Source of the DNA: Jejuia pallidilutea
GTDB lineage: Bacteria > Bacteroidota > Bacteroidia > Flavobacteriales > Flavobacteriaceae
Length of the DNA: 64,000 nucleotides
Assembly: GCF_002973595.1 (NCBI RefSeq)
Contig: NZ_PVEO01000004.1
Location: 310,001-374,000, forward strand
Reading direction: 5' to 3'
Positions 1-64,000 of the stretch are shown here, piece by piece. Under the pieces are notes generated by a model. That model was not told the origin of the DNA. It did no database searches and was given only the letters and a program-made list of their open reading frames with translations. How positions within the stretch are numbered: position 1 is the first letter of the stretch; the number at the start of each line of letters is the position of its first letter. Made by a program: the position numbers and the translations under genes.

Positions 1-1
1 A

Positions 2-1708
2 CTTAAACCGGGAGAACAAAAAACCATATCGTTTACTTTGTCTTGGCGTTTTCCAAATGCAAGATTTGTTACAGGTTTTGGAAAAAAGGAATGGTCTCGC
101 GATATTAACTACTATGCGACCCAATGGATTAGTGCCAGTGATGCGGCTCAAGCAGTGGCTTCAAAGGAAAAAGAGCTAAGAACAAACACACAAAAATGGG
201 TAGATACCTGGTACGATTCTACCTTGCCTTATTGGTTATTAGAGCGCGCTTTTATTCCTGTTGACTGTATGCAAACGCAAGTGGCCGGACGTATGGCCTT
301 GCAAGGAGGAAGGTATAGTCTTGATGAAGGCGTAACTTGTTGCGAAGGAAACTGCACCCATGTATGGCACTATGCCCAAGGTTTAGCCCGCATGTTTCCA
401 GTAATTGAAAGAGAATGTCGTGAGCAAGTAGAATATGATCTTGGTTTTAAAGAAGATACAGGGGCGATGAATTTTCGTTGTTCTACAAAAGCTTTTAAAG
501 AAGCGCCAGACGGACAGTGTGGCACAATTTTAAGAGTGTTAAGGGAAAGCCAAATGACCACAGATTACAGTTTTCTTGAAAGTATTTGGGAACGTACCAA
601 ACTGTCTATGGATTATGTAATCGAAACGTGGGACGAAGACAGGGATGGAGTAATGACTGGTGCTCAGCATAATACATTAGACGGAAATTGGTTTGGAAAA
701 GTACACTGGTTAACAAATATGTATCATGCCGCACTAAAAGCATCGGCTCAAATGGCAAGACAAATGAATCAACCTCAAGTAGCCAAACGTTATGAAACAC
801 TTGTTTCAAAAGGTGCCAAAGCCATGGTTGATACCATGTGGAAAGAAGAGTTTGGTTACTTTATTCATATTCCTGAACTCGAACCCGAAAAAACACGAGG
901 TTCAACAACGGGTTGTCATATCGATCAGGTGCTTGGCGAATTTTGGTTACATAACCTTGGGCTTGATCCTATTTTGCCAAGGGATAAAGTTAGAAAAGCC
1001 CTAGAATCACTTTGGATTTATAATTTCTCGCCTAACGTTGGAGATTTCAGAAAAGATAACCCAAAAGGGCGTTGGTATGCTGCCGAAGGCGATGCTGGTT
1101 TAGTGATGTGTACATGGCCGTTTGGAAAGGAAAATGCCCAAAAAACGAATTTCCATAAATACTACAATGAGTGTATGTCTGGATTTGAGTGGCAGGTAGC
1201 CGCACACATGATTTGGGAAGGCATGCTCGAAAAAGGTTTGGCCGTTGGTAAGGCTATTAATGATCGCTATCAACCCAAACACCGTAACCCGTACAATGAA
1301 GTAGAGTGTGGAGATCACTACGCTCGGGCGATGGCAAGTTATAGCGCGTTTATGGCGGTTTGTGGATACCGATATAACGGGCCAGAAGGGAAATTGGCTT
1401 TCGGACCGCGTATGAAACAAGACTATTTTAAAGCAGGTTTTACCACTGCCGAAGGTTGGGGACAATTCACTCAGAAAATAGATGCTGGCAAGCTTGTAGC
1501 AGGAATCGATTTGCGCTATGGTAAATTAAAGCTAAAAGAATTTGCATTGGATAAAGTAGAAAACATTGTGGTAACGAGTGCCACGGTAGAATTGGATGGT
1601 AAGCGAGTTGATGCTTCATTCAAAGCGGAAGCCGACCGATATATTCTAAGTTTCGATTCCGATTTGGTTTTCAGTGAAGGGTCTAAATTACGGTTTGAAT
1701 TCAGTTAA
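2..1708 (+). CDS. GH116-family glycoside hydrolase (DUF608), 5' end outside window
   Basis: This is the C-terminal part of a GH116 protein (bile-acid beta-glucosidase/DUF608 type). The reading frame is open from base 2, with LKPGEQKTISFTL directly before a TTG at 38, so the true start lies upstream. It contains the family's (alpha/alpha)6-barrel signatures: the HNTLDGNWFG segment (about 668-700), the AEGDAGLVMCTWP segment (about 1083-1120) and NPYNEVECGDHYARAM (about 1288-1333). GH116 enzymes are retaining beta-glucosidases, beta-xylosidases or glucosylceramidases that remove single sugars from chain ends or branches. It opens the visible part of the PUL, 59 bases before the first beta-helix gene and probably co-transcribed with it. 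The family call is firm; the substrate (glucose or xylose) is not readable here. The signal peptide cannot be judged because the N-terminus is missing. Confidence 0.85.
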   Translation, partial: LKPGEQKTISFTLSWRFPNARFVTGFGKKEWSRDINYYATQWISASDAAQAVASKEKELRTNTQKWVDTWYDSTLPYWLLERAFIPVDCMQTQVAGRMALQGGRYSLDEGVTCCEGNCTHVWHYAQGLARMFPVIERECREQVEYDLGFKEDTGAMNFRCSTKAFKEAPDGQCGTILRVLRESQMTTDYSFLESIWERTKLSMDYVIETWDEDRDGVMTGAQHNTLDGNWFGKVHWLTNMYHAALKASAQMARQMNQPQVAKRYETLVSKGAKAMVDTMWKEEFGYFIHIPELEPEKTRGSTTGCHIDQVLGEFWLHNLGLDPILPRDKVRKALESLWIYNFSPNVGDFRKDNPKGRWYAAEGDAGLVMCTWPFGKENAQKTNFHKYYNECMSGFEWQVAAHMIWEGMLEKGLAVGKAINDRYQPKHRNPYNEVECGDHYARAMASYSAFMAVCGYRYNGPEGKLAFGPRMKQDYFKAGFTTAEGWGQFTQKIDAGKLVAGIDLRYGKLKLKEFALDKVENIVVTSATVELDGKRVDASFKAEADRYILSFDSDLVFSEGSKLRFEFS

Positions 1709-1767
1709 AAGCAAGTTTATTTAATGATTTAAAATACAAGATTGATTTTAACCTACATCATAAACAA

Positions 1768-3120
1768 ATGAAAACAATATTAAGAGCTACGTTATTTGGT
1801 TTACTATTGGTTAGTAACATAATAGAAGCCAAAGACATAAAAATCAATTCCCTAAAAGAGTTGGCTAAATATGCTGCAGAAAGTGGCAATACCATAACCA
1901 TGGCTCCGGGAGTCTATCAATTAACTGATTATTTAACTCGGGATATTGTCGAAAACCAACGAATTAATAAAGAATATCAATACATCACTTTTAGCGGAAG
2001 TAATAATATTTTCAATCTAAAAGGCGTAGAAATTCAGGTAGATACGGAAATTAGGACTTGGCTAAAACCACCTATTCATTCTGATGAGTTTTTGGTTATG
2101 GGTTCAAATAATACGTTTTCAGGACTTACTATAAGGTGTGTGGGCAACGGGACCTCACCCGGAGGTACAGTATTACAAGTTGCTGGAGAGGCCAATGTTT
2201 TAAGAGATATTACGTTGCATGTAGCAGGCTCTTATCCTTATGGATATGGCGATTTATTTGGAAAAGGAAAACAAAAAGAAACTACTGTAAAACACAGAAA
2301 ACACAGCGGACTTTTAGTAACGGGAGATGAAACGAAGCTTTACGGATGTAAAATATTTAGTCGTTCTTTCGGGCATTGTTTTTTCATTCAGCAACATCCT
2401 AAAAATGTATATTTTGAAAACTGTTATGCCGAAGGAGAAGTACGCTCCACAGATGAAGTTTTGGCAGAAACATCAGGGCCTGCTTTTGATGTGAGTTTTA
2501 AAACATGGACTCAAAATCGTGAAGGTGAATATGTTGTAACGCCTGGTTATATGAAATCGCTTTGCGAAGATGGATTTAGAACCTATGGAACATGCGAAAA
2601 CATCACTTTTAAAAATTGCACCGCCAAAAATACTCGTGGCGGATTTGAACTTCGTTTTAACAAAGCGCATGTAGAAAATTGTACTACTATAGGAACAGAA
2701 CGTGGGTATTGGATTGGAGATAACACCACAATGATTAACTGTAAAGGAGATGCTAATTACGGGCCTCTATTGTTTGTTGAGGGAAGCAATGTAGAGGTTG
2801 AGTTGATGGTTGATTCGGCAGAATCTGATAGAAAAGTACATTCATTAATTACTGTTTTAGGAGATAATAATAAAGTAGTATTAAAAGCTACCGATGGAAA
2901 AAAGAGAACACAAGAATTACCAATTTTGGTAGGGTATACGCCTCCTATGCACGGTGAATCTATGTCTCCTTATAGTCAAGCCGAAGTAAATAAACTTCAT
3001 TTAATAAACCAAACAGGAATGCCGGTATCTGTTGGCCAAATGGTATCAAATTGTACTATTGAAACCAATGGTGAGGTGATAAAAAACAAGGGTAAGAATA
3101 ATCAAATACTAGAAAAATAA
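1768..3120 (+). CDS. secreted right-handed beta-helix protein, putative polysaccharide lyase (paralogue 1 of 5)
   Basis: A 450-residue protein with a Sec signal peptide ending near residue 21 (IIEA/KD). The body is a parallel beta-helix, seen as repeated short strands with Asn ladders such as SGSNN at residues 76-80. It shares a signature with four other proteins here: SYPYGYGD at 155-162, K175-H-R-K-H-S180, FGHCFFIQ at 201-208 and SGPAFD at 236-241. No C-terminal T9SS sorting domain is present, so it should be periplasmic. Beta-helix proteins in PULs are usually lyases (PL1/3/6/9 type, with catalytic Lys or Arg) or GH28-like hydrolases; I do not recognise this one as a named CAZy family. The conserved Lys/His pair is my candidate active site, which is inference. 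The next gene starts 3 bases after its stop. Confidence 0.75.
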   Translation: MKTILRATLFGLLLVSNIIEAKDIKINSLKELAKYAAESGNTITMAPGVYQLTDYLTRDIVENQRINKEYQYITFSGSNNIFNLKGVEIQVDTEIRTWLKPPIHSDEFLVMGSNNTFSGLTIRCVGNGTSPGGTVLQVAGEANVLRDITLHVAGSYPYGYGDLFGKGKQKETTVKHRKHSGLLVTGDETKLYGCKIFSRSFGHCFFIQQHPKNVYFENCYAEGEVRSTDEVLAETSGPAFDVSFKTWTQNREGEYVVTPGYMKSLCEDGFRTYGTCENITFKNCTAKNTRGGFELRFNKAHVENCTTIGTERGYWIGDNTTMINCKGDANYGPLLFVEGSNVEVELMVDSAESDRKVHSLITVLGDNNKVVLKATDGKKRTQELPILVGYTPPMHGESMSPYSQAEVNKLHLINQTGMPVSVGQMVSNCTIETNGEVIKNKGKNNQILEK

Positions 3121-3123
3121 TTT

Positions 3124-4500
3124 ATGAAAAAACGTCAAGCAGTTATCGTTTTAGGGTTTTTGTTGTTGTGTAATTTTATTCATGCAGCAGAAATTAAAAT
3201 AAACTCCTTAAAAGAATTAGCAACCTATGCTGCTAAAAGTGGAAATACCATTGTAATGAAACCAGGGGTTTATCAAATGGAAGATTATTTAACCTCAGAA
3301 ATTGTTAAAAACACCAAACCAGATAAAGTGGGAAGGTTTGCCATGATAAAGTTTTCTGGAAACCATAATGTTTTTGATTTAACTGGAGTAACCATTGAAG
3401 TTGATACAAAACTGTTAAGTGTTTTTAATGCACGAGTAAGTGAGTTTTATGTAGAAGGAAGTCATATACATATTAAAGGATTGACCGTTACAGATATCGG
3501 AAATCATCCAACGGCAAAAGGCGGGCATTCGTTTACAGTGGCTGGAGATCATGCTGTAATAGAAAAAGTAACCTTAAATATGAGCGGATCTTTTCCTTAT
3601 GGCTATGGCGATTTATTAGGAAAAGGCAAAGGCGCTTTGGTACCTTTAAAAAAGCACAGTGGAATGTGTATAGAAGGTTTAAATGATAAAATTATCGATT
3701 GTTCTATTTATTCAAAAGCTTACGGACACTGCTTTTTTGTGCAAGGTGGTCGTAATGTGCTTTTTGAAAATTGTTATGCAGAAGGTGTAACTAGAACTAC
3801 AGACGATATGCTATCTGAAATTTCAGGGCCAGCATTTGATGTGAATTTTGCATCGGTTTATAAAAATTATGCTGGTGAAAATAAAATAACTCCTGGGTAC
3901 ACAAAATCTTTAAATGAGTGTGGTTTCCGTATGTATGGAAAAGGTGGTGTAAACGGTGTCAAAACCGGAGCAGTGACCGCTATTAATTGTACCGCTAAAA
4001 ATACCCGTATTGGTTTTGCCTTTGCTAAAATTACAGGAGATGTTCTGATTAAAGATAGTAAAGCCATAGGGTGTGAATTAGGATACAATGTAGGAGGATT
4101 AACGGTTGAAAATAGTATAGGAGATGCAGCAAACGGACCCTTGTTATATGTAAATAAAGGAGAAAAGACAACGGTAGAACTGGCATTGTTGCCTACAGCA
4201 TCTAAAACTAAAGTGCATGTATTGGCTGCAATTGCTGGAGATAATCATAATATCATATTAACCAAATGGAGAAATATGAAAAGAGGACAACATCTCCCTA
4301 TCAAAATAGGAGCAACACGTCCGCCAGCAAATAATGGTTTTTCTCCGTTGGGAACGGCTAAAACTTCAGGGATTGTTTTAAATAATTCAACAGGAATGCC
4401 TGTGGAATTAAATTCTGAAACAAGTTTGTGTAAAATTATTACCAATAGCGAGGTTACCGATAAGGGTAGAGATAATAACGTATTAATAAGTCAAGAATAA
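3124..4500 (+). CDS. secreted right-handed beta-helix protein, putative polysaccharide lyase (paralogue 2 of 5)
   Basis: A 458-residue paralogue of the preceding gene, with a Sec signal peptide (cleavage near HAA/EI). It keeps the whole family signature: SFPYGYGDLLGKGKG, LKKHSGM, YGHCFFVQGGRN and SGPAFDVNF, then a TPGYTKSLNECGFRMYG segment. Its closest relative in the window is not a neighbour but the fifth copy at about 20.4 kb, which matches almost position for position through the helix and carries extra C-terminal domains. This copy has no T9SS domain, so it is probably the periplasmic counterpart of that exported version. Its stop and the next gene's ATG share one base (TAATG at 4498-4502), which suggests translational coupling. 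Function is inferred from fold and context only. Confidence 0.75.
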   Translation: MKKRQAVIVLGFLLLCNFIHAAEIKINSLKELATYAAKSGNTIVMKPGVYQMEDYLTSEIVKNTKPDKVGRFAMIKFSGNHNVFDLTGVTIEVDTKLLSVFNARVSEFYVEGSHIHIKGLTVTDIGNHPTAKGGHSFTVAGDHAVIEKVTLNMSGSFPYGYGDLLGKGKGALVPLKKHSGMCIEGLNDKIIDCSIYSKAYGHCFFVQGGRNVLFENCYAEGVTRTTDDMLSEISGPAFDVNFASVYKNYAGENKITPGYTKSLNECGFRMYGKGGVNGVKTGAVTAINCTAKNTRIGFAFAKITGDVLIKDSKAIGCELGYNVGGLTVENSIGDAANGPLLYVNKGEKTTVELALLPTASKTKVHVLAAIAGDNHNIILTKWRNMKRGQHLPIKIGATRPPANNGFSPLGTAKTSGIVLNNSTGMPVELNSETSLCKIITNSEVTDKGRDNNVLISQE

Positions 4501-5918
4501 TGAAACGAAACATAATTTTAAAGCTAATTGTTTTAGCTACTTGTATAACAACTTCACTTTCTGCTCAAATTAAAGTCAATTCTATAAGTGAGTTGCTACC
4601 ATATTTAGATGACGACCATGTTTCGGTAAAGCTAAAACCGGGCGTTTATTCCATAAAAGCGGAAGATGTGGCGAAAGGCCTATATCAAAAAGAAGTAAAA
4701 TTAAAAAATACGAGTAAGGTGTTATTACTTTTTGAAGGCAATCATAGTACTTACGATTTTACAGGTGTTACCATAAATATTGATACTAAAGTTTTACAGG
4801 CGTTTGGTAAATATCAGGTTCACGAGCTACAAATAATAGGCAATAATAACGTGCTTAAAAACTTAACGATGGTAGATGACGGTTCTGTACACGATGCCCC
4901 AACAAGACGTGCTACCAATATTGTTATGGATGGAAAAAATAATCGAATTGAAGGCTTTCACGTTACTACAAAAGGGTCTTACCCATACGGCTATGGCGAT
5001 GCTTTTGGTAAAGGTGGAAAAGTGGTAATTCCGCACCGAAAGCACAGTGCGTGCCTAATTCGAGGGGAGTCTAACCATTTAAAAGATTCCAAATTTATAC
5101 ATAAGAGTTACGGGCACTGTATTTTTATGCAAGCGGCTAGTAACCCAATTATAGATGGCTGTTACGTTGAGGGTGAAGTTCGTAAAACCGACGATATGTT
5201 GAAAGAAACATCGGGTCCTGCTTTCGATGTCGATTTTATGACGGTATGGGGCTATAAACTGCCAAAAGGTTATATGCTAAGTACGGGGGAGGCTGGTATT
5301 CGAGCGTATAATGCAGGTGAAACTATTATTGATGGTAAAGAATACAGGCGAGGTACTTCTAACCCAACCATTCTAAACTGTACTATTAAATTTATGAGAA
5401 CCGGTGTAACGATTGCACATGCTAGAGGTAAAAAATACGTAGAGGGTTGTGTGGCCATGGGTTGCGAAAACGGATTTTCATTGGGCTCTGGTGATGCCGT
5501 TAATTGTAGTGCAGATTGTAGCTATGGTCCTGTGTATTCTACAACTTATGAAAATGATAGAAACTACAATGCAGATATTACTATTCTACCTGCAAGCCAT
5601 CCATATTATAACGGTTCTGGAAGTGTGGCTTATATAGGAGGTAGCGGTCATAATATTACATTACGTGGTACAGATGAAGTTATAGAAAAAGGTTTAGCCA
5701 TTAAGGTTGGGGGCGATAAGAACAATATTCGTCTGTTAAACGGTAATTTTCCACATCAAAATGATTTTAAAGGCGGAAGTTTTCAGATAAAAAACCTAAC
5801 TAATTATCCAATATTTTTATCAGCTAAAAGTAATCACGTAGCTGGTGAATCTATAGGTGAAATTTCGGATCTAGGAACTAACAATAACATTAAAAAAATT
5901 AATAGACATGAAAAATAA
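4500..5918 (+). CDS. secreted right-handed beta-helix protein, putative polysaccharide lyase (paralogue 3 of 5)
   Basis: A 472-residue protein with a signal peptide ending at about LSA/QIKVN. It is the third tandem beta-helix paralogue and retains the signature: SYPYGYGDAFGKGGK, IPHRKHSAC, YGHCIFMQ, EGEVRKTDDM and SGPAFDVDF. A short insertion (EYRRGTSNP region, about residues 281-290) separates it from copies 1 and 2. No membrane anchor or T9SS domain is visible, so a soluble periplasmic enzyme is expected. It is joined to both neighbours: a 1-base overlap upstream and an 11-base overlap with the next gene downstream. Divergence among copies suggests different linkages or substitution patterns of one polymer rather than simple dosage; that is inference. 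Confidence 0.75.
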   Translation: MKRNIILKLIVLATCITTSLSAQIKVNSISELLPYLDDDHVSVKLKPGVYSIKAEDVAKGLYQKEVKLKNTSKVLLLFEGNHSTYDFTGVTINIDTKVLQAFGKYQVHELQIIGNNNVLKNLTMVDDGSVHDAPTRRATNIVMDGKNNRIEGFHVTTKGSYPYGYGDAFGKGGKVVIPHRKHSACLIRGESNHLKDSKFIHKSYGHCIFMQAASNPIIDGCYVEGEVRKTDDMLKETSGPAFDVDFMTVWGYKLPKGYMLSTGEAGIRAYNAGETIIDGKEYRRGTSNPTILNCTIKFMRTGVTIAHARGKKYVEGCVAMGCENGFSLGSGDAVNCSADCSYGPVYSTTYENDRNYNADITILPASHPYYNGSGSVAYIGGSGHNITLRGTDEVIEKGLAIKVGGDKNNIRLLNGNFPHQNDFKGGSFQIKNLTNYPIFLSAKSNHVAGESIGEISDLGTNNNIKKINRHEK

Positions 5919-6822
5919 ACAGTTTATTATTACTATCGGTTTATTGATTTCCATATTGAATATGGGAAATGTTTTTGCACAAGCACCAGTTTGGCAAGGA
6001 AAAGGACGAATAGCAATTAGTTCAGATGGTAATGAACACGATCATGACGATTGGGCTGCAACACCTTTAAGTTTGGCTCTACTTGCGGCAAAGGGACTTC
6101 AAGATAATTTGGTGCTTTTTACCTATAGCGATCACATTTGGGGAAGCAATCAAGAACATCCAACTTCAAAATCTGGATTGAACTCATATCAGCATATGCG
6201 TGAAAGTGCTTTGAAAGGTGGCGAATGGTTTGGTTTTAAGAAAACAAACTTTGTTTGTGCAGTAGATAATGCAGAGGTGGCTTATACGGCCATGCGTGAT
6301 GAAATCAATAAATCTTCAGAAGAAAGCCCTTTAATTATTATAGCCGCTGGCCCCATGCAGGTTGTAGGTGAGGCTATTAAGCGTGCCGATGTTTCTAAAC
6401 GTCAATATGTAAAACTTATTTCGCATTCTGGTTGGAACGATAACCACAGTGATAAACCACATAAAGATTTTTGGGATACCCATTCGGGGTGGACTTTTAA
6501 TGAGATAAAAGCCGCTTTTTCAGGAGAAGAAGGTGGAGGGTTAGAATGTATTCATATTGCTAATCAGAATGGAGGAAAAGGTTACGATGGCTTAAAAGCT
6601 CCGAAAGAAAAATTTGATTGGATAAAAACTTCAGAAGCTAAAAATAGTAAAGCCTACAAAAAAGGCGCTTGGGAATGGCTTTATTCAAGAATGGAAACTT
6701 GCGTTAAAAAAGGTGATTTTGACCCTTCGGATGCGGGTATGGTTGTATACATACTCACAGGTGTGGAAGAAACAAGTCCTGAACTTGCTAAAGAAATTAT
6801 GGAAAATCCTGTTCTAAAATAA
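5908..6822 (+). CDS. secreted nucleoside-hydrolase-like protein of unknown function
   Basis: A 304-residue protein with a Sec signal peptide (about residues 1-25, ending VFA/QAP). The segment after it, RIAISSDGNEHDHDDWAA, resembles the DxDxxxDD Asp cluster that binds calcium in inosine-uridine nucleoside hydrolases and in the nucleoside-hydrolase-like domain of some cellulose-binding proteins. A later segment, LIIIAAGPMQVV, resembles the GPLTN motif of the same fold. These enzymes cleave ribosyl or related N- or O-glycosides, but the remaining sequence is distant and I cannot assign an activity. The start overlaps the previous beta-helix gene by 11 bases and a fourth beta-helix gene follows 20 bases on, so it is embedded in the operon. 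It may act on an unusual sugar end or modification. The fold call is tentative. Confidence 0.5.
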   Translation: MKNKQFIITIGLLISILNMGNVFAQAPVWQGKGRIAISSDGNEHDHDDWAATPLSLALLAAKGLQDNLVLFTYSDHIWGSNQEHPTSKSGLNSYQHMRESALKGGEWFGFKKTNFVCAVDNAEVAYTAMRDEINKSSEESPLIIIAAGPMQVVGEAIKRADVSKRQYVKLISHSGWNDNHSDKPHKDFWDTHSGWTFNEIKAAFSGEEGGGLECIHIANQNGGKGYDGLKAPKEKFDWIKTSEAKNSKAYKKGAWEWLYSRMETCVKKGDFDPSDAGMVVYILTGVEETSPELAKEIMENPVLK

Positions 6823-6842
6823 TTTAAGAATTAAATAAGGAT

Positions 6843-8291
6843 ATGAAAGCTACAATACTTTTTATAATATTCACACCTATGTTGCTGTTTGTTTCGTTTC
6901 AAGATGAAACTGAAATAAAGCAGGTAGAATTACCGGTTTCTAATCTTGCTGAACTAAGGGAAGCAGTAACAAAAAGCAATCAAGTTATTACCCTAAAGCC
7001 TGGTAACTATATTATCACCGAACTACCAGAAGATGCTCGAAGTTTTGTTTGTTCGGGGTCTAATAATATTATAAACCTTTCAGGGGTTTATATTGATTTT
7101 CCAGTAGGAACATGTAAGGATGCTCATTTTAATTTCACAGGCTCTAATAATAAGCTTAGTGGTGGCGTTTTTGAAGAGACCTATCAAAATGGAATGAAGG
7201 AAGTGACCGATTTTGGAAGCTATAACCAAAATAGGAAAACTTTGGCAAAGGGACTTAAAGGTGGGGCAGGTTTCAGATTATCTGGAAATGGAAATACCAT
7301 TGAGGGGATTAAGCTAACCGTAAGAGGATCGTTTCCGTATGGTTATGGAAATATGTATGGTATTGGAAGAGGAAATGCCACAGGACTGGATAAACGATGC
7401 GCCATGTTGATAACGGGTGTTGGTAACACGGTTGATAACTGCGAATTTCAGCACAGAGCTTTTGGCCATGTGATATACATGCAAAAAAACGCCGATAAAA
7501 CCGTAATAAAAAACACTTACATTGAAGGCGCCGTGCGCCCAAGTAACGATACATATAAAGAAACCAATGATGGCGATTTGCCCAAGCGTTTCAATTATAA
7601 AATGCCTTTAGGTGCTATGAAAGGTTTACCTATTCCCAAAGATGTGATGTTCAATTTAACAGAAGACGGTATTAGAGCCTATAATATTCCAGGCTCTGTT
7701 ACAGTTGAAAATTGCACGGTAGTTAAGTGCCGTGGTGGAATAAAACTTTACATGGCAAAAGGTGAGGTAAAAGTAATCAATAGCACGGTTTTAGATTGTG
7801 TGGTGGAAGGCTATTCACTTAACAACGGCGGTGAAATGATAAACTGTAAAGGCAATGCTGCATACGGCCCATTAATTTACATGCATTTCGATAAGGTGTC
7901 CAATCAAAAAATAGACTTAACGGTGTTGCCATCACCACATGCGGTGGGTAATCATGTGTTTGCAGCTATAAAAGGCACAGGGCATCAAATACATATCAAG
8001 CGCGCCAATTTCAAAGGGGAAATTGATAATACACTTCGCCCAATTGTTGTAGGCTATCCAGCAAGGTTTGAGTTTTTAACAACCGATTATCCGGGTGTAC
8101 CTAAGGGTTACGAAGAAAATTTTGAGAAACATTTCGGAGATAAAGATTACACGGCAATTAACATAACCATTAAAAACGATACGGAGTACCCTGTAATATT
8201 AGGAGCTAAATCGCATGATAATCACATAAAAAGTGTTGGTATCATTACAGATTTAAACAAAAGCAATAGTATAAAACAAATTGAAAATTAG
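6843..8291 (+). CDS. secreted right-handed beta-helix protein with altered signature (paralogue 4 of 5)
   Basis: A 482-residue beta-helix protein with a short hydrophobic N-terminus (about residues 3-18) that should act as a signal peptide. It is homologous to the other four copies: SFPYGYGN at 163-170 and FGHVIYMQ at 207-214 align. However, the invariant (K/R)KHS of the other copies is replaced by DKRCAM (183-188), and the SGPAFDV segment after the helix turn is absent, replaced by NDGDLPKRFNYKMP. If those residues are catalytic, this copy has either lost activity or changed substrate. It is the last gene of the first tight cluster; a 177-base gap follows before the large lyase gene. The beta-helix assignment is strong; enzymatic activity is uncertain. 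Confidence 0.7.
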   Translation: MKATILFIIFTPMLLFVSFQDETEIKQVELPVSNLAELREAVTKSNQVITLKPGNYIITELPEDARSFVCSGSNNIINLSGVYIDFPVGTCKDAHFNFTGSNNKLSGGVFEETYQNGMKEVTDFGSYNQNRKTLAKGLKGGAGFRLSGNGNTIEGIKLTVRGSFPYGYGNMYGIGRGNATGLDKRCAMLITGVGNTVDNCEFQHRAFGHVIYMQKNADKTVIKNTYIEGAVRPSNDTYKETNDGDLPKRFNYKMPLGAMKGLPIPKDVMFNLTEDGIRAYNIPGSVTVENCTVVKCRGGIKLYMAKGEVKVINSTVLDCVVEGYSLNNGGEMINCKGNAAYGPLIYMHFDKVSNQKIDLTVLPSPHAVGNHVFAAIKGTGHQIHIKRANFKGEIDNTLRPIVVGYPARFEFLTTDYPGVPKGYEENFEKHFGDKDYTAINITIKNDTEYPVILGAKSHDNHIKSVGIITDLNKSNSIKQIEN

Positions 8292-8397
8292 GTGAAGTTT
8301 TTTTTATAAAATGAAAAACCTAACATAGAAAACACTTTCAATTATTCATATAAAACTAAACATACATGAGTAAAAGAACATAATTTATATAAAAGGA

Positions 8398-8416
8398 AAC
8401 ATGGTTTATACATGTT
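8398..8416. promoter_or_regulatory. inverted repeat AACATG-N7-CATGTT upstream of lyase gene
   Basis: A perfect 6-base inverted repeat with a 7-base spacer lies 53 bases upstream of the start of the large lyase gene, in the only sizeable gap of the first third of the PUL. Its size fits a dimeric regulator's half-sites. No copy was noticed upstream of the other units, so a role as operator is only a possibility. Confidence 0.25.
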
Positions 8417-8468
8417 GCTTTTTTGGTAGTGTAATTTTAGGCTATAATATTAAAACTAAATAAGATAT

Positions 8469-11369
8469 ATGAATAAGCTTACACTTCAATTGTTTTTACT
8501 ATTCATACTTTCATTTTCCTTTGTAAACACCGTTAAGGCACAATTCGTTCATCCAGGAATTACCCACAAAAAATCCGATCTTGATAGAATTAAGCACATG
8601 GTTGAAGCTGAAGTTGACCCATGGTATACTTCCTACCAAGAAATGATTTTAGATCCTAAATCAAGTTACGACTATGTAGTACAGGGAGACCCTTCATTCA
8701 CAGAATTAGGAAGAAATAATAAAGTGAATTATGGTGCATGGAACAGTGATATACGTGCAGCGTATTACAATGCTTTACGATGGTATGTTGAGGACGATAC
8801 CCGTTATGCAGAAAAGGCTATTGAAATTTTTAATGCTTGGGTAAATTTAGAAGCTGTAACCAGTAACGGCACTATGGCACTGAGTGGAGGAGTTGGTTAT
8901 ATTATGATAGAGGCTGCAGAAATTATAAAACATACCTATAACGGTTGGTCTGAAACCGACCGGAAAAAATTTGAAGATATGTTGGTTTTTCCAGGATACT
9001 CCAATACACAAGTTCCTGCAAGTGTTTCTAGAAGCTACGGCACGTTTTATTGGCAATCTTACCAAGGTGACTCTGGGCGCCATGGCAACCAAGGTTTGTC
9101 TGGATGGAGAACGGTAATGGCCATTGGAATATTTCTAGATAATGAAATAATTTATGATCGCGCATTGCGCTATATAAAAGGGCTACCTCACCGCTCAGAC
9201 GATTTGCCTTACCCATCAGGACCGCCTACAATAGGAGAATTACTTTCCTCAACTGAATATGTAGATACCTATCGTGCCACTTCAGGAACTTCAATTCCAG
9301 ATTATGGCTTTAATGAAGTTATGACCAATTATATTTACGAGAATGGGCAGTGTCAAGAAAGTTCTAGAGATCAACAACATACAGCTTTCGGTATCGGTTT
9401 ATTAACGTCAATGGCGGAAATGGCATGGAACCAAGGCGACGATTTATACAGTCATGCCAATGATAGGTTACTGTCAGGTTTAGAATATAATATGAGGTAT
9501 AATGTGTCTGCCATTCAATCGTACCCAGACCAAACTACACCTTGGGAGCCAACAGTAACATCGGGAGAATTTGAGGAAGGATTCGATAGAACCGGACGCT
9601 GGTATTCAAAAGCTATTAGTCCAGATGGAAGAGGAGAGTTTCCAGGGGTAAGACCTGTTTACGAAATGCCTGTAGCCCATTATTTAGGAAGAGGTTTAAA
9701 AAATGAAAATGATGTGTTATGGACTAAAAGAGCACGTGATAAAGCTATAGAAATTTCAGGATATGAAGCCGCTGGTTGGACTAACGATGCTATTGGTTGG
9801 GGTGCGCTTACAGCTCGCCGTCCTGCGTATTGTTATGGTGATCCTATTTCTGGGTTTGATGGTAGTGGCTTGCCTATTTATAATATGAATACTACTGAAA
9901 GTACGATAGAAGCTGAAAACTTTGATTACGATCCAATACACCAAGGAGAAGGAAGAATATACCACGATCTAAGCACTTCAAACACAGGGGGAGCATATAG
10001 AATATTTGATGGAGTTGATATTGAAAGTACGCCAGCTAATCAGTACAACATAACTTCTATACAAGCAGGTGAATGGTTAACCTACACTGTGGCAGTTCCC
10101 AAAAGCGCTTTGTATAGTATTACCATTAACTATGCGGCTTTACAATCAGGTGGTACTATGAAGATTAATGTTGGAGGCGAAGATAAAACCACTGATGTAG
10201 AAGTGCCTTTTGGAGTGCCAAATTCAACCGGTGCTACCGACTGGAAATCTTTTACAATTGCTGAAGATATTTTGTTAGAAAAAGGCGTACAGAGTTTTAA
10301 AATAATGTTTAATGGTACTTCTGAATCTTTTAAACTTGATAGTTTTTCAATAGTACAAACAGGTATTGCTAAATCAGATCAGACCATAGAGTTTTTTACC
10401 ATTTCAGATAAGGTAGTGGGAAGTGCAGATTTTGATCCTGAGGCTAAAGCTAGCTCTGATTTAGAAGTAATCTATTCAAGCTCAAACCCTTCAGTGGCCA
10501 CTATAGTGAATGGAAAAGTACATATAGTGGGAGCAGGAACAACAACCATTATAGCTAATCAATCGGGTAACGAGTTTTTTAATGCTGCACCAAGTGTGGA
10601 CCAACAACTTCGAGTAGTTGATGCTGTAGAGGGTACTTTAAGTTTAGATGCCGATGCTGACGCCTATGTACATGAGTCCAACCCTAATAATAACTATGGT
10701 TCTGCTGAGGTTTTGGTTACTAAAGTTGAAGGGAGATACGCGTTTTTAAAATTCAATTTAAGTAGTATTCCGGGACCTATAGTTTCGGCGACACTTAGAA
10801 TTTATCAACGAACAGGCTTCCGCGACCTTCGTGCGGTGTATGATGTTGAAGATGATAGTTGGACGGAAAATGGCATAACATGGAACAATAAGCCAGCTTT
10901 TGATAATGAACGGGCAAGCGTTACAACAACTTCTACTTGGAGCGAATGGGATATTTCATCATACGCCGCGCAAGAGTATAACGGTGATAAAATAATTACG
11001 GTTGCTGTAAAAGATCCAGCGAATAGCGGCACAGGTATTGATTTCCGAAGTAAAGAATTCGGACCTGATTATGCTCCAGAGCTTGTGGTGGAATATTCGA
11101 GTGAGGCACTTAGCGTTAATGAAATTAAGATGCCAATTGAATTATATCCTAATCCTGCTACCAAAGAGTTGAATGTGTATTTAGGAAACTTTACAAATAC
11201 AGGAAAGACAACATTATCACTTTACACCTTAAAAGGTGAAAAAGTAATGGAGGTAAGTCCTGAGCACGATAAGGCAATTCTAAACCTTTCAAAACTCAGC
11301 GCTGGAGTGTACGTGTTGTTGGTTAAAAATGGTGATAAAATAGCTTCAAAAAAGATAGTTAAGATTTAA
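8469..11369 (+). CDS. alginate-lyase-superfamily (PL38-like) multidomain enzyme, T9SS-exported
   Basis: A 966-residue exported protein. Signal peptide at 1-24 (VKA/QF). Residues about 25-485 form an alginate-lyase-superfamily (alpha/alpha)-toroid that starts with the typical FVHPGITHKKSDLDRIK and contains GQCQESSRDQQHTAFG, whose Arg and His are likely active-site residues. Then come a CBM6-like beta-sandwich (about 475-638), a short Ig-like (Big) module (about 643-720), a DNRLRE beta-sandwich (about 724-890; some such modules bind alginate) and a T9SS type-A sorting domain (IELYPNP to the end). The toroid resembles PL38 (glucuronan lyases) more than classic PL5, but family and substrate need a search. 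It should act on the cell surface or outside, making the first cuts in a uronic-acid-containing chain. A paralogue lies at 14680. Confidence 0.8.
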   Translation: MNKLTLQLFLLFILSFSFVNTVKAQFVHPGITHKKSDLDRIKHMVEAEVDPWYTSYQEMILDPKSSYDYVVQGDPSFTELGRNNKVNYGAWNSDIRAAYYNALRWYVEDDTRYAEKAIEIFNAWVNLEAVTSNGTMALSGGVGYIMIEAAEIIKHTYNGWSETDRKKFEDMLVFPGYSNTQVPASVSRSYGTFYWQSYQGDSGRHGNQGLSGWRTVMAIGIFLDNEIIYDRALRYIKGLPHRSDDLPYPSGPPTIGELLSSTEYVDTYRATSGTSIPDYGFNEVMTNYIYENGQCQESSRDQQHTAFGIGLLTSMAEMAWNQGDDLYSHANDRLLSGLEYNMRYNVSAIQSYPDQTTPWEPTVTSGEFEEGFDRTGRWYSKAISPDGRGEFPGVRPVYEMPVAHYLGRGLKNENDVLWTKRARDKAIEISGYEAAGWTNDAIGWGALTARRPAYCYGDPISGFDGSGLPIYNMNTTESTIEAENFDYDPIHQGEGRIYHDLSTSNTGGAYRIFDGVDIESTPANQYNITSIQAGEWLTYTVAVPKSALYSITINYAALQSGGTMKINVGGEDKTTDVEVPFGVPNSTGATDWKSFTIAEDILLEKGVQSFKIMFNGTSESFKLDSFSIVQTGIAKSDQTIEFFTISDKVVGSADFDPEAKASSDLEVIYSSSNPSVATIVNGKVHIVGAGTTTIIANQSGNEFFNAAPSVDQQLRVVDAVEGTLSLDADADAYVHESNPNNNYGSAEVLVTKVEGRYAFLKFNLSSIPGPIVSATLRIYQRTGFRDLRAVYDVEDDSWTENGITWNNKPAFDNERASVTTTSTWSEWDISSYAAQEYNGDKIITVAVKDPANSGTGIDFRSKEFGPDYAPELVVEYSSEALSVNEIKMPIELYPNPATKELNVYLGNFTNTGKTTLSLYTLKGEKVMEVSPEHDKAILNLSKLSAGVYVLLVKNGDKIASKKIVKI

Positions 11370-11451
11370 AATTAAACTAATAGTACAATACTAGAAAACA
11401 AAAAGTACTTCATAGAAGGTGAATTGTATGTTGTTCGTAAACGTTAATTGC

Positions 11452-12969
11452 ATGATGAATAAGGCTTGTTCTAATAAAGAAAATATACAGTCGAATCCCA
11501 TACTGTTTATAAAAACAAGCTTATTTCTATTGCTTATAGTTTTAACGATGTCTTGTAAGGAAAACGAAATTACAAAATCACCTAAAAACATCCTCTTAAT
11601 TTGTGTAGATGATTTACGCCCCGAGTTAAATACATTCGGCGCCACTTATATTAAATCACCGCATATAGACGAATTAGCTTCAAAAGGTCGCGCATTTCAC
11701 AACCATTTTGTTAATGCACCTAGTTGTGGACCTTCGAGATATACCTTATTAACAGGTCAATATGGGTTACAGTACAGACAAAATGGTAATAGAGCATTAT
11801 TTTTTCGCGCAAAGAATAAAACTTCAAATTCGGGGAGTGTTCCACCGAGCATGCCAGAGTGGTTTAAACAACACGGATATACCACGGTTTCGGTGGGTAA
11901 AGTGTCGCATCACCCAGGCGGTAGAGGTGGAGAAAATTGGAATGATAATACTATTCCAGAAATGCCAGATGCGTGGGATGAACATATAATGCCAGTAGGA
12001 GCGTGGAAAACACCTAGAGGAAGTATGCACGGGTTGGCGCACGGGAGAATTAGAACAGATACAGATAGAGCAGTAATTGAAACGGTGGATGATGGCGATA
12101 ATAGTTATCCAGACGGCCTAATAGCGGAAGAAGGACTAAAACAACTTGAAACGCTTGCAAACGCAGATAAACCATTTTTTTTGGCAATAGGGTTAATTAA
12201 GCCACATTTGCCTTTTGGTGTTCCAAAAACGTATTTAGATATGTATGAAGGTGTTGAAATCCCACCCATTCCGCATCCAGAGAAACCCGAAGGCAAAACA
12301 ACGTGGCATGCATCCAAAGAATTTATGAATTATCATCGTGGAGGTAGAAACCCGAATGAAGATGTTGATTTTGCAATGGAATTGAAAAAATACTACGCAG
12401 CTTGTGTAAGTTATGCCGATAAACATGTAGGCGACATTCTATCGAAATTAAAAGAAACGGGCGCCGATAAAAACACTATCGTCGTATTGTGGGGAGACCA
12501 CGGTTGGCATCTTGGAGAACATGCCATTTGGGGTAAACATGCACTTTTTGATGAATCGTTGCATTCACCACTAATAATTTACGCTCCCGAAATGGAGCAA
12601 AATGGAAAAAAAAGTGACGCCTTTGTAGAAACTATAGATGTTTTTCCAACATTATGCGAACTTAGCGAACTTCCTGTGCCCAATTTTGCGCATGGTGTTT
12701 CATTAAAACCCATTTTAGATAACCCAGAAGCAGAGGGTCATTCTGTAGCGGGATATTATACAAATGCATCAACACTTAGAACTCCTAATTACAGATTTAT
12801 ACAGCATAAAATTGGTGATGTTGAACTGTATAATCATAATTCAACAGAAAAAGAAACGAAGAATATTGCCAACGAAAATCAAGAATTAGTTAACACACTT
12901 AAACATCAACTTGAAGAAAAGTTAGGTCCGCTGGCTTTTAGTTGGGATGTTAAGCAAAATAAAAAATAA
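11452..12969 (+). CDS. lipoprotein sulfatase, family S1 (iduronate-2-sulfatase-like)
   Basis: An S1 (formylglycine-dependent) sulfatase that hydrolyses sulfate esters from sugars. The maturation motif CGPSR has its Cys codon at 11725-11727, followed by YTLLTG; the N-terminal metal site ICVDDLRPEL and the C-terminal WGDHGWHLGEH are present, and the overall layout resembles the iduronate-2-sulfatase group (S1_7-like). The signal peptide ends in a lipobox (LTMSC), so it is membrane-anchored. The start is uncertain: the frame is open from a GTG at 11419 and ATGs at 11428, 11452 and 11455; I chose 11452 because it leaves a normal-length lipoprotein signal. A second sulfatase follows 10-34 bases downstream. 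Cys-type maturation needs a formylglycine-generating or anSME enzyme, which is not in this window. Confidence 0.85.
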   Translation: MMNKACSNKENIQSNPILFIKTSLFLLLIVLTMSCKENEITKSPKNILLICVDDLRPELNTFGATYIKSPHIDELASKGRAFHNHFVNAPSCGPSRYTLLTGQYGLQYRQNGNRALFFRAKNKTSNSGSVPPSMPEWFKQHGYTTVSVGKVSHHPGGRGGENWNDNTIPEMPDAWDEHIMPVGAWKTPRGSMHGLAHGRIRTDTDRAVIETVDDGDNSYPDGLIAEEGLKQLETLANADKPFFLAIGLIKPHLPFGVPKTYLDMYEGVEIPPIPHPEKPEGKTTWHASKEFMNYHRGGRNPNEDVDFAMELKKYYAACVSYADKHVGDILSKLKETGADKNTIVVLWGDHGWHLGEHAIWGKHALFDESLHSPLIIYAPEMEQNGKKSDAFVETIDVFPTLCELSELPVPNFAHGVSLKPILDNPEAEGHSVAGYYTNASTLRTPNYRFIQHKIGDVELYNHNSTEKETKNIANENQELVNTLKHQLEEKLGPLAFSWDVKQNKK

Positions 12970-12979
12970 ATTAAGACGA

Positions 12980-14497
12980 ATGAAATTTAAACAAATAGAG
13001 CAAATGAGGAACTTCAAATTAATTTCAAATAAATACACATTATTATGTTTGGTATTAGTGGTGTTGTGTAATTGTAAAGGTAACACAGAATCGAAATCTG
13101 AAGAGGCAACTAAAAAACCTAATTTTTTGTTTGTTTTGGTAGATGATCAATCTCCTTTCGATTTAAAAACCTACGACCCAAATTCAATATTAGAAACACC
13201 AACCATTAGTAAATTGGCAGAAGAAGGTATTGTATTTGAACAAGCACGCCATATGGGGTCTATGAATGGAGCCGTTTGTACACCTTCACGACATATGATT
13301 ATGAGTGGTCGCACATTATGGCATTTACCACCAAGCGCAGAATTTCAAAAACAACCCGACCCGCATGAAATAGATGAACAAACTATTGGTGCAGTTTTTA
13401 ACAGAGCAGGCTACAAAACCATGCGAACTTGTAAACGAGGCAATTCGTACCCAGGCGCCAACAAACAATTTAGTGTGGTAAAAGATGCTACAAAGCGAGG
13501 AGGTACCGAGGAAACAGGTAGTGCATGGCATGCTAAACAAGTTTTAGAATATTTAAATAAAAGAGAACAAACTAAAGAAGACAATCCGTTTTTTATTTAT
13601 TTCGGATTTTCGCACCCGCATGATGTTCGCGATGGTACACCAGAATTGTTAGAGAAGTATGGTGCTGTAAATCATAAAGATAAAACTACCCTACCACCGC
13701 TAAATGAAAAACAACCACAATTACCACCTAATTATTTAGAAGCTCATCCATTTCATCATGGACATCCTAATTTAAGAGACGAAGTTAGAGTAAGCGGTGT
13801 TTGGGAAAATAGAGACGAAAATACCATACGAAATGAGTTAGGAAGAGAGTTTGCTTGTTCTGAAAATATCGATATTCAAATAAATAAAGTTTTAAATAAA
13901 CTAGAAGCCATGGGCGAGTTAGACAATACCTATATAATTTACACGGCAGATCATGGTATGGCCATTGGTAGACATGGTTTACAAGGTAAACAAAACCTTT
14001 ACGAACATACATGGCGTGTGCCTTTTATAGTAAAAGGACCAAATTTACCTTCTGGAAAACGTGTAAAAGGCAATATATATTTACTAGATGTATTACCAAC
14101 ATTATGCGATTTGGCAGGTATTGATACACCCCCAACAGTTGAAGGTAAAAGTTTTGTACCTGTATTAAAAGGTGAACAAGAATCGGTTAGAGATGTAATG
14201 TATGGCGTTTACGCAGGCGGAACAAAACCGGGTATGCGTACCGTAAAAAAAGGCGATTGGAAACTTATTAAATACGATGTTTTAGATGGTGAAGTGAGAG
14301 AAACACAACTCTTTAACTTAGCTGAAAATCCAAACGAATATCTACCAGAACACGGCAAAATGGGAGAGATGCAAACCAATTTAGCAAACAATCCAAAATA
14401 TGCCGATAAGTTGGCAGAAATGGAAGCATTGTTATTAGAACAAATGGAAAAGCATGACGATCCTTATCGTTTGTGGAACCAGCCTCAAATAAACTAA
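12980..14497 (+). CDS. lipoprotein sulfatase, family S1 (second copy, different subfamily)
   Basis: A second S1 sulfatase, clearly not a recent duplicate of its neighbour. Catalytic CTPSR has its Cys codon at 13277-13279, preceded by GSMNGAV; the metal site is FLVLVDDQ-like (FVLVDDQSPFD) and the late site is YTADHGMAIGRHGLQGKQN. The signal ends with a lipobox (VLCNC), so it is a membrane lipoprotein. Start choice: ATG at 12980 lies 10 bases after the upstream stop; an ATG at 13004 would give a shorter, also normal, signal; the in-frame ATG at 12947 lies inside the previous gene. Two subfamilies side by side suggest sulfate groups at two different positions or sugars. A strong terminator follows directly, so this gene ends a transcription unit. 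Confidence 0.85.
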   Translation: MKFKQIEQMRNFKLISNKYTLLCLVLVVLCNCKGNTESKSEEATKKPNFLFVLVDDQSPFDLKTYDPNSILETPTISKLAEEGIVFEQARHMGSMNGAVCTPSRHMIMSGRTLWHLPPSAEFQKQPDPHEIDEQTIGAVFNRAGYKTMRTCKRGNSYPGANKQFSVVKDATKRGGTEETGSAWHAKQVLEYLNKREQTKEDNPFFIYFGFSHPHDVRDGTPELLEKYGAVNHKDKTTLPPLNEKQPQLPPNYLEAHPFHHGHPNLRDEVRVSGVWENRDENTIRNELGREFACSENIDIQINKVLNKLEAMGELDNTYIIYTADHGMAIGRHGLQGKQNLYEHTWRVPFIVKGPNLPSGKRVKGNIYLLDVLPTLCDLAGIDTPPTVEGKSFVPVLKGEQESVRDVMYGVYAGGTKPGMRTVKKGDWKLIKYDVLDGEVRETQLFNLAENPNEYLPEHGKMGEMQTNLANNPKYADKLAEMEALLLEQMEKHDDPYRLWNQPQIN

Positions 14498-14520
14498 ATA
14501 TTAAGTTGTTTTTAGTTTTA

Positions 14521-14559
14521 AAAAGTGCTGTATTCTAATATTCGAATACAGCACTTTTT
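14521..14559 (+). terminator. rho-independent terminator after second sulfatase gene
   Basis: A perfect 15-base-pair stem (14521-14535 with 14544-14558) closes an 8-base loop and is followed by a T-rich tract. It lies 24 bases after the sulfatase stop and separates the first PUL unit from the second. Confidence 0.85.
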
Positions 14560-14679
14560 GTTGTTGGCTGTTATGTGTGGATGATTATGAGTAATAAGTT
14601 TAAGTCATAGCATCATAATTTACACTCTTTTTAAGTATCTATTAATAATATTACAACAACTAATTTAACTAAATAACAT

Positions 14680-17268
14680 ATGAATCATCAAAAAAAGGGG
14701 TTTTACGTTTTTTTTATCTTTTTAATTTTACCTATTACCTCGGTTATAGCTCAATTAGTACATCCAGGTATATCTCATAGCATGTCTGATTTAGAACGAA
14801 TAAAAGCCATGGTAGAAACAGGTGAAGAACCATGGGCTTCAGAGTTCGCAAATTTTAGTTCCAATAGCAAATCGTTATGTAGCTACACAGTAAAAGGTAA
14901 TACTAGTATTACAGAGATAACTAATCATGGCGATTTTCAAAATGATGGTTATGCAGCATATTATAACGCGCTCATGTGGTATATAACAGGAAATGAATGT
15001 CATGCAGAAAAGGCTGTAGAAATATTTAATTCATGGGTAAATGTTACAAATACAACTGGTATTCCGCTAAATCAAGGTCGAGGCCCTTGGAAAATGTGTG
15101 AAGGTGCAGAAATTATAAAGTATACTTACAATGGATGGTCTTTGGCAGACCAGCAGAAATTTGCAGATATGTTGGTTTATCCGGGGTATTCCACAACATC
15201 GGTCCCTTCTGGCAATAAGACGTTTTACTGGAATCTTTACCAAGGCGATCCGGGTCGTTATGGTAATCAAGGGTTATTCGCATATCGTTCATTAATGGCA
15301 ATGGCTATTTTTTTAGATAATGAAATAATGTATGATAGGGCACTTCGTTATTTGCAAGGGTTACCGCATAGAGCTGATGACTTAGCTTACCCTTCAGGGC
15401 CTCCAAATTTTAACACAAATACCCCATACAATAATTGTGAGTTTATAGAAGAACGTAATGCATCAGGTAGACGTACTACAATAGAAGATTATGGTTACAA
15501 TGAAGTTATGAGTAACTATATCTATGAAAATGGACAGTGTCAGGAATCTGCTAGGGATCAAGTACATTCTTCTGTTGGTATTCAAATTATTGCTTGTATG
15601 GCAGAAATAGCTTGGAACCAAGGGGATAATTTGTATGGGCATTTAGATAATCGTCTATTAAAAGGGATTGAGTTTTTTTTCAGGTATAATGTAGGTGCAG
15701 ATCAGTTTAGTGATTACGGGCACCCAGATTGGAACCCTACTGTTGCTTCTGGTGAGTTTATAGAACGACGTGACCGAACTGGACGTTTTTTAGCAAAAAA
15801 AATAAACCCTCATGTCGTATGCGATTATACTAGAGATAGTAGAGGAGAGGATGTGCTAGATCCTTGGTATGAAATGGTGCTTGGGCATTATAAAGACCGT
15901 ATAAATTTGCCGTCTACTAATTATGAATGGACATTAAAAGGTCTGGAGATTTACCAAGACGTAATAGGTTTTGAAGGAGAACATCGTCCTTCAGAATTTC
16001 ATGGTTGGGGTGGTTTGAAATTTCATAGAGTAAGTCCTGGAGACCCTATAAGCGGTTTTGATGGTAATGGTTTACCAACTTATAGCATAAATGATTTGTC
16101 CGTACCTGTTGAGGCAGAAAATTATGATTATTTTGTATTAGATGGTCAAGGTAGAACCTATAATGATACTTCAGTAAGTAATGACGGAGGCGAATACAGA
16201 GTCGACGAAGGGGTAGATTTAAAAATATGTAGTGAAGGAGGGTATTGTGTAACTAATATAGAAGATGGTGAATGGCTAACATATACCGTAAATGTACCTT
16301 CCAATGGAATATATAATATTAGTATTCGTTATGCCTCGGTAAACTCAAACGGAAAAATAAAATTTAATTTTGGAGGGGAAGACATAACCTCAGAAGTTGC
16401 TGTGCCATTTGGGACACCAAATTCAACAGGATTAACAGATTGGAAAGATTTAGAAGTAGCCAATGAGGTTCGTTTAGTACAAGGCGTACAAGCTATGAAA
16501 GTATTGTTTAGTGGGGTAAACAATACATTTGAACTTAATAATATAACCGTAACCTTGGTAGAGGCAGATCCAGATCCTATAAATTTGGCAATTGCTCATG
16601 GGGTAGCAACGCAATCAACAAATAGACCTAGTGATGGTTTTGCTCCCAATGCTATTGATGGAAATACCAATGGACTGTGGAGTGGTGGTTCTGTAACACA
16701 TACAGGGGGAAATGCTACTTTAGACCCAGAACCATGGTGGCAGGTAGATTTAGGAAATAACTATAATATAGAAACTATAAAAATTTATAATAGAACAGAT
16801 GGTTGTTGTGCTGGGAGATTAAACAATTTTACTGTAGAAGTTATAGATAGTGAAGGTAATGTAACTTTTAGTCAATTCTTCGCAACAGCTCCTAGTAACA
16901 TATTTACTGTTGCCACAGGAGATGTAGTTGGTCGTGTAATAAGAATATCAAAGACCTCTTCTACAGCATTAGCATTAGCCGAAGTAGAAGTTTATGGTGT
17001 TAATTCTCCTGTTACACTATCTAACCAAGATGTTGAATTTAAGAGCAAAATAAAATTATACCCAAACCCTACTCAAAATACATTTACAATAGAGAATTGT
17101 GTTGGATCTAAACTTGCTATTTATAACCTGTTAGGTAAGCAGGTTTTACAAACTACTGTAGCAGATAATAAACAGTTAGTGGATGTAAGGTTTTTAGATA
17201 CAGGTATTTATTTTGTAAAAATTAGTGCCAACGGAAATACTCTAACAAAAAAGATGGTTAAAAAATGA
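14680..17268 (+). CDS. alginate-lyase-superfamily (PL38-like) enzyme with F5/8C module, T9SS-exported
   Basis: An 862-residue paralogue of the lyase at 8469. Signal peptide at about 1-25 (VIA/QL). The toroid (about 26-480) starts LVHPGISHSMSDLERIKAM and keeps the active-site-like GQCQESARDQVHSSVG; the CBM6-like module (about 485-625) also aligns with its paralogue. After that the two differ: this protein has a fucolectin/F5-8-type-C module (about 635-780; ATQSTNRPSDGFAPNAIDG, DPEPWWQVDLG) instead of the Ig-like and DNRLRE modules, then a T9SS type-A domain (LYPNPTQNTF to the end). It should be extracellular. Swapped binding modules on a conserved catalytic unit suggest the two enzymes attack the same bond in different physical contexts. 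It overlaps the next gene by 4 bases (ATGA), a sign of coupling. Confidence 0.8.
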   Translation: MNHQKKGFYVFFIFLILPITSVIAQLVHPGISHSMSDLERIKAMVETGEEPWASEFANFSSNSKSLCSYTVKGNTSITEITNHGDFQNDGYAAYYNALMWYITGNECHAEKAVEIFNSWVNVTNTTGIPLNQGRGPWKMCEGAEIIKYTYNGWSLADQQKFADMLVYPGYSTTSVPSGNKTFYWNLYQGDPGRYGNQGLFAYRSLMAMAIFLDNEIMYDRALRYLQGLPHRADDLAYPSGPPNFNTNTPYNNCEFIEERNASGRRTTIEDYGYNEVMSNYIYENGQCQESARDQVHSSVGIQIIACMAEIAWNQGDNLYGHLDNRLLKGIEFFFRYNVGADQFSDYGHPDWNPTVASGEFIERRDRTGRFLAKKINPHVVCDYTRDSRGEDVLDPWYEMVLGHYKDRINLPSTNYEWTLKGLEIYQDVIGFEGEHRPSEFHGWGGLKFHRVSPGDPISGFDGNGLPTYSINDLSVPVEAENYDYFVLDGQGRTYNDTSVSNDGGEYRVDEGVDLKICSEGGYCVTNIEDGEWLTYTVNVPSNGIYNISIRYASVNSNGKIKFNFGGEDITSEVAVPFGTPNSTGLTDWKDLEVANEVRLVQGVQAMKVLFSGVNNTFELNNITVTLVEADPDPINLAIAHGVATQSTNRPSDGFAPNAIDGNTNGLWSGGSVTHTGGNATLDPEPWWQVDLGNNYNIETIKIYNRTDGCCAGRLNNFTVEVIDSEGNVTFSQFFATAPSNIFTVATGDVVGRVIRISKTSSTALALAEVEVYGVNSPVTLSNQDVEFKSKIKLYPNPTQNTFTIENCVGSKLAIYNLLGKQVLQTTVADNKQLVDVRFLDTGIYFVKISANGNTLTKKMVKK

Positions 17269-20200
17269 TAGGAATTACAATAAGCCATAAAATAATTTTT
17301 TTTAAAATATCTAAAGCGTTATTTGTTGTAGTGTTATTTGCTTCTAGTTTTGAGGTTATTGGGCAATCTATAACTGTAAATTCTACCAATTATAAACAAA
17401 CTATAGATATGATAGGTGGCGATATGGAACGTAGTTCCAAAGCCATTCAAAATGCCCAAAATAAAGAAGATATACTTCAATGGAGTTTTGGAGACATTAA
17501 TTTTAATGTGTGTCGTGTACAATACGATAAAAACCAAGAATTAGTTGAAGGCGTTAAAAATTGGGCGTTTTACGATAAGCAAGTTGCAACTATGCAAGCT
17601 ATTAAGGCTATAAACCCAAATATTAAGTTTTTTGCTACCATGCGTTCAGATTATGATGGCTATGGCGATGATAACAATATGCCAGATTGGATTCATACCT
17701 ACAGTACCAAAGCAACCAATGTGGTAAAATATGGTATATTTTTAGCCGACTACTGTGAATATATGAGTAATCAAGGGGTACCCATTGCAATACTTTCTAC
17801 AGCAAAAGAATGGATGTGGCATGTTAGAGCCTCAGAAGCCGAAAATATTATAAATACTTTAAATACAGAACTAGATAACCGAGGTATAGAAAAACCAATA
17901 ATTATAGATCAAGGGTTTTGGAGTATTACCGCAGGGTTAACCTATTTAAATGATGTACAATCATTGGGAACAAAAGATTTATACTCGGGTTTTTGTAGTC
18001 ATAACTATTCAAACCTAGGACCTGAAAAATGGGCTGAAATTTCAAATAAGGCAAATAGTTTGGGTAAACCCATGTACGATGATGAAACCAGTACAGGTAG
18101 TGGGTCTCCAACATACGGTGAAGAAAGACCAATGTGGAAACAAATCGATGAGTATAAAGAAAAAGCGCAACGCTATGAAGCTGGGTTAAGTGGAGAAGTT
18201 TATTTTGAAATTTGGTCTAGAGGCATAGATAAAGAAACTCGCGCCATTTATTTTCCGGCAAATGGAATAGGTACCAGACTTAGAGGGTATTATATCATGA
18301 AACATTTTTCAAATAATATTTTAAATTATAATTACCTTACTGCTTCGGTAACTAGTGCATCAAATGTATATACAATAACCTTTAGAAAAGATGATAACAT
18401 AGTACTTTGGGTAATTAATGAAAGTAATACTGAATATACATTGCCTATAACAATGGATAATTCTAGTATAACAAGTGCAATTGCTACTCATTACTGGACA
18501 GACAATACACCAATTGAAGGTAAGGAAACTTCATATATAGCTTCAGGAAATACGTTTATTCCTATCGTAGAAGCAGAAAGTATGAATTGCTATATTTTTA
18601 ATGTAACTGAAGATGCTGTGGATGTTTGCAGTTTGCCTCAAACAATCTTGTATGAAGCAGAATGTTATGATGATATGCAAGGGGTGTCTACAGAAGTAAG
18701 TACCGAAGGTACCGATAATGTAACATTAATAGAGAACGGCGATTGGATTAAATTTAACGCCATCGATTTTAGCGCTGGGTTAAACAAATTTAGTGCGCGT
18801 GTTGCTAGTAATACATCTGGTGGAACCATAGAAATGCGTATGGGTAGTGTTTCAGGGACCTTAATAGGCGAACTGTCTGTAAGTAATACGGGTGGTTGGC
18901 AATCTTGGACAACACAGACTTTTGATTTTAATAGACAGAGTGGTGTACAAGATTTGTATTTGGTATTTACTGGTAATACAGGTAGTCTTTTTAATCTCAA
19001 TTGGATTATGTTAGAGGCTATTCCGCCTTCAATAAGTTTAAATATAACTGCCGGTGATGAGTCTGTTTCTTTAAATTGGACAACGAGTTATGTTCAGTTA
19101 GGAACTCAGAATATATATAGAAATACAAGTTCTGATATAGGTACACGTTCATTATTGGTAGCCGATGTTTCAGGAAACAGTTATATTGATACTTCGGTGA
19201 CCAATGATACAACATATTGGTATTGGGTTGAAGCCATTGATGAGTCGTCTACAGTAACCAATTCAGAGGGGGTTGAAGGCACTCCAACGGATCTTGAATT
19301 CGATTTAACTGGAGTTGCTATTTCTGATACTGAAATTAACCTCAGTTGGCCAGACGAAGAAAAAGTAGAAAGTGGGTTCTTGGTGGAGCGAAAAGAAGGC
19401 AATAGCGCTTACCAGGAAATTGCAAATTTGGGGCCAAATGTTTTTTCCTTTAGCGATTCTGGACTTAATCCTTTATCTACTTACACGTATCGGGTAAAGG
19501 CTTCTTATACAGATGGAAGCACTAATTATTCCTTAGAGTTGCCTATAACCACCTTCAATACAGATTACGAAACCTTAATTTTTAATACAACTGAAGACGC
19601 TTATGTAAGAGGTGGTGATCATGCAGGGCTAAATTTTGGTGGAGATACTAACCTTATTGTGAAACAGGGTAGTAATAGTAGTTTTTTCAGAAAATCGTTA
19701 TTAAAGTTTAATTTGAGTAGTGAAGATCTTGTAAACGATAACATTGGTAGGGCTGTACTTAAATTGTATGTAAATCAAGCAAATCCATGCACAATAACAG
19801 CATCTGAAATAACTGATAGTTGGTCAGAATCAACTGTTACTTGGAATTCCGCTCCCTCATCTGGGAGTGATATAGGAGCAATAGATATTTCTAATACTAC
19901 AGGGTTTTATGAATTAGATGTTACAGCTTATGTGAAGAACCAATTTGATGATGATAAAATTATTTCCATTTCAATTGAAGATTTTGGAGCATCCAATGTA
20001 AATGTTTTAATCAATAGTAAAGAAGCGACAAATAATATCCCAGAACTTGTAATTAATAAAGTAGATTATAGTGCCTTAAGTATTTCTAAGCATTCAGATT
20101 TAAACACAATAAATATTTATCCAAATCCTGTGTCAAATACTTTTAGAGTTAGTAATAGTTTAAATTCAGAAGTCGTTATTTATAATCTTTTTGGTAACCA

Positions 20201-20327
20201 AGTTTTAAAAACTAATATCACTCAAAATAATCAATCAGTAAATATTGATCATTTAACATCTGGAGTTTACTTTGTGCGAGTAAAGAAACATGGAAACCAA
20301 ACAACAACAAAAATAGTTAAGAACTAA
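17265..20327 (+). CDS. clan GH-A-like glycoside hydrolase with CBM6, FnIII and DNRLRE modules, T9SS-exported
   Basis: A 1020-residue exported enzyme. After the signal peptide (about 1-34, ending VIG/QS) comes a TIM-barrel hydrolase resembling GH30-type clan-A enzymes (about 36-450): IDMIGGDMERSS, the beta-4-like strand VPIAILSTAKEW with E182 as likely acid/base, and PMYDDETSTG with E274 as likely nucleophile. The usual Asn before the acid/base Glu is Lys here. Next are a CBM6 module (about 462-590), two fibronectin type III domains (about 595-765), a DNRLRE module (about 770-930) and a T9SS type-A domain (IYPNPVSNTF to the end). It is translationally coupled to the lyase upstream (4-base overlap). 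It is probably an endo- or exo-beta-glycosidase acting outside the cell; the exact family is unknown to me. Confidence 0.7.
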   Translation: MIGITISHKIIFFKISKALFVVVLFASSFEVIGQSITVNSTNYKQTIDMIGGDMERSSKAIQNAQNKEDILQWSFGDINFNVCRVQYDKNQELVEGVKNWAFYDKQVATMQAIKAINPNIKFFATMRSDYDGYGDDNNMPDWIHTYSTKATNVVKYGIFLADYCEYMSNQGVPIAILSTAKEWMWHVRASEAENIINTLNTELDNRGIEKPIIIDQGFWSITAGLTYLNDVQSLGTKDLYSGFCSHNYSNLGPEKWAEISNKANSLGKPMYDDETSTGSGSPTYGEERPMWKQIDEYKEKAQRYEAGLSGEVYFEIWSRGIDKETRAIYFPANGIGTRLRGYYIMKHFSNNILNYNYLTASVTSASNVYTITFRKDDNIVLWVINESNTEYTLPITMDNSSITSAIATHYWTDNTPIEGKETSYIASGNTFIPIVEAESMNCYIFNVTEDAVDVCSLPQTILYEAECYDDMQGVSTEVSTEGTDNVTLIENGDWIKFNAIDFSAGLNKFSARVASNTSGGTIEMRMGSVSGTLIGELSVSNTGGWQSWTTQTFDFNRQSGVQDLYLVFTGNTGSLFNLNWIMLEAIPPSISLNITAGDESVSLNWTTSYVQLGTQNIYRNTSSDIGTRSLLVADVSGNSYIDTSVTNDTTYWYWVEAIDESSTVTNSEGVEGTPTDLEFDLTGVAISDTEINLSWPDEEKVESGFLVERKEGNSAYQEIANLGPNVFSFSDSGLNPLSTYTYRVKASYTDGSTNYSLELPITTFNTDYETLIFNTTEDAYVRGGDHAGLNFGGDTNLIVKQGSNSSFFRKSLLKFNLSSEDLVNDNIGRAVLKLYVNQANPCTITASEITDSWSESTVTWNSAPSSGSDIGAIDISNTTGFYELDVTAYVKNQFDDDKIISISIEDFGASNVNVLINSKEATNNIPELVINKVDYSALSISKHSDLNTINIYPNPVSNTFRVSNSLNSEVVIYNLFGNQVLKTNITQNNQSVNIDHLTSGVYFVRVKKHGNQTTTKIVKN

Positions 20328-20347
20328 TTAGATTCTATAATCACAAT

Positions 20348-22786
20348 ATGAAATTATTAATTATGAGTAGTATGAAACAACTATTTACAAAAAGCATTAT
20401 TGGAGTTTTTATTTTGATGTCATTTACATTTAGTGTTCACTCACAAATTGTGGTTTCAAGTATTGCAGAACTAGCAAGTGCGGCTTCTCAATCTGGACAA
20501 ACAGTAACCATGACTCCTGGAGTTTATGAAATGGCTGATTATTTAACGCCCACGGTAATTTCTAATAACACACCGGCAGATGCATTTGGAAGAAGAGCCA
20601 TGATTCGTTTTAGTGGAAGCAACAATACGTTTGATTTTACTGGAGTAACAATTAATGTTGATACGGACTTGTTAAACGATTTAGGAGGGCATGTTATTGA
20701 ATTTCATTTAACAGGTAATTACATCAATTTTAAAGGCTTAACGGTTACAGATATTGGCAATAGTCCAACAGCCAGTGGTGGACAATCCATGACCGTGTCT
20801 GGAGACCATATCACTGTAGAAAATGTAACACTTAATATGAGCGGATCATCACCTTATGGCTATGGCGATTTGCTCGGTAAAGGAGGAGGAGCGTTAGTGC
20901 CCATGCGAAAACATAGTGGTTTATTGGTTGGAGGGCTTAATGTTAACATCATTGGGTGTTCAATATATTCAACTTCATTTGGGCATTTGTTTTTTATTCA
21001 AGGCGGTAGAAATGTGCTGTTTCAAGATTGTTACGCAGAGGCTGCTACAAGAACAACCGATGACATGCTTGCTGAAACATCAGGACCTGCATTTGATGTT
21101 GGTTTTCAAGCGGTTTATCCTAATTATAACGGAGAAAAAGTAATAACACCGGGTTATACAAAGTCGCTAAGTGAGTGTGGTTTTCGTACATATGGTTCAG
21201 GTGCTAATGGCTATAATACTGAGGGTGTAACATTTATAAATTGTATAGCTAGAAATACTCGCGTTGGTTTTGCGTTAGAAGTTGGTAGTCCACTATTAGT
21301 TCAAAATTGCGAAGCTACAGGTAACGAAGCTGGTTTTAATGTAAAAAATGTTACCATTGAAAATAGCCGTGGCGACGCTGTTAACGGGCCATTATTATAT
21401 CTATCGGGAGACGATTCTGATGTTGAATTAGAACTTATGCCAACACTTCCAACAACAACACTCCACGCAATAGCAACCATTGCAGGTAATAATCATAATG
21501 TAACACTAACAAAATGGAACGATGAAACCAGAACACAAGACCATAAAATTTTAGTTGGTGCAACCAGACCTACAGGTACAAATCCATTTTCTCCATTAGG
21601 CAGTACAGCTACCTCTGCTGTTGTCTTAAATAATTGTACCGAAATGCCTGTAGAAATACTATCAAACACAAGTTCTAGTATCATAAATACTACAGGAGCT
21701 GTTATAAATAATGGAATTGGAAATACGGTTATTACCGATTCCTGCGAGGGGATTGAAAATTTAGATTTTGATGATGGTACTTATACCTACAGGGTATTAG
21801 AAGCCAATCCTAATATATGTGAAGTAACGGGATTTGTTTCCGGTCAAGATATGGCAAACGCAATAATACCAGAACAAGCCACCAATAACTCAATTCCGTT
21901 TGATATAGTGTCTGTTGGTGTTGGTGCTTTTCAAAGTAATTCCATTATTGTTAATGTCACACTTCCTAGTGGCGTTACCAATATAGGTGCTGATGCCTTT
22001 CGTAGTTGTTCAAATTTAACAATTATAAACCTTGAAAATATCATAACCTACGGTAGCCATAGTTTTAACGGGTGTGTTAACTTAACATTAGCTTCATTGG
22101 ATTTTACGAATACAACCAATGTAGGTGATTACTGTTTTTTAAACTGCGGAAAAGTATCCTCAGTGGTTGTTCCAGGTAGCGTTATTTTAGGTGTTGGGGC
22201 ATTAAGATCTACAGGTATTACGTCTTTTACCATTCCTGATGAATGGACAGTACTCCCAGACCAAATGATAAGAGATTGTAAGTCAATTACCAATATTAAC
22301 ATTCCAAGTACAATAACCACTATGGGAGTAGCATCCTTTAGAGGTTGTACAGGTATAACAGATATACAAGTAAATTGGACTACATCCACTAGTATTCCAG
22401 ATGCAACTGTAAATAATTTATTTAGTGGTATGACTTTAAGTAATGTAAATTTATTAGTACCACCTGATACAGTTTCTTATTATGAAGCAGCACCAATTTG
22501 GACAGATTTTAATATACAACAAGGTGTATTAAGCACAAAAGAAGCAATTTTAGAAAATGGCTTTAATATATATCCTAATCCAACGGAGGGAATGGTTTAT
22601 ATTAAAAACAAACAATCAATAAACGCTACTATTTTGATTTATGATGTAAGAGGGAGTAATTTATTTAACAAAATAATAGATACTTCAGAAATTCAGATTG
22701 ATGTTTCTAGCCTATCAAAAGGGATTTACTTACTCAAAATACAAGCAGAAAACAATCAATTTGTAAAACGCATAGTAAAGCAATAA
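20348..22786 (+). CDS. beta-helix putative lyase fused to BspA-type leucine-rich repeats, T9SS-exported (paralogue 5 of 5)
   Basis: An 812-residue fusion. The signal peptide ends near VHS/QIV; the start may be ATG 20348, 20363 or 20372, the last giving the most usual signal length. Residues about 35-455 are the beta-helix with the full family signature (SSPYGYGDLLGKGGG, MRKHSGL, FGHLFFIQGGRN, SGPAFDVGF) and are closest to the copy at 3124. Residues about 475-735 are BspA-type LRR_5 repeats (GAFQSN, LPSGVTNIGADAFRSC, INIPSTITTMGVASFRGC). The end is a T9SS type-A domain (IYPNPTEGMV). So this is the extracellular member of the family, with the repeats probably binding the polymer or a cell surface. 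The same repeat unit recurs as a free-standing protein in the next gene. Confidence 0.75.
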   Translation: MKLLIMSSMKQLFTKSIIGVFILMSFTFSVHSQIVVSSIAELASAASQSGQTVTMTPGVYEMADYLTPTVISNNTPADAFGRRAMIRFSGSNNTFDFTGVTINVDTDLLNDLGGHVIEFHLTGNYINFKGLTVTDIGNSPTASGGQSMTVSGDHITVENVTLNMSGSSPYGYGDLLGKGGGALVPMRKHSGLLVGGLNVNIIGCSIYSTSFGHLFFIQGGRNVLFQDCYAEAATRTTDDMLAETSGPAFDVGFQAVYPNYNGEKVITPGYTKSLSECGFRTYGSGANGYNTEGVTFINCIARNTRVGFALEVGSPLLVQNCEATGNEAGFNVKNVTIENSRGDAVNGPLLYLSGDDSDVELELMPTLPTTTLHAIATIAGNNHNVTLTKWNDETRTQDHKILVGATRPTGTNPFSPLGSTATSAVVLNNCTEMPVEILSNTSSSIINTTGAVINNGIGNTVITDSCEGIENLDFDDGTYTYRVLEANPNICEVTGFVSGQDMANAIIPEQATNNSIPFDIVSVGVGAFQSNSIIVNVTLPSGVTNIGADAFRSCSNLTIINLENIITYGSHSFNGCVNLTLASLDFTNTTNVGDYCFLNCGKVSSVVVPGSVILGVGALRSTGITSFTIPDEWTVLPDQMIRDCKSITNINIPSTITTMGVASFRGCTGITDIQVNWTTSTSIPDATVNNLFSGMTLSNVNLLVPPDTVSYYEAAPIWTDFNIQQGVLSTKEAILENGFNIYPNPTEGMVYIKNKQSINATILIYDVRGSNLFNKIIDTSEIQIDVSSLSKGIYLLKIQAENNQFVKRIVKQ

Positions 22787-22989
22787 ATTTCTATAGCTCT
22801 AGAACCTTAGTTTACAATACTAGCGTTTGGTTATAAGTAAGAAATTAAAACTAAAAAAAAGACCTTTCACCTAAATGAGCTTTAATTTATATAGTTTGAG
22901 TAATAATTTATCAATCAAATCGATGGCTCTTAATACTTTAGACGAATAACAACATAACTAAAATTTATAACCACTAAAATTATTTAATT

Positions 22990-24150
22990 ATGAAAAAAAC
23001 ATTACAATTATTAGTTGCTTTATTAGTCACAGCAACAGCAACAACAATTAATGCGCAAGCCGTGGGAGAATCTTTTGATGACGGTAATTTTACTTATGAA
23101 ATTACAAGCACAGATGTAGGTGGAGGAGAGCCTGATGAGTGTAAAATAACTGGGTGGGTTACTTTACCGACAGCACCTGTAGATGTTGTAGTGCCAGGTA
23201 CAGCAACTTACACAGGATTCTTTCCTATTGATTATACAGTAACAGCTGTTGGTAATGGCGCTTTTAGCTGTAATCCAGCAGCAAACAGAGGTTCTGGTTT
23301 TGTGGAAAACCAAAATATTACATCAGTAACTCTACCAGCTTCGGTTACAGCGTTTGATGGTGCGCATTTTTTTAGAGAAAATCCTAACCTTACATCTATT
23401 AATCTTGAAAATATTGAAGATTTGGGTAGTAATGCCTTTGTAAACTGTGATGGGTTAACTGGAATTATAGATTTACCTGCCTGTAAAAATATTGGAGCTT
23501 ATGCTTTTTTTGACTGTAACAACATTACTGGATTGAATGCGCCAATTGTTGAATCTTGTGGTGCAGGATCTTTCTATAACATGGATGGTGTTAAAGAGTT
23601 TAATATCCCAGCAACGCTTCAAAATGTAGATAATCTATTTTTAGGTTTTAATGATGCTTTGGTTCAAGTTCAACTTAATTGGGATGCTACACAGTTAGCT
23701 GCGGTTTCTCATACAAACGATTCTAAATTTTTTAGAGGTGAATGGCTTCCAAATGGAATAGAAGGAGATGATTTTGTTGATTCTACTAAGTTAATTTATG
23801 TGCCTGTTGGTTCTAAATCTGCTTATGTAGCTCACCCTTCTTGGGGTAAATTCCCAGCTGCTAATATTATAGAAGGTACTATGCCTACCTTAAGCGTAAA
23901 TAAATTAGATGCAAAAGCTCTTGGCTTTAGTTTGTACCCAAACCCAACTAGAGGAATTGTTTCAATAAAAAACAACCAAGAAAGAAATGCTGAAGTTTCT
24001 ATTTACGATATTAATGGTAGAGTTTTATTTAGTAAAGATATAAGCAATTCAATGTCAGAAATTAATATTTCTGATTTAGCTAATGGCATTTACCTGTTCA
24101 AAGTAAAGTCTGATAGTAATGAATTTGTAAAACGTATAGTAAAACAATAA
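22990..24150 (+). CDS. BspA-type leucine-rich-repeat secreted protein, T9SS-exported
   Basis: A 386-residue secreted protein: signal peptide 1-22 (INA/QA), an N-terminal block FDDGNFTYEITST...CKITGW that matches the linker before the repeats of the upstream fusion protein (DDGTYTYRVLEA...CEVTGF), then BspA-type LRR_5 repeats (VGNGAFSC, SVTLPASVTAFDGAHFF, INLENIEDLGSNAFVNC, GAYAFFDC) and a T9SS type-A domain (LYPNPTRGIV). There is no enzymatic domain. It is likely to be a surface or released binding protein. The shared block and shared repeat type with the fusion gene 203 bases upstream indicate duplication of the repeat module. A hairpin terminator follows. What it binds cannot be told from sequence. 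Confidence 0.75.
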   Translation: MKKTLQLLVALLVTATATTINAQAVGESFDDGNFTYEITSTDVGGGEPDECKITGWVTLPTAPVDVVVPGTATYTGFFPIDYTVTAVGNGAFSCNPAANRGSGFVENQNITSVTLPASVTAFDGAHFFRENPNLTSINLENIEDLGSNAFVNCDGLTGIIDLPACKNIGAYAFFDCNNITGLNAPIVESCGAGSFYNMDGVKEFNIPATLQNVDNLFLGFNDALVQVQLNWDATQLAAVSHTNDSKFFRGEWLPNGIEGDDFVDSTKLIYVPVGSKSAYVAHPSWGKFPAANIIEGTMPTLSVNKLDAKALGFSLYPNPTRGIVSIKNNQERNAEVSIYDINGRVLFSKDISNSMSEINISDLANGIYLFKVKSDSNEFVKRIVKQ

Positions 24151-24175
24151 TTTTTATAATCAGTAACTAGTTTTT

Positions 24176-24214
24176 TAAAAAGCTGTTTCAATATTATTTT
24201 GAAACGGCTTTTTT
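24176..24214 (+). terminator. rho-independent terminator after BspA-repeat gene
   Basis: A stem of about 14 base pairs (24177-24190 with 24200-24213, one G-U pair) is followed by a T run. It closes the second PUL unit, 26 bases after the stop codon. Confidence 0.8.
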
Positions 24215-24417
24215 GTTTTAAATATTTCGCTGTATTATTTACTTAATGGAAATATCACTATTCTCTTTTAAGTGTAAATGAGCTATTATTTATAGTGAAT
24301 GCATAATTAGTTATACGTTTTGTATCTATTTTTTTTTCAAATTGCATAACATGTATTAAAATGGTAATTTTTTAATAAACCTTAGAAATTGTTTAATCAT
24401 TGTTAAGAAACAAGCAC

Positions 24418-26013
24418 ATGAAAATACGAGTTACAGTATTTGTTACATTAGTTTTTGTATTACCACAGTTGTTGCAGGCCAACGTAAAGCTAAATGCGCT
24501 TTTTTCTGATAATATGGTTGTACAGCGCAATACCGAAATACCAATTTGGGGTTGGGCAGATGTTAACGAAAATATTTATGTAGAGGCAAGTTGGGGAGAA
24601 AAAGCCCATGTTGTTACTGCTGCAGATGGAACTTGGAAAGTAAAACTAAAAACGCCACAGGCTGGTGGACCACATAAAATTGTAGTTTCAGGGAATAATA
24701 CAATTACCATTAATAACGTGTTATCTGGTGAGGTTTGGTTATGTACAGGGCAATCTAACATGGATTTTGCCATGTCTAAATTTGTAAATAACTCTAGAGA
24801 ACCAAAATATCAACCCTTAGTGGAATATGTAAGAAATGAAATAGCAACAGCTAAAGATGATTGGTTGAGGCATATTGAAGTACCACAAACTACATCGTTA
24901 CACGAAAAAAAATATAATTTTACTGGTAATTGGATTAGTGTAACCCCAGAACAAACAGGTAAAATAACTGCAACAGGCTATTTTTTTGCAAAACAGTTAC
25001 GTAAATTATTAAACGTACCTGTAGGCTTGGTAGAATGTTCCTGGGGCGGATCGCGCATACAACCTTGGCTTTCTGAAACCACTTATATGGAAGACGAAAA
25101 TCTAAAAGCGTATTTTCTGGATAGTAGAGCTAAGGCAAAAAACCAAATAGCACTTATTGAAGCTCCTAATTATGTAGATAAGGATTACGAGCGTAAGTTA
25201 AAGGTTTGGAAAAAAAACGGACAAAAGGGTAGAAAACCAAAACCAACCATAACTAACCCAAAGGACGATAGGCAGCAACCTGCTACATTATACAATGGTA
25301 TGCTTTCGTCTGTTATTCCATATAAAATTAAAGGCGCCATTTGGTACCAAGGCGAAAGTAATGCAGTATTTAAACCCAATGAATACGAGTATTACTTAAC
25401 CTCTATGATAAAAAATTGGAGGGCTGATTGGAATCAGGGCGATTTTCCTTTTTATTTTGTGCAGTTAGCCTCCTGTATAAGAGCAAACCAAGAAGCAGAT
25501 ACAGGTTGGGCTACGGTAAACGATCAAATGCGAAGAGCATTAAAAGTACCAAATACAGGAATGGCTGTGTTGTATGATATTGGGGAGGCTAAAGACATAC
25601 ATCCCCATAATAAAATGGATGTTGGCAAAAGGCTTGCTCTTTTAGCATTAAAGAAAGATTACAACTTGGTTATTCCAGCTGTTAACGGACCTCTTTACAA
25701 ATCTAAAACCATTGATGAAAATAAAATTGAAATTGAGTTTAATGAAGTAGGTTCTGGCTTAATGGTTGGTAAAAAAGTGCTTTTAAATGATGCTTACGAA
25801 ATTAACGAGCCTTTAAAATGGTTTGAAATTGCTGGTAAAGACAATATTTGGAAACCCGCTGAAGCCATAATAATTTCTAATAATAAAATTAAAGTATGGA
25901 GTGCAGAAGTGCCTAACCCAATTCATGTAAGATACGCTTGGTCTGGTAATCCAGAAGGAGCAAATTTATACAATAAAGAAGGGTTGCCAGCAGCTGTTTT
26001 TTCTACAGAATAA
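24418..26013 (+). CDS. SASA-type carbohydrate O-acetylesterase
   Basis: A 531-residue esterase of the sialate-O-acetylesterase-like SGNH family, which removes acetyl groups from sugars (sialic acid or, in PULs, commonly xylan and other plant or algal glycans). Signal peptide 1-20 (LLQA/NV). Block I is CTGQSNMDF with the nucleophile Ser at about residue 113; block III is GAIWYQGESNA; the His of the triad is in the DIHPHNK segment. A N-terminal beta-sandwich (LFSDNMVVQR...) precedes the catalytic part, as is usual. The start is the ATG at 24418, since the frame's TTG at 24400 would add residues ahead of a good signal. It begins the third PUL unit, just after a terminator. No T9SS or lipobox is seen, so it is periplasmic. 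Confidence 0.85.
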   Translation: MKIRVTVFVTLVFVLPQLLQANVKLNALFSDNMVVQRNTEIPIWGWADVNENIYVEASWGEKAHVVTAADGTWKVKLKTPQAGGPHKIVVSGNNTITINNVLSGEVWLCTGQSNMDFAMSKFVNNSREPKYQPLVEYVRNEIATAKDDWLRHIEVPQTTSLHEKKYNFTGNWISVTPEQTGKITATGYFFAKQLRKLLNVPVGLVECSWGGSRIQPWLSETTYMEDENLKAYFLDSRAKAKNQIALIEAPNYVDKDYERKLKVWKKNGQKGRKPKPTITNPKDDRQQPATLYNGMLSSVIPYKIKGAIWYQGESNAVFKPNEYEYYLTSMIKNWRADWNQGDFPFYFVQLASCIRANQEADTGWATVNDQMRRALKVPNTGMAVLYDIGEAKDIHPHNKMDVGKRLALLALKKDYNLVIPAVNGPLYKSKTIDENKIEIEFNEVGSGLMVGKKVLLNDAYEINEPLKWFEIAGKDNIWKPAEAIIISNNKIKVWSAEVPNPIHVRYAWSGNPEGANLYNKEGLPAAVFSTE

Positions 26014-26053
26014 CACCAAAAACAAATAATTAAAAATTTAATACATAGTAAAC

Positions 26054-27484
26054 ATGACCTTTAGTAAAACAAAATCTGCTTTTCTAGTAATGATTTTTTT
26101 GGGTATCAATTCGCTTATTGCACAAAAAGTAGAATTAATAACCACTTCTAAAACACAACGATGGGTAAAATCGAAAGTAAAATTAAATAAACAACCTAAA
26201 CATCCAGATATAATTGTTTTCACAGATAGCTTGTTGCAAAAGGTTGATGGTATTGGTGGTGCGTTTAATGAAATAGGTTGGGAAGCAATTTCGGCGCTAC
26301 CAAAAGAATCATCAAACCAAGTTTTTAAGGCATTATTTTCAGAAGAAGGTTGTAATTTTTCTATGTGTAGAATTCCTTTAGGCGCTTCAGATTATGCCTT
26401 AAGTTACTATTCAAGTAATGATGTACCTGAAGATTTTGAAATGCGTGATTTTAATATAGATAGAGACAAGTATATTCTAATTCCATATTTAAAAGAAGCC
26501 TTAAAAGTAAATCCAGATTTACAAATTTGGGCATCACCTTGGTCGCCACCTGCTTGGATGAAAGTAAACGAACACTACGCTATGAGAAGCGGGGATTTTG
26601 AAAATGCTAAAGCAGGTAACAAGATGCACCCAGAAGCTGAAATTTTAAATAATGCTACGGCATTTAAAATGCAAGAACGTTACTTAAAAGCATATGCGTT
26701 GTACTTTTCAAAATTTGTTCAAGCTTATAAAAATGAAGGGATAGAATTGTTTTCAATTCAACCACAAAATGAGATTGCATATCAACCCAACTGGCCTAGT
26801 TGTACATGGCGACCAGAAGACATGGCATATTTTATTAATAGTTTTTTAGGTCCGCAATTTGAAGCAGATGGACTTGATACTGAAATATGGCTGGGTACAG
26901 TTAATTCCGGCAATCCTAATTATGTTAAAACTGTTTTAGAGTATAAAGATACGTCAAAGTATATTGCAGGCGTAGGATTTCAATGGGGAGGCGCAAAATC
27001 TATTCCAACAATCCATAAAGAATATCCTGATTTAAAATTAATGCAAACCGAAAATAAATGTGGAGAACATGAAAACGATTGGACTTCAGTTGAAAGATCA
27101 TGGAAAGATTTGGTACACTATATCAATAACGGAGCGGGCTCTTATATGTACTGGAACATGGTTTTAGATGAAACAGGGAAGAGCGCTTGGGGGTGGCCGC
27201 AAAACTCTATGGTGGTTATCGATAAAAATTCAAAATCCATAACATATACCGATGAGTTCTATCTTTTTAAACACCTTTCACATTTTGTTCAACCTGGAGA
27301 TTATGTTTTAAAGTCTTCAATAGGAAAAAATCATTTAGCATTTAAATTAAAAGATGGACGCGCTTTAATATTGATGAACAATCCAGAGTCCACTATAAAA
27401 ACGGTAAATCTTAAAGTTGGTAATACAACTTTTGGTATAGAGCTTCAACCTACATCAATAAATTCAATAGTAGTCAATAATTAA
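26054..27484 (+). CDS. GH30 family glycoside hydrolase
   Basis: A 476-residue GH30 enzyme: signal peptide 1-24 (LIA/QK), a TIM barrel (about 45-385) followed by the GH30 beta-sandwich. The barrel signatures are clear: VDGIGGAFNE at 64-73, IWASPWSPPAWMK at 158-170, FSIQPQNE with acid/base E240, and LMQTENKCGE with nucleophile E333. The AFNEIGW and PSPPAWM layout is that of the glucosylceramidase-like subfamilies (GH30_1 to _3), which include beta-glucosidases, beta-xylosidases and endo-beta-1,6-glucanases. In this operon, with GH39 and GH3 next to it, a beta-xylosidase or beta-glucosidase role on oligosaccharides in the periplasm is likely. No T9SS domain is present. The gap to the next gene is 18 bases. 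Confidence 0.88.
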   Translation: MTFSKTKSAFLVMIFLGINSLIAQKVELITTSKTQRWVKSKVKLNKQPKHPDIIVFTDSLLQKVDGIGGAFNEIGWEAISALPKESSNQVFKALFSEEGCNFSMCRIPLGASDYALSYYSSNDVPEDFEMRDFNIDRDKYILIPYLKEALKVNPDLQIWASPWSPPAWMKVNEHYAMRSGDFENAKAGNKMHPEAEILNNATAFKMQERYLKAYALYFSKFVQAYKNEGIELFSIQPQNEIAYQPNWPSCTWRPEDMAYFINSFLGPQFEADGLDTEIWLGTVNSGNPNYVKTVLEYKDTSKYIAGVGFQWGGAKSIPTIHKEYPDLKLMQTENKCGEHENDWTSVERSWKDLVHYINNGAGSYMYWNMVLDETGKSAWGWPQNSMVVIDKNSKSITYTDEFYLFKHLSHFVQPGDYVLKSSIGKNHLAFKLKDGRALILMNNPESTIKTVNLKVGNTTFGIELQPTSINSIVVNN

Positions 27485-27502
27485 AATTATAATAATTAAA
27501 GA

Positions 27503-29149
27503 ATGAGAGCATTAAAAATTCTAGTTTGCTGTATAATTTTTGGGAGTGTATTTGTTGTTAACGCTCAAAACAAAATAACCGTTAATGCACAACAAAAAGG
27601 CGAAAAATACGAGCGTTTTTGGAGTAAATGTGTTGGTGCAGGTAGAGCTAACGAAGCCTTACGTGCTGGTTGGTTGGAACAATTGGAAGTGGTACAAAAA
27701 AACTGCGGATTTGAGTACGTGCGTTTTCATGGGCTTTTTCATGATGATATGTTCCCTGTGTTTGTAGATAAAAACGGAAACATAACTTACAACTGGCAAT
27801 ATATTGATGATGTTTTTGATAGAATGTTAGATTTAAATGTAAAGCCATTTGTAGAACTAGCTTTTTTCCCAAAACCTTTTGCTGCTGAAAATTCTAAAAC
27901 TGTATTTTGGTGGAAAGCCAATATAACTCCTAAAGCGGATACTTTTGAGAAATGGCACGATTTGGTAAAAGCCTTTACACAACATTGTGTTGACCGATAC
28001 GGTTTAGACGAAGTATTAACTTGGTATTTTGAAGTATGGAACGAGCCTAACCTTTATCCATTTTTTTGGGATGCCACAAAATCGCAATATTTTGAGTTGT
28101 ATAAACAATCGGCCATTGCGGTTAAATCGGTTCATAAAGATTTAAAAATAGGCGGACCTTCTACCAGTAATTTTGTTCCCGATGAACGTTTTGCAGGCGA
28201 AACTACAAATGATAAAGTGTCAGAAGCTGTTTTTAATGCCGATGATATTAATAGCTTGCAGTGGAAAGGCGTTTGGATAGAAGATTTTCTTGCGTATTGT
28301 AATAAAGAGAAGTTACCGGTAGATTTTGTAACGACACACCCATACCCAACCGATTATGCTTTTAACCCAGAAACAGGAAAGGGAAGAGGTTTAACACGAT
28401 TTGCAAGATCAACTAAATTAGACTTGGAGTGGTTAAATAAAACCATAAAAAATAGTGCGTATCCTGATGTAGAAATTCATTTAACCGAATGGAACACAAG
28501 CCCAAGCAGTAGAGATAAAATGCACGATTTACTTCCTGCAGCAGCATATATTGTACGTAGTAATTTAGACTGTATAGGCTTAACCAATTCGTTATCGTTT
28601 TGGACCTTTACTGATATTTTTGAAGAAAAAGGTGGTGCCGCAAGTATATTTCACGGCGGTTTCGGGATGATAAACTTTCAAGGATTGGTTAAACCATCTT
28701 ACCATGCTTACCGAATGTTGAATCAATTGGGCGACGAACAATTATTTAAAAACGATGTTGTGTTTGTAAGTAGAGATTCGGGCGACGGAAAAATTAAAGC
28801 TTTGGCTTATAACTATCCACAAGAGGCAGAACATTCCGCACCTTCAGGATACAAAAGTTACGAATATCTTTCTAAAGGAACAACAAAAGCATTAAACTTA
28901 GAATTCACTAATTTAAAACCAAATGCACAATTTAAAATTGAGATTTTAGATAAAGATCACGGTAATATTCATTCATACTGGGAAAAAATGGGTAAACCAG
29001 AACCTCCAACAAGAGAGCAAATTAAGCTTATGAAAAACGTAGCAAATAGTTTAAAAACTACAATAGCTACTGCTGATAACGACGGAAATTTAAGTATTAA
29101 TCAAAGCATTGCACCTTGGAATGTAATACTAATTGAGCAAATAAATTAA
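27503..29149 (+). CDS. GH39 family glycosidase, beta-xylosidase-like
   Basis: A 548-residue protein of the GH39 family (beta-xylosidase/alpha-L-iduronidase). Signal peptide 1-21 (VNA/QN). Acid/base E181 is in YFEVWNEPNLYPFFW, nucleophile E329 is in IHLTEWNTSPS, and the substrate-holding VELAFFPKPFA segment (117-127) matches the bacterial beta-xylosidase type. Retaining GH39 enzymes release xylose, or in other subgroups different sugars, from chain ends. With no T9SS signal or lipobox it should be periplasmic. It sits 18 bases after GH30 and 14 bases before the following lipoprotein gene. The family is firm; xylose as the product is an inference from subfamily resemblance. Confidence 0.88.
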   Translation: MRALKILVCCIIFGSVFVVNAQNKITVNAQQKGEKYERFWSKCVGAGRANEALRAGWLEQLEVVQKNCGFEYVRFHGLFHDDMFPVFVDKNGNITYNWQYIDDVFDRMLDLNVKPFVELAFFPKPFAAENSKTVFWWKANITPKADTFEKWHDLVKAFTQHCVDRYGLDEVLTWYFEVWNEPNLYPFFWDATKSQYFELYKQSAIAVKSVHKDLKIGGPSTSNFVPDERFAGETTNDKVSEAVFNADDINSLQWKGVWIEDFLAYCNKEKLPVDFVTTHPYPTDYAFNPETGKGRGLTRFARSTKLDLEWLNKTIKNSAYPDVEIHLTEWNTSPSSRDKMHDLLPAAAYIVRSNLDCIGLTNSLSFWTFTDIFEEKGGAASIFHGGFGMINFQGLVKPSYHAYRMLNQLGDEQLFKNDVVFVSRDSGDGKIKALAYNYPQEAEHSAPSGYKSYEYLSKGTTKALNLEFTNLKPNAQFKIEILDKDHGNIHSYWEKMGKPEPPTREQIKLMKNVANSLKTTIATADNDGNLSINQSIAPWNVILIEQIN

Positions 29150-29163
29150 AGACCTATATAAAA

Positions 29164-29913
29164 ATGATGACAATTCTAGCCAACTTCGTAAAGTATAATA
29201 GTTTCATATTATTCATGATGCTCTTGTTATTAAAAGGGTGCGGAAATATTAAAAACGTAGCAATTAGTGAGGATTCTCAAGTAGAAGCTGAATTAATTTA
29301 TCAAAACAAATTTGATAAAAATTTAGACGATTGGGTTGTTGAGCAAATGGAAGGGGGTAAAGTAGAAATAATTGATAATAAGTTAGAAATCACCGATGTT
29401 TCAGGATGTACCATTTGGTTAAAGCAAGAGTTTGAAGGTCCTATTATGATAGAATACGATGTAGTGGTTATCGATAAAGGCGGTCCACAAGATCGTGTTT
29501 CAGATCTTAATTGTTTTTGGATGGCTAAAGACCCTAAGAATATGGAAAACCTTTTTGCCAACTCTGATAAACGTGGTGGTAAATTTTCAAATTATGATAG
29601 TTTAAGGTTATACTATATGGGTGTTGGCGGACATTTTAATACCAAAACCCGTTTTAGAAGATATACAGGTAATGGTGAGCGTCCACTGTTGCCCGAGCAC
29701 GATTTATCGGATGCCGAATATCTGCTTACGGCCAATGAGCCCTATCATATTAGAATAATTGCATTCAACAACTACATCAAGTATTACAGAAACGACCAAT
29801 TACTTGTAGATTTTTACGATCCAGAACCTTATACCTCAGGTCATTTCGGGTTCAGAACCGTAAATAATCATATGACGGTTGATAATTTTAAAGTGTATAA
29901 ATTAAGTAAATAA
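29164..29913 (+). CDS. concanavalin-like lipoprotein, DUF1961/DUF6250-type
   Basis: A 249-residue lipoprotein (lipobox LLLKGC, Cys at about residue 22) with a jelly-roll domain of the DUF1961/DUF6250 type: LIYQNKFDKNLDDWVVE, RVSDLNCFWMAKDP, GKFSNYDSLRLYYMGVGG, RPLLPEHDLSDAEYLL and SGHFGFRTVNNHM. Proteins of this type are common in Bacteroidota PULs next to lyases and glycosidases, and may be enzymes or binding proteins; the activity is not established to my knowledge. It lies tightly between GH39 and GH3 (14 and 3 bases), so it belongs to the same transcript. The signal peptide start could be ATG 29164 or 29167. Confidence 0.7.
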   Translation: MMTILANFVKYNSFILFMMLLLLKGCGNIKNVAISEDSQVEAELIYQNKFDKNLDDWVVEQMEGGKVEIIDNKLEITDVSGCTIWLKQEFEGPIMIEYDVVVIDKGGPQDRVSDLNCFWMAKDPKNMENLFANSDKRGGKFSNYDSLRLYYMGVGGHFNTKTRFRRYTGNGERPLLPEHDLSDAEYLLTANEPYHIRIIAFNNYIKYYRNDQLLVDFYDPEPYTSGHFGFRTVNNHMTVDNFKVYKLSK

Positions 29914-29916
29914 GAT

Positions 29917-32337
29917 TTGAAGAACTATTATAAAATTACTTTGCTAGCTCTATGTGTTTTAATGAGCATGGGGTTATCCAAAGGAAAAAAATCAATATAT
30001 CATAAAGGATGGATCGATTTTAATAAAAACGGCGTAAAGGACGTTTATGAAGATGCCAAAGCACCATTAGAAGCACGAGTAAAGAATCTTATTTCGTTAA
30101 TGAATGTGAATGAAAAAACCTGTCAATTAACCACACTTTACGGGTTTGCAAGAGTGTTAGAAGATGAAATGCCTAACGAAAAATGGAAAAATCGCGTTTG
30201 GAAAGATGGTATAGCTAATATTGATGAACACTTAAATACCATTTGGAATCAAGAAAAAACACATACCAAATATGCGTATCCGTATAGCACACACGCCGAA
30301 GCCATCAACACAGTACAAAAATGGTTTGTTGAAGAAACGAGGTTAGGTATTCCGGTAGATTTCACCAATGAAGGTGTTCATGGTTTGTGCCACGAAAAAG
30401 CTACACCATTGCCAGCACCCATTGGTATTGGTAGCACTTGGAATAAAGTATTGGTGCGTAAAGCAGGAGAAATTGTAGGAAGAGAAGCCAAAGCACTAGG
30501 TTACACTAACGTGTATGCGCCTATTTTAGATGTGGCACGAGACCAACGTTGGGGACGCGTTTTAGAATGCTACGGAGAAGAACCGTTTCATATTTCTGAA
30601 ATGGGAAAACAAATTACGCTTGGAATTCAATCCCAAGGTGTGGCTTCAACCTTAAAACATTTTGCCGTTTATAGTATCCCAAAAGGGGCAAGAGATGGCG
30701 ATGCACGAACCGATCCGCATGTGGCGCCTCGCGAAATGTTTCAACTACATTTATATCCTTTTCAAAAAGTAATTAAAGAGGCAGCTCCTATGGGGATAAT
30801 GAGTAGTTATAATGATTACGATGGCGTGCCAATAACAGCGAGTAAATATTTTTTAACCGATTTACTTCGTGAAAAATATGGCTTTAATGGTTATGTGGTT
30901 TCTGATAGTGAAGCAGTGGAATATGTTTCAGAAAAACATAGAGTAGCTAAAAATTATAAGGAAGCGGTACGTCAGGTAATTGAAGCAGGACTTAATGTGC
31001 GTACAACTTTTAGAACACCAGAATCGTTTATTGAGCCCTTAAGGGAATTAATTGCAGAAGGTGCTATATCAATGAACACGATTGATGAGAGAGTTGCTGA
31101 TGTGTTACGCGTAAAATTCAGATTAGGTTTGTTTGACAATCCATATGTTGAAAACCCAAAAGAGGCAGATAAATTGGTACACACAGTTGAAGATGAGGCT
31201 TTTTCAAAGCAAATAAATCGAGAGTCGTTAGTACTGCTTAAAAACGAGAATAATACGTTACCTTTAAACATCAACAAATTAGATAATATTTTGGTTACAG
31301 GGCCATTAGCAAACGAGGTGAGTTTTACATATAGTCGTTATGGTCCTGCCTTTAATCCTTCGGTTTCAGTATTCGAAGGCATAAAACAATATGCAGGTAA
31401 TAAAGCAAATGTTGTCTTTGAGAAAGGATGCGATATTGTGGATCCTGATTGGCCAGGGAGCGAAATAATTCCTACGCCATTATCGGCTAAAGAACAAGCC
31501 GATATTGATGCAGCGGTTGAAAAAGCTAAACAATCTGATGTTATTATTGCTGTTGTAGGTGAAGATGAAAAACGCGTTGGCGAAACAAAATCTAGAACTA
31601 GTTTAGGGTTGCCTGGGCGTCAGTTCCAATTGGTACAAGCTTTATATGCAACCGGAAAACCTGTAGTTTTAGTATTAATAAATGGACAACCATTAACCAT
31701 TAATTGGGAAAATAAATTTTTACCAGCCATTTTAGAAGCGTGGTTCCCAAGTACAGCCGCGGGCGAGGTTATTGCCGAAACTTTATTTGGAGACTATAAC
31801 CCAGGTGGAAAATTATCGGTTACATTTCCAAAATCAGTGGGGCAGATTCCATTAAATTTTCCGTTTAAACCGGGTTCACAAGCGGGCCAACCAGGAGCAG
31901 GACCAAATGGTTATGGGAATACGCGTGTTTTAGGGCCATTGTATCCTTTCGGATATGGTTTAAGTTACACCACTTTTGAGTATAGCGATTTGGTGGTAAC
32001 CCCAACAACACTAAAATCTCAAGCCAATGTAAATGTGTCGTTTAAAGTGAAAAACACAGGTGATAGAGCAGGAGATGAAATAGTACAATTATATGTAAAA
32101 GACGAAGTAAGCAGTGTTACTACCTACGAATCTGTGTTAAGAGGATTTGAAAGAGTACCTTTAAAACCTGGTGAAACAAAAAGTATTAATTTTACGCTTC
32201 AGCCAGACGATTTAGCTATTTTTGACAAAAATATGAATTGGACGATTGAACCCGGTTATTTTGAGGTTTTGGTTGGAAGTTCTTCAGAAGATATAAAACT
32301 TAAAACACGATTTGAAGTAATGGCGGCAGATCATTAA
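29917..32337 (+). CDS. GH3 family beta-glycosidase, TTG start
   Basis: An 806-residue GH3 enzyme (beta-glucosidase or beta-xylosidase type). A short hydrophobic segment (8-20) acts as signal, then a D-x-N-x-N-G-x-x-D calcium-like loop (34-42) before the TIM barrel. Catalytic nucleophile D330 is in GYVVSDSEAVEY; KHFAVYSIPKGARDGDARTD (248-266) is the typical substrate loop; the alpha/beta sandwich (about 430-660) and a C-terminal FnIII-like domain (about 695-795) follow. The only start giving a signal peptide is TTG at 29917, 3 bases after the preceding stop; the next in-frame ATG would cut into the signal. It would release terminal sugars in the periplasm. It is the last glycosidase of the unit. 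Confidence 0.88.
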   Translation: MKNYYKITLLALCVLMSMGLSKGKKSIYHKGWIDFNKNGVKDVYEDAKAPLEARVKNLISLMNVNEKTCQLTTLYGFARVLEDEMPNEKWKNRVWKDGIANIDEHLNTIWNQEKTHTKYAYPYSTHAEAINTVQKWFVEETRLGIPVDFTNEGVHGLCHEKATPLPAPIGIGSTWNKVLVRKAGEIVGREAKALGYTNVYAPILDVARDQRWGRVLECYGEEPFHISEMGKQITLGIQSQGVASTLKHFAVYSIPKGARDGDARTDPHVAPREMFQLHLYPFQKVIKEAAPMGIMSSYNDYDGVPITASKYFLTDLLREKYGFNGYVVSDSEAVEYVSEKHRVAKNYKEAVRQVIEAGLNVRTTFRTPESFIEPLRELIAEGAISMNTIDERVADVLRVKFRLGLFDNPYVENPKEADKLVHTVEDEAFSKQINRESLVLLKNENNTLPLNINKLDNILVTGPLANEVSFTYSRYGPAFNPSVSVFEGIKQYAGNKANVVFEKGCDIVDPDWPGSEIIPTPLSAKEQADIDAAVEKAKQSDVIIAVVGEDEKRVGETKSRTSLGLPGRQFQLVQALYATGKPVVLVLINGQPLTINWENKFLPAILEAWFPSTAAGEVIAETLFGDYNPGGKLSVTFPKSVGQIPLNFPFKPGSQAGQPGAGPNGYGNTRVLGPLYPFGYGLSYTTFEYSDLVVTPTTLKSQANVNVSFKVKNTGDRAGDEIVQLYVKDEVSSVTTYESVLRGFERVPLKPGETKSINFTLQPDDLAIFDKNMNWTIEPGYFEVLVGSSSEDIKLKTRFEVMAADH

Positions 32338-32379
32338 TCAATTCAAATATTACAAAGTATTAAAAAGAAAATAAAGATT

Positions 32380-33588
32380 ATGACAAAGATTTTTGCTCTA
32401 AAGGGGAGGATTCAAAATTATGCATGGGGTGGTAATCAGTATATCCCAAGTTTATTAGGCATAACACCAGAAAACAAACCATATGCCGAATATTGGTTGG
32501 GAGCACATGTTAACGCACCATCGGTAGTTGAGAGTGAAAATGGGTCGGTTAACCTAGATACGTTTATAAGCAACCAATTAAAGGAAAGCTTAGGAGCTAA
32601 AGTAACTAATGTTTTTGGGAGGTTACCGTTTTTGTTTAAGGTACTTGATGTAAACGATATGTTATCTATTCAAGTGCATCCTACTAAAGTAGAAGCAGAA
32701 AAAGGATTTAAACGCGAAAATGAGTTAGGCATCCCATTAAATGCGTCTCACAGAAATTATAAAGACGATAACCATAAGCCTGAAATTATGGTGGCATTAA
32801 GCGAGTTTTGGTTGCTACATGGGTTTTTAACAGAAGATAAATTAAGAAACGTGCTAAGTTCAGTTCCTGAGTTTACGGATCTGTTACCAATATTCGAAAA
32901 AGAAGGCTATTTAGGCTTGTATCGTACGGTAATGGAACAAACTGAAGAAGAAACAAATAACACGTTAAAACCTTTAGTAGATAGAATACTGCCGCTTTAT
33001 AAAAAAGGAGAATTAAGTAAGTCCGATCCCGCATATTGGGCAGCAAAAGCTATTGATACAGGAGATGATTCAGTAATAGATAAAGGAATATATTCTATTT
33101 ACTTTTTTAATATTGTTAAAGTTGAAAAAGGCGAAGCTATATTTCAAGATGCAGGAATTCCACATGCGTATTTAGAAGGTCAGAATATGGAGCTTATGGC
33201 AAATTCTGATAATGTATTACGAGGTGGTTTAACGCCTAAGCATGTTGATGTACCAGAACTGTTAAAACATGTAACGTTTGAAGCAACAGTACCAAATATT
33301 TTAAAAGGTGAAGCACAATCGGACGGCTTAGAGCGCATTTATAAAAGTCCAGCACCCGATTTTGAGTTGAGCCAAATTAAGCTTACTAATCAAGATGTTT
33401 ATAAATCAAATTCGCATAGTGCGCAAATACTTATAGTGCTTGAAGGCGAAGTAGAATTATTTGAAGAAGAAGGTGCTTCTATCAATTTAAGCAAAGGGCA
33501 ATCGGCTTTAATTTTGGCTAAATGTAGTTATATTATAGCCGCTAAATCTTCAGCTATACTTTTTAAAGCAACAACACCAGAAGCATAA
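32380..33588 (+). CDS. manA: mannose-6-phosphate isomerase, type I
   Basis: A 402-residue cytoplasmic enzyme that interconverts mannose-6-phosphate and fructose-6-phosphate. It shows the type I zinc-cupin layout: QNYAWGG near the N-terminus, the metal ligands in SIQVHPTK (Gln/His), DDNHKPEIMVAL (Glu) and IPHAYLEGQNMELMANSDN (His), then LRGGLTPKHVD. No signal peptide. It lies 42 bases after GH3 on the same strand with no terminator between, so it is probably co-transcribed with the PUL. That placement suggests mannose is one of the released sugars, although the enzyme could also serve GDP-mannose synthesis. There is no obvious kinase for mannose in the window. Confidence 0.9.
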   Translation: MTKIFALKGRIQNYAWGGNQYIPSLLGITPENKPYAEYWLGAHVNAPSVVESENGSVNLDTFISNQLKESLGAKVTNVFGRLPFLFKVLDVNDMLSIQVHPTKVEAEKGFKRENELGIPLNASHRNYKDDNHKPEIMVALSEFWLLHGFLTEDKLRNVLSSVPEFTDLLPIFEKEGYLGLYRTVMEQTEEETNNTLKPLVDRILPLYKKGELSKSDPAYWAAKAIDTGDDSVIDKGIYSIYFFNIVKVEKGEAIFQDAGIPHAYLEGQNMELMANSDNVLRGGLTPKHVDVPELLKHVTFEATVPNILKGEAQSDGLERIYKSPAPDFELSQIKLTNQDVYKSNSHSAQILIVLEGEVELFEEEGASINLSKGQSALILAKCSYIIAAKSSAILFKATTPEA

Positions 33589-33726
33589 TTCCATTTCTTT
33601 ATTAAAAATCTAAAACAGTTTTTATAATTAGTGATACTTAATAGTATAATTTCTAAATAAGTCAGCAATAAATTCAAAAGCATTAATTTAATATCTTGAA
33701 GAAAAATACCTTGTCCGTAAACTTTA

Positions 33727-34266
33727 ATGGTTATGGATCTTCAAGAGGCACTTTGGTTAATAATATCAATAATTGTAATTTTTACGATTATTATCGTCAT
33801 TACACGAATTTTCGGGCTGCGTACGTTTGCTAAAATGTCTAGTTTTGATTTTGCATCCACAATTGCCGTAGGCTCTGTAATGGCATCGGTAATTTTAAAT
33901 ACCAATTATTCTCTTGTAAAAGGCGGTGTTGCACTAGGTACAATTATAGGCTTTCAAACATTATTTTCATTTTTAATTAGAAAAGTTAAAATCTTACAGA
34001 AACTTTTTACGAATAAGCCCCAAATTATTATGTGGAATGGAAAGATGCTTCATAAAAAAATGAAGCGCTGCAATGTTGGTGAAGCAGATTTAATAGCTAA
34101 GTTAAGAGAGGCAAATGTTCATGATTTTAATGAGGTAAAAGCAGTAATTTTTGAAAGTACTGGCGATGTTTCCGTGATTCATAATAATGAAAACAAAAAG
34201 GTAGAACCACAATTGCTTAAAGATGTAAACACACAAAGCCTATTTTTTAATAAAGAAAATGTTTAA
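33727..34266 (+). CDS. YetF/DUF421 family membrane protein
   Basis: A 179-residue membrane protein. The N-terminal 85 residues hold three hydrophobic helices (about 8-28, 42-58, 64-84) with the DUF421 hallmarks FGLRTFAKMSSFDFASTIAVGSV; the cytosolic C-terminal domain carries the KPQIIMWNGKML and LREANVHDFNEVKAVIFESTGDVSVI pattern (YetF C-terminal domain). The family is linked to stress and spore or envelope functions; its biochemical role is unclear. ATG 33727 or 33733 may be the start. It begins a group of envelope and stress genes after the PUL; the 138-base gap upstream holds no clear terminator. Confidence 0.8.
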   Translation: MVMDLQEALWLIISIIVIFTIIIVITRIFGLRTFAKMSSFDFASTIAVGSVMASVILNTNYSLVKGGVALGTIIGFQTLFSFLIRKVKILQKLFTNKPQIIMWNGKMLHKKMKRCNVGEADLIAKLREANVHDFNEVKAVIFESTGDVSVIHNNENKKVEPQLLKDVNTQSLFFNKENV

Positions 34267-34390
34267 TATTTCTTCACACCTGTGTTAAGTTGTTGTTAAC
34301 AAGGTTTATAGCGCTAATTGTTTTACTAATTGAGTTAGTTCTTAGCACAATGTATGGCTATTTTTAAATATAACATTAAAACAAAGTATT

Positions 34391-34924
34391 ATGAAAAATT
34401 TAAAAATAGTGTGGGCTACATGTTTACTATTTATAACGGTTATGGTAGCAGCCCAAAATGAGAAAGACAAAAAAATAATGGCAGATGCCGAAAAAGCCAA
34501 AGCAACCTTGATAGAAAAAGATGCTGGAATCGAAAAATTTTTCGAGAATTCATCAGGCTATGCTATTTTTCCAAATGTTGGTAAAGGCGGATTAATTATT
34601 GGTGGAGCCAGTGGCAATGGTGTAGTTTATGAAAACGGAGGTGCTGTAGGGATGACAAGTCTTAAAAAAGTAAATATTGGTCTTCAAGCCGGTGGACAAG
34701 CTGTAATAGAAGTTATTTTCTTCGAAACCGATGCTGCTCTAGCAAAATTTAAGGAAGGTAATTATGAATTTTCTGCTCAAGTGTCTGCAGTTGTTGCAGA
34801 TGAAGGTAAATCGAAAAATGTAGATTACGATGACGGTGTACTAGTTTTTGCACTTCCAAAGGCTGGATTTATGGCAGATATATCTGTGGGCGGACAAAAA
34901 TTTGAATACGACGCTTTTAAATAG
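34391..34924 (+). CDS. secreted SYLF (YSC84-like) domain protein
   Basis: A 177-residue protein with a signal peptide (1-21, VAA/QN) and a SYLF/YSC84-type lipid-binding domain filling the rest: AKATLIEKDAGIEKFFENSSGYAIFPNVGKGGLIIGGASGNG is split over residues about 35-75, then VGMTSLKKVNIGLQAGGQAVIEVIFF. Bacterial members are exported and of unknown function, thought to bind lipids or to act in envelope stress. Preceded by a 124-base gap and followed by a strong terminator, so it may be transcribed alone. Its position beside DUF421, BrkB and CsbD genes fits a stress-related set. Confidence 0.85.
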   Translation: MKNLKIVWATCLLFITVMVAAQNEKDKKIMADAEKAKATLIEKDAGIEKFFENSSGYAIFPNVGKGGLIIGGASGNGVVYENGGAVGMTSLKKVNIGLQAGGQAVIEVIFFETDAALAKFKEGNYEFSAQVSAVVADEGKSKNVDYDDGVLVFALPKAGFMADISVGGQKFEYDAFK

Positions 34925-34961
34925 AATAGAGTAGTTTAAAAAAAACAGATTAAAGTCGTTT

Positions 34962-34999
34962 AAAAAAAGTATAGTTTCATTGTAAACTATACTTTTTTT
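34962..34999 (+). terminator. rho-independent terminator after SYLF gene
   Basis: A perfect 16-base-pair stem (34962-34977 with 34984-34999) around a 6-base loop, A-rich on the left and T-rich on the right, so it could work in both directions. It lies 37 bases after the SYLF stop. Confidence 0.85.
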
Positions 35000-35124
35000 A
35001 GATGGCTTTTTTTATGCAATTACTTAATATGTAATAGGCATTATATAAAAATTGAACAGCGTATAGTGTTAACATTTATAGCGTTTAAGTCATCCTAAAA
35101 CCAACCATAATTTTACATTTAAAT

Positions 35125-36474
35125 ATGGATAAAAAAGAGTTTGATGTTTTTGTAATTGGTAGTGGTGTAGCGGGACGATTGGTTGCGGAAAAATGTGCAA
35201 AACAACAATTAAAAGTAGCCATAGCCGATAATAGAGCGTTTGGAGGCACATGCGCAAATAGAGGCTGCGATCCTAAAAAAGTTATTTTAGGTCCTACAGA
35301 AGTTTTAGAGCTCTCCAAAAATTTAAAAGGAAAAGGTATTGTGTCTCTCCCTACATTAAATTGGAAAGCATTACAGAAATTTAAAAGAACTTTTACAGAG
35401 TTTATACCCAAAGCTGTTGAAGACAATTTAGAAGAATTAGGTATTGAGCTGTATCATCAATCTCCCAAATTTATAGATGAGACCACTTTAACTGTTGAAG
35501 GAAAAACAGTAAGCGCAAAAAAAATTGTTATAGCAACAGGCAATATTCCAAGAAAATTAGACTTTAAGGGCAATAGCTTGCTTAAAACAAGCGACGATTT
35601 TCTTAACCTAAAAAAACTACCCAAACACATTATATTTATTGGTACAGGCTATATAGCTATGGAGTTTGCACATATGGCTGCACGGTGCGGAAGTAAGGTT
35701 ACTATGCTAGACCATAACGCTACCGTTTTAAATCAGTTTGATGACGATTTGGTTTCAGAATTAATTGATATTTCGAAACAATTAGGAATCAAGTTCGTTT
35801 TTAATGCCGAAGTTGTAAAGGTTAAAAAGCTGAAAAAGAATTTTAAGGTACAATATATTAAAGCCGATAAAAAAATAGCTATTAAAGCCCAAATGGTAAT
35901 TAATACATCTGGAAGGGTTCCAGCCATAGCTACTCTTAATTTAGAAAAAGGAAATGTAGCCTATACTAACGCGGGTATTAGTTATAATCACTTTATGCAA
36001 AACCCATTGAATAAAAATGTTTATTCCTGCGGCGATGTATCTGCCCACAGTAAACCCTTAGCACCATTATCTGGTATGGAGGCAAACATAGTAGCCGAAA
36101 ATATTATAAATGGCAATACAAAAAAAATTGATACTCCTTTAGTGCCTTCAGTTGTATTTACTCTGCCAAATTTAGCTTCTGTAGGTCTTAATGAAGAAGA
36201 GGCCAAAAAGCGTTACAAAAACATAATAATTAATTATAAATCTGCTTCAGATTGGTATAATGCAAAACGCATTAATACAAAGGCTTATGCTTATAAGATA
36301 TTGATGAATAAGCGTACTAATGAAATTGTTGGCGCACATTTATTGGGCCCACAAGCTGCAGAAACTATAAATTTATTTGCAATGGCTATAAGCAAAAAAA
36401 TGACTGCAAATGATATAAAAGGGCTCGTATTTACTTATCCTTCTTGGTGTAATGATATTAAAGATATGTTGTAG
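35125..36474 (+). CDS. FAD-dependent pyridine nucleotide-disulfide oxidoreductase
   Basis: A 449-residue flavoprotein of the glutathione reductase/lipoamide dehydrogenase/mercuric reductase superfamily. The FAD-binding GSGVAGRLVAEKCA is at 13-26, the redox-active disulfide CANRGC at about 43-48, the NAD(P)-binding GTGYIAMEFAHMAARCG in the middle, the second FAD site as VYSCGDVSA, and a C-terminal dimerisation domain. It lacks the extra N-terminal heavy-metal domain and C-terminal Cys pair of true MerA, and the substrate (a dithiol or small disulfide) is unknown. Many Bacteroidota carry such a gene beside a YihY/BrkB gene, as here: the next start is 1 base after its stop. It is soluble and cytoplasmic. 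Confidence 0.85.
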   Translation: MDKKEFDVFVIGSGVAGRLVAEKCAKQQLKVAIADNRAFGGTCANRGCDPKKVILGPTEVLELSKNLKGKGIVSLPTLNWKALQKFKRTFTEFIPKAVEDNLEELGIELYHQSPKFIDETTLTVEGKTVSAKKIVIATGNIPRKLDFKGNSLLKTSDDFLNLKKLPKHIIFIGTGYIAMEFAHMAARCGSKVTMLDHNATVLNQFDDDLVSELIDISKQLGIKFVFNAEVVKVKKLKKNFKVQYIKADKKIAIKAQMVINTSGRVPAIATLNLEKGNVAYTNAGISYNHFMQNPLNKNVYSCGDVSAHSKPLAPLSGMEANIVAENIINGNTKKIDTPLVPSVVFTLPNLASVGLNEEEAKKRYKNIIINYKSASDWYNAKRINTKAYAYKILMNKRTNEIVGAHLLGPQAAETINLFAMAISKKMTANDIKGLVFTYPSWCNDIKDML

Positions 36475-36475
36475 T

Positions 36476-37375
36476 ATGGAACCTAAAAAACAAACAGATA
36501 AGTTTAAGATTAACCATTTACCTAGTTTAGTGCTAGATACTTTTAAAGCTTGGAATGCCGATAACCCATTTCGTTTAAGTGCAGTGGTGGCATACTATGC
36601 AGTACTTTCAATGCCAGGTCTTTTAGTTATTATAATTAACCTAGTAGGTTTTTTTTGGGGCGTAGAAATTGTACAAGGGCAATTAACAGATGAGATTTCT
36701 AGTGTTCTGGGTAGGGATGCCGCTGCCTCAATTAAATCTATGATGCTTGATACACAAAATAAAGAAAAAAATACCATAGCTACTATACTTGGAATAGGGA
36801 CTTTAATTTTTGGTGCTACGGGAGTATTTTATCATTTACAAATTTCTTTAAATCAAATTTGGGAAATAACATCAAATGATAAAATTAACTATAAAAAAAT
36901 AGTGCTAGACCGTGCCCGAAGTTTTGCATTTATTTTAGTTATTGGTTTTTTATTGTTAATCAGTTTTTTGGTAACCGCAGCTATTTCTGCTCTAAACAGC
37001 TACATTAAAAGTACGTTACCAGATGTGTTGGTTTACATTGCCTTTGCGTTAGATTTTATTGTGTCTGTAGGCATTATAACGTTATTGTTCGCATTAATTT
37101 TTAAATATTTACCAGATGCTAAAATAAACTGGAAAACAGTTTGGATTGGTGCTTTAATAACATCAACGTTATTTGTTTTAGGAAAATCTTTACTGGGATT
37201 TTATTTTGGAACGGCTGATCCTGGTTCTACATATGGTGCAGCTGGAACAATAGTTTTAGTATTACTTTGGGTGTCTTATTCTTGTTTAATTCTTTTTTTC
37301 GGCGCAGAGTTTACATGGATATACGCTAAAAGATATGGCTTGGGTATTAAACGCAGCACAAAGGTTCTTGGGTAA
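36476..37375 (+). CDS. YihY/virulence factor BrkB family membrane protein
   Basis: A 299-residue integral membrane protein with about six hydrophobic helices (starting near LSAVVAYYAVLSMPGLLVI) and the family's GATGVFYHLQISLNQIWEI and YKYLPDAKI-like (FKYLPDAKINWKTVWIGA) motifs, then GAAGTIVLVLLWVSYSCLILFFGAEFTWIYA. The ATG at 36476 follows the oxidoreductase stop by 1 base, so the two are translationally coupled; the open frame upstream of it lies inside that gene. The family was once called ribonuclease BN in error; its present role is proposed as a membrane transporter or in envelope stress. The short charged C-terminus is cytoplasmic. Confidence 0.88.
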   Translation: MEPKKQTDKFKINHLPSLVLDTFKAWNADNPFRLSAVVAYYAVLSMPGLLVIIINLVGFFWGVEIVQGQLTDEISSVLGRDAAASIKSMMLDTQNKEKNTIATILGIGTLIFGATGVFYHLQISLNQIWEITSNDKINYKKIVLDRARSFAFILVIGFLLLISFLVTAAISALNSYIKSTLPDVLVYIAFALDFIVSVGIITLLFALIFKYLPDAKINWKTVWIGALITSTLFVLGKSLLGFYFGTADPGSTYGAAGTIVLVLLWVSYSCLILFFGAEFTWIYAKRYGLGIKRSTKVLG

Positions 37376-37442
37376 TTGGTTTTTTTTTTGAATTGCAAAA
37401 CTAAGTTTAGAAACTAATTTTTGTGAAAGTTATATGTTGTTA

Positions 37443-37484
37443 AAAAAAATAGGCCATCTTAAAAAATTTAAGACAGCCTATTTA
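37443..37484 (-). terminator. terminator between BrkB and CsbD genes
   Basis: An imperfect stem (AAATAGGC...TTAAA with TTTAAGA...GCCTATTT, two mismatches) lies 20 bases past the csbD-like stop. Reading on the minus strand it ends in a T run (the A-rich tract at 37442-37449), so it mainly serves the minus-strand gene; the A/T-rich flanks may also stop the BrkB transcript. Confidence 0.6.
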
Positions 37485-37503
37485 CTATTAATCTAATGAA
37501 TTG

Positions 37504-37689
37504 TTACAGGTTTTCAATTTCTTTTTTTAATTCTTCTTTTTTCTTTCCTGTTTTTTCTTGAAGATTGCCCAACATTTCGTCAAATTTACCTTCTGAATAT
37601 TTTAAATCATTATCGGTTAAATCACCATATTTTTGCTTAAACTTGCCTTTAACCTGTTTCCACTTACCTTCTAATTGTTCTTTATTCAT
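37504..37689 (-). CDS. CsbD family general stress protein
   Basis: A 61-residue acidic and lysine-rich helical protein with the CsbD pattern MNKEQLEGKWKQVKGKFK followed by YGDLTDNDLKYSEGKFDEMLGN. CsbD-like proteins are abundant under osmotic and general stress in many bacteria and have no known enzymatic role. It is the only minus-strand gene between 1 and 44 kb and is transcribed toward a hairpin terminator. Its promoter must lie in the 410-base gap to its right, shared with the diverging regulator gene. Confidence 0.88.
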   Translation of the reverse strand: MNKEQLEGKWKQVKGKFKQKYGDLTDNDLKYSEGKFDEMLGNLQEKTGKKKEELKKEIENL

Positions 37690-38099
37690 TTTGTTGTTAT
37701 TAAATTAAATAATCAGTTAATTTTACAGTTGTAAATTACTGAAATAAAGATGTTTATGTTATCGTAAAAGCAATAATGTTTAATGCAATACATTAAAAAA
37801 TACGTTTCAATAGTATTAATACTAAATCTGTTATATCTGTAAGTTTAATCTTTTAATGGCTTTGTTTGTTCTTGTTAAATAAAAAGCTTGTTAATTCAGG
37901 ATTTTGTTTAATAATTTGTTTTTGTAGCATAGGTTCTAATAAATTGCACTATTGCGAAATATCCTTATTTTTAATGTAAGTATTTGTTTTTCATTAAGTT
38001 GTATTTTTTAGTATGATGAAATTTCAAGTAAAAAAAATCTTCAATACTAAATAAAATAGTATATCTTTATTCGGTTCAATTAAGTATGATTATTTGGGA
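37690..38099. other. 410-base divergent intergenic region
   Basis: No open frame of note and no RNA structure that I recognise. It is very AT-rich and must hold the promoters of the csbD-like gene (leftward) and of the AraC-family gene (rightward). Near 38057-38075 the TAGTATATCTTTATTC stretch is the best, weak candidate for the rightward promoter. Confidence 0.4.
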
Positions 38100-38654
38100 A
38101 TGAAACTTTTTGTGAAATACGACTTCGATACATTGTGTAAAAATTTTGTAAGTGAGCATTTAGATGCTTTGGATATTTCATACACCATCCACAGTGTTAA
38201 TGAAGTAACTGTTAATGGCGATTTAAACGATAATAAGTATAAAACGCTTACTACGGCTTTACAAAAATATGGCATAGAAATATTAACCAATCAAAAATCA
38301 ACGTTAGTAGAGCGAATAAAACATGCCATTGACTGCATGCTTAAGGATGAAAAAAGCAAACACTTAAAGTTATCTTCTTACTTAGCAGATACTTTAAATT
38401 ATTCTTACACATACCTATCAACTGTGTTTTCTGAAAATACATATACATCTATAGAAAATTATGCAATTCTTAGAAAAGTAGATTTGGCTAAAGAGTTTAT
38501 GTGCAATACCAATTTAACATTAACCGAGATTGCGTACCGTTTAAATTATAGTAGCGTAGCGCATTTATCTGGACAGTTTAAAAAAACCACAGGATTAACA
38601 CCAAGTGCATTTATTAATATAATGAAGAAGAAGAAACAATATAAAATACAATAA
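38100..38654 (+). CDS. small AraC-family transcriptional regulator
   Basis: A 184-residue regulator. The N-terminal 65 residues form a small domain (ACT-like in length, no family recognised), and residues about 90-180 are an AraC-type double helix-turn-helix: HLKLSSYLADTLNYSYTYLSTVFSE, then LTEIAYRLNYSSVAHLSGQFKKTTGLTPSAF. The start is ATG 38100; the in-frame codon at 38094 is not an ATG. It is followed after 17 bases by a response regulator gene and then by a large histidine kinase, the usual arrangement for this regulator type in Flavobacteriaceae. The target genes cannot be told. Confidence 0.8.
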   Translation: MKLFVKYDFDTLCKNFVSEHLDALDISYTIHSVNEVTVNGDLNDNKYKTLTTALQKYGIEILTNQKSTLVERIKHAIDCMLKDEKSKHLKLSSYLADTLNYSYTYLSTVFSENTYTSIENYAILRKVDLAKEFMCNTNLTLTEIAYRLNYSSVAHLSGQFKKTTGLTPSAFINIMKKKKQYKIQ

Positions 38655-38671
38655 CTGTTAAAACAATACAA

Positions 38672-39118
38672 ATGAGCACAACCCAACTTAATGTTGTTTT
38701 AGCAGATGACGACGAGGACGACAGAATGCTTTTTGTTGAAGCTATAGACGAGATATCTATAAAAACAGAACTGTCTTTATTTAACCACGGACAAGAGCTA
38801 ATGGATTATCTCACCTTGCCTAATGCCTTAATGCCTAATTTGATATTTTTAGATTTAAACATGCCTATAAAAAATGGACTGCAGTGTTTAAAAGAAATAC
38901 GAGAAAACCCTAAACTAAAAGACTTGTGTGTAGCAATATATTCAACATCTTCTTCGGAAAAAGATATTGAAGAAACTTTTTTAAATGGGGCAAACATTTA
39001 CGTAAATAAGCCCCACAGTTTTAGTAAATTGCGAGATGTAGTAGAAAAAGTGTTACAGTTAAATTGGCAGTACCATACCTCTAACTTAAACAAAGACACC
39101 TTTCTATTTCGTATATAA
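38672..39118 (+). CDS. single-domain response regulator, Rcp1-like
   Basis: A 148-residue receiver domain without an output domain. The acidic pocket is VLADDDEDDRMLF (8-21), the phospho-acceptor is D61 in LIFLDLNMPIKNG, the Thr/Ser switch is in AIYSTSSSEKD, and the conserved Lys is in YVNKPHSF. Such Rcp1-like proteins act by passing phosphate or binding a partner. It lies between a small AraC regulator and a hybrid-free histidine kinase (5 bases to the latter), which is its likely phosphate donor. It is cytoplasmic. Confidence 0.88.
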   Translation: MSTTQLNVVLADDDEDDRMLFVEAIDEISIKTELSLFNHGQELMDYLTLPNALMPNLIFLDLNMPIKNGLQCLKEIRENPKLKDLCVAIYSTSSSEKDIEETFLNGANIYVNKPHSFSKLRDVVEKVLQLNWQYHTSNLNKDTFLFRI

Positions 39119-39123
39119 TACAC

Positions 39124-42123
39124 ATGGATCTTAAGCGCATATATAAGTCTTCAAAAACATATATAGTATTATTAATTATAGCAGTAGCTTTACTTTTGTT
39201 TACAACAAGTATGGCCTACAAGCAAATTATGCGCATGCAGGAATCTGCCGATATGGTTGCCCATACGCTTAGAGTTTATAATGCCATTGGCGATTTAACC
39301 TCACATTACTCCAAAGCCGATTCTGAGGAATTTAGAAATGAAATACTAAAAAACAAGGCCGCAAATAGCACTATTGCAGCTTATAAACAAGAGGGTAAAA
39401 CGGTAATTAATAATTTGGAATTTCTTGTTAGCGATAACGAATCTCAACGTGCGCACCTAAAACCTCTAAAAGCGTTATTAAACTCACTTTACTCCCAACT
39501 TATAAATTTAGACTCGATTACTTACACTAGTAATGCAGTACCTTTTGAAATTAGGGAAAACCAAAAATCTAAAATAAACAAAACGCTATTTGATATTAGG
39601 GGCATTAAAAACAGAATGCAAAAGCAAGAGGAAAACCTACTGAAGAAAAGGGAAATAGTTTATAAATCCCATAAATCTACTGCGCCTATAGTGCTTTTAG
39701 TATTAGCGTTTTTTGCACTTTTTGTTTTTATCATTTCATTTTACAAAATATATCTTAATAAATTAGAGATTAGAAAGTCTGAATTCTTTTTAAAAACGGT
39801 ACTAAATACAACAGATAATATTGTAAACTATTATGAACCCATATTTGATGCCCACAACAGTAACCATATTAAAGATTTTAAAATTGTATTTGCCAACAAC
39901 CGTAATTACGATTACTTAGGATTACAACCTAAGGCTATTACAGGAAAAACATTTACAGAAACGTTTCCGTTTTTAGTAGATAATGGCGATTTTGATAAGT
40001 TGGTGAAAAGTTATAAGGAAAACCAAAAAGTTGAGCTAGATAGAGGGGTAATTGTAAAAAATAAAAAAATGTGGTTTTATACCTTGGTAACTCCTTTACT
40101 AAATGGTATACTTATTACTTCCAGAAACGCTACATACGAGGAAAAAACAAAAGCAGCACAACTTGAATTAAAAAAACGTTTAGAAAAACAAAATCTAGAA
40201 TTACTTGATAACAGAGCATTTTTAGGGAACCTATTTAAAAGTATCTCTCATGTAGTAATGCATTTTAAAAGTATAAGAGACAAGAACAACGCTATTATAG
40301 ATTTTGAGATTTTATTTGTAAACGATAAAATAAACCCTATAACCAGCGATATTCCAAGTGAAATAAAAAATAAAAAAACATCTGAAATATTTCCTGGTAT
40401 TTTTAATAATGGTGTGTTTGAGAATTTAGTGCAGGCCATAGAAACCAAAACACCAATAACTTATGAAGTACCATATTACGAAAATGGTTATGAGCAATGG
40501 TTTAAGGCTACAGCAATTAAACTAGGTGATGGTGTAACTGTAACTACTGTAGATATTACAGAAGAGAAGAAAAGATCAGACCAGTTAATACAACTTAACG
40601 AAAGGCTTTCTGTGCAAAATACAATTTTTGCAGATGCTGAAATATTAGCTGCCACAGGAAGCTATATATGGGATATAGATGATGATGTTTCAGAACTATC
40701 TGATAATTATTACAGGTTATTGGGCTGCGAGCCTAATGAATTTAAATTATCATTTAAAACCTATAGAAGTTTTATTCACCCTGACGATTTGCAGGAATAC
40801 GACAAAAAAGGACTGGAGATTGCAAAAAACAAGAGAATAGAAGAACATACATACCGTATTATTACAAAACAAGGGAACGTTAAGTATTTAAAAACTAACG
40901 GACAGTTTATTAAAAAGAATAATAAAACAGTGGTAGTTGGTGTAGTACAAGATGTTACAGCTGTTGTAGAGTTTGAAAATAAGCTAAAACAATCTAACGA
41001 TAACTTAAAATTTCAAAACACCTTTTTAGAAGATGCAGAAGTATTAGGGAAAATGGGGAGTTTTAGAGTAAATACTACAAATAATAGTTCTGAGATTTCA
41101 GATAATATATATAGAATGTTAGACTGTAAACCACATGAGTTTGCACCCACGCCCAAGGCGTATTTTACATTTGTACACCCTGATGACTTATCAAATTTTA
41201 AAAAGAATATTAATAAAATTTTAGTTTCCAAAACGTTTAAGCCTTTTAGGTGCAGGATAATTACCAAAAACGAAACGGTTAAATATTTTAAATTCACCGG
41301 CCATTTCGATACCTATAATGACGATGAATATCTTTTTGGTTTAATACAAGATGTAACAGACGATATAAAGGCCGAAGCGTTTTTAAAATTAAAAAATCGC
41401 GAGTTAACCCGTTCTAATGCAGAGTTGGAATCGTTTAACCGAGTAGCAAGTCACGATTTACAAGAACCATTACGCAAGTTACAATTATTTGTGTCGAGAA
41501 TAGAGGATAGGGAAGGCGACCAACTTTCAGAAAAAGGAACAGTTTATTTCGGTAAGATAAAGAATGCCGTTACGCGCATGCAAGCTCTTATCTCTAACTT
41601 GTTAACTTACTCTAGAATAGATAGCACTAAAAAAGACTTCGAGAAAGTAAATCTTAACCAAGCCTTAGATAAAGTAAAAGACGATTTAGCCGATAGAATA
41701 AAAGAAGCCAATGCATCCATAATTGCAGATAAATTGCCAAAAATAAAGGGTGTTGTTTTTCAAGTAGAACAATTGTTTACCAATATATTATCTAATGCAC
41801 TTAAATATAAGAGTACCAATAAAGCTCCTAAAGTGCAAATAGTATATAAGAAGGTATCTGCATCAGAGCTTCCAAAGCATATCATAAAGGAAAGTAAAAA
41901 ATACCACAGAATTTCTTTTATTGATAATGGTATTGGGTTTGATACTAAATACTCTAAAAAGATATTTGAGGTATTTCAGCGTTTGCACCAAAAAACAGAA
42001 TATTCGGGTACGGGTATAGGTTTGGCAATTTGTGAAAAAATTGTAGAAAACCACAACGGATATATTTTTGCCAAAGGAGAGGTGGGTGTGGGCTCAGAAT
42101 TTGTTGTTTATTTTCCAGCATAA
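39124..42123 (+). CDS. large PAS-domain sensor histidine kinase
   Basis: A 999-residue membrane kinase. Two transmembrane helices (about 12-31 and 186-207) flank a CHASE3-like extracytoplasmic helical region. Then follow four PAS-type modules (about 215-345, 365-485, 495-625, 635-755); the last two share the pattern DAE-LxxxGSxxxxI and HPDDL and are PAS_3-like. The HisKA box is NRVASHDLQEPLRKL with the phospho-His at 777, and the HATPase domain ends with NALKYKS, DNGIGFD and GTGIGLAIC. The protein resembles phytochrome-type bacterial kinases lacking the chromophore domain. The partner is very likely the adjacent single-domain regulator. The signal sensed is unknown. Confidence 0.88.
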   Translation: MDLKRIYKSSKTYIVLLIIAVALLLFTTSMAYKQIMRMQESADMVAHTLRVYNAIGDLTSHYSKADSEEFRNEILKNKAANSTIAAYKQEGKTVINNLEFLVSDNESQRAHLKPLKALLNSLYSQLINLDSITYTSNAVPFEIRENQKSKINKTLFDIRGIKNRMQKQEENLLKKREIVYKSHKSTAPIVLLVLAFFALFVFIISFYKIYLNKLEIRKSEFFLKTVLNTTDNIVNYYEPIFDAHNSNHIKDFKIVFANNRNYDYLGLQPKAITGKTFTETFPFLVDNGDFDKLVKSYKENQKVELDRGVIVKNKKMWFYTLVTPLLNGILITSRNATYEEKTKAAQLELKKRLEKQNLELLDNRAFLGNLFKSISHVVMHFKSIRDKNNAIIDFEILFVNDKINPITSDIPSEIKNKKTSEIFPGIFNNGVFENLVQAIETKTPITYEVPYYENGYEQWFKATAIKLGDGVTVTTVDITEEKKRSDQLIQLNERLSVQNTIFADAEILAATGSYIWDIDDDVSELSDNYYRLLGCEPNEFKLSFKTYRSFIHPDDLQEYDKKGLEIAKNKRIEEHTYRIITKQGNVKYLKTNGQFIKKNNKTVVVGVVQDVTAVVEFENKLKQSNDNLKFQNTFLEDAEVLGKMGSFRVNTTNNSSEISDNIYRMLDCKPHEFAPTPKAYFTFVHPDDLSNFKKNINKILVSKTFKPFRCRIITKNETVKYFKFTGHFDTYNDDEYLFGLIQDVTDDIKAEAFLKLKNRELTRSNAELESFNRVASHDLQEPLRKLQLFVSRIEDREGDQLSEKGTVYFGKIKNAVTRMQALISNLLTYSRIDSTKKDFEKVNLNQALDKVKDDLADRIKEANASIIADKLPKIKGVVFQVEQLFTNILSNALKYKSTNKAPKVQIVYKKVSASELPKHIIKESKKYHRISFIDNGIGFDTKYSKKIFEVFQRLHQKTEYSGTGIGLAICEKIVENHNGYIFAKGEVGVGSEFVVYFPA

Positions 42124-42489
42124 ATTAAAGACTCTCCACAAATTTAAAGCGTCTAGTATTTTAATTTTTCAACCTTGGTATACTTCTAATTATTTACGAG
42201 CATACACTATAATTTAATTGTTAATACTATTTATAATCTTGTATGTACATAAAAAACTGTGTTTTTTCAAGATAACTAGTTCATTAATTTTCTAAAAAAG
42301 CCTTCTTTTCATAAGGTTTTTAAACATATTGTTAGCAAATTGTGTTTTTTTTAACACTTCTTCACCTAAAAACTAAAGTTTTATAACACAAAGACATAAT
42401 TCTGTAACACTTTTTGCGCTAATCGGTATGATATTTACACTATAGTTAAAAGAGCGCTTCTTAAATCATTAACCTTAACTATAAATATT
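42124..42489. other. 366-base intergenic region
   Basis: No gene recognised. It is AT-rich and holds the 3' end of the kinase transcript and the promoter region of the small genes that follow; a TTG at about 42414 and a TATTTAC at about 42432 could form a weak promoter, but the match is poor. No clear terminator hairpin was found. Confidence 0.35.
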
Positions 42490-42651
42490 ATGAAACATAG
42501 CATAAAATTAGAATCGAGACAATTTGCAAGGGTTGGCAAATCTATACCAAAGACTTCTAATATAAAGAAGGCTAAAACTTTTTTTAATAGTGTTTTTTCA
42601 AAGCTTTTATTTAATAAGCCAAAACTTTTAAACAAAGCCACAGACAGCTAA
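42490..42651 (+). CDS. 53-residue basic hypothetical protein
   Basis: A short open frame starting with ATG 42490 and ending TAA 42651: basic, with many Lys, Ser and Asn (begins MKHSIKLESRQFARVGKSIP, ends NKATDS), and a Phe-rich middle part. I do not recognise it. It precedes a known class of small membrane protein by 17 bases, so a two-gene unit of small stress proteins is possible. The coding status rests on length, start position and spacing only. Confidence 0.45.
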   Translation: MKHSIKLESRQFARVGKSIPKTSNIKKAKTFFNSVFSKLLFNKPKLLNKATDS

Positions 42652-42668
42652 TTTTTAATTATCTCTCA

Positions 42669-42827
42669 ATGTTAAGAATAGAGTACATTATTATTTTGTT
42701 ATGCTTAATAGGATGGGTTATAGGATTTTTTTTCTACGAATTAGGATTATTAATCCATTTATTACTGGTATTGGCAGCCATAATAGCCATAGTAAAAGTA
42801 TTAAGCATAAAAAATGATTTTAAGTAA
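42669..42827 (+). CDS. lmo0937-family small membrane protein
   Basis: A 52-residue protein with two hydrophobic helices (about 5-22 and 27-46) joined by a short FYELG turn: MLRIEYIIILLCLIGWVIGF at the start, IVKVLSIKNDFK at the end. It matches the widespread lmo0937 family (DUF5670) of tiny inner-membrane proteins, of unknown function and often stress-linked. It is too short for standard gene finding thresholds. It lies between an unrecognised small gene and an AraC-family regulator gene, 47 bases before the latter. Confidence 0.75.
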   Translation: MLRIEYIIILLCLIGWVIGFFFYELGLLIHLLLVLAAIIAIVKVLSIKNDFK

Positions 42828-42874
42828 ACCGAATAGAACGAATAGAGTACAACAATAAAAATAAAACCAAACAT

Positions 42875-43900
42875 ATGAAAACGACAAATTTGAATACAAA
42901 TACTATTGAAGCTATGTTTAAACAACTAAAATTTAATTTTGGTGGTACTATTACAAAAGCATCCAAAGAGTATATTTTAGATATTAAAAACGAAATTGGT
43001 AACGGTAATATTAAAGGTATTGCTCTTCAAGGCGGTATATCTTATATTGAGTTTGATATGGCTTTTTCTGATGACGTTGTAGTATCGGTAGATACACCAA
43101 ATAAAAACCCAATATATTTTGCGTACTGTTCAGAGGGGAGTCTTGGTCATAGTTTTGGTGCAAATGAAAAGCAAAGAACTTTAGAAAATTTTCAAACGGG
43201 TATTTTAACTAGCCAATTAGGTGATGTAAACAAATTGTACTTTAATAAAAACGAACGTTCTAAAATCACATTAATTTCGGTGCAAACTAGTAATAGAACT
43301 AAGGCTAACGGAAAAGATAATTTAAAAGGTAAGCTACTGGATACATTTTTTAATGAAGATGCTAAAGAAAACTTTGTGTACATAGGTTCACAAAATTTAA
43401 AGATTGCCGAAAAAATACAACAGCTAAATGCCATTAAGCAAAAAGGTATAGTTAGAAGTCTTTTAGTACAAGGTTTGGTTCATGTTATTTTAGCTTTAGA
43501 AATACAGCAACATGCCGAAGATAAACACAGGCAAATTCCTATAGGTTCCTTAACTATGCGGGATATGGAACTTATAAAAAAAGCATCACAGTTCGTAAAA
43601 AATAACTATCACAAACAATTATCAATACCAGTATTATGTTTAGAGTTTGGTATTTCACCATCTAAGCTACAAGAAGGTTTTAAAGGAATGCATGGGCGTA
43701 CTGTTGCAGAATATATTAGAGAAGTAAGGGTTTTAAAGGCCGAAGAACTTATAAAAACCACCGATTTAAATATTTCTGAAATTGTATATAGTATAGGTTT
43801 CTCAAGTAGAAGTTACTTTTCAAAAATATTTAAGGAAAAATATAACTGTAACCCAAAAGATTATAAGGATGCCCAAAAAGTATCACCAATTTCAGCATAA
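42875..43900 (+). CDS. AraC-family transcriptional regulator
   Basis: A 341-residue regulator with a long N-terminal sensing or dimerisation region (about 1-230; no cupin signature that I recognise) and a C-terminal AraC-type double helix-turn-helix (about 235-330): LSIPVLCLEFGISPSKLQEGFK, then LNISEIVYSIGFSSRSYFSKIFKEKY. The N-terminal part resembles Bacteroidota regulators of the same length near small lmo0937-type proteins. It lies 47 bases downstream of the small membrane protein gene and is followed by a hairpin terminator at about 44.07 kb. Its target set is unknown, possibly its own small-protein neighbours. Confidence 0.8.
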   Translation: MKTTNLNTNTIEAMFKQLKFNFGGTITKASKEYILDIKNEIGNGNIKGIALQGGISYIEFDMAFSDDVVVSVDTPNKNPIYFAYCSEGSLGHSFGANEKQRTLENFQTGILTSQLGDVNKLYFNKNERSKITLISVQTSNRTKANGKDNLKGKLLDTFFNEDAKENFVYIGSQNLKIAEKIQQLNAIKQKGIVRSLLVQGLVHVILALEIQQHAEDKHRQIPIGSLTMRDMELIKKASQFVKNNYHKQLSIPVLCLEFGISPSKLQEGFKGMHGRTVAEYIREVRVLKAEELIKTTDLNISEIVYSIGFSSRSYFSKIFKEKYNCNPKDYKDAQKVSPISA

Positions 43901-44066
43901 AAGTAATAACTCAAATTATGTATTGTAAATCATTAATAATGATTGAGGAAGCTAAAACGGATGTTTTATTGTAATTGGTATACAATATACTTTAAAGCTA
44001 CTGTAATAAAAATTTAAGGGTAAAAAGCATAGATTTATAATCTATAATAGGGAGTTATTAATTAGG

Positions 44067-44096
44067 AAAATCCGTCTGTATTTAGGCGGATTTTTT
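44067..44096 (+). terminator. rho-independent terminator after AraC-type gene
   Basis: An 11-base-pair stem with a G-U pair (44067-44077 with 44084-44094), 6-base loop, then a run of T. It lies about 165 bases downstream of the regulator's stop. Confidence 0.7.
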
Positions 44097-44358
44097 TCTT
44101 ATAATTAAAAATAATGCTCATCATTTTTAAATAAGCAAGCTGTAAAAGCTTTAAGGCCTTAGTTTAGAAGTGTCCAAAACATAGATTTCTTCCTTTTTAG
44201 ACTAACCAGAATTTTTGCTTAACCACAATAGTTGTAATAGATCCAAGATAATTCCGATGCTTAGTTTTTTTAGCAAATATCAAACTATACTTTCAATTTG
44301 CACACAACTTTTGAGATTGATCCCCCAAATATCCTAAGTTCACATTTTAACCTAAAAT

Positions 44359-44396
44359 AAAAAAACCTTGTTAATTTTAAATTAACAAGGTTTTGT
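44359..44396 (-). terminator. terminator of tRNA-Lys transcript
   Basis: A stem of about 16 base pairs (44362-44377 with 44379-44394) 16 to 20 bases beyond the tRNA 3' end on the minus strand, followed in that direction by T-rich sequence (the A run at 44356-44365). Confidence 0.7.
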
Positions 44397-44411
44397 TTTA
44401 AATAATTTTTG

Positions 44412-44484
44412 TGACCGGGCTGGGGCTCGAACCCAGGACCCTCTCCTTAAAAGGGAGATGCTCTACCAACTGAGCTACCCGGTC
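44412..44484 (-). tRNA. tRNA-Lys (anticodon TTT)
   Basis: A 73-base cloverleaf on the minus strand. The acceptor stem GACCGGG pairs with CCCGGTC, the D-arm holds AGCTCAGTTGGTAGAGC, the anticodon loop is CTTTTAA (anticodon TTT at 34-36), and the T-arm is the standard GGTTCGAGCC. The discriminator is A and no CCA is encoded. It decodes AAA and AAG. A promoter of the Bacteroidota form lies just upstream at 44519-44548. Confidence 0.97.
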
Positions 44485-44518
44485 ATTTTTTATACTAACC
44501 AATTGTCGTTAGCGGGTG

Positions 44519-44548
44519 CAAATATATAATGTTTAATTAATAAAACAA
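44519..44548 (-). promoter_or_regulatory. Bacteroidota-type promoter for tRNA-Lys
   Basis: On the minus strand TTG (44546-44548) is followed after 19 bases by TATATTTG (44519-44526), matching the TTG-N17-21-TAnnTTTG form. The predicted RNA start would be about 25-30 bases before the tRNA 5' end. Confidence 0.65.
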
Positions 44549-44624
44549 TACTTTTTTTATATAATTTTTTGTTTTTTTGCATCGCAATAATCTATGTTTT
44601 TAATAATCAATTAATAGCGATAAA

Positions 44625-45146
44625 ATGATAATAGTTTTAATAGGATATATGGGATCGGGCAAATCTTCAGTTGGTAAGATTCTGGCAAAGAAATTAAACT
44701 ATAATTTAATTGATTTAGATGATTTTATTGAAGCTAAAGAGAATGCAACCGTAAGCGAAATCTTTAAAACTAAAGGAGAAATCTATTTTAGAAAAAAAGA
44801 AACCGAGTATTTAAAAGCACTTTTGCAGTTAAAGGAAAACACCATTTTATCTTTAGGAGGAGGCACCCCTTGTTATGGTAACAATATGGATGTTATTTTA
44901 AATACAGAACATGCAACCTCTATTTATTTAAAAGGTTCTTTATCATTTTTATCAAAAAAGCTATTTAAAAAGAAAGCAAAACGTCCTTTAATAGCGCATA
45001 TAGAAACAGAAACATTATTAAAAGATTTTATAGCAAAACATTTATTTGAGCGTTCTCAATTCTACAATAAGGCTCAAATACATATTGTAACCGACCATAA
45101 AGAAAAATCAGAGATTGTAGAAGATATTATCTTAGCATTATTCTAA
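44625..45146 (+). CDS. aroK: shikimate kinase
   Basis: A 173-residue cytoplasmic kinase that phosphorylates shikimate on the way to chorismate. Walker A GYMGSGKSSVG is at 7-17; the shikimate-binding residues are in DLDDFIEAKE (about 31-40), the IYFRKKETEYL segment and LSLGGGTPCY (75-84, the GGG motif); the lid Arg is in the KAKRPLI segment. The length is normal for the family. It is on the opposite strand to the phosphoribosyltransferase gene that follows: their 3' ends overlap by 9 bases (45138-45146), convergent, without a terminator between. Confidence 0.93.
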   Translation: MIIVLIGYMGSGKSSVGKILAKKLNYNLIDLDDFIEAKENATVSEIFKTKGEIYFRKKETEYLKALLQLKENTILSLGGGTPCYGNNMDVILNTEHATSIYLKGSLSFLSKKLFKKKAKRPLIAHIETETLLKDFIAKHLFERSQFYNKAQIHIVTDHKEKSEIVEDIILALF

Positions 45147-45641
45147 GACTACTTGGTGTGCCTTTCCTTTAAAATCTACCTCTACATGCTCGTGTAGCGA
45201 TGTAGATAGGGAAATACCTTTAAAATCTGCTTTTACAGGATATTTTTTATGGTTTCTATTTACCAAAACAGCAGTTTTAAACTGTTTTAAGGGTACGTTT
45301 AAAAAATGTTTTACACTGTATATTAACGTAGTTCCAGAATTTAAAACATCGTCAACCAATACAACAGATTTATTGGTGTACTCCTCTGGGCTTAAGGATG
45401 TTGATATTTCTGAAAGCGGATTTTTTTTGTCAATAATAACTTTGCAGAGTACAGGTGTAATGTCAGATATTTTTTCAAGAACAGCCTTTAGTTTTTTAGC
45501 AAAAACAAAACCATTATTACCAATACCGGCAATAATAACTTCAGGTTCATCAACATTGCTTTCATAAATTTGAAACGCAATACGTCTTATTTTATGCTGA
45601 ATTTCTTTGTGATTTAAAATTACATTATCCTTTAAGTCCAT
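45138..45641 (-). CDS. phosphoribosyltransferase (PyrR/type I PRTase-like)
   Basis: A 167-residue type I phosphoribosyltransferase. The PRPP-binding loop VVLVDDVLNSGTTL is at about 93-106; the hood and N-terminal region are short (EVIIAGIGNNGFVFAKKL at about 34-51). It resembles the PyrR/hypoxanthine-type group and could handle a uracil or purine substrate or be regulatory; there is no RNA-binding evidence here. Its start at 45641 lies about 30 bases downstream of the S4-protein stop at 45672 on the same strand, so the two may be co-transcribed. Confidence 0.82.
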   Translation of the reverse strand: MDLKDNVILNHKEIQHKIRRIAFQIYESNVDEPEVIIAGIGNNGFVFAKKLKAVLEKISDITPVLCKVIIDKKNPLSEISTSLSPEEYTNKSVVLVDDVLNSGTTLIYSVKHFLNVPLKQFKTAVLVNRNHKKYPVKADFKGISLSTSLHEHVEVDFKGKAHQVVLE

Positions 45642-45671
45642 GCGCTTATTATTAACAATAAAAGTTTAAAA

Positions 45672-46043
45672 TTAATCATTTTCATCTTTAAAATCATCAA
45701 TATCTCGCCTATCTTTTTTGGTGGGTCTGCCCGAACCTTTTTTCCTGTAATAATCTTTAGAATATTTTAGCAGTTCCTGGGCTTCAAACTGTGCTTTAGG
45801 CGTGGTATCGGTCCTATAAATGTCTACAAGTTTTGCCGAAACCCGGTTTGGAGGAATATCGTTCACTGTTAACTGATAATTTATCTGGTTTTTACGCAGT
45901 TCTATTTTATCGGTAGCATAAACTTCCCTACTAGGTTTAACCACATCGCCATTTACTTTTATATGTCCTTTTTTGCAGGCAGTAGTAGCTAAGGTTCTGG
46001 TTTTATAGTACCTTACACACCACAAATATTTATCAATACGCAT
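45672..46043 (-). CDS. S4-domain RNA-binding protein (Hsp15/RqcP-like)
   Basis: A 123-residue protein with an S4 domain at the N-terminus: MRIDKYLWCVRYYKTRTLA, then CKKGHIKVNGDVVKPSREV (about 23-50), followed by a basic C-terminal tail (KDYYRKKGSGRPTKKDRRD) and an acidic end. This matches the Hsp15/RqcP group that binds stalled 50S-nascent-chain complexes. The start is the ATG at 46041-46043; the open frame extends 13 codons further but adds sequence unlike the family. The divergent neighbour is an FKBP lipoprotein gene, 82 bases away. Confidence 0.88.
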   Translation of the reverse strand: MRIDKYLWCVRYYKTRTLATTACKKGHIKVNGDVVKPSREVYATDKIELRKNQINYQLTVNDIPPNRVSAKLVDIYRTDTTPKAQFEAQELLKYSKDYYRKKGSGRPTKKDRRDIDDFKDEND

Positions 46044-46074
46044 ACAATTATTGTAAAAACTAACGTTAATGTTC

Positions 46075-46106
46075 TTGCACAAGATTGTATTAAAATTGTA
46101 TCTTGC
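46075..46106 (+). promoter_or_regulatory. probable Bacteroidota-type promoter for FKBP gene
   Basis: TTG (46075-46077), 21 bases, then TATCTTGC (46099-46106), one base from the TAnnTTTG form. It lies 20 bases before the FKBP start. Confidence 0.4.
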
Positions 46107-46125
46107 GGCTCAAAAATAAGCAATA

Positions 46126-47073
46126 ATGAGTTTAAGAAAAATTGGTTTTTTAGTATTATGCATTACACTTGGTTTTTTTTCCTGTAATAATGATGATGAT
46201 AGTACTGATATTCCTGAAGTTGTTATAAGAGATAGGGCAGAGCAACAAATAGCAGATAACGATTCTATAATTAATTACCTATCTACACATTTTTATAACA
46301 AGAGTGCTTTTGAAGGTAATTCTAATCCAAAAATAGCAGATTTGGTGATAACCGAAATTACAGATGAAGTTATTACTAGCGATGCAGATTCTTTACTTAT
46401 AAATGCCGTTGGTAATCCTATATCTTTGGTTTTTGCAGAAACCGACTACGAATATTATATCTTAAATTTAAACCAAGGTAATGGGTCTAAATCACCAAAT
46501 TTTTGTGATAATGTTTTTGTTACTTACGAAGGATTTACTCTAGACGATGAGGTGTTTGATAGTGCCGTTACACCTGTGGAGTTTGATTTAACATCGTTAA
46601 TACCTGCTTGGAGGAAAGTATTGCCGCAGTTTAAAATAGCTGAAAATTTTGTTGAAAATAGTGATGGTACTGTAAATTACTTAAATCACGGTACCGGAGT
46701 TATGTTTATACCTTCTGGGTTAGGTTATTTTTCAAGTACAACAACAGGGATTTCAGCATATTCTCCGTTAGTTTTTAAGTTTGAGTTGTTACAAAGTACC
46801 ATAAACGATCATGATGCTGATGGTATACCTTCTTATTTAGAGGATTTAAACAATGATGGAGAGTTTATAGTGAATTTTGATGATTTAACAGATGAAACGG
46901 ATGATGATACTGATGGGAATGGTATTCCAGATTATTTTGATAATGACGACGATGGCGATGGCGTATTAACCATTAATGAGGATTTTAATAATGATGGCGA
47001 CCCAACTAATGATATTGGCCCAAATGGGATACCAAGATATTTAGATCCTGAAGCTACAGAATCTAACGTGTAA
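46126..47073 (+). CDS. FKBP-type peptidyl-prolyl isomerase lipoprotein with Asp-rich calcium-type tail
   Basis: A 315-residue lipoprotein (lipobox at FFSC, residue about 20) with an FKBP-like domain at about 120-230: GSKSPNFCDNVFVTYEGF, then VEFDLTSLIPAWRKVLPQF and GTGVMFIPSGLGYFSS, ending in VFKFELL. FKBPs catalyse cis-trans proline isomerisation and help fold exported proteins; several such lipoproteins are tied to gliding and T9SS. The last 80 residues are an Asp/Asn-rich calcium-binding-type tail (DHDADGIPSYLEDLNNDG, DDTDGNGIPDYFDNDDDGDG, EDFNNDGDPTND) like thrombospondin type 3 or OmpA-linker repeats. That fusion is common in Flavobacteriaceae. A terminator hairpin follows directly. Confidence 0.82.
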   Translation: MSLRKIGFLVLCITLGFFSCNNDDDSTDIPEVVIRDRAEQQIADNDSIINYLSTHFYNKSAFEGNSNPKIADLVITEITDEVITSDADSLLINAVGNPISLVFAETDYEYYILNLNQGNGSKSPNFCDNVFVTYEGFTLDDEVFDSAVTPVEFDLTSLIPAWRKVLPQFKIAENFVENSDGTVNYLNHGTGVMFIPSGLGYFSSTTTGISAYSPLVFKFELLQSTINDHDADGIPSYLEDLNNDGEFIVNFDDLTDETDDDTDGNGIPDYFDNDDDGDGVLTINEDFNNDGDPTNDIGPNGIPRYLDPEATESNV

Positions 47074-47077
47074 ACTA

Positions 47078-47104
47078 AAAGCTCACCAATGGTGAGCCTT
47101 TTTG
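47078..47104 (+). terminator. rho-independent terminator after FKBP gene
   Basis: A GC-rich 7-base-pair core (GCTCACC at 47081-47087 with GGTGAGC at 47091-47097), 3-base loop, A-rich before and T-rich after. It is 7 bases past the stop codon. Confidence 0.85.
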
Positions 47105-47273
47105 TTTGTTCTACATTATTTATCTAGCTAAAGTTTACTACACTTAAATTTTATTGCGGTTACTTTAGTTTTAATAAATGCTTTAGCAATAAGTAGTCAA
47201 TGTGTTATTCATTGTTGGGTATTTAGTTGTTTTTACCAAATAATTTAGTAACCCAACAGTCATTTTTTTAGTT

Positions 47274-47861
47274 TTACAGCACTAAAGACAAACTTAAAAT
47301 CAATTGGTCTGGTCTTGTATCCAATCTACTTTCTACACCGCCTATATTGTTGTTAATAAATGTAGCTTCATTATTACTAAAACCACGTTCGTACCTTAAA
47401 TCGATACCTAACTTATTTAAATTTAAACCAATTCCAAAGTTTAAACCTACAGAAAAATCATTTTCTATATCATTTATGTTTATATTATTAAATTCAGAAT
47501 CTAGTATATATTGAAAAGAAGGCCCACCAAAAACACTTATTGGTCCTATTACTTTAATACCAACTAAAACAGGTAAATCTAGCTTACTCATTTCAAAAGC
47601 GTCACTATTATAATCACTTTTAGTTTTAGTATAAACCAATTCAGGTCTTAAGTATATATCTTTTCCAATTTTACCAAAAACACCAACATGGTAGCCAATA
47701 TTTCTATCTGGATTTTCTGCATTAGAACCTATAGATTCAAAGTAATCTCCATTACCACTATAGTTTAATCCGCCTTTTAAGCCAAAACCGGTAGCGGTTT
47801 GGGAAAAAGCAACTGTTGAGAATAGTACCGTTAAAGCGGTAAATAACATTAATTTCTTCAT
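47274..47861 (-). CDS. outer-membrane beta-barrel protein
   Basis: A 195-residue outer-membrane protein: signal peptide (MKKLMLFTALTVLF..., cleavage near AFS/QT), then an eight-stranded-barrel-type PorT/OmpA-like sequence (TGFGLKGGLNYSG, FGKIGKDIYLRPELVYTKT, VGLNFGIGLNLNKLGIDLRYERGFS) ending in a strand with LILSLSLVL. The start is the ATG at 47859-47861; the longer open frame starts in non-coding sequence. It faces left with no partner; it may be a porin or a T9SS-related barrel but there is no feature to decide. Confidence 0.8.
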   Translation of the reverse strand: MKKLMLFTALTVLFSTVAFSQTATGFGLKGGLNYSGNGDYFESIGSNAENPDRNIGYHVGVFGKIGKDIYLRPELVYTKTKSDYNSDAFEMSKLDLPVLVGIKVIGPISVFGGPSFQYILDSEFNNININDIENDFSVGLNFGIGLNLNKLGIDLRYERGFSNNEATFINNNIGGVESRLDTRPDQLILSLSLVL

Positions 47862-47942
47862 AATATTCGTTTTTAGATTTGATTTACAATAACAAAAACG
47901 TTGCCAAACGTTAATTATTTTTAATTGTAACAAATTATAAAT

Positions 47943-47977
47943 AAAAAAGTTCTGCTAATTTAATTAACAGAACTTTT
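47943..47977 (-). terminator. terminator of the transketolase transcript
   Basis: A 10-base-pair stem (47945-47954 with 47968-47977) with further A-T pairing inside, 36 bases after the stop of the minus-strand transketolase C-half. It is followed on the minus strand by a T run. Confidence 0.7.
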
Positions 47978-48012
47978 ATGAAATAACGCTTAAAGCTAAA
48001 AATGTAACGCTT

Positions 48013-48966
48013 TTACTTTCTAGACATAACCTTTTTAGCCTTACTAATTATTGCGGCACTATTCAGTCCGTATTTTTCCATTAATTGCGCTGGAGTTCCA
48101 GATTCGCCAAAGGTATCATTAGTACCAACAAATTCTTGAGGTACAGGATTATTTGTAGCCAATACTCGTGCAACACTTTCTCCTAAGCCACCTAAAATAT
48201 TGTGTTCTTCGGCTGTAACAATGCATCCTGTTTTAGCTACAGATTCTAAAATAGCAGCATCATCTAAAGGTTTAATAGTGTGTATGTTAATAACTTCGGC
48301 TGTTATGCCTTGTTCGTGTAACGCTTTTGATGCTTCTAGGGCTTCCCAAACTAAATGGCCGGTAGCAACAATAGTTACATCGTTACCCTCGGTAAACTTT
48401 ATAGCTTTACCAATTTCAAACTTTTGATTTTCTGGTGTGAAAATAGGAACCGATGGTCTACCAAATCGTAAATAAACAGGACCTTGGTGTTCTGCAATGG
48501 CTATGGTAGCTGCTTTGGTTTGGTTGTAATCGCATGGATTAATCACCGTCATTCCCGGCAACATTTTCATCATACCAATATCTTCAAGTATTTGGTGGGT
48601 AGCACCGTCTTCACCTAAAGTTAAACCCGCATGCGATGCGCATATTTTTACATTCTTACCAGAATAGGCAATAGATTGACGAATTTGATCGTAAACCCTA
48701 CCTGTAGAAAAGTTTGCAAAAGTTCCTGTGAATGGTATTTTACCGCCAATAGTTAAACCAGCAGCAATACCCATCATATTGGCTTCAGCTATACCTATTT
48801 GGAAAAAACGCTCTGGGTTTTCCTTAATAAAGTCGTTCATTTTTAAAGAGCCAATTAAGTCTGCACAAAGTGCTACTACATTAGGGTTGGTTCTACCAAG
48901 TTCTGTTAAACCAGCTCCAAAACCACTTCTTGTATCTTTTTTTTCAGTGTATGTATATGTTTTCAT
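48013..48966 (-). CDS. transketolase, C-terminal subunit (PYR plus C domains)
   Basis: A 317-residue protein with the pyrimidine-binding and C-terminal domains of transketolase: [35 protein letters not shown] with the catalytic Glu, then [16 protein letters not shown], the [15 protein letters not shown] loop, and VEVI-like C domain ([21 protein letters not shown]). It lacks the TPP-diphosphate-binding part, which is supplied by the next gene upstream (49075). Together they make one transketolase, moving two-carbon units between sugars in the pentose phosphate pathway. The 108-base gap between the halves contains a perfect palindrome (49046-49061). No signal peptide. Confidence 0.92.
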
Positions 48967-49045
48967 AAGTCTCCCTAATCACGCTTTAAGTGTGATTTTA
49001 TATGGGTTGTATTTTAAAGTTTGTGTTTTTCATTGTTTTATCATT

Positions 49046-49061
49046 CTTCCCCTTGGGGAAG
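49046..49061. repeat. perfect 16-base palindrome CTTCCCCTTGGGGAAG between transketolase halves
   Basis: A self-complementary GC-rich block in an AT-rich genome, followed by TTAGAAGGGGCTTTT, in the 108-base gap between the two transketolase genes. It resembles a small intergenic palindromic (REP-like) element, and a decayed relative may lie at about 60960-60980 (GCCCCAAAAGCACTGGGGAAG). A role in RNA folding or processing of the two-gene message is also possible. Confidence 0.4.
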
Positions 49062-49074
49062 TTAGAAGGGGCTT

Positions 49075-49920
49075 TTAATAATCGCCTAGGGTTTCAGGGT
49101 TTTGTGCTAAGCCTTCAGCTAATTGTTCGTCGTTTGGTGCTTTACCATGCCATGCGTGGGTATGCATCATAAAATCAACACCATTCCCCATAACCGTTTT
49201 TAATAAAACACAAACAGGTTTTCCTTTTCCAGTTTCGGCTTTAGCTTTTGCCATTCCAGATAAAACAGCTTCTAAATTATTACCGTCTTCAATTTCTAAA
49301 ACAGTCCATCCAAAAGCTTCAAATTTAGCTTTAATGTCTCCCATAGGTAATACATCATCGGTAGCACCATCAATTTGCTGTCCGTTTAAATCTACGGTAG
49401 AAATTAAGTTGTCTACTTTTTTTCCAGCAGCATACATAATGGCTTCCCAGTTTTGGCCTTCTTGTAGCTCTCCGTCTCCATGTAGCGAGTACACAAGTTT
49501 ATCGTCATTATTTAATTTTTTAGCTTGTGCTGCACCAATAGCAACCGACATGCCTTGGCCCAAAGAACCAGAGGCAATACGAACTCCAGGAAGCCCTTCA
49601 TGCGTAGTAGGGTGCCCTTGCAAACGCGAATCTATAAGTCTAAATGTATTTAATTCTTCTACAGGAAAATAACCAGCTCTAGCCAATACACTGTAGTACA
49701 CGGGCGAAATGTGTCCGTTAGATAGGAAGAACAAATCTTCCCCAATTCCGTCCATATCAAATGTGTCTTTTCTATCCATTATTTCGTTGTAAAGAGCAAC
49801 GAAAAATTCTGTACATCCTAAAGAACCTCCTGGGTGACCAGAATTCACCTTATGTACCTGTCTTAAGATATCTCTTCGTACTTGGGTACAAATATCTTCT
49901 AAGTGTTTAATGTTTGGCAT
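49075..49920 (-). CDS. transketolase, N-terminal subunit (TPP-binding PP domain)
   Basis: A 281-residue protein with the thiamine-diphosphate PP domain: VNSGHPGGSLGCTEFFVALY at the start, FFLSNGHISPVYYS, LQGHPTTHEG, GSLGQGMSVAIGAAQAKKL, and the TPP motif YSLHGDGELQEGQNWEA (GDG to the Asn), then DLNGQQIDG. This is the partner of the C-half gene downstream; split transketolase is usual in Bacteroidota, archaea and many Firmicutes. The start ATG at 49918-49920 is preceded by a strong promoter-like element at about 49945-49974. The gene order, PP half first then PYR half, suits one transcript. Confidence 0.92.
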   Translation of the reverse strand: MPNIKHLEDICTQVRRDILRQVHKVNSGHPGGSLGCTEFFVALYNEIMDRKDTFDMDGIGEDLFFLSNGHISPVYYSVLARAGYFPVEELNTFRLIDSRLQGHPTTHEGLPGVRIASGSLGQGMSVAIGAAQAKKLNNDDKLVYSLHGDGELQEGQNWEAIMYAAGKKVDNLISTVDLNGQQIDGATDDVLPMGDIKAKFEAFGWTVLEIEDGNNLEAVLSGMAKAKAETGKGKPVCVLLKTVMGNGVDFMMHTHAWHGKAPNDEQLAEGLAQNPETLGDY

Positions 49921-49944
49921 GTTTTATGATTATGTTTTGCGCCA

Positions 49945-49974
49945 CAAAAATAGAGGAATAAGATAGTTTTACAA
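49945..49974 (-). promoter_or_regulatory. Bacteroidota-type promoter for the transketolase genes
   Basis: On the minus strand TTG (49972-49974), 19 bases, then TATTTTTG (49945-49952): a close match to TTG-N17-21-TAnnTTTG, about 25 bases before the start codon. Confidence 0.65.
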
Positions 49975-50056
49975 ACTAATAATGTGCTATTTTATATAAA
50001 TTTACTTAAAGATTTAAGTAGATTCAATAAGTTTATTTTTTTTGATTTAAAATATG

Positions 50057-50064
50057 TAGGTTTG
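50057..50064 (+). promoter_or_regulatory. probable -7 promoter element (TAGGTTTG) for tgt
   Basis: TAGGTTTG fits the TAnnTTTG element and lies 20 bases before the first possible start of the gene. The -33 TTG is not at an ideal distance; the region upstream is a T run. Confidence 0.4.
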
Positions 50065-50083
50065 CTCACTTGTTTTTATGTGT

Positions 50084-51214
50084 ATGAAATTTGAATTAAA
50101 GAAAAAAGACGCCCAAAGTAAGGCAAGAGCAGCAAAAATTACAACCGATCATGGTGTTATTGAAACTCCAATATTTATGCCCGTTGGAACTGTTGCAAGT
50201 GTAAAAGGTGTGCACCAACGCGAACTTAAAAATGATATTAATCCAGACATTATTCTAGGAAACACCTATCATTTATACTTAAGGCCCCAAACTAAAATTT
50301 TAGAACAAGCAGGTGGTTTACATAAATTTATGAATTGGGATAGAAATATTTTAACCGATTCTGGAGGTTACCAAGTGTATTCCCTTTCAGCAAATAGAAA
50401 GATTAAGGAAGAGGGCGTAAAATTTAAATCGCACATAGACGGAAGTTACCATACATTTACACCAGAAAATGTAATGGAAATTCAACGCAGTATTGGTGCC
50501 GATATAATTATGGCGTTCGATGAGTGTACGCCTTATCCTTGCGATTATAATTATGCGAAACGCTCAATGCACATGACGCATCGTTGGTTAGATAGATGTA
50601 TTAACCATTTAGAAAAAACACCGCTTAAATACGATTATAATCAGGCTTTTTTTCCAATAGTTCAAGGTAGTACCTATAAAGATTTAAGAATACAATCTGC
50701 CGAATATATTGCCAATGCAGGCGCAGTAGGTAATGCAATAGGAGGATTGTCGGTAGGAGAACCAGCAGAAGAAATGTATGCCATGACAGAGGTGGTTTGC
50801 AACGTTTTACCCGAAGATAAACCACGATATTTAATGGGCGTTGGTACACCAATCAATATTTTAGAAAATATTGCGTTAGGTATTGATATGTTTGATTGCG
50901 TAATGCCAACTCGAAATGCCAGAAATGGCATGTTGTTTACGGCTTATGGTACTATAAACATTAAAAATAAAAAATGGGAAAACGATTTTTCCCCTATTGA
51001 TGAAATGGCAATTACTTTTGTAGATACAGAATACAGTAAAGCCTATTTAAAACATTTGTTCTCTGTAAACGAACTTTTAGGAAAACAAATTGCAACCATA
51101 CATAATTTAGGCTTTTACCTTTGGTTGGTTCGTGAGGCAAGAAAGCATATTTTAGCCGGAGATTTTGCTGAGTGGAAAAACAAAATGGTAAAGCAAATGG
51201 ATAATAGGCTTTAA
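50084..51214 (+). CDS. tgt: tRNA-guanine(34) transglycosylase, zinc-ligand cysteines missing
   Basis: A 376-residue enzyme that swaps guanine 34 for preQ1 in tRNAs with GUN anticodons, on the way to queuosine. The barrel motifs are standard: ETPIFMPVGTVASVKG, DIILGNTYHLYLRPQ, ILTDSGGYQVYSL (catalytic Asp), FFPIVQGSTY, GGLSVGEPAEEM, and DMFDCVMPTRNARNGMLFT (nucleophile Asp). However, the zinc motif CxCxxC found in the Zymomonas and E. coli enzymes is replaced by IDEMAITFVDTEYSK; only the His of TIHNLG remains. The start is taken as the ATG at 50084; an ATG at 50078 is two codons upstream. It is not obviously in an operon with the LptF/G gene that follows 43 bases later, though both share the strand. 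Confidence 0.9.
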   Translation: MKFELKKKDAQSKARAAKITTDHGVIETPIFMPVGTVASVKGVHQRELKNDINPDIILGNTYHLYLRPQTKILEQAGGLHKFMNWDRNILTDSGGYQVYSLSANRKIKEEGVKFKSHIDGSYHTFTPENVMEIQRSIGADIIMAFDECTPYPCDYNYAKRSMHMTHRWLDRCINHLEKTPLKYDYNQAFFPIVQGSTYKDLRIQSAEYIANAGAVGNAIGGLSVGEPAEEMYAMTEVVCNVLPEDKPRYLMGVGTPINILENIALGIDMFDCVMPTRNARNGMLFTAYGTINIKNKKWENDFSPIDEMAITFVDTEYSKAYLKHLFSVNELLGKQIATIHNLGFYLWLVREARKHILAGDFAEWKNKMVKQMDNRL

Positions 51215-51257
51215 CTAAAAAACACGAGTAATACCTTTTTTAAAAGGCTACTAAAGA

Positions 51258-52334
51258 ATGAAAATATTAGATTGGTACATATTAAAACGTTATTTATTTA
51301 CATTTTTAATGATGTTACTACTGTTTATTCCTATTGGAATTACAGTGAACCTTGCAGAAAAAATAGGAAAGATACTAGATAACGATGTGCCATTTGATGA
51401 GGTTGCACTCTTTTACCTAGACTTTACTATTTATTTTGCAAACCTGCTTTTTCCTCTGTTTTTATTCTTATCTGTAATTTGGTTTACCTCCAAACTGGCT
51501 AATAATACCGAAATTATTGCTTTTTTAAGTTCTGGAGTATCATTTTCAAGATTTCTTAAGCCTTACATGTACGGTGCTACTATAACTGCGCTTTTCGCTC
51601 TTTTTTTAGGTATGTTTTTAGCACCAGAGGCAAGTAAAGGCTTTAATGAATTCGATTATAAATACTTTAAACAAGGGAGGAGTGCTGTAGATAATAAAAA
51701 TGTTTACAGGCAAATTAATGATAACGATTTTATTTATGTAAGCAGCTACGATTCTAAGAATAAATTAGGACAGAATTTTACTTTAGAACATTTAGAAAAT
51801 AACGAGTTAGTATACAAAATAAGCGCTAAAAGTATCAGGTATATAGACAAAGATACCACCTACAGATTAATTGATTATGTAAAACGACAAGTAGGTGCGT
51901 TGGGTGATACTTTAGAAATTGAAAGGCGAAAAGATACCTTGTTTTCTTTTGAAGCAGAAGATCTTACACCTGTTATCTATATCGCAGAAACATTGTCTTA
52001 CCCAGAGTTAACTAATTTTATTAAGAAAGAAGAGGCGAGGGGCTCCTCTAATATTGGGCGCTATAAGTTGGTGCTGTACAGAAAGTGGAGTTTACCAGTT
52101 TCCATTTTTATTTTAACCATTATAGCAGTTGCCGTATCGTCTATAAAGCGAAGAGGCGGTATGGGAGTAAACTTGGCACTTGGTATATGTATCGCCATGA
52201 TATTTGTGTTTTTCGATAAAATATTTGGAGTTATGGCACAACAATCCAACTTTCCTCCGGTTATAGCGGTGTGGTTTCCTAATTTCATTTTTGGTATTTT
52301 AGCTCTATATCTTCTATATAATGCTAAGCGATAA
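51258..52334 (+). CDS. LptF/LptG-family permease (YjgP/YjgQ)
   Basis: A 358-residue membrane protein of the LPS-export permease family: an N-terminal membrane block with three helices (starting LDWYILKRYLFTFLMMLLLFIPIGI), a large periplasmic jelly-roll (about 125-265, QGRSAVDNKNVYRQINDNDFIYVSSYD), and three C-terminal helices (KWSLPVSIFILTIIAVAVSS onward). These permeases extract LPS from the inner membrane with LptB. I cannot say whether it is LptF or LptG. Its 3' end overlaps the next gene by 14 bases, a sign of coupling. Length is normal. Confidence 0.88.
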   Translation: MKILDWYILKRYLFTFLMMLLLFIPIGITVNLAEKIGKILDNDVPFDEVALFYLDFTIYFANLLFPLFLFLSVIWFTSKLANNTEIIAFLSSGVSFSRFLKPYMYGATITALFALFLGMFLAPEASKGFNEFDYKYFKQGRSAVDNKNVYRQINDNDFIYVSSYDSKNKLGQNFTLEHLENNELVYKISAKSIRYIDKDTTYRLIDYVKRQVGALGDTLEIERRKDTLFSFEAEDLTPVIYIAETLSYPELTNFIKKEEARGSSNIGRYKLVLYRKWSLPVSIFILTIIAVAVSSIKRRGGMGVNLALGICIAMIFVFFDKIFGVMAQQSNFPPVIAVWFPNFIFGILALYLLYNAKR

Positions 52335-53220
52335 ACTCAAAAACTATTTGCATTTACATCTTTTGGTGTTTATAGCTGGCTTTACGGCTATTTTAGGTAA
52401 GGAAATTTCTATCTCTGCAATTCCATTAGTGTGGTTTCGTATGTCTATGGCAGCAGTTTTAATGTTGTTGTTTATAAAAGTAAGAGGTATAAAATTATCA
52501 ATAGATTTAAGGTCTCTCATAAGGCTATCTATTGCTGGTATAATTATAGCTTTACACTGGATAACCTTTTTTGCAGCCATAGATGCAGCCAACATATCCA
52601 TAGCCTTAGCTATGTTTTCAACTGGAGCCTTTTTTGCATCTATTATAGAGCCCATATTCTACAAGAGAAAAATTATAGGCTACGAAATGGTATTTGGTGT
52701 ATTGGTAATTACGGGAGTTTTCATCATCACTCAAGGCGAAATAAAATATATTACAGGTATTTTACTAGGTGTATCGTCAGCATTTTTTTCATCTTTATTT
52801 GCGGTATTAAACGGTGTTTTTCTTAAACAACATTCTGCAACGGTTATTTCCTTTTACGAATTTATAAGTGGAGTGCTATTTATTTCAATATTCATATTGT
52901 GTTTCGAGGAAGGGTTTTCATCTAATTTTTTTAAATTAAGTTCTAAAGATTTTTGGTATTTATTTTTATTAGCTTCTGTATGTACAGCCTATGCTTTTAT
53001 TGCCGCAGTTTATGTAATGAAGCTTATAAGTCCTTACACAGTGGTACTTACCTATAACCTGGAACCTATTTATGGTATTTTAATTGCTATAATGTTGTAT
53101 CCAGAGAGCGAAAAAATGAGTACAGCTTTTTATTATGGTGCTACAATTATTATAGGAACTGTATTGTTAAATGGTGTTTTAAAAAACAAACATGCGTTTA
53201 AAAGAAAACAAATACCTTGA
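52321..53220 (+). CDS. EamA/DMT-family transporter
   Basis: A 299-residue membrane protein with ten predicted helices in two EamA repeats (first from about LHLHLLVFIAGFTAILGKE to ITGVFIITQG, second from about ITGILLGVSSAFFSSLFAV to the end). The drug/metabolite exporter family moves amino acids, metabolites or drugs across the inner membrane; the substrate is not clear. The start ATG at 52321 lies inside the upstream permease gene (14-base overlap), so the two are translationally linked. A promoter for accA lies directly behind the stop. Confidence 0.85.
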   Translation: MLSDKLKNYLHLHLLVFIAGFTAILGKEISISAIPLVWFRMSMAAVLMLLFIKVRGIKLSIDLRSLIRLSIAGIIIALHWITFFAAIDAANISIALAMFSTGAFFASIIEPIFYKRKIIGYEMVFGVLVITGVFIITQGEIKYITGILLGVSSAFFSSLFAVLNGVFLKQHSATVISFYEFISGVLFISIFILCFEEGFSSNFFKLSSKDFWYLFLLASVCTAYAFIAAVYVMKLISPYTVVLTYNLEPIYGILIAIMLYPESEKMSTAFYYGATIIIGTVLLNGVLKNKHAFKRKQIP

Positions 53221-53229
53221 TTTCTAAAA

Positions 53230-53257
53230 TTGAAACAAAATAATTTGCTTAGTTTTG
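53230..53257 (+). promoter_or_regulatory. Bacteroidota-type promoter for accA
   Basis: TTG (53230-53232), 17 bases, then TAGTTTTG (53250-53257), an excellent match to TTG-N17-21-TAnnTTTG. It lies 30 bases before the accA start. Confidence 0.7.
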
Positions 53258-53287
53258 TATGCTAACTTAAAACTGAATTAAATTCCT

Positions 53288-54241
53288 ATGGAATATTTAG
53301 AATTTGAATTACCTATTAAAGAACTCGAAGACCAACTTCAAAAATGTAGAATTATTGGAGAAGAAAGTGAAGTTGATGTTACGGAAACCTGTGGGCAAAT
53401 AGAAGAAAAGTTAAAAAAAACGACCACTGATATTTACAAAAACCTAACGCCATGGCAGCGTGTTCAGTTATCCAGACATCCTAACAGGCCTTATACCTTA
53501 GATTATATAAATGCCATTTGTGGCGATAGTTTTTTAGAGCTTCATGGAGACAGAAACTTTAAGGACGACAAAGCAATGATTGGCGGTTTAGGTAAAATAG
53601 GCGACCAAAGTTATATGTTTATTGGCCAACAAAAGGGCTACAATACAAAAACAAGGCAGTACAGAAATTTTGGTATGGCAAACCCCGAAGGTTACCGTAA
53701 AGCATTACGATTAATGAAGTCTGCTGAAAAATTTGGTATTCCAATTGTAACACTATTGGATACTCCAGGAGCTTACCCAGGGCTAGAGGCTGAGGAGCGC
53801 GGACAAGGCGAAGCCATAGCAAGAAATATTTTAGAGATGACACGTCTTAAAGTGCCTATAATCACCATTATAATCGGCGAAGGTGCATCGGGCGGTGCCT
53901 TAGGTATTGGTGTAGGCGATAGGGTGTTAATGTTAGAAAACACCTGGTACTCGGTTATTTCACCAGAGTCTTGCTCATCTATTCTATGGCGCAGTTGGGA
54001 ATATAAAGAAACTGCTGCAGAAGCACTTAAATTAACAGCAACTGATATGAAAAAGTTAAAGTTAATAGACGGTATCATTAAAGAGCCTCTAGGTGGCGCT
54101 CATAGAGATAGAGATAAAACCTTTAAAACCGTTACAACAGCCATAGAAAAACATTTTGGCGAGTTAAAAAACTTATCACCAACAGATTTGGTAAACCAAC
54201 GTATGGAAAAATATTCTAACATGGGAGTATTCAAAGGGTAA
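53288..54241 (+). CDS. accA: acetyl-CoA carboxylase carboxyltransferase subunit alpha
   Basis: A 317-residue subunit that transfers the carboxyl group from biotin to acetyl-CoA, giving malonyl-CoA for fatty acid synthesis, with AccD. It has the N-terminal coiled region ([17 protein letters not shown]) and the crotonase-fold motifs: [63 protein letters not shown], and [18 protein letters not shown]. The length is normal. No accD is adjacent. It has its own promoter and terminator, so it is probably a single-gene unit. Confidence 0.95.
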
Positions 54242-54261
54242 CTCCTTTATAACCAAAAGCT

Positions 54262-54295
54262 AAAAAATCTGAAGTTTTTGCTTCAGGTTTTTTTT
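54262..54295 (+). terminator. rho-independent terminator after accA
   Basis: A 13-base-pair stem with one G-U pair (54262-54274 with 54281-54293), 6-base loop, and a T run. It lies 20 bases past the stop codon. Confidence 0.85.
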
Positions 54296-54407
54296 ATGGT
54301 TATTCACAATAGAATTAAGTTATTAACAGTTATTTTGTTAAAGAAGCGTTCACAACCAAAACAGCATTTGTAAAAAAGAAACGCATTTATTATCTATTTT
54401 CGTAGCT

Positions 54408-55952
54408 ATGAAACAACCAAACCAAATAACAGGATATAAAGTAGATAAAAGTACGCTTATCAATCTTGAGAGAGGAAAAATACCACCGCAAGCAATTGAT
54501 TTAGAGGAGGTTGTACTTGGAGCGATGATGATTGATAAAAAAGGGGTAGATGAAGTAATTGATATTTTAAGTCCAGATGCATTTTACAAAGAAGCCCATC
54601 AACTTATATTCGAAGCTATTTTTCAGTTATTTGAAGGCAGTGAGCCTGTAGACTTATTAACCGTTTCTACACAATTAAAGAAAAACGCAAAACTAGAATT
54701 AGTAGGAGGCGATTTTTACCTTATTTCACTAACCCAGAAAGTATCTTCTTCTGCACATATCGAGTTTCATGCCCGCATTATACTTCAAAAGTTTATACAG
54801 CGAAGTTTAATAAAAATTTCAAACGAAATTATTGAAGACTCCTATGATGAAACCAAAGATGTTTTCGATTTGTTAGACAAAGCAGAATCTAAACTCTACG
54901 AGGTTACTCAAGGTAACATAAAAAAATCTAGTGAAACGGCTCAGGAGTTGGTAATTCAAGCCAAAAAGAAAATAGAGGAAATTTCTAATAAAGAGGGATT
55001 AAGTGGTATTCCAACAGGATTTCATAAGCTAGACAAATTAACTTCTGGTTGGCAACCCTCCGATTTAATTATTGTAGCAGCAAGACCTGGTATGGGTAAA
55101 ACGGCTCTTACGCTCTCTATGGCCAGAAACATTGCTGTAGACCAAAATATTCCAGTAGCCTTTTTCTCTTTAGAGATGGCTTCTGTTCAGTTAATTACCC
55201 GTTTAATTTCTAGTGAGACTGGTTTGTCTTCAGAGAAATTAAGAACAGGGAAGCTGGAAAAGCATGAGTGGGAACAACTTAACGTGAAAGTTAAAGATCT
55301 TGAAAAAGCCCCCTTATTTATAGACGATACACCATCGCTTTCCATTTTCGATTTAAGGGCAAAAGCGCGCCGTTTATCTTCGCAGCACGGTATTAAACTC
55401 ATTATGATTGATTATTTACAGTTAATGACAGGTGGTAGCAGTCATGCAGGAAACCGTGAGCAAGAAATATCCATGATTTCTAGAAACTTAAAGGCCTTAG
55501 CTAAAGAATTGAATGTTCCTGTAATTGCGTTATCACAATTATCGCGTGCTGTTGAAACGCGTGGAGGCAGTAAAAGACCGCTGCTATCAGATTTACGTGA
55601 ATCTGGTGCAATTGAGCAAGATGCAGATATTGTAAGCTTTATTTATAGGCCCGAATATTATAAAATTGATGAATGGGACGATGAAGAACGCTCTCCAACC
55701 GAAGGACAAGCCGAATTTATTATTGCAAAGCATAGAAATGGTGGTTTGGAAAACATCCGATTGAAGTTTATTGGTCATTTAGGTAAGTTTGATAACCTTG
55801 ATGATTTTGATTCACCATTTGAGTTTCATAGTAAAATGAATGCAGCTGCCAATGACGACACTTTTAAAACCGATGGGTTTACAGCAAGTCCAGACCAAGC
55901 ATTTGGTAGTTCCTTTAATAATGAAGACGATGATAACGATGTGCCTTTTTAA
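54408..55952 (+). CDS. dnaB: replicative DNA helicase DnaB
   Basis: A 514-residue replicative helicase. The N-terminal helical DnaB domain (about 20-130; PPQAIDLEEVVLGAMM) is followed by a RecA-like motor with Walker A (ARPGMGKTALT, around residue 228), Walker B (IKLIMIDYLQLMTG), and the DnaB-type ALSQLSRAVETR and SDLRESGAIEQDAD motifs. It unwinds DNA at the replication fork as a hexamer. There is no intein. The C-terminus ends in an acidic tail (EDDDNDVPF). The gene stands alone between accA and a secreted protein gene. Confidence 0.96.
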   Translation: MKQPNQITGYKVDKSTLINLERGKIPPQAIDLEEVVLGAMMIDKKGVDEVIDILSPDAFYKEAHQLIFEAIFQLFEGSEPVDLLTVSTQLKKNAKLELVGGDFYLISLTQKVSSSAHIEFHARIILQKFIQRSLIKISNEIIEDSYDETKDVFDLLDKAESKLYEVTQGNIKKSSETAQELVIQAKKKIEEISNKEGLSGIPTGFHKLDKLTSGWQPSDLIIVAARPGMGKTALTLSMARNIAVDQNIPVAFFSLEMASVQLITRLISSETGLSSEKLRTGKLEKHEWEQLNVKVKDLEKAPLFIDDTPSLSIFDLRAKARRLSSQHGIKLIMIDYLQLMTGGSSHAGNREQEISMISRNLKALAKELNVPVIALSQLSRAVETRGGSKRPLLSDLRESGAIEQDADIVSFIYRPEYYKIDEWDDEERSPTEGQAEFIIAKHRNGGLENIRLKFIGHLGKFDNLDDFDSPFEFHSKMNAAANDDTFKTDGFTASPDQAFGSSFNNEDDDNDVPF

Positions 55953-55999
55953 CATTTGGTTAGTTACTTAAGGCTGTTTTTTTCTTTATCTTTCGGCTT

Positions 56000-57259
56000 A
56001 TGAAAAAGCTTTTATTTTTTTTACTAATACTTTTTTTTAGCATTAAAACATATGCTTCGTATGTTTTAATTCCTATGGATGCCGAAAGTCAAAAAAACCA
56101 TTTAAAGGCTTATGGTATAACGTTTTGGACTTTAGAAAAACAATTAAAAGTAAAGTGGCTGCTTAACTACAGAGGTGGTTCTTTTTTGTTGCCAGATACT
56201 GAGGCTATTCAACAAGAATGTCAAATTCGTGGGGTATCTTTTGAAGTAATTTCCAATGCAAAAGCAGAAAGTATTTTAGAGGAAATAGCAAGCCCTAGCC
56301 AAAATATGGAAGCTGTGGTTTTAGAGAAAGCACCAAAAATAGCAGTTTACACGCCAAAAGGAAAACTGCCTTGGGACGATGCGGTTACCATGGTATTAAA
56401 GTATGCCGAAATACCATACGAAACTGTTTATGATGAGGAAGTTTTAAATGATGGGCTTTTATTATTTGATTGGTTGCACTTACACCACGAAGATTTTACG
56501 GGCCAGTATGGAAAATTTTATGGTATGTACCGTTCCTCATCTTGGTATATTCAAGAAAAGAAAGATGCAGAGGCTTTGGCAACAAAACTTGGTTATAGTA
56601 AAGTCTCTAAAGCTAAACTAGATGTAGCATTAAAAATACGCAATTATGTTTTAGGTGGAGGTTTTATGTTTGCCATGTGCAGTGCAACTGATAGTTTTGA
56701 TATTGCTTTAGCCGCAGAAGGTGTAGATATTTGCGAACCAATGTTTGATGGCGATGGTAGCGATCCTGCTTACCAAAATAAAATAGATTTTAATAAAACG
56801 TTTGCCTTTACAAACTTTCTGCTAGAAACTAGTCCGAAGGTTTACGAGTTTTCGTCTATAGATACCACACGTAAACGCACAATATCTAAAACAACAGATT
56901 ATTTTTCCCTTATGGAATTTTCTGCAAAGTGGGATCCTATTCCAACTATGTTGTGCCAAAACCATACAGCTTTAGTTAAGGGGTTTATGGGACAAACTAC
57001 AGCTTTTACTAGAGACGAGATAAAGTCTAACGTATTGGTTATGGGAGAGAATAAAACCAACGGAGAAGCTAAATACATTCACGGTATTAAGGGTAAAGGC
57101 TTTTTTACATTTTATGGCGGGCACGATCCTGAAGATTATCAACACCGTGTTGGTGACGCTAAAACAGAATTAGATTTGCATCCTACATCACCAGGTTATC
57201 GTTTAATTTTAAATAACGTGTTATTTCCGGCGGCTAAGAAAAAGAAACAAAAAACTTAA
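56000..57259 (+). CDS. secreted protein of unknown function (often annotated asparagine synthetase B)
   Basis: A 419-residue exported protein: signal peptide at 1-19 (FSIKTYA/SY), then LIPMDAESQKNHLKAYGITFW, VKWLLNYRGGSFLLPD, GKLPWDDAVTMVLKYAEIPYETVYDEEVL, FDWLHLHHEDFTG and CSATDSFDIALAAEG. Homologues are spread over Bacteroidota and are commonly labelled asparagine synthetase B. The sequence here does not support that: there is no Cys2 amidotransferase start, no visible synthetase PP-loop, and it is exported. It may be a Rossmann or GATase1-like fold. Its 3' end overlaps the next, opposite-strand gene by 4 bases (shared stop codons). Confidence 0.6.
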   Translation: MKKLLFFLLILFFSIKTYASYVLIPMDAESQKNHLKAYGITFWTLEKQLKVKWLLNYRGGSFLLPDTEAIQQECQIRGVSFEVISNAKAESILEEIASPSQNMEAVVLEKAPKIAVYTPKGKLPWDDAVTMVLKYAEIPYETVYDEEVLNDGLLLFDWLHLHHEDFTGQYGKFYGMYRSSSWYIQEKKDAEALATKLGYSKVSKAKLDVALKIRNYVLGGGFMFAMCSATDSFDIALAAEGVDICEPMFDGDGSDPAYQNKIDFNKTFAFTNFLLETSPKVYEFSSIDTTRKRTISKTTDYFSLMEFSAKWDPIPTMLCQNHTALVKGFMGQTTAFTRDEIKSNVLVMGENKTNGEAKYIHGIKGKGFFTFYGGHDPEDYQHRVGDAKTELDLHPTSPGYRLILNNVLFPAAKKKKQKT

Positions 57260-57726
57260 TTACTTTCTACAACTATTTTGCGTTTAAAGGTATAAATAAA
57301 ACCATCGGAACTGGTTTCACCCGTAGACTTTATATTTTGGTTCATTATTAAGTCTTGTTCAGTGGGAGTTACTACCCCAGCAAATTCATTACCATCTACA
57401 AACAGTATAGATTGATTATCGTAAACAGGAATAGAAACAGGATACGTTCCGGTATCAAGACCGTCTTCTAATGTATCATCTGTATTGTTATTTTCAACTT
57501 CAAGATTACCATTTCCAACAAAATCTACACTAAAAACCCAAATTATGGTATCTGCTTCAAAATCAATATCAATCCCGTCAACACCACCAGATACATTCGT
57601 TAAATGCCATTGGTAAATCTGTAGCTCTTGTTGTTGATTTAGTGCGTCTAAATCATCATCGTTATTTACATTGCAGCTTGTTAAAAAAAATAGAGCTACA
57701 ATAGGAATTAAAAACTTAAATTTCAT
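57256..57726 (-). CDS. hypothetical lipoprotein
   Basis: A 156-residue lipoprotein with lipobox LTSC (Cys at about 18) followed by an Asp/Asn-rich linker (NVNNDDDLDALNQQ) and a beta-rich domain (IYQWHLTNVSGGVDG, DTIIWVFSVDFVGNGNLEVENN, YPVSIPVYDNQSILFVDGNEFAGVV). It resembles the calycin/lipocalin-like small lipoproteins common in Flavobacteriaceae, but I do not recognise a named family. Convergent with the gene on its left, sharing 4 bases. Its role is unknown. Confidence 0.7.
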   Translation of the reverse strand: MKFKFLIPIVALFFLTSCNVNNDDDLDALNQQQELQIYQWHLTNVSGGVDGIDIDFEADTIIWVFSVDFVGNGNLEVENNNTDDTLEDGLDTGTYPVSIPVYDNQSILFVDGNEFAGVVTPTEQDLIMNQNIKSTGETSSDGFIYTFKRKIVVESN

Positions 57727-57795
57727 TCTAATAAGGTATTGAATTTTATTTTATAGATGATAAAAATGGATAAAGGTTGCGTACTAAATTAAAAT

Positions 57796-58617
57796 TTATG
57801 AGTTAATAACTAATTTATTTTTTTCTTTTAAGAGTTCCTCAAGCACAAGCTCTACACCCAAATCGTTATTGCTTTTTGTTTTAAATCTAGCTACAGACTT
57901 TACTAATGGGTGCGCATTTTCCATAGCAAAACTAAAATAAGCATTTTCTAGCATTTCTAAATCGTTGTTATAATCTCCAAACGCCATAGTTTCTTCTTTG
58001 CTAATATTATATTTTTTTTGAATGTGTTTAATAGCAGTACCTTTGTTGGCTATATTTTCAGAAATATCAACCCAGTGGGTGGCAGATAGTTTTACCTTAA
58101 AATCTTTTTCCAACACCTTAACTGACGGATAAACATATTTTTCTGAACTTTCTTCATGAAACAAAGCTACCTTATACACCTCATCTTCTATAATTTCAGG
58201 AGTATCAATAAGTTCGTAGTTTTTATAATATTCTTGTAGTAAATTTAACAATGGCTTAGACTTACTCATTACATAAGCTTTATGTCGCGTACAAAACACT
58301 GGGTGTGTATTATCTATGGTGTTAATAATAGTTATTATCCTTAGTAAATTTTTAGGTTTAATAGGGTTAGAGAGGAATACACTATTGCCTTGTATTGCTA
58401 AACCACCATTTTCTGCAACTATAATCATATGGTTTTTTATGGAACTTAGCTTGTCTACCATACCGTAATAAGGCCTGCCGCTAGCAGCAACAAAAATAAT
58501 ATTATGTTGTTTTAATTTTTCAAAAAGATGGTAAAATAACGAACTTACTTCATGTTGGGTATTTAGTAAGGTACCATCCATATCGGTTACAACAAGTTTT
58601 ACTTGAGATAAGTTCAT
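57796..58617 (-). CDS. Cof-type HAD-IIB family hydrolase
   Basis: A 273-residue HAD phosphatase of the Cof (type IIB) group. Motif I is VVTDMDGTLLNTQ with the nucleophile Asp at about residue 11-13; motif II is VAASGRPYYGM; the C2-type cap is in the middle (about 85-190); motif III/IV is KGTAIKHIQKKY then MAFGDYNNDLEML. These enzymes dephosphorylate sugar phosphates or flavin precursors. No signal peptide. The reverse-strand sequence upstream has a CACCTTTGC block at about 58639 that could be a weak promoter element. The substrate is unknown. Confidence 0.88.
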   Translation of the reverse strand: MNLSQVKLVVTDMDGTLLNTQHEVSSLFYHLFEKLKQHNIIFVAASGRPYYGMVDKLSSIKNHMIIVAENGGLAIQGNSVFLSNPIKPKNLLRIITIINTIDNTHPVFCTRHKAYVMSKSKPLLNLLQEYYKNYELIDTPEIIEDEVYKVALFHEESSEKYVYPSVKVLEKDFKVKLSATHWVDISENIANKGTAIKHIQKKYNISKEETMAFGDYNNDLEMLENAYFSFAMENAHPLVKSVARFKTKSNNDLGVELVLEELLKEKNKLVINS

Positions 58618-58828
58618 AAAATATATTTAGGTTGCAAAGGTGCTTAGATAATTACAAAAAAAATCAAAAAAGCGTATTAAATTAATGTCAAATATCGTCT
58701 TTTTAAACTAGCTTATAGTACTTTATTATAATAAATTGAAGTATCATTTACTAAAAATAAATCGATAAAACGATTGTTTTTTACGTTAAATTGCATAAAT
58801 TAGCAGCCTAAACCTCAAAATCTAGTCG

Positions 58829-59275
58829 ATGAAAACGAAATTATTCTTTCTTAGTTTTTGCTTTATGTTAGTTTCTGGTATTGGCGTAGCTCAAAAAAAG
58901 AATCAACCAAAAAGTATAATTAGCGATGGTGTTGCAATAAAAAAATACCACAGTAAAGCAGAGTTAGATAGGATGGCAAAAGGCGAGCTGTTGGTACTTT
59001 ATGTTGAAAGGATTGAAAGCTTGGTAAAGTTGCTACCATACATTGCATTTGCTACAAAACCCGGAGTAACAATGTCTACTCTTGGTATACCTAACGATAG
59101 TGATAATAGAAAAGCATTGGACGACCAGTTTGATGCCACAAAAGAATATTTAGAAAGTAACGCAGAATTTCAAAAAAGAATTTTGCCATATTCTGATACA
59201 AATGATTTAGTTTCAGCTATAATTTTTTATGAAGAAACCTTAAAATCTCTTCATCAATATAGCGAATTTCATTAA
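58829..59275 (+). CDS. hypothetical secreted protein
   Basis: A 148-residue protein with a signal peptide at 1-21 (GIGVA/QKK). The rest is mostly helical (YHSKAELDRMAKGELLVLYVERIESLVKLLPYIAFA, then SDNRKALDDQFDATKEYLESN). I do not recognise a family. It sits alone, with a hairpin terminator after it, 297 bases before the next gene. It may be a periplasmic accessory protein of the T9SS-linked genes that follow; there is no direct evidence. Confidence 0.65.
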   Translation: MKTKLFFLSFCFMLVSGIGVAQKKNQPKSIISDGVAIKKYHSKAELDRMAKGELLVLYVERIESLVKLLPYIAFATKPGVTMSTLGIPNDSDNRKALDDQFDATKEYLESNAEFQKRILPYSDTNDLVSAIIFYEETLKSLHQYSEFH

Positions 59276-59304
59276 AGTATATTTATATCAAATAATTTCT
59301 TTTA

Positions 59305-59331
59305 CAAGAGCTCAAAAATTTTGAGCTTTTT
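59305..59331 (+). terminator. rho-independent terminator after the secreted protein gene
   Basis: A 9-base-pair stem around AGCTCAAAA and TTTTGAGCT (59309-59317 with 59319-59327), followed by T-rich sequence, about 35 bases past the stop. Confidence 0.7.
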
Positions 59332-59493
59332 TTATGTAATACTATTTTATTTTTATCTTTTTTGTATACATATTCTTTCTTTTTAACAAAGAAAGTTAAT
59401 TCTTTCTATTTTTTCATAAAAACCCTTATTGAGTGCATTTCGTCGATTTTAATTGTTAAATTATTCGATTTAAAACGTATTTTATCGAAATAT

Positions 59494-59525
59494 TTGGTAT
59501 TTCATAGATTATTATTTTAGTTTTG
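59494..59525 (+). promoter_or_regulatory. Bacteroidota-type promoter for surface-protein gene
   Basis: TTG (59494-59496), 21 bases, then TAGTTTTG (59518-59525), fitting the TTG-N17-21-TAnnTTTG form. It lies 47 bases before the start of the next gene. Confidence 0.55.
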
Positions 59526-59572
59526 AATATGTTGAACTAAACACAAATACCCTTAACAGAAAATAAAAAAAG

Positions 59573-60895
59573 ATGAAAAAAATTACCCAACTTATTTTAG
59601 GATTTCTACTAGCCTCTGGGTGTTGTTTTGCACAACAAGAAAAAGGTATAGTAGGTGATACAAATTGGTTAAATAATTGGACAGAGTTTAAACCAAACGA
59701 AATAGATTATGGTGAGCCAACGCAAATTTTAACAGGTAATATTTCTGAAGATACTACATTAAAAAAAGGAGAAGTCTATTTACTTTTAGGTAGTGTTTTT
59801 GTGACTAATGATGCTACACTAACTATAGAGCCTGGAACCGTAATACTAGGAGACTATAATTCTAAAGGTTCTTTAACAATATCTAGAGGCGCAAAAATTA
59901 TGGCTCAGGGTTATCAAACAGATCCTATAATTTTTTCTTCAAACAAAAGCGTTAAAAGAGCAGGAGATTGGGGAGGATTAGTAATACTAGGTGATGCTCC
60001 AATTAACCGATTTGGTTCTGGATCTATTGCATCTTATTACCCAAACCTTAATCCTGCAGACTACACATACACAAATTATGGTGGCGAGAATACTTCAGGG
60101 TTTTCTGGGGTTTTACAATATGTTAGAATTGAGTATGCAGGCAAAAGAATTTCGCAAGACACCTATTTTAATGGCTTATTTTTAGCTTGTGTAGGTGAAA
60201 GTACTAAGATAGACCATGTTATGATTAGCCATTCTGGTGAAGATGGGTTTGAAGTGTGGGGCGGTAATATTTCCTTAAATAATTTGGTGTCTTATCGTTC
60301 TAGAGGCACCGACTACAAATTTAATTACGGTTCTACATCGCAAATCTTTAATTCATTAGCATTACGTTCGCCTTACGCATCTAATGGTAGTGGCGTTAGA
60401 TGTTTAGAGGTACGCTCTTACAACAAAAAAGAAGAATCAGATTTCAGTAAAAATAAAACACTAATAGAAGCTAGCAACCTTACGTTTTTAACAGATAGTG
60501 ACGATTTAAAATCTGCCATAGAAATGAATTTAGTGCACGAAGCTATTTACGTGGGTGAAAACACAGAGTTAAATATGTTAAAAAGTGTTGTGTCTGGCTT
60601 TAATCCTGCTGTTATACTAGATCAACAAATACAGGTAAACCAAAAAAGTTTAGAAAATATTGCCTTTACAGAAATGTACTTTAATAATTGCAACGGCAAT
60701 ATTTTTGTTGAAAATAACTCGAATAATGAAGATTTAGAAAATTGGTACGGTAACCGTGCATTTTTTAATGTGTATTCTAAAAGTAATAATACCGAAACAT
60801 TTATCTCTGCCAATAATTATAAAAGACCAGATTTTAGATTGAGGATTAATAAAATTATTGCATCGAATATAGATTCAGATTTAATTGAAGACTAA
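59573..60895 (+). CDS. secreted beta-rich surface protein, unknown function
   Basis: A 440-residue exported protein: signal peptide at 1-20 (CCFA/QQ), then beta-helix-like ladders: GEVYLLLGSVFVTNDATLTIEPGTVILGD, GSLTISRGAKIMAQG, RAGDWGGLVILGDAPIN, GVLQYVRIEYAGKRI, DHVMISHSGEDGFEVWGGN. This is a well-spread Bacteroidota family of T9SS-linked hypothetical proteins (DWGGLVILG pattern). It has no clear T9SS type-A C-terminal domain. It lies upstream of a T9SS type-B protein and a PorP/SprF homologue and could be a partner of their system, though the 150-base gap leaves operon membership open. Function unknown. Confidence 0.65.
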   Translation: MKKITQLILGFLLASGCCFAQQEKGIVGDTNWLNNWTEFKPNEIDYGEPTQILTGNISEDTTLKKGEVYLLLGSVFVTNDATLTIEPGTVILGDYNSKGSLTISRGAKIMAQGYQTDPIIFSSNKSVKRAGDWGGLVILGDAPINRFGSGSIASYYPNLNPADYTYTNYGGENTSGFSGVLQYVRIEYAGKRISQDTYFNGLFLACVGESTKIDHVMISHSGEDGFEVWGGNISLNNLVSYRSRGTDYKFNYGSTSQIFNSLALRSPYASNGSGVRCLEVRSYNKKEESDFSKNKTLIEASNLTFLTDSDDLKSAIEMNLVHEAIYVGENTELNMLKSVVSGFNPAVILDQQIQVNQKSLENIAFTEMYFNNCNGNIFVENNSNNEDLENWYGNRAFFNVYSKSNNTETFISANNYKRPDFRLRINKIIASNIDSDLIED

Positions 60896-61045
60896 TAATA
60901 ACAACAAAAACATTAACCAGTAACTATGATATAACTCTAGGTAATCCATCTCCTTTTTGCCCCAAAAGCACTGGGGAAGTTTTTATTCTAATTTTTAAAT
61001 ATTAGAAAATAAATTCCTAGAGGTTTTATTAAAGAATAGAACTAT

Positions 61046-62479
61046 ATGAGGAATTTTACTGTTTATTATATTCTCGTTTTTGTGTTGCTAACGTTTACGC
61101 TTAGTGCACAAGTGGTTATAAGTAAGCCTAATTTAGGTTTTACACAAGCGTGTGCTAGTTCTACTTTTAATAACTACAATGTTACTTTTTCTTTTTCACC
61201 TAGTGGTAATTTACAACCAACCAATACATTTATTGTTGAAATGTCTGATGCTGATGGAAGCTTTTCAAACGCAACAGTAGTACATACAACAAATGCAGGA
61301 AGTGTGGCAACTTCTCCTGCCACATTAAGTTTTTCTATTCCTACAGAAACCTCGGGCGAAGGGTATAAAATACGAGTAAAAAGTACAGCACCTTCCGCAA
61401 CAAGTAGTGCGTCCAACGCATTTGCTGCTTATTATAAAATACAGGATAGCCCTTTTAGTATCAACAACCTAATAGAAACTGGTGTGTATTGTACTGGTGG
61501 AAGTTATTTGCTTACTATAGATAATCCTGGGGATGCCATGAACGACTCGCCACTGCAATACCAAAACTTAACATTTAATTGGTATAAAGAAACAAGCCCT
61601 ACAACATCAGTATTTGTAGCCTCTGGCGAAAGTTTAGAGGTAAGTACTCCAGGAGTTTACTTCGTAGAAACCAATTATGGCACCTGTACGTCAAACTCAT
61701 TTTCAAATCGCGTTACCGTAAGTGAAGCTGCTTCAGGAACAACTTCTTCTTCCATAAGTTCTAGCTTAGGCAACCCTTATTGTTCGGTAAATGGGCCAAC
61801 AACATTAAGTGCTATTAATGGAATAGGTTACCAATGGTTTAAAGATGGAGAGAAAATTGATGGTGCAACAAGCCAAATGTACCAAACTAATGAAGCTGGA
61901 ACTTATGCCGTAAATATAAACTTAGAAAATTGTACAGCCTCTGCATCTATAGATTTAGTAAACACAGATTTTACAAGCGAAATTAATGTAGAAGACATCA
62001 ATATACTAGATAGTGGCGAAACCTTATTGGTAAATGTAGCAACTACCGCCGTAAGCCCAGTATTTCAATGGTATGTAAACAATACGCTAATTGTAGACGC
62101 TACTACAAGTAATTACGAAGTATCGCAACAAGGAAATTATACAGTAAAAATAACGCAAACTGAAGGTTGTAACGCTTCACAAGAAATAAATTTTGTAGTT
62201 AACGAGCCTTTTCCAGATGTGGCAAATATTCCAAATGTTATAACACCCAATGGCGATGGTATTAACGATACTTGGGTAATTCCACAAGAGTTTGTAAGTG
62301 GAACAAACACTCAGGTTACATTAATAAGTGCACAAGGTAAAGTGGTGTTAGATACAACAGAGTATCAAAATAATTGGCCTGAAAACGAATTAGATTTTAA
62401 AGATGTAAACCCTGTTTACTATTATATTATAAAAACCTCTAATCAAAATATAAAAGGATCTATTACGGTTCTAAGATAA
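61046..62479 (+). CDS. T9SS type-B (gliding-motility C-terminal domain) surface protein
   Basis: A 477-residue exported protein: signal peptide 1-21 (TLSA/QV), a beta-sandwich N-terminal region (QACASSTFNNYNVTFSFSPSG), two Ig-like modules with a typical WYxN or WFKDG core (YQWFKDGEKIDGATSQMYQTNEAGTYAV; FQWYVNNTLIVDATTSNYEV), and a final T9SS type-B domain of about 85 residues (PNVITPNGDGINDTWVIPQEF, VVLDTTEYQNNWPEN, VYYYIIKTSN). Type-B proteins need a PorP/SprF partner for secretion, which is the next gene, 1 base away. It is likely to be a small adhesin or a surface binding protein. Confidence 0.88.
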   Translation: MRNFTVYYILVFVLLTFTLSAQVVISKPNLGFTQACASSTFNNYNVTFSFSPSGNLQPTNTFIVEMSDADGSFSNATVVHTTNAGSVATSPATLSFSIPTETSGEGYKIRVKSTAPSATSSASNAFAAYYKIQDSPFSINNLIETGVYCTGGSYLLTIDNPGDAMNDSPLQYQNLTFNWYKETSPTTSVFVASGESLEVSTPGVYFVETNYGTCTSNSFSNRVTVSEAASGTTSSSISSSLGNPYCSVNGPTTLSAINGIGYQWFKDGEKIDGATSQMYQTNEAGTYAVNINLENCTASASIDLVNTDFTSEINVEDINILDSGETLLVNVATTAVSPVFQWYVNNTLIVDATTSNYEVSQQGNYTVKITQTEGCNASQEINFVVNEPFPDVANIPNVITPNGDGINDTWVIPQEFVSGTNTQVTLISAQGKVVLDTTEYQNNWPENELDFKDVNPVYYYIIKTSNQNIKGSITVLR

Positions 62480-62480
62480 A

Positions 62481-64000
62481 ATGAACAAATATCTATTATA
62501 TATGTTTATAACGTTATGTACTATACAGCAATTCCATTCTCAAGAGAGCAATGGTGTTGTTGCTTTAGCACTACCTGTTAGAAACTCTTTAAAGTTTAAT
62601 AGATATGCCATAAACCCAACTTTTAGTTTTGTTAGAGAGCAAAATAAGTATATAAGTTTTACCAATAAAAAACAATGGACTCAATTTAACGATGCGCCCA
62701 ACTCGTATTTATTTAGTTATGCAGGTCGTTTTTCAGAAAATATTGGTGCAGGTATAGGTTTATTTCAGCAAGATTTTGGAGTGCTAACAACCTTTGGTGG
62801 TATGCTTAATTTTGCTTACAATGCAAGTTTAACCAGAGAAAGTAACTTAACATTTGCTTTAAATGTAGGAGCTTACCAAAGTGGTCTTAATGAAGGGCGA
62901 GTGGTGATTAATACTCCAGATCCTGCCCTGCAAAATGTACCGTCTAACTTTTTAATAACCATAAATCCAGGGATAAATTATGGTACCGATTTCTTCGATT
63001 TTGGATTGGCTATAAATAATTTAGTTTCCTACAATTTAAACGATTCTAAAATTATAGAAGATAATCCAGAACAAGCACTACAAGCGCATATAATGTATAC
63101 AGGTTATATGGATGCTAGAGGCTTTTTTGATGAAAGTAAATTTTCAACATTAATAAGAAGTGAATTTAAAAAGAACCAAACCGTAATTTCAGGAATTGCA
63201 ATGCTAAACGTACCTAAAGGTATTTGGGCACAAGCGGGATATAATACCCTATATGGTGCATCGGCTGGTATTGGAATTAACGTAACTAATAATATTGCTG
63301 TTGAATACAATTATGAGCAATCTATGGGTAATTTCTCAGATTTTGGAAGTTCTCATGAAATTACGCTAGCATATCGTTTCAATAAAAAATATAGTTATAG
63401 TTATGGTGATGATGATGATGAGCAGTCTGTATTCAATTCTAATAAGCGAAAAAGAAAGCCTAATAATTTAACAGATGAAGATAGGGCTAGAATAGCAGAA
63501 CGAAGGGCTGAAATTGCTGCAAGGCGAAAAGCTGAAGCCGAAGCCAAAAAAGCGGAATTAGCCAATATACCAAGAAAAACTAGCGATTCGGAGAAAGATA
63601 ATTTTGAAGCAGCATCAAATATTGAGAGTAAACCTGTGGAAAAAGAATCTGTGGTTACAGTTAACAAAGAAGAGTTATTATCCAAATTAAACTCAGAAAA
63701 AGAAGCAGAACTCAAAGCCGCAGAAGCCTTAAGGTTACAAAAAGAAGCCGAAGAGAGAAGACAAATTGAGTTAGAAAGACAACGGATTGTTGCCGAGGCT
63801 AAAGCAAAAGCAGAACTAGAGGCAAGGTTACAGCGGGAAGCAGAACAGCAAGCTGAAGCGGAGCGTGAACGATTGGCAGCAGAAGCTAAGGCAAAAGCCG
63901 CAGAAGCCTTAAGGTTACAAAAAGAAGCCGAAGAGAAAAGACAAATTGAGTTAGAAAGACAGAGGGTTGCTGCCGAGGCTAAAGCAAAAGCAGAACTAGA
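62481..64000 (+). CDS. PorP/SprF-family T9SS outer-membrane protein with long coiled-coil tail, 3' end outside window
   Basis: A PorP/SprF homologue. After the signal peptide (1-20) comes the beta-barrel (about 20-310): VALALPVRNSLKFNRYAINPTF, SFTNKKQWTQFNDAPNSY, GRFSENIGAGIGLFQQDFG and the closing strand HEITLAYRFNKK. SprF-like proteins help secrete or anchor T9SS type-B substrates. Unlike the usual family it does not end there: after a short DDDDE and basic NKRKRKP segment it continues into a long charged coiled coil rich in Ala/Glu/Lys/Arg/Gln (from about 63470), with a 60-residue internal repeat (63717 and 63897, about 95% identical). It runs off the right edge. The next gene could be fused or the tail could span the periplasm. 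Confidence 0.85.
   Translation, partial: MNKYLLYMFITLCTIQQFHSQESNGVVALALPVRNSLKFNRYAINPTFSFVREQNKYISFTNKKQWTQFNDAPNSYLFSYAGRFSENIGAGIGLFQQDFGVLTTFGGMLNFAYNASLTRESNLTFALNVGAYQSGLNEGRVVINTPDPALQNVPSNFLITINPGINYGTDFFDFGLAINNLVSYNLNDSKIIEDNPEQALQAHIMYTGYMDARGFFDESKFSTLIRSEFKKNQTVISGIAMLNVPKGIWAQAGYNTLYGASAGIGINVTNNIAVEYNYEQSMGNFSDFGSSHEITLAYRFNKKYSYSYGDDDDEQSVFNSNKRKRKPNNLTDEDRARIAERRAEIAARRKAEAEAKKAELANIPRKTSDSEKDNFEAASNIESKPVEKESVVTVNKEELLSKLNSEKEAELKAAEALRLQKEAEERRQIELERQRIVAEAKAKAELEARLQREAEQQAEAERERLAAEAKAKAAEALRLQKEAEEKRQIELERQRVAAEAKAKAEL
63717..64000 (+). repeat. tandem 180-base repeat in the SprF-like tail
   Basis: The block of about 104 bases starting at 63717 recurs at 63897 (spacing 180 bases, 60 codons) with only a few substitutions; both encode AAEALRLQKEAEE...RQIELERQR. 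The rest of each 180-base unit holds a similar EARLQREAEQQAEAERERL block. A third copy may follow outside the window. Confidence 0.85.

Follow-up and report, generated by a model that had tools for sequence, protein, structure and literature searches.

The closest described counterpart of the proteins considered here is FdlA from Flavobacterium sp. SA-0082. This enzyme is a lyase of fucoidan (sulfated fucoglucuronomannan), and a 2022 paper reported its structure and mutants (PMC9410043). The activity of its purified catalytic domain was measured at A232 and an unsaturated trisaccharide was detected by MS (PMC9410043). Seven residues of this domain are mutation-sensitive, namely D137, K141, H176, F179, E236, R240 and Y242 (PMC9410043, sections 2.8-2.9). 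K141 was proposed as the catalytic base, and the substitutions K141A and D137A abolish activity while binding persists; the R272A variant retains activity, His176 lies 2.8 Å from the hydroxyl of Tyr242, and Lys151 was outside the 11 residues mutated (PMC9410043). In the available text of a 2018 paper (PMC6267234) and of the 2022 paper (PMC9410043) FdlA is called unclassified, and a literature search, conducted mostly at the level of titles and listings, yielded no PL family number for it. In the literature searched, FdlA and FdlB were the only uronate-cutting fucoidan lyases of known sequence. The degradation of fucoidan proceeds slowly and is poorly understood; it is relevant to marine carbon storage and to the production of defined oligosaccharides.

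We analysed a stretch of 64,000 nucleotides of the Jejuia pallidilutea genome (contig NZ_PVEO01000004.1, positions 310,001 to 374,000), referred to as the window, in which a preliminary description had placed five paralogous beta-helix proteins sharing a signature around PYGYG. The five ORFs are present at the positions first given, all on the + strand. The pairwise identity of their products (26-56%) identifies them as homologues, so that the common signature is not due to chance, and when the window is translated in all six frames, the pattern P[YW]G[YF]G is found at five sites, one per paralogue. In the following list, K-type and K-less refer to the presence or absence of a lysine at position 141 (FdlA numbering), and E values are those of matches to FdlA.

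1768..3120, + strand: copy 1, putative FdlA-family lyase (450 aa), K-type, E 7e-50 to FdlA PDB chains; D162, K166, K178, H203, F206, E267, R271 and Y273 correspond to FdlA D137, K141, K151, H176, F179, E236, R240 and Y242
3124..4500, + strand: copy 2, putative FdlA-family lyase (458 aa), K-type, E 1e-55, with 7/7 mutation-sensitive residues
4500..5918, + strand: copy 3, putative FdlA-family lyase (472 aa), K-type, E 5e-165
5908..6822, + strand: conserved neighbour between copies 3 and 4 (304 aa), whose model weakly resembles nucleoside hydrolases
6843..8291, + strand: copy 4, FdlA-family protein (482 aa), K-less class, E 5e-34, with model and fold match
7350..7364, + strand: changed codons of copy 4 (N170, 7350-7352; I174, 7362-7364)
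8469..11369, + strand: Alginate_lyase-domain protein with CBM6, CBM96 and a T9SS tail (Pfam)
11419..12969, + strand: sulfatase (PF00884)
12947..14497, + strand: sulfatase (PF00884)
20348..22786, + strand: copy 5, putative FdlA-family lyase (812 aa), K-type, E 4e-54

Some details of the signature required correction. The motifs KHS and SGPAFD are present in four of the five copies, as described earlier; copy 4 carries DKRC instead and lacks SGPAFD. The residue preceding PYGYG, given as S or F, is Y or F in two aligned copies each and S in the fifth, and the glutamine motif, given as IQ or MQ, is IQ in two copies, MQ in two and VQ in copy 2. Five is the correct number for the window but not for the genome, which contains nine FdlA-family copies, including four that lie upstream of the window. 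Copy 5 additionally contains a region of BspA-type LRRs and a sorting tail for type IX secretion (Pfam LRR_5 and Por_Secre_tail). All five proteins are probably exported, as judged by eye from their signal peptides.

A PDB sequence search matched all five copies to FdlA (E 5e-34 to 5e-165), as did a profile built from them (E 1e-131); the match of copy 4 spans only residues 144-480. Copy 3 is the closest of the five (58% identity), followed by copies 1, 2 and 5 (approximately 32%) and copy 4 (approximately 31% over part of its length), and for two of the upstream copies the identity to the FdlA domain is 70.6% and 72.5%. The signature coincides with the FdlA active site: D137 lies in PYGYGD, K141 in GKG, H176 in (F/Y)GH, and E236, R240 and Y242 in ExGxRxY. 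All seven mutation-sensitive residues are kept in copies 1, 2, 3 and 5, and in seven of the nine copies of the genome; the Lys, His and Arg residues previously suggested as catalytic match this set. The AlphaFold model of copy 4 (pLDDT 89.1) is a right-handed beta-helix, and FdlA chains fill the first 11 places among its PDB fold matches (TM by query 0.76-0.78, E 2e-24 to 5e-22). The same fold is predicted for the other four copies by homology to the solved FdlA chains, in agreement with the parallel beta-helix first proposed.

The family seems unknown from motif libraries because the catalytic domains of the five copies give only sub-threshold or generic beta-helix matches in Pfam and NCBIfam; its identity was resolved by the PDB sequence search. 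One upstream copy (L009:13140) exceeds the cut-off of the generic Beta_helix model (27.5 vs 25.9 bits), and among 52 relatives searched against NCBIfam four matched the generic para_beta_helix and one matched NosD, at E 0.01. The lack of any match above a Pfam or NCBIfam cut-off for these catalytic domains would fit a novel polysaccharide lyase family without known relatives, as the preliminary description had proposed from a signature that it did not recognise. This idea, which we now give almost no chance, is refuted as stated by the strong sequence matches of all five copies and the fold match of copy 4 to solved FdlA. The finding that had been named as decisive against it, a strong match to an established lyase that shares the catalytic residues, was made for four copies (E 7e-50 to 5e-165, 7/7 residues); copy 4 is a homologue (E 5e-34) in which three of the seven are changed. 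By these comparisons all five proteins fall within the FdlA fucoidan-lyase family, which has been studied before, and not within a new one, and the earlier guess of a polysaccharide lyase function is favoured by the homology to FdlA.

The genes scanned around the copies encode (i) SusC-like and SusD proteins, (ii) four GH29 and one GH95 fucosidases and (iii) eight sulfatases. The locus is a large brown-algal fucoidan utilisation locus, in agreement with the earlier view of several paralogues devoted to one polymer, and the neighbouring genes point to sulfated fucan or fucoglucuronomannan rather than alginate. Sequence searches of Pfam, NCBIfam and the PDB gave no match for the product of 5908..6822. 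In Algibacter amylolyticus, orthologues of this gene and of copies 3 and 4 are located near an orthologue of the 8469..11369 gene. Copies 1, 2, 3 and 5 most likely cut the backbone of a sulfated fucan containing uronic acid, and their reaction would be a metal-independent beta-elimination, e.g. at Man-alpha-1,4-GlcA of sulfated fucoglucuronomannan.

Copy 4 has N170, I174 and Y212 at the positions of FdlA D137, K141 and F179, and keeps the other four mutation-sensitive residues (the retained positions are K184, H209, E274, R278, Y280 and R297). The same N and I are found in four of its orthologues (76-83% identity). Since copy 4 lacks both D137 and K141, we assigned it to a homologous variant class and not to the FdlA-type enzymes. 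Among 184 sampled domains, from a survey biased by one scan with a motif pattern and one search with copy 4 itself, position 141 holds K (136 domains) or I, L or V (48 domains), and position 137 is coupled to it (D/E/H in 136/136 K-type domains, S/N/Y in 48/48 K-less domains). Rows were excluded by length in two sets (18 in one and 23 in the other), and in the second of these also when contained in longer rows. K151, H176, E236, R240, Y242 and R272 are invariant in 184/184 domains, and are exactly the invariant non-glycine columns among those present in FdlA. Because R272 is invariant and R272A is active, invariance by itself is no proof of catalysis. Two of the nine copies of the genome are K-less.

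The K-less domains were also searched for a base that might replace K141. The copy 4 group has R at 152, K at 189 and R or K at 276; the basic columns 189 and 276 are specific to this group and others to the second K-less group (PW group). Position 46 is the one class-specific basic column common to both groups: Arg, His or Lys occurs there in 45/48 K-less domains, 41 times as Arg (R66 in copy 4), vs 11/136 K-type domains. Another base could therefore have taken over at a rebuilt site.

The K-less class occurs in genomes of Bacteroidota and Kiritimatiellota/Verrucomicrobiota, and in 18 of 19 hand-picked genomes, tallied from fetched loci, it co-occurs with the K-type; in the genome scan three genomes are apparently doubled (G002/G324, G138/G314 and G173/G300, with identical coordinates and scores). 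The K-less pairs compared show purifying selection (dN/dS 0.09 for one close pair). By these sequence criteria, the K-less proteins form a widespread, conserved sister class found beside K-type copies. A check for plasmid carriage revealed two Persicobacter plasmid records matching copy 4 with approximately 30% identity. Quick trees, in which starred branches force two changes, initially suggested two independent changes of K141. This was not upheld by a one-clade test of the 146-row set: the tree uniting all 31 K-less rows was 20.7 log units better (p-AU 0.739), so that a single origin is not rejected and two origins are not claimed. The trees are unrooted and do not distinguish gain from loss of K.

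The loss of activity of K141A and D137A with persisting binding (PMC9410043) fits K141 as the base, and predicts that copy 4 is inactive unless its site has been rebuilt. The main rival explanation is that K141 is the base as published, and that the K-less proteins, including copy 4, which also lacks the KHS and SGPAFD stretches, are catalytically dead and bind or present the polymer. We consider this unlikely, since 48/48 K-less domains retain H176, E236, R240, Y242 and K151, beyond the needs of a binding protein, and since the class is spread over the phyla named above and the compared pairs evolve under purifying selection. It is just as unlikely, in our estimate, that the K-less class uses the same Tyr/His/Arg core on another uronate, for another reaction (e.g. 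C5-epimerisation or hydrolysis) or with a new base (e.g. Arg46). The class-specific residues at 137, 141 and 46 and the basic residues of the copy 4 group would suit such a change, and the weak fold matches of the copy 4 model include the beta-helix epimerases AlgE4 and AlgG; however, the matches to these epimerases are far weaker than those to FdlA (E 6e-4 and 1e-3 vs 2e-24), and the K-less neighbours are fucoidan genes common to the K-type.

It is improbable that the family members in this locus are endo-fucanases, i.e. hydrolases rather than lyases. According to the available text of PMC6267234, FdlA and FdlB degraded Fucus and Sargassum fucoidans without an A232 product; GlcA-Man backbones are not known in these fucoidans, and cleavage of fucosyl bonds was suggested, so that for some substrates the designation as a lyase is in dispute. 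The A232 measurements and the unsaturated trisaccharide obtained with the purified FdlA domain speak against hydrolysis. We hold with good confidence that the five window proteins are FdlA-family members in a fucoidan utilisation locus, four of them probable FdlA-like lyases and one, copy 4, a member of the conserved K-less class. Both classes are most likely lyases, in which Tyr242 with His176 would perform the common chemistry, as Tyr-His lyases are reported to do on GlcA, Arg240 and Lys151 would neutralise the carboxylate, and the 137/141 pair would govern substrate choice rather than supply a universal catalytic base. More tentatively, and with somewhat less than even confidence, we propose that bacteria use two catalytic classes in parallel against a single sulfated polymer, the K-less proteins eliminating without Lys141.

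If this is true, Lys141 is not a universal base, the coupled 137/141 pair acts as a specificity switch, and the reaction is carried by Tyr242 and His176, by the invariant Lys151 or by the K-less-specific Arg at position 46. The K-less class makes the published K141-base proposal easily testable, and the nine copies of one genome, two of them K-less, are natural variants for testing both the identity of the base and the substrate reading of the 137/141 pair. The novelty appears to lie in this variant class and not in the family: no earlier description of a variant lacking K141 and D137 was found in the literature searched, nor any solved structure of a K-less domain among the PDB matches examined.

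Compared with known systems, the window copies are homologous to the catalytic domains of FdlA and FdlB (Flavobacterium sp. SA-0082; FdlA PDB 7xz7-7xzf) throughout; four of the five lack the C-terminal regions of FdlA, and copy 4 differs in its active site by the absence of D137, K141 and F179. The PL6 alginate/chondroitin lyases, which are also right-handed beta-helices, are the next-best fold match of copy 4 (E 2e-6, TM 0.44), 18 orders of magnitude weaker in E than FdlA. The site of PL6 enzymes consists of Lys/Arg with calcium. Copy 4 was not placed in PL6, whose chains reach a TM by query of 0.36-0.50 at 10-13% identity, vs 0.76-0.78 for FdlA. In PL12, PL21 and PL33, one Tyr acts as acid and base on GlcA, and in PL33, an alpha/alpha toroid, a His serves as activator, according to the available text of PMC11848413; the likeness of the FdlA family to these Tyr-His lyases is one of proposed mechanism only, and homology is not claimed.

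The five ORFs starting at positions 1768, 3124, 4500, 6843 and 20348 were found where the preliminary description had placed them, and their catalytic domains can be aligned, with pairwise identities of 26% to 56%. They had been proposed to form a new lyase family. This proposal has to be abandoned, since in a search of PDB sequences all five match nine chains (7xz7-7xzf) of FdlA, a lyase of fucoidan (sulfated fucoglucuronomannan) from Flavobacterium sp. SA-0082, with E values of 7e-50 (1768), 1e-55 (3124), 5e-165 (4500), 5e-34 (6843) and 4e-54 (20348); a profile of the five rows matches the same protein at E 1e-131. No Pfam or NCBIfam model scored above its cut-off against the catalytic domain of the five copies. 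The FdlA family itself is already known; the window adds four ordinary new members to it, and a fifth copy that belongs to a variant class.

According to the main text of PMC9410043, FdlA cleaves the alpha-1,4 mannose-glucuronic acid link of sulfated fucoglucuronomannan without a metal, releasing an unsaturated trisaccharide. The mutants D137A, K141A, H176A, F179A, E236A, R240A, Y242A and Y242F are reported there as inactive and R272A as still active; Lys141 is proposed as the base and Tyr242, whose hydroxyl lies 2.8 A from His176, as the acid, and Lys151 and Arg198 are not mentioned. PDB chain numbering equals the numbering of that paper plus 17 at all seven mutation-sensitive residues, while its cysteine numbers fit plus 16, not plus 17.

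The signature noted earlier is present, except that the residue ahead of PYGYG may be Y as well as S or F and that copy 3124 carries VQ, and it corresponds to the FdlA active site: PYGYGD contains D137, the GKG that follows it K141, KHS begins with K151, (F/Y)GH includes H176, and ExG(I/F)RxY comprises E236, R240 and Y242. Copies 1768, 3124, 4500 and 20348 retain all seven mutation-sensitive residues (K-type, with Lys at position 141). In copy 6843, three of them are exchanged (Asn at position 137, Ile at 141, Tyr at 179) and the remaining four are retained; we refer to domains with I, L or V at position 141 as K-less.

The 4.1-Mb genome contains nine copies of the family, all located between C4:271140 and C4:332786 (C4 being the contig in genome coordinates, and the window C4:310001-374000). 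Two upstream copies share 70.6% and 72.5% identity with the FdlA catalytic domain. The following features were distinguished:

20348-22786, + strand: family copy that also has a leucine-rich region of the BspA type and a sorting tail for type IX secretion (Pfam, NCBIfam)
C4:304849-306255 (L011:8849-10255 of the fetched locus), upstream of the window: second K-less copy, with Tyr and Leu for D137 and K141 and the motif PWGYGY...GLG
C4:225799-230531: SusC-like/SusD pair, among the genes scanned in the surroundings

The BspA-type region and sorting tail, fused to the lyase in 20348-22786, stand alone in 22990-24150 (+). The surrounding genes scanned also encode fucosidases (four GH29, one GH95), eight sulfatases, GH116, GH31, GH39, GH43, GH30 and GH3 proteins, and alginate-lyase/heparinase-like proteins. 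Algibacter amylolyticus has orthologues of 4500, 5908, 6843 and 8469 (80%, 85%, 83% and 73% identity) in identical order, with two extra genes separating the last two.

The 304-aa product of 5908-6822 (+), whose orthologue thus lies between those of 4500 and 6843, has no match in Pfam, NCBIfam or PDB sequences. It has D40, N42, D45, D47, D48, H173 and N177 in common with 15 aligned relatives, and its model (pLDDT 85.4) weakly resembles nucleoside hydrolases (best E 7e-5; TM by query 0.40-0.48 among the top 17); it is perhaps a new glycosidase of this fold. The proteins of 8469-11369 and 14680-17268 (both +) combine an Alginate_lyase domain (PF05426) with CBM6 and T9SS tails and are candidate lyases of the same polymer; in the PDB sequence search only the accessory domains of the former were matched, its lyase part being without a match. 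Residues 35-448 of 17265-20327 (+), which also carries CBM6, CBM96 and a T9SS tail, are weakly similar to the glucuronoxylanase XynC (E 5.5e-6), with no GH30 match in Pfam.

Among 299 genomes of the same bacterial family (own included), 14 contained a match with an E value of 1e-3 or below, and 10 of these, again with our own, a strong one (E 5e-80 or better). A scan of named genomes yielded 169 stretches encoding a relative, and 77 loci were retained, in Bacteroidota (including Mariniflexile fucanivorans), Verrucomicrobiota and Kiritimatiellota.

We then surveyed 184 domains (183 distinct ones from fetched loci, plus FdlA), with 23 left out by length and contained rows removed. At position 141, 136 domains carry K, 35 carry I, 12 carry L and one carries V; these fractions are not natural frequencies, because the genome scan relied on the pattern GS[YFS]P[YW]GYG[DYN] and another search took 6843 as its query. 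The residue at position 137 goes with that at 141: every one of the 136 K-type rows has D, E or H there, and every one of the 48 K-less rows has S, N or Y; an earlier survey of 146 domains gave the same split (115 versus 31). Invariant throughout are five glycines and the polar residues K151, H176, E236, R240, Y242 and R272, K141 not being among them. This coupling and these columns are less exposed to the sampling bias than the fractions. As R272A is active in FdlA, invariance alone is not to be taken as catalysis. The PW motif of the copy at C4:304849 occurs in 17 of the 184 domains, one of which clusters with the 6843 class in one of the quick trees. Five K-type rows (loci L136, L137, L138, L152 and L189) have His at position 179 and adjoin that class in the trees; they are possible intermediates. 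No mention of the K-less class was found in open-licence literature by searches not aimed at it.

The Asn/Ile pair of 6843 recurs in its orthologues at 76-83% identity. A close pair of orthologues gave dN 0.008 and dS 0.09 (ratio 0.09); 6843 and its nearest orthologue gave dN 0.117 at near-saturated dS, three more pairs had dS beyond estimate, and two K-type controls gave ratios of 0.08 and 0.10, likewise at high dS. Of the 19 genomes for which copies were tallied from fetched loci, 18 contain both types, the exception being Pelagicoccus (six K-type only), although these genomes were hand-chosen, several because 6843 matched there, and part of their copies fetched. When 6843 was modelled with AlphaFold from a 52-row alignment (pLDDT 89.1, pTM 0.89), its best fold matches were 11 FdlA chains (E 2e-24 to 5e-22; TM by query 0.76-0.78), followed by PL6 lyases (TM 0.44, E 2e-6).

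A quick tree of 146 rows placed the window copies in separate old groups: 4500 with FdlA in a group of 94 rows, 1768, 3124 and 20348 as three branches within one of 18, and 6843 in a K-less group of 24, each containing Kiritimatiellota. The window copies thus did not arise by recent tandem duplication. Two K/K-less changes can be read from the quick trees, but a one-clade test on the 146 rows favours uniting the K-less rows in one group (p-AU 0.739, lnL +20.7).

For 1768, 3124, 4500 and 20348 we propose an FdlA-type beta-elimination. The lyase assignment is based on PMC9410043 and older work cited therein; PMC6267234 describes degradation of Fucus and Sargassum fucoidans by FdlA and FdlB without an A232 product, and suggests cleavage of fucosyl bonds. 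The existence of the K-less class puts the published assignment of Lys141 as the base in question. Tyr242 and His176 could perform the elimination in K-type and K-less enzymes alike, and positions 137 and 141 would together shape the pocket; the inactivity of K141A is compatible with this proposal only if K141 is needed for FdlA's own substrate. Alternatively, Arg at position 46 could serve as a new base in the K-less class: 45 of the 48 K-less rows have a basic residue there (Arg in 41, His in three, Lys in one), versus 11 of the 136 K-type rows. The role proposed for Tyr242 and His176 would be analogous to that in PL12, PL21 and PL33, where, according to PMC11848413, a single Tyr acts as both acid and base with GlcA in +1, and where, in PL33, a His activates the Tyr.
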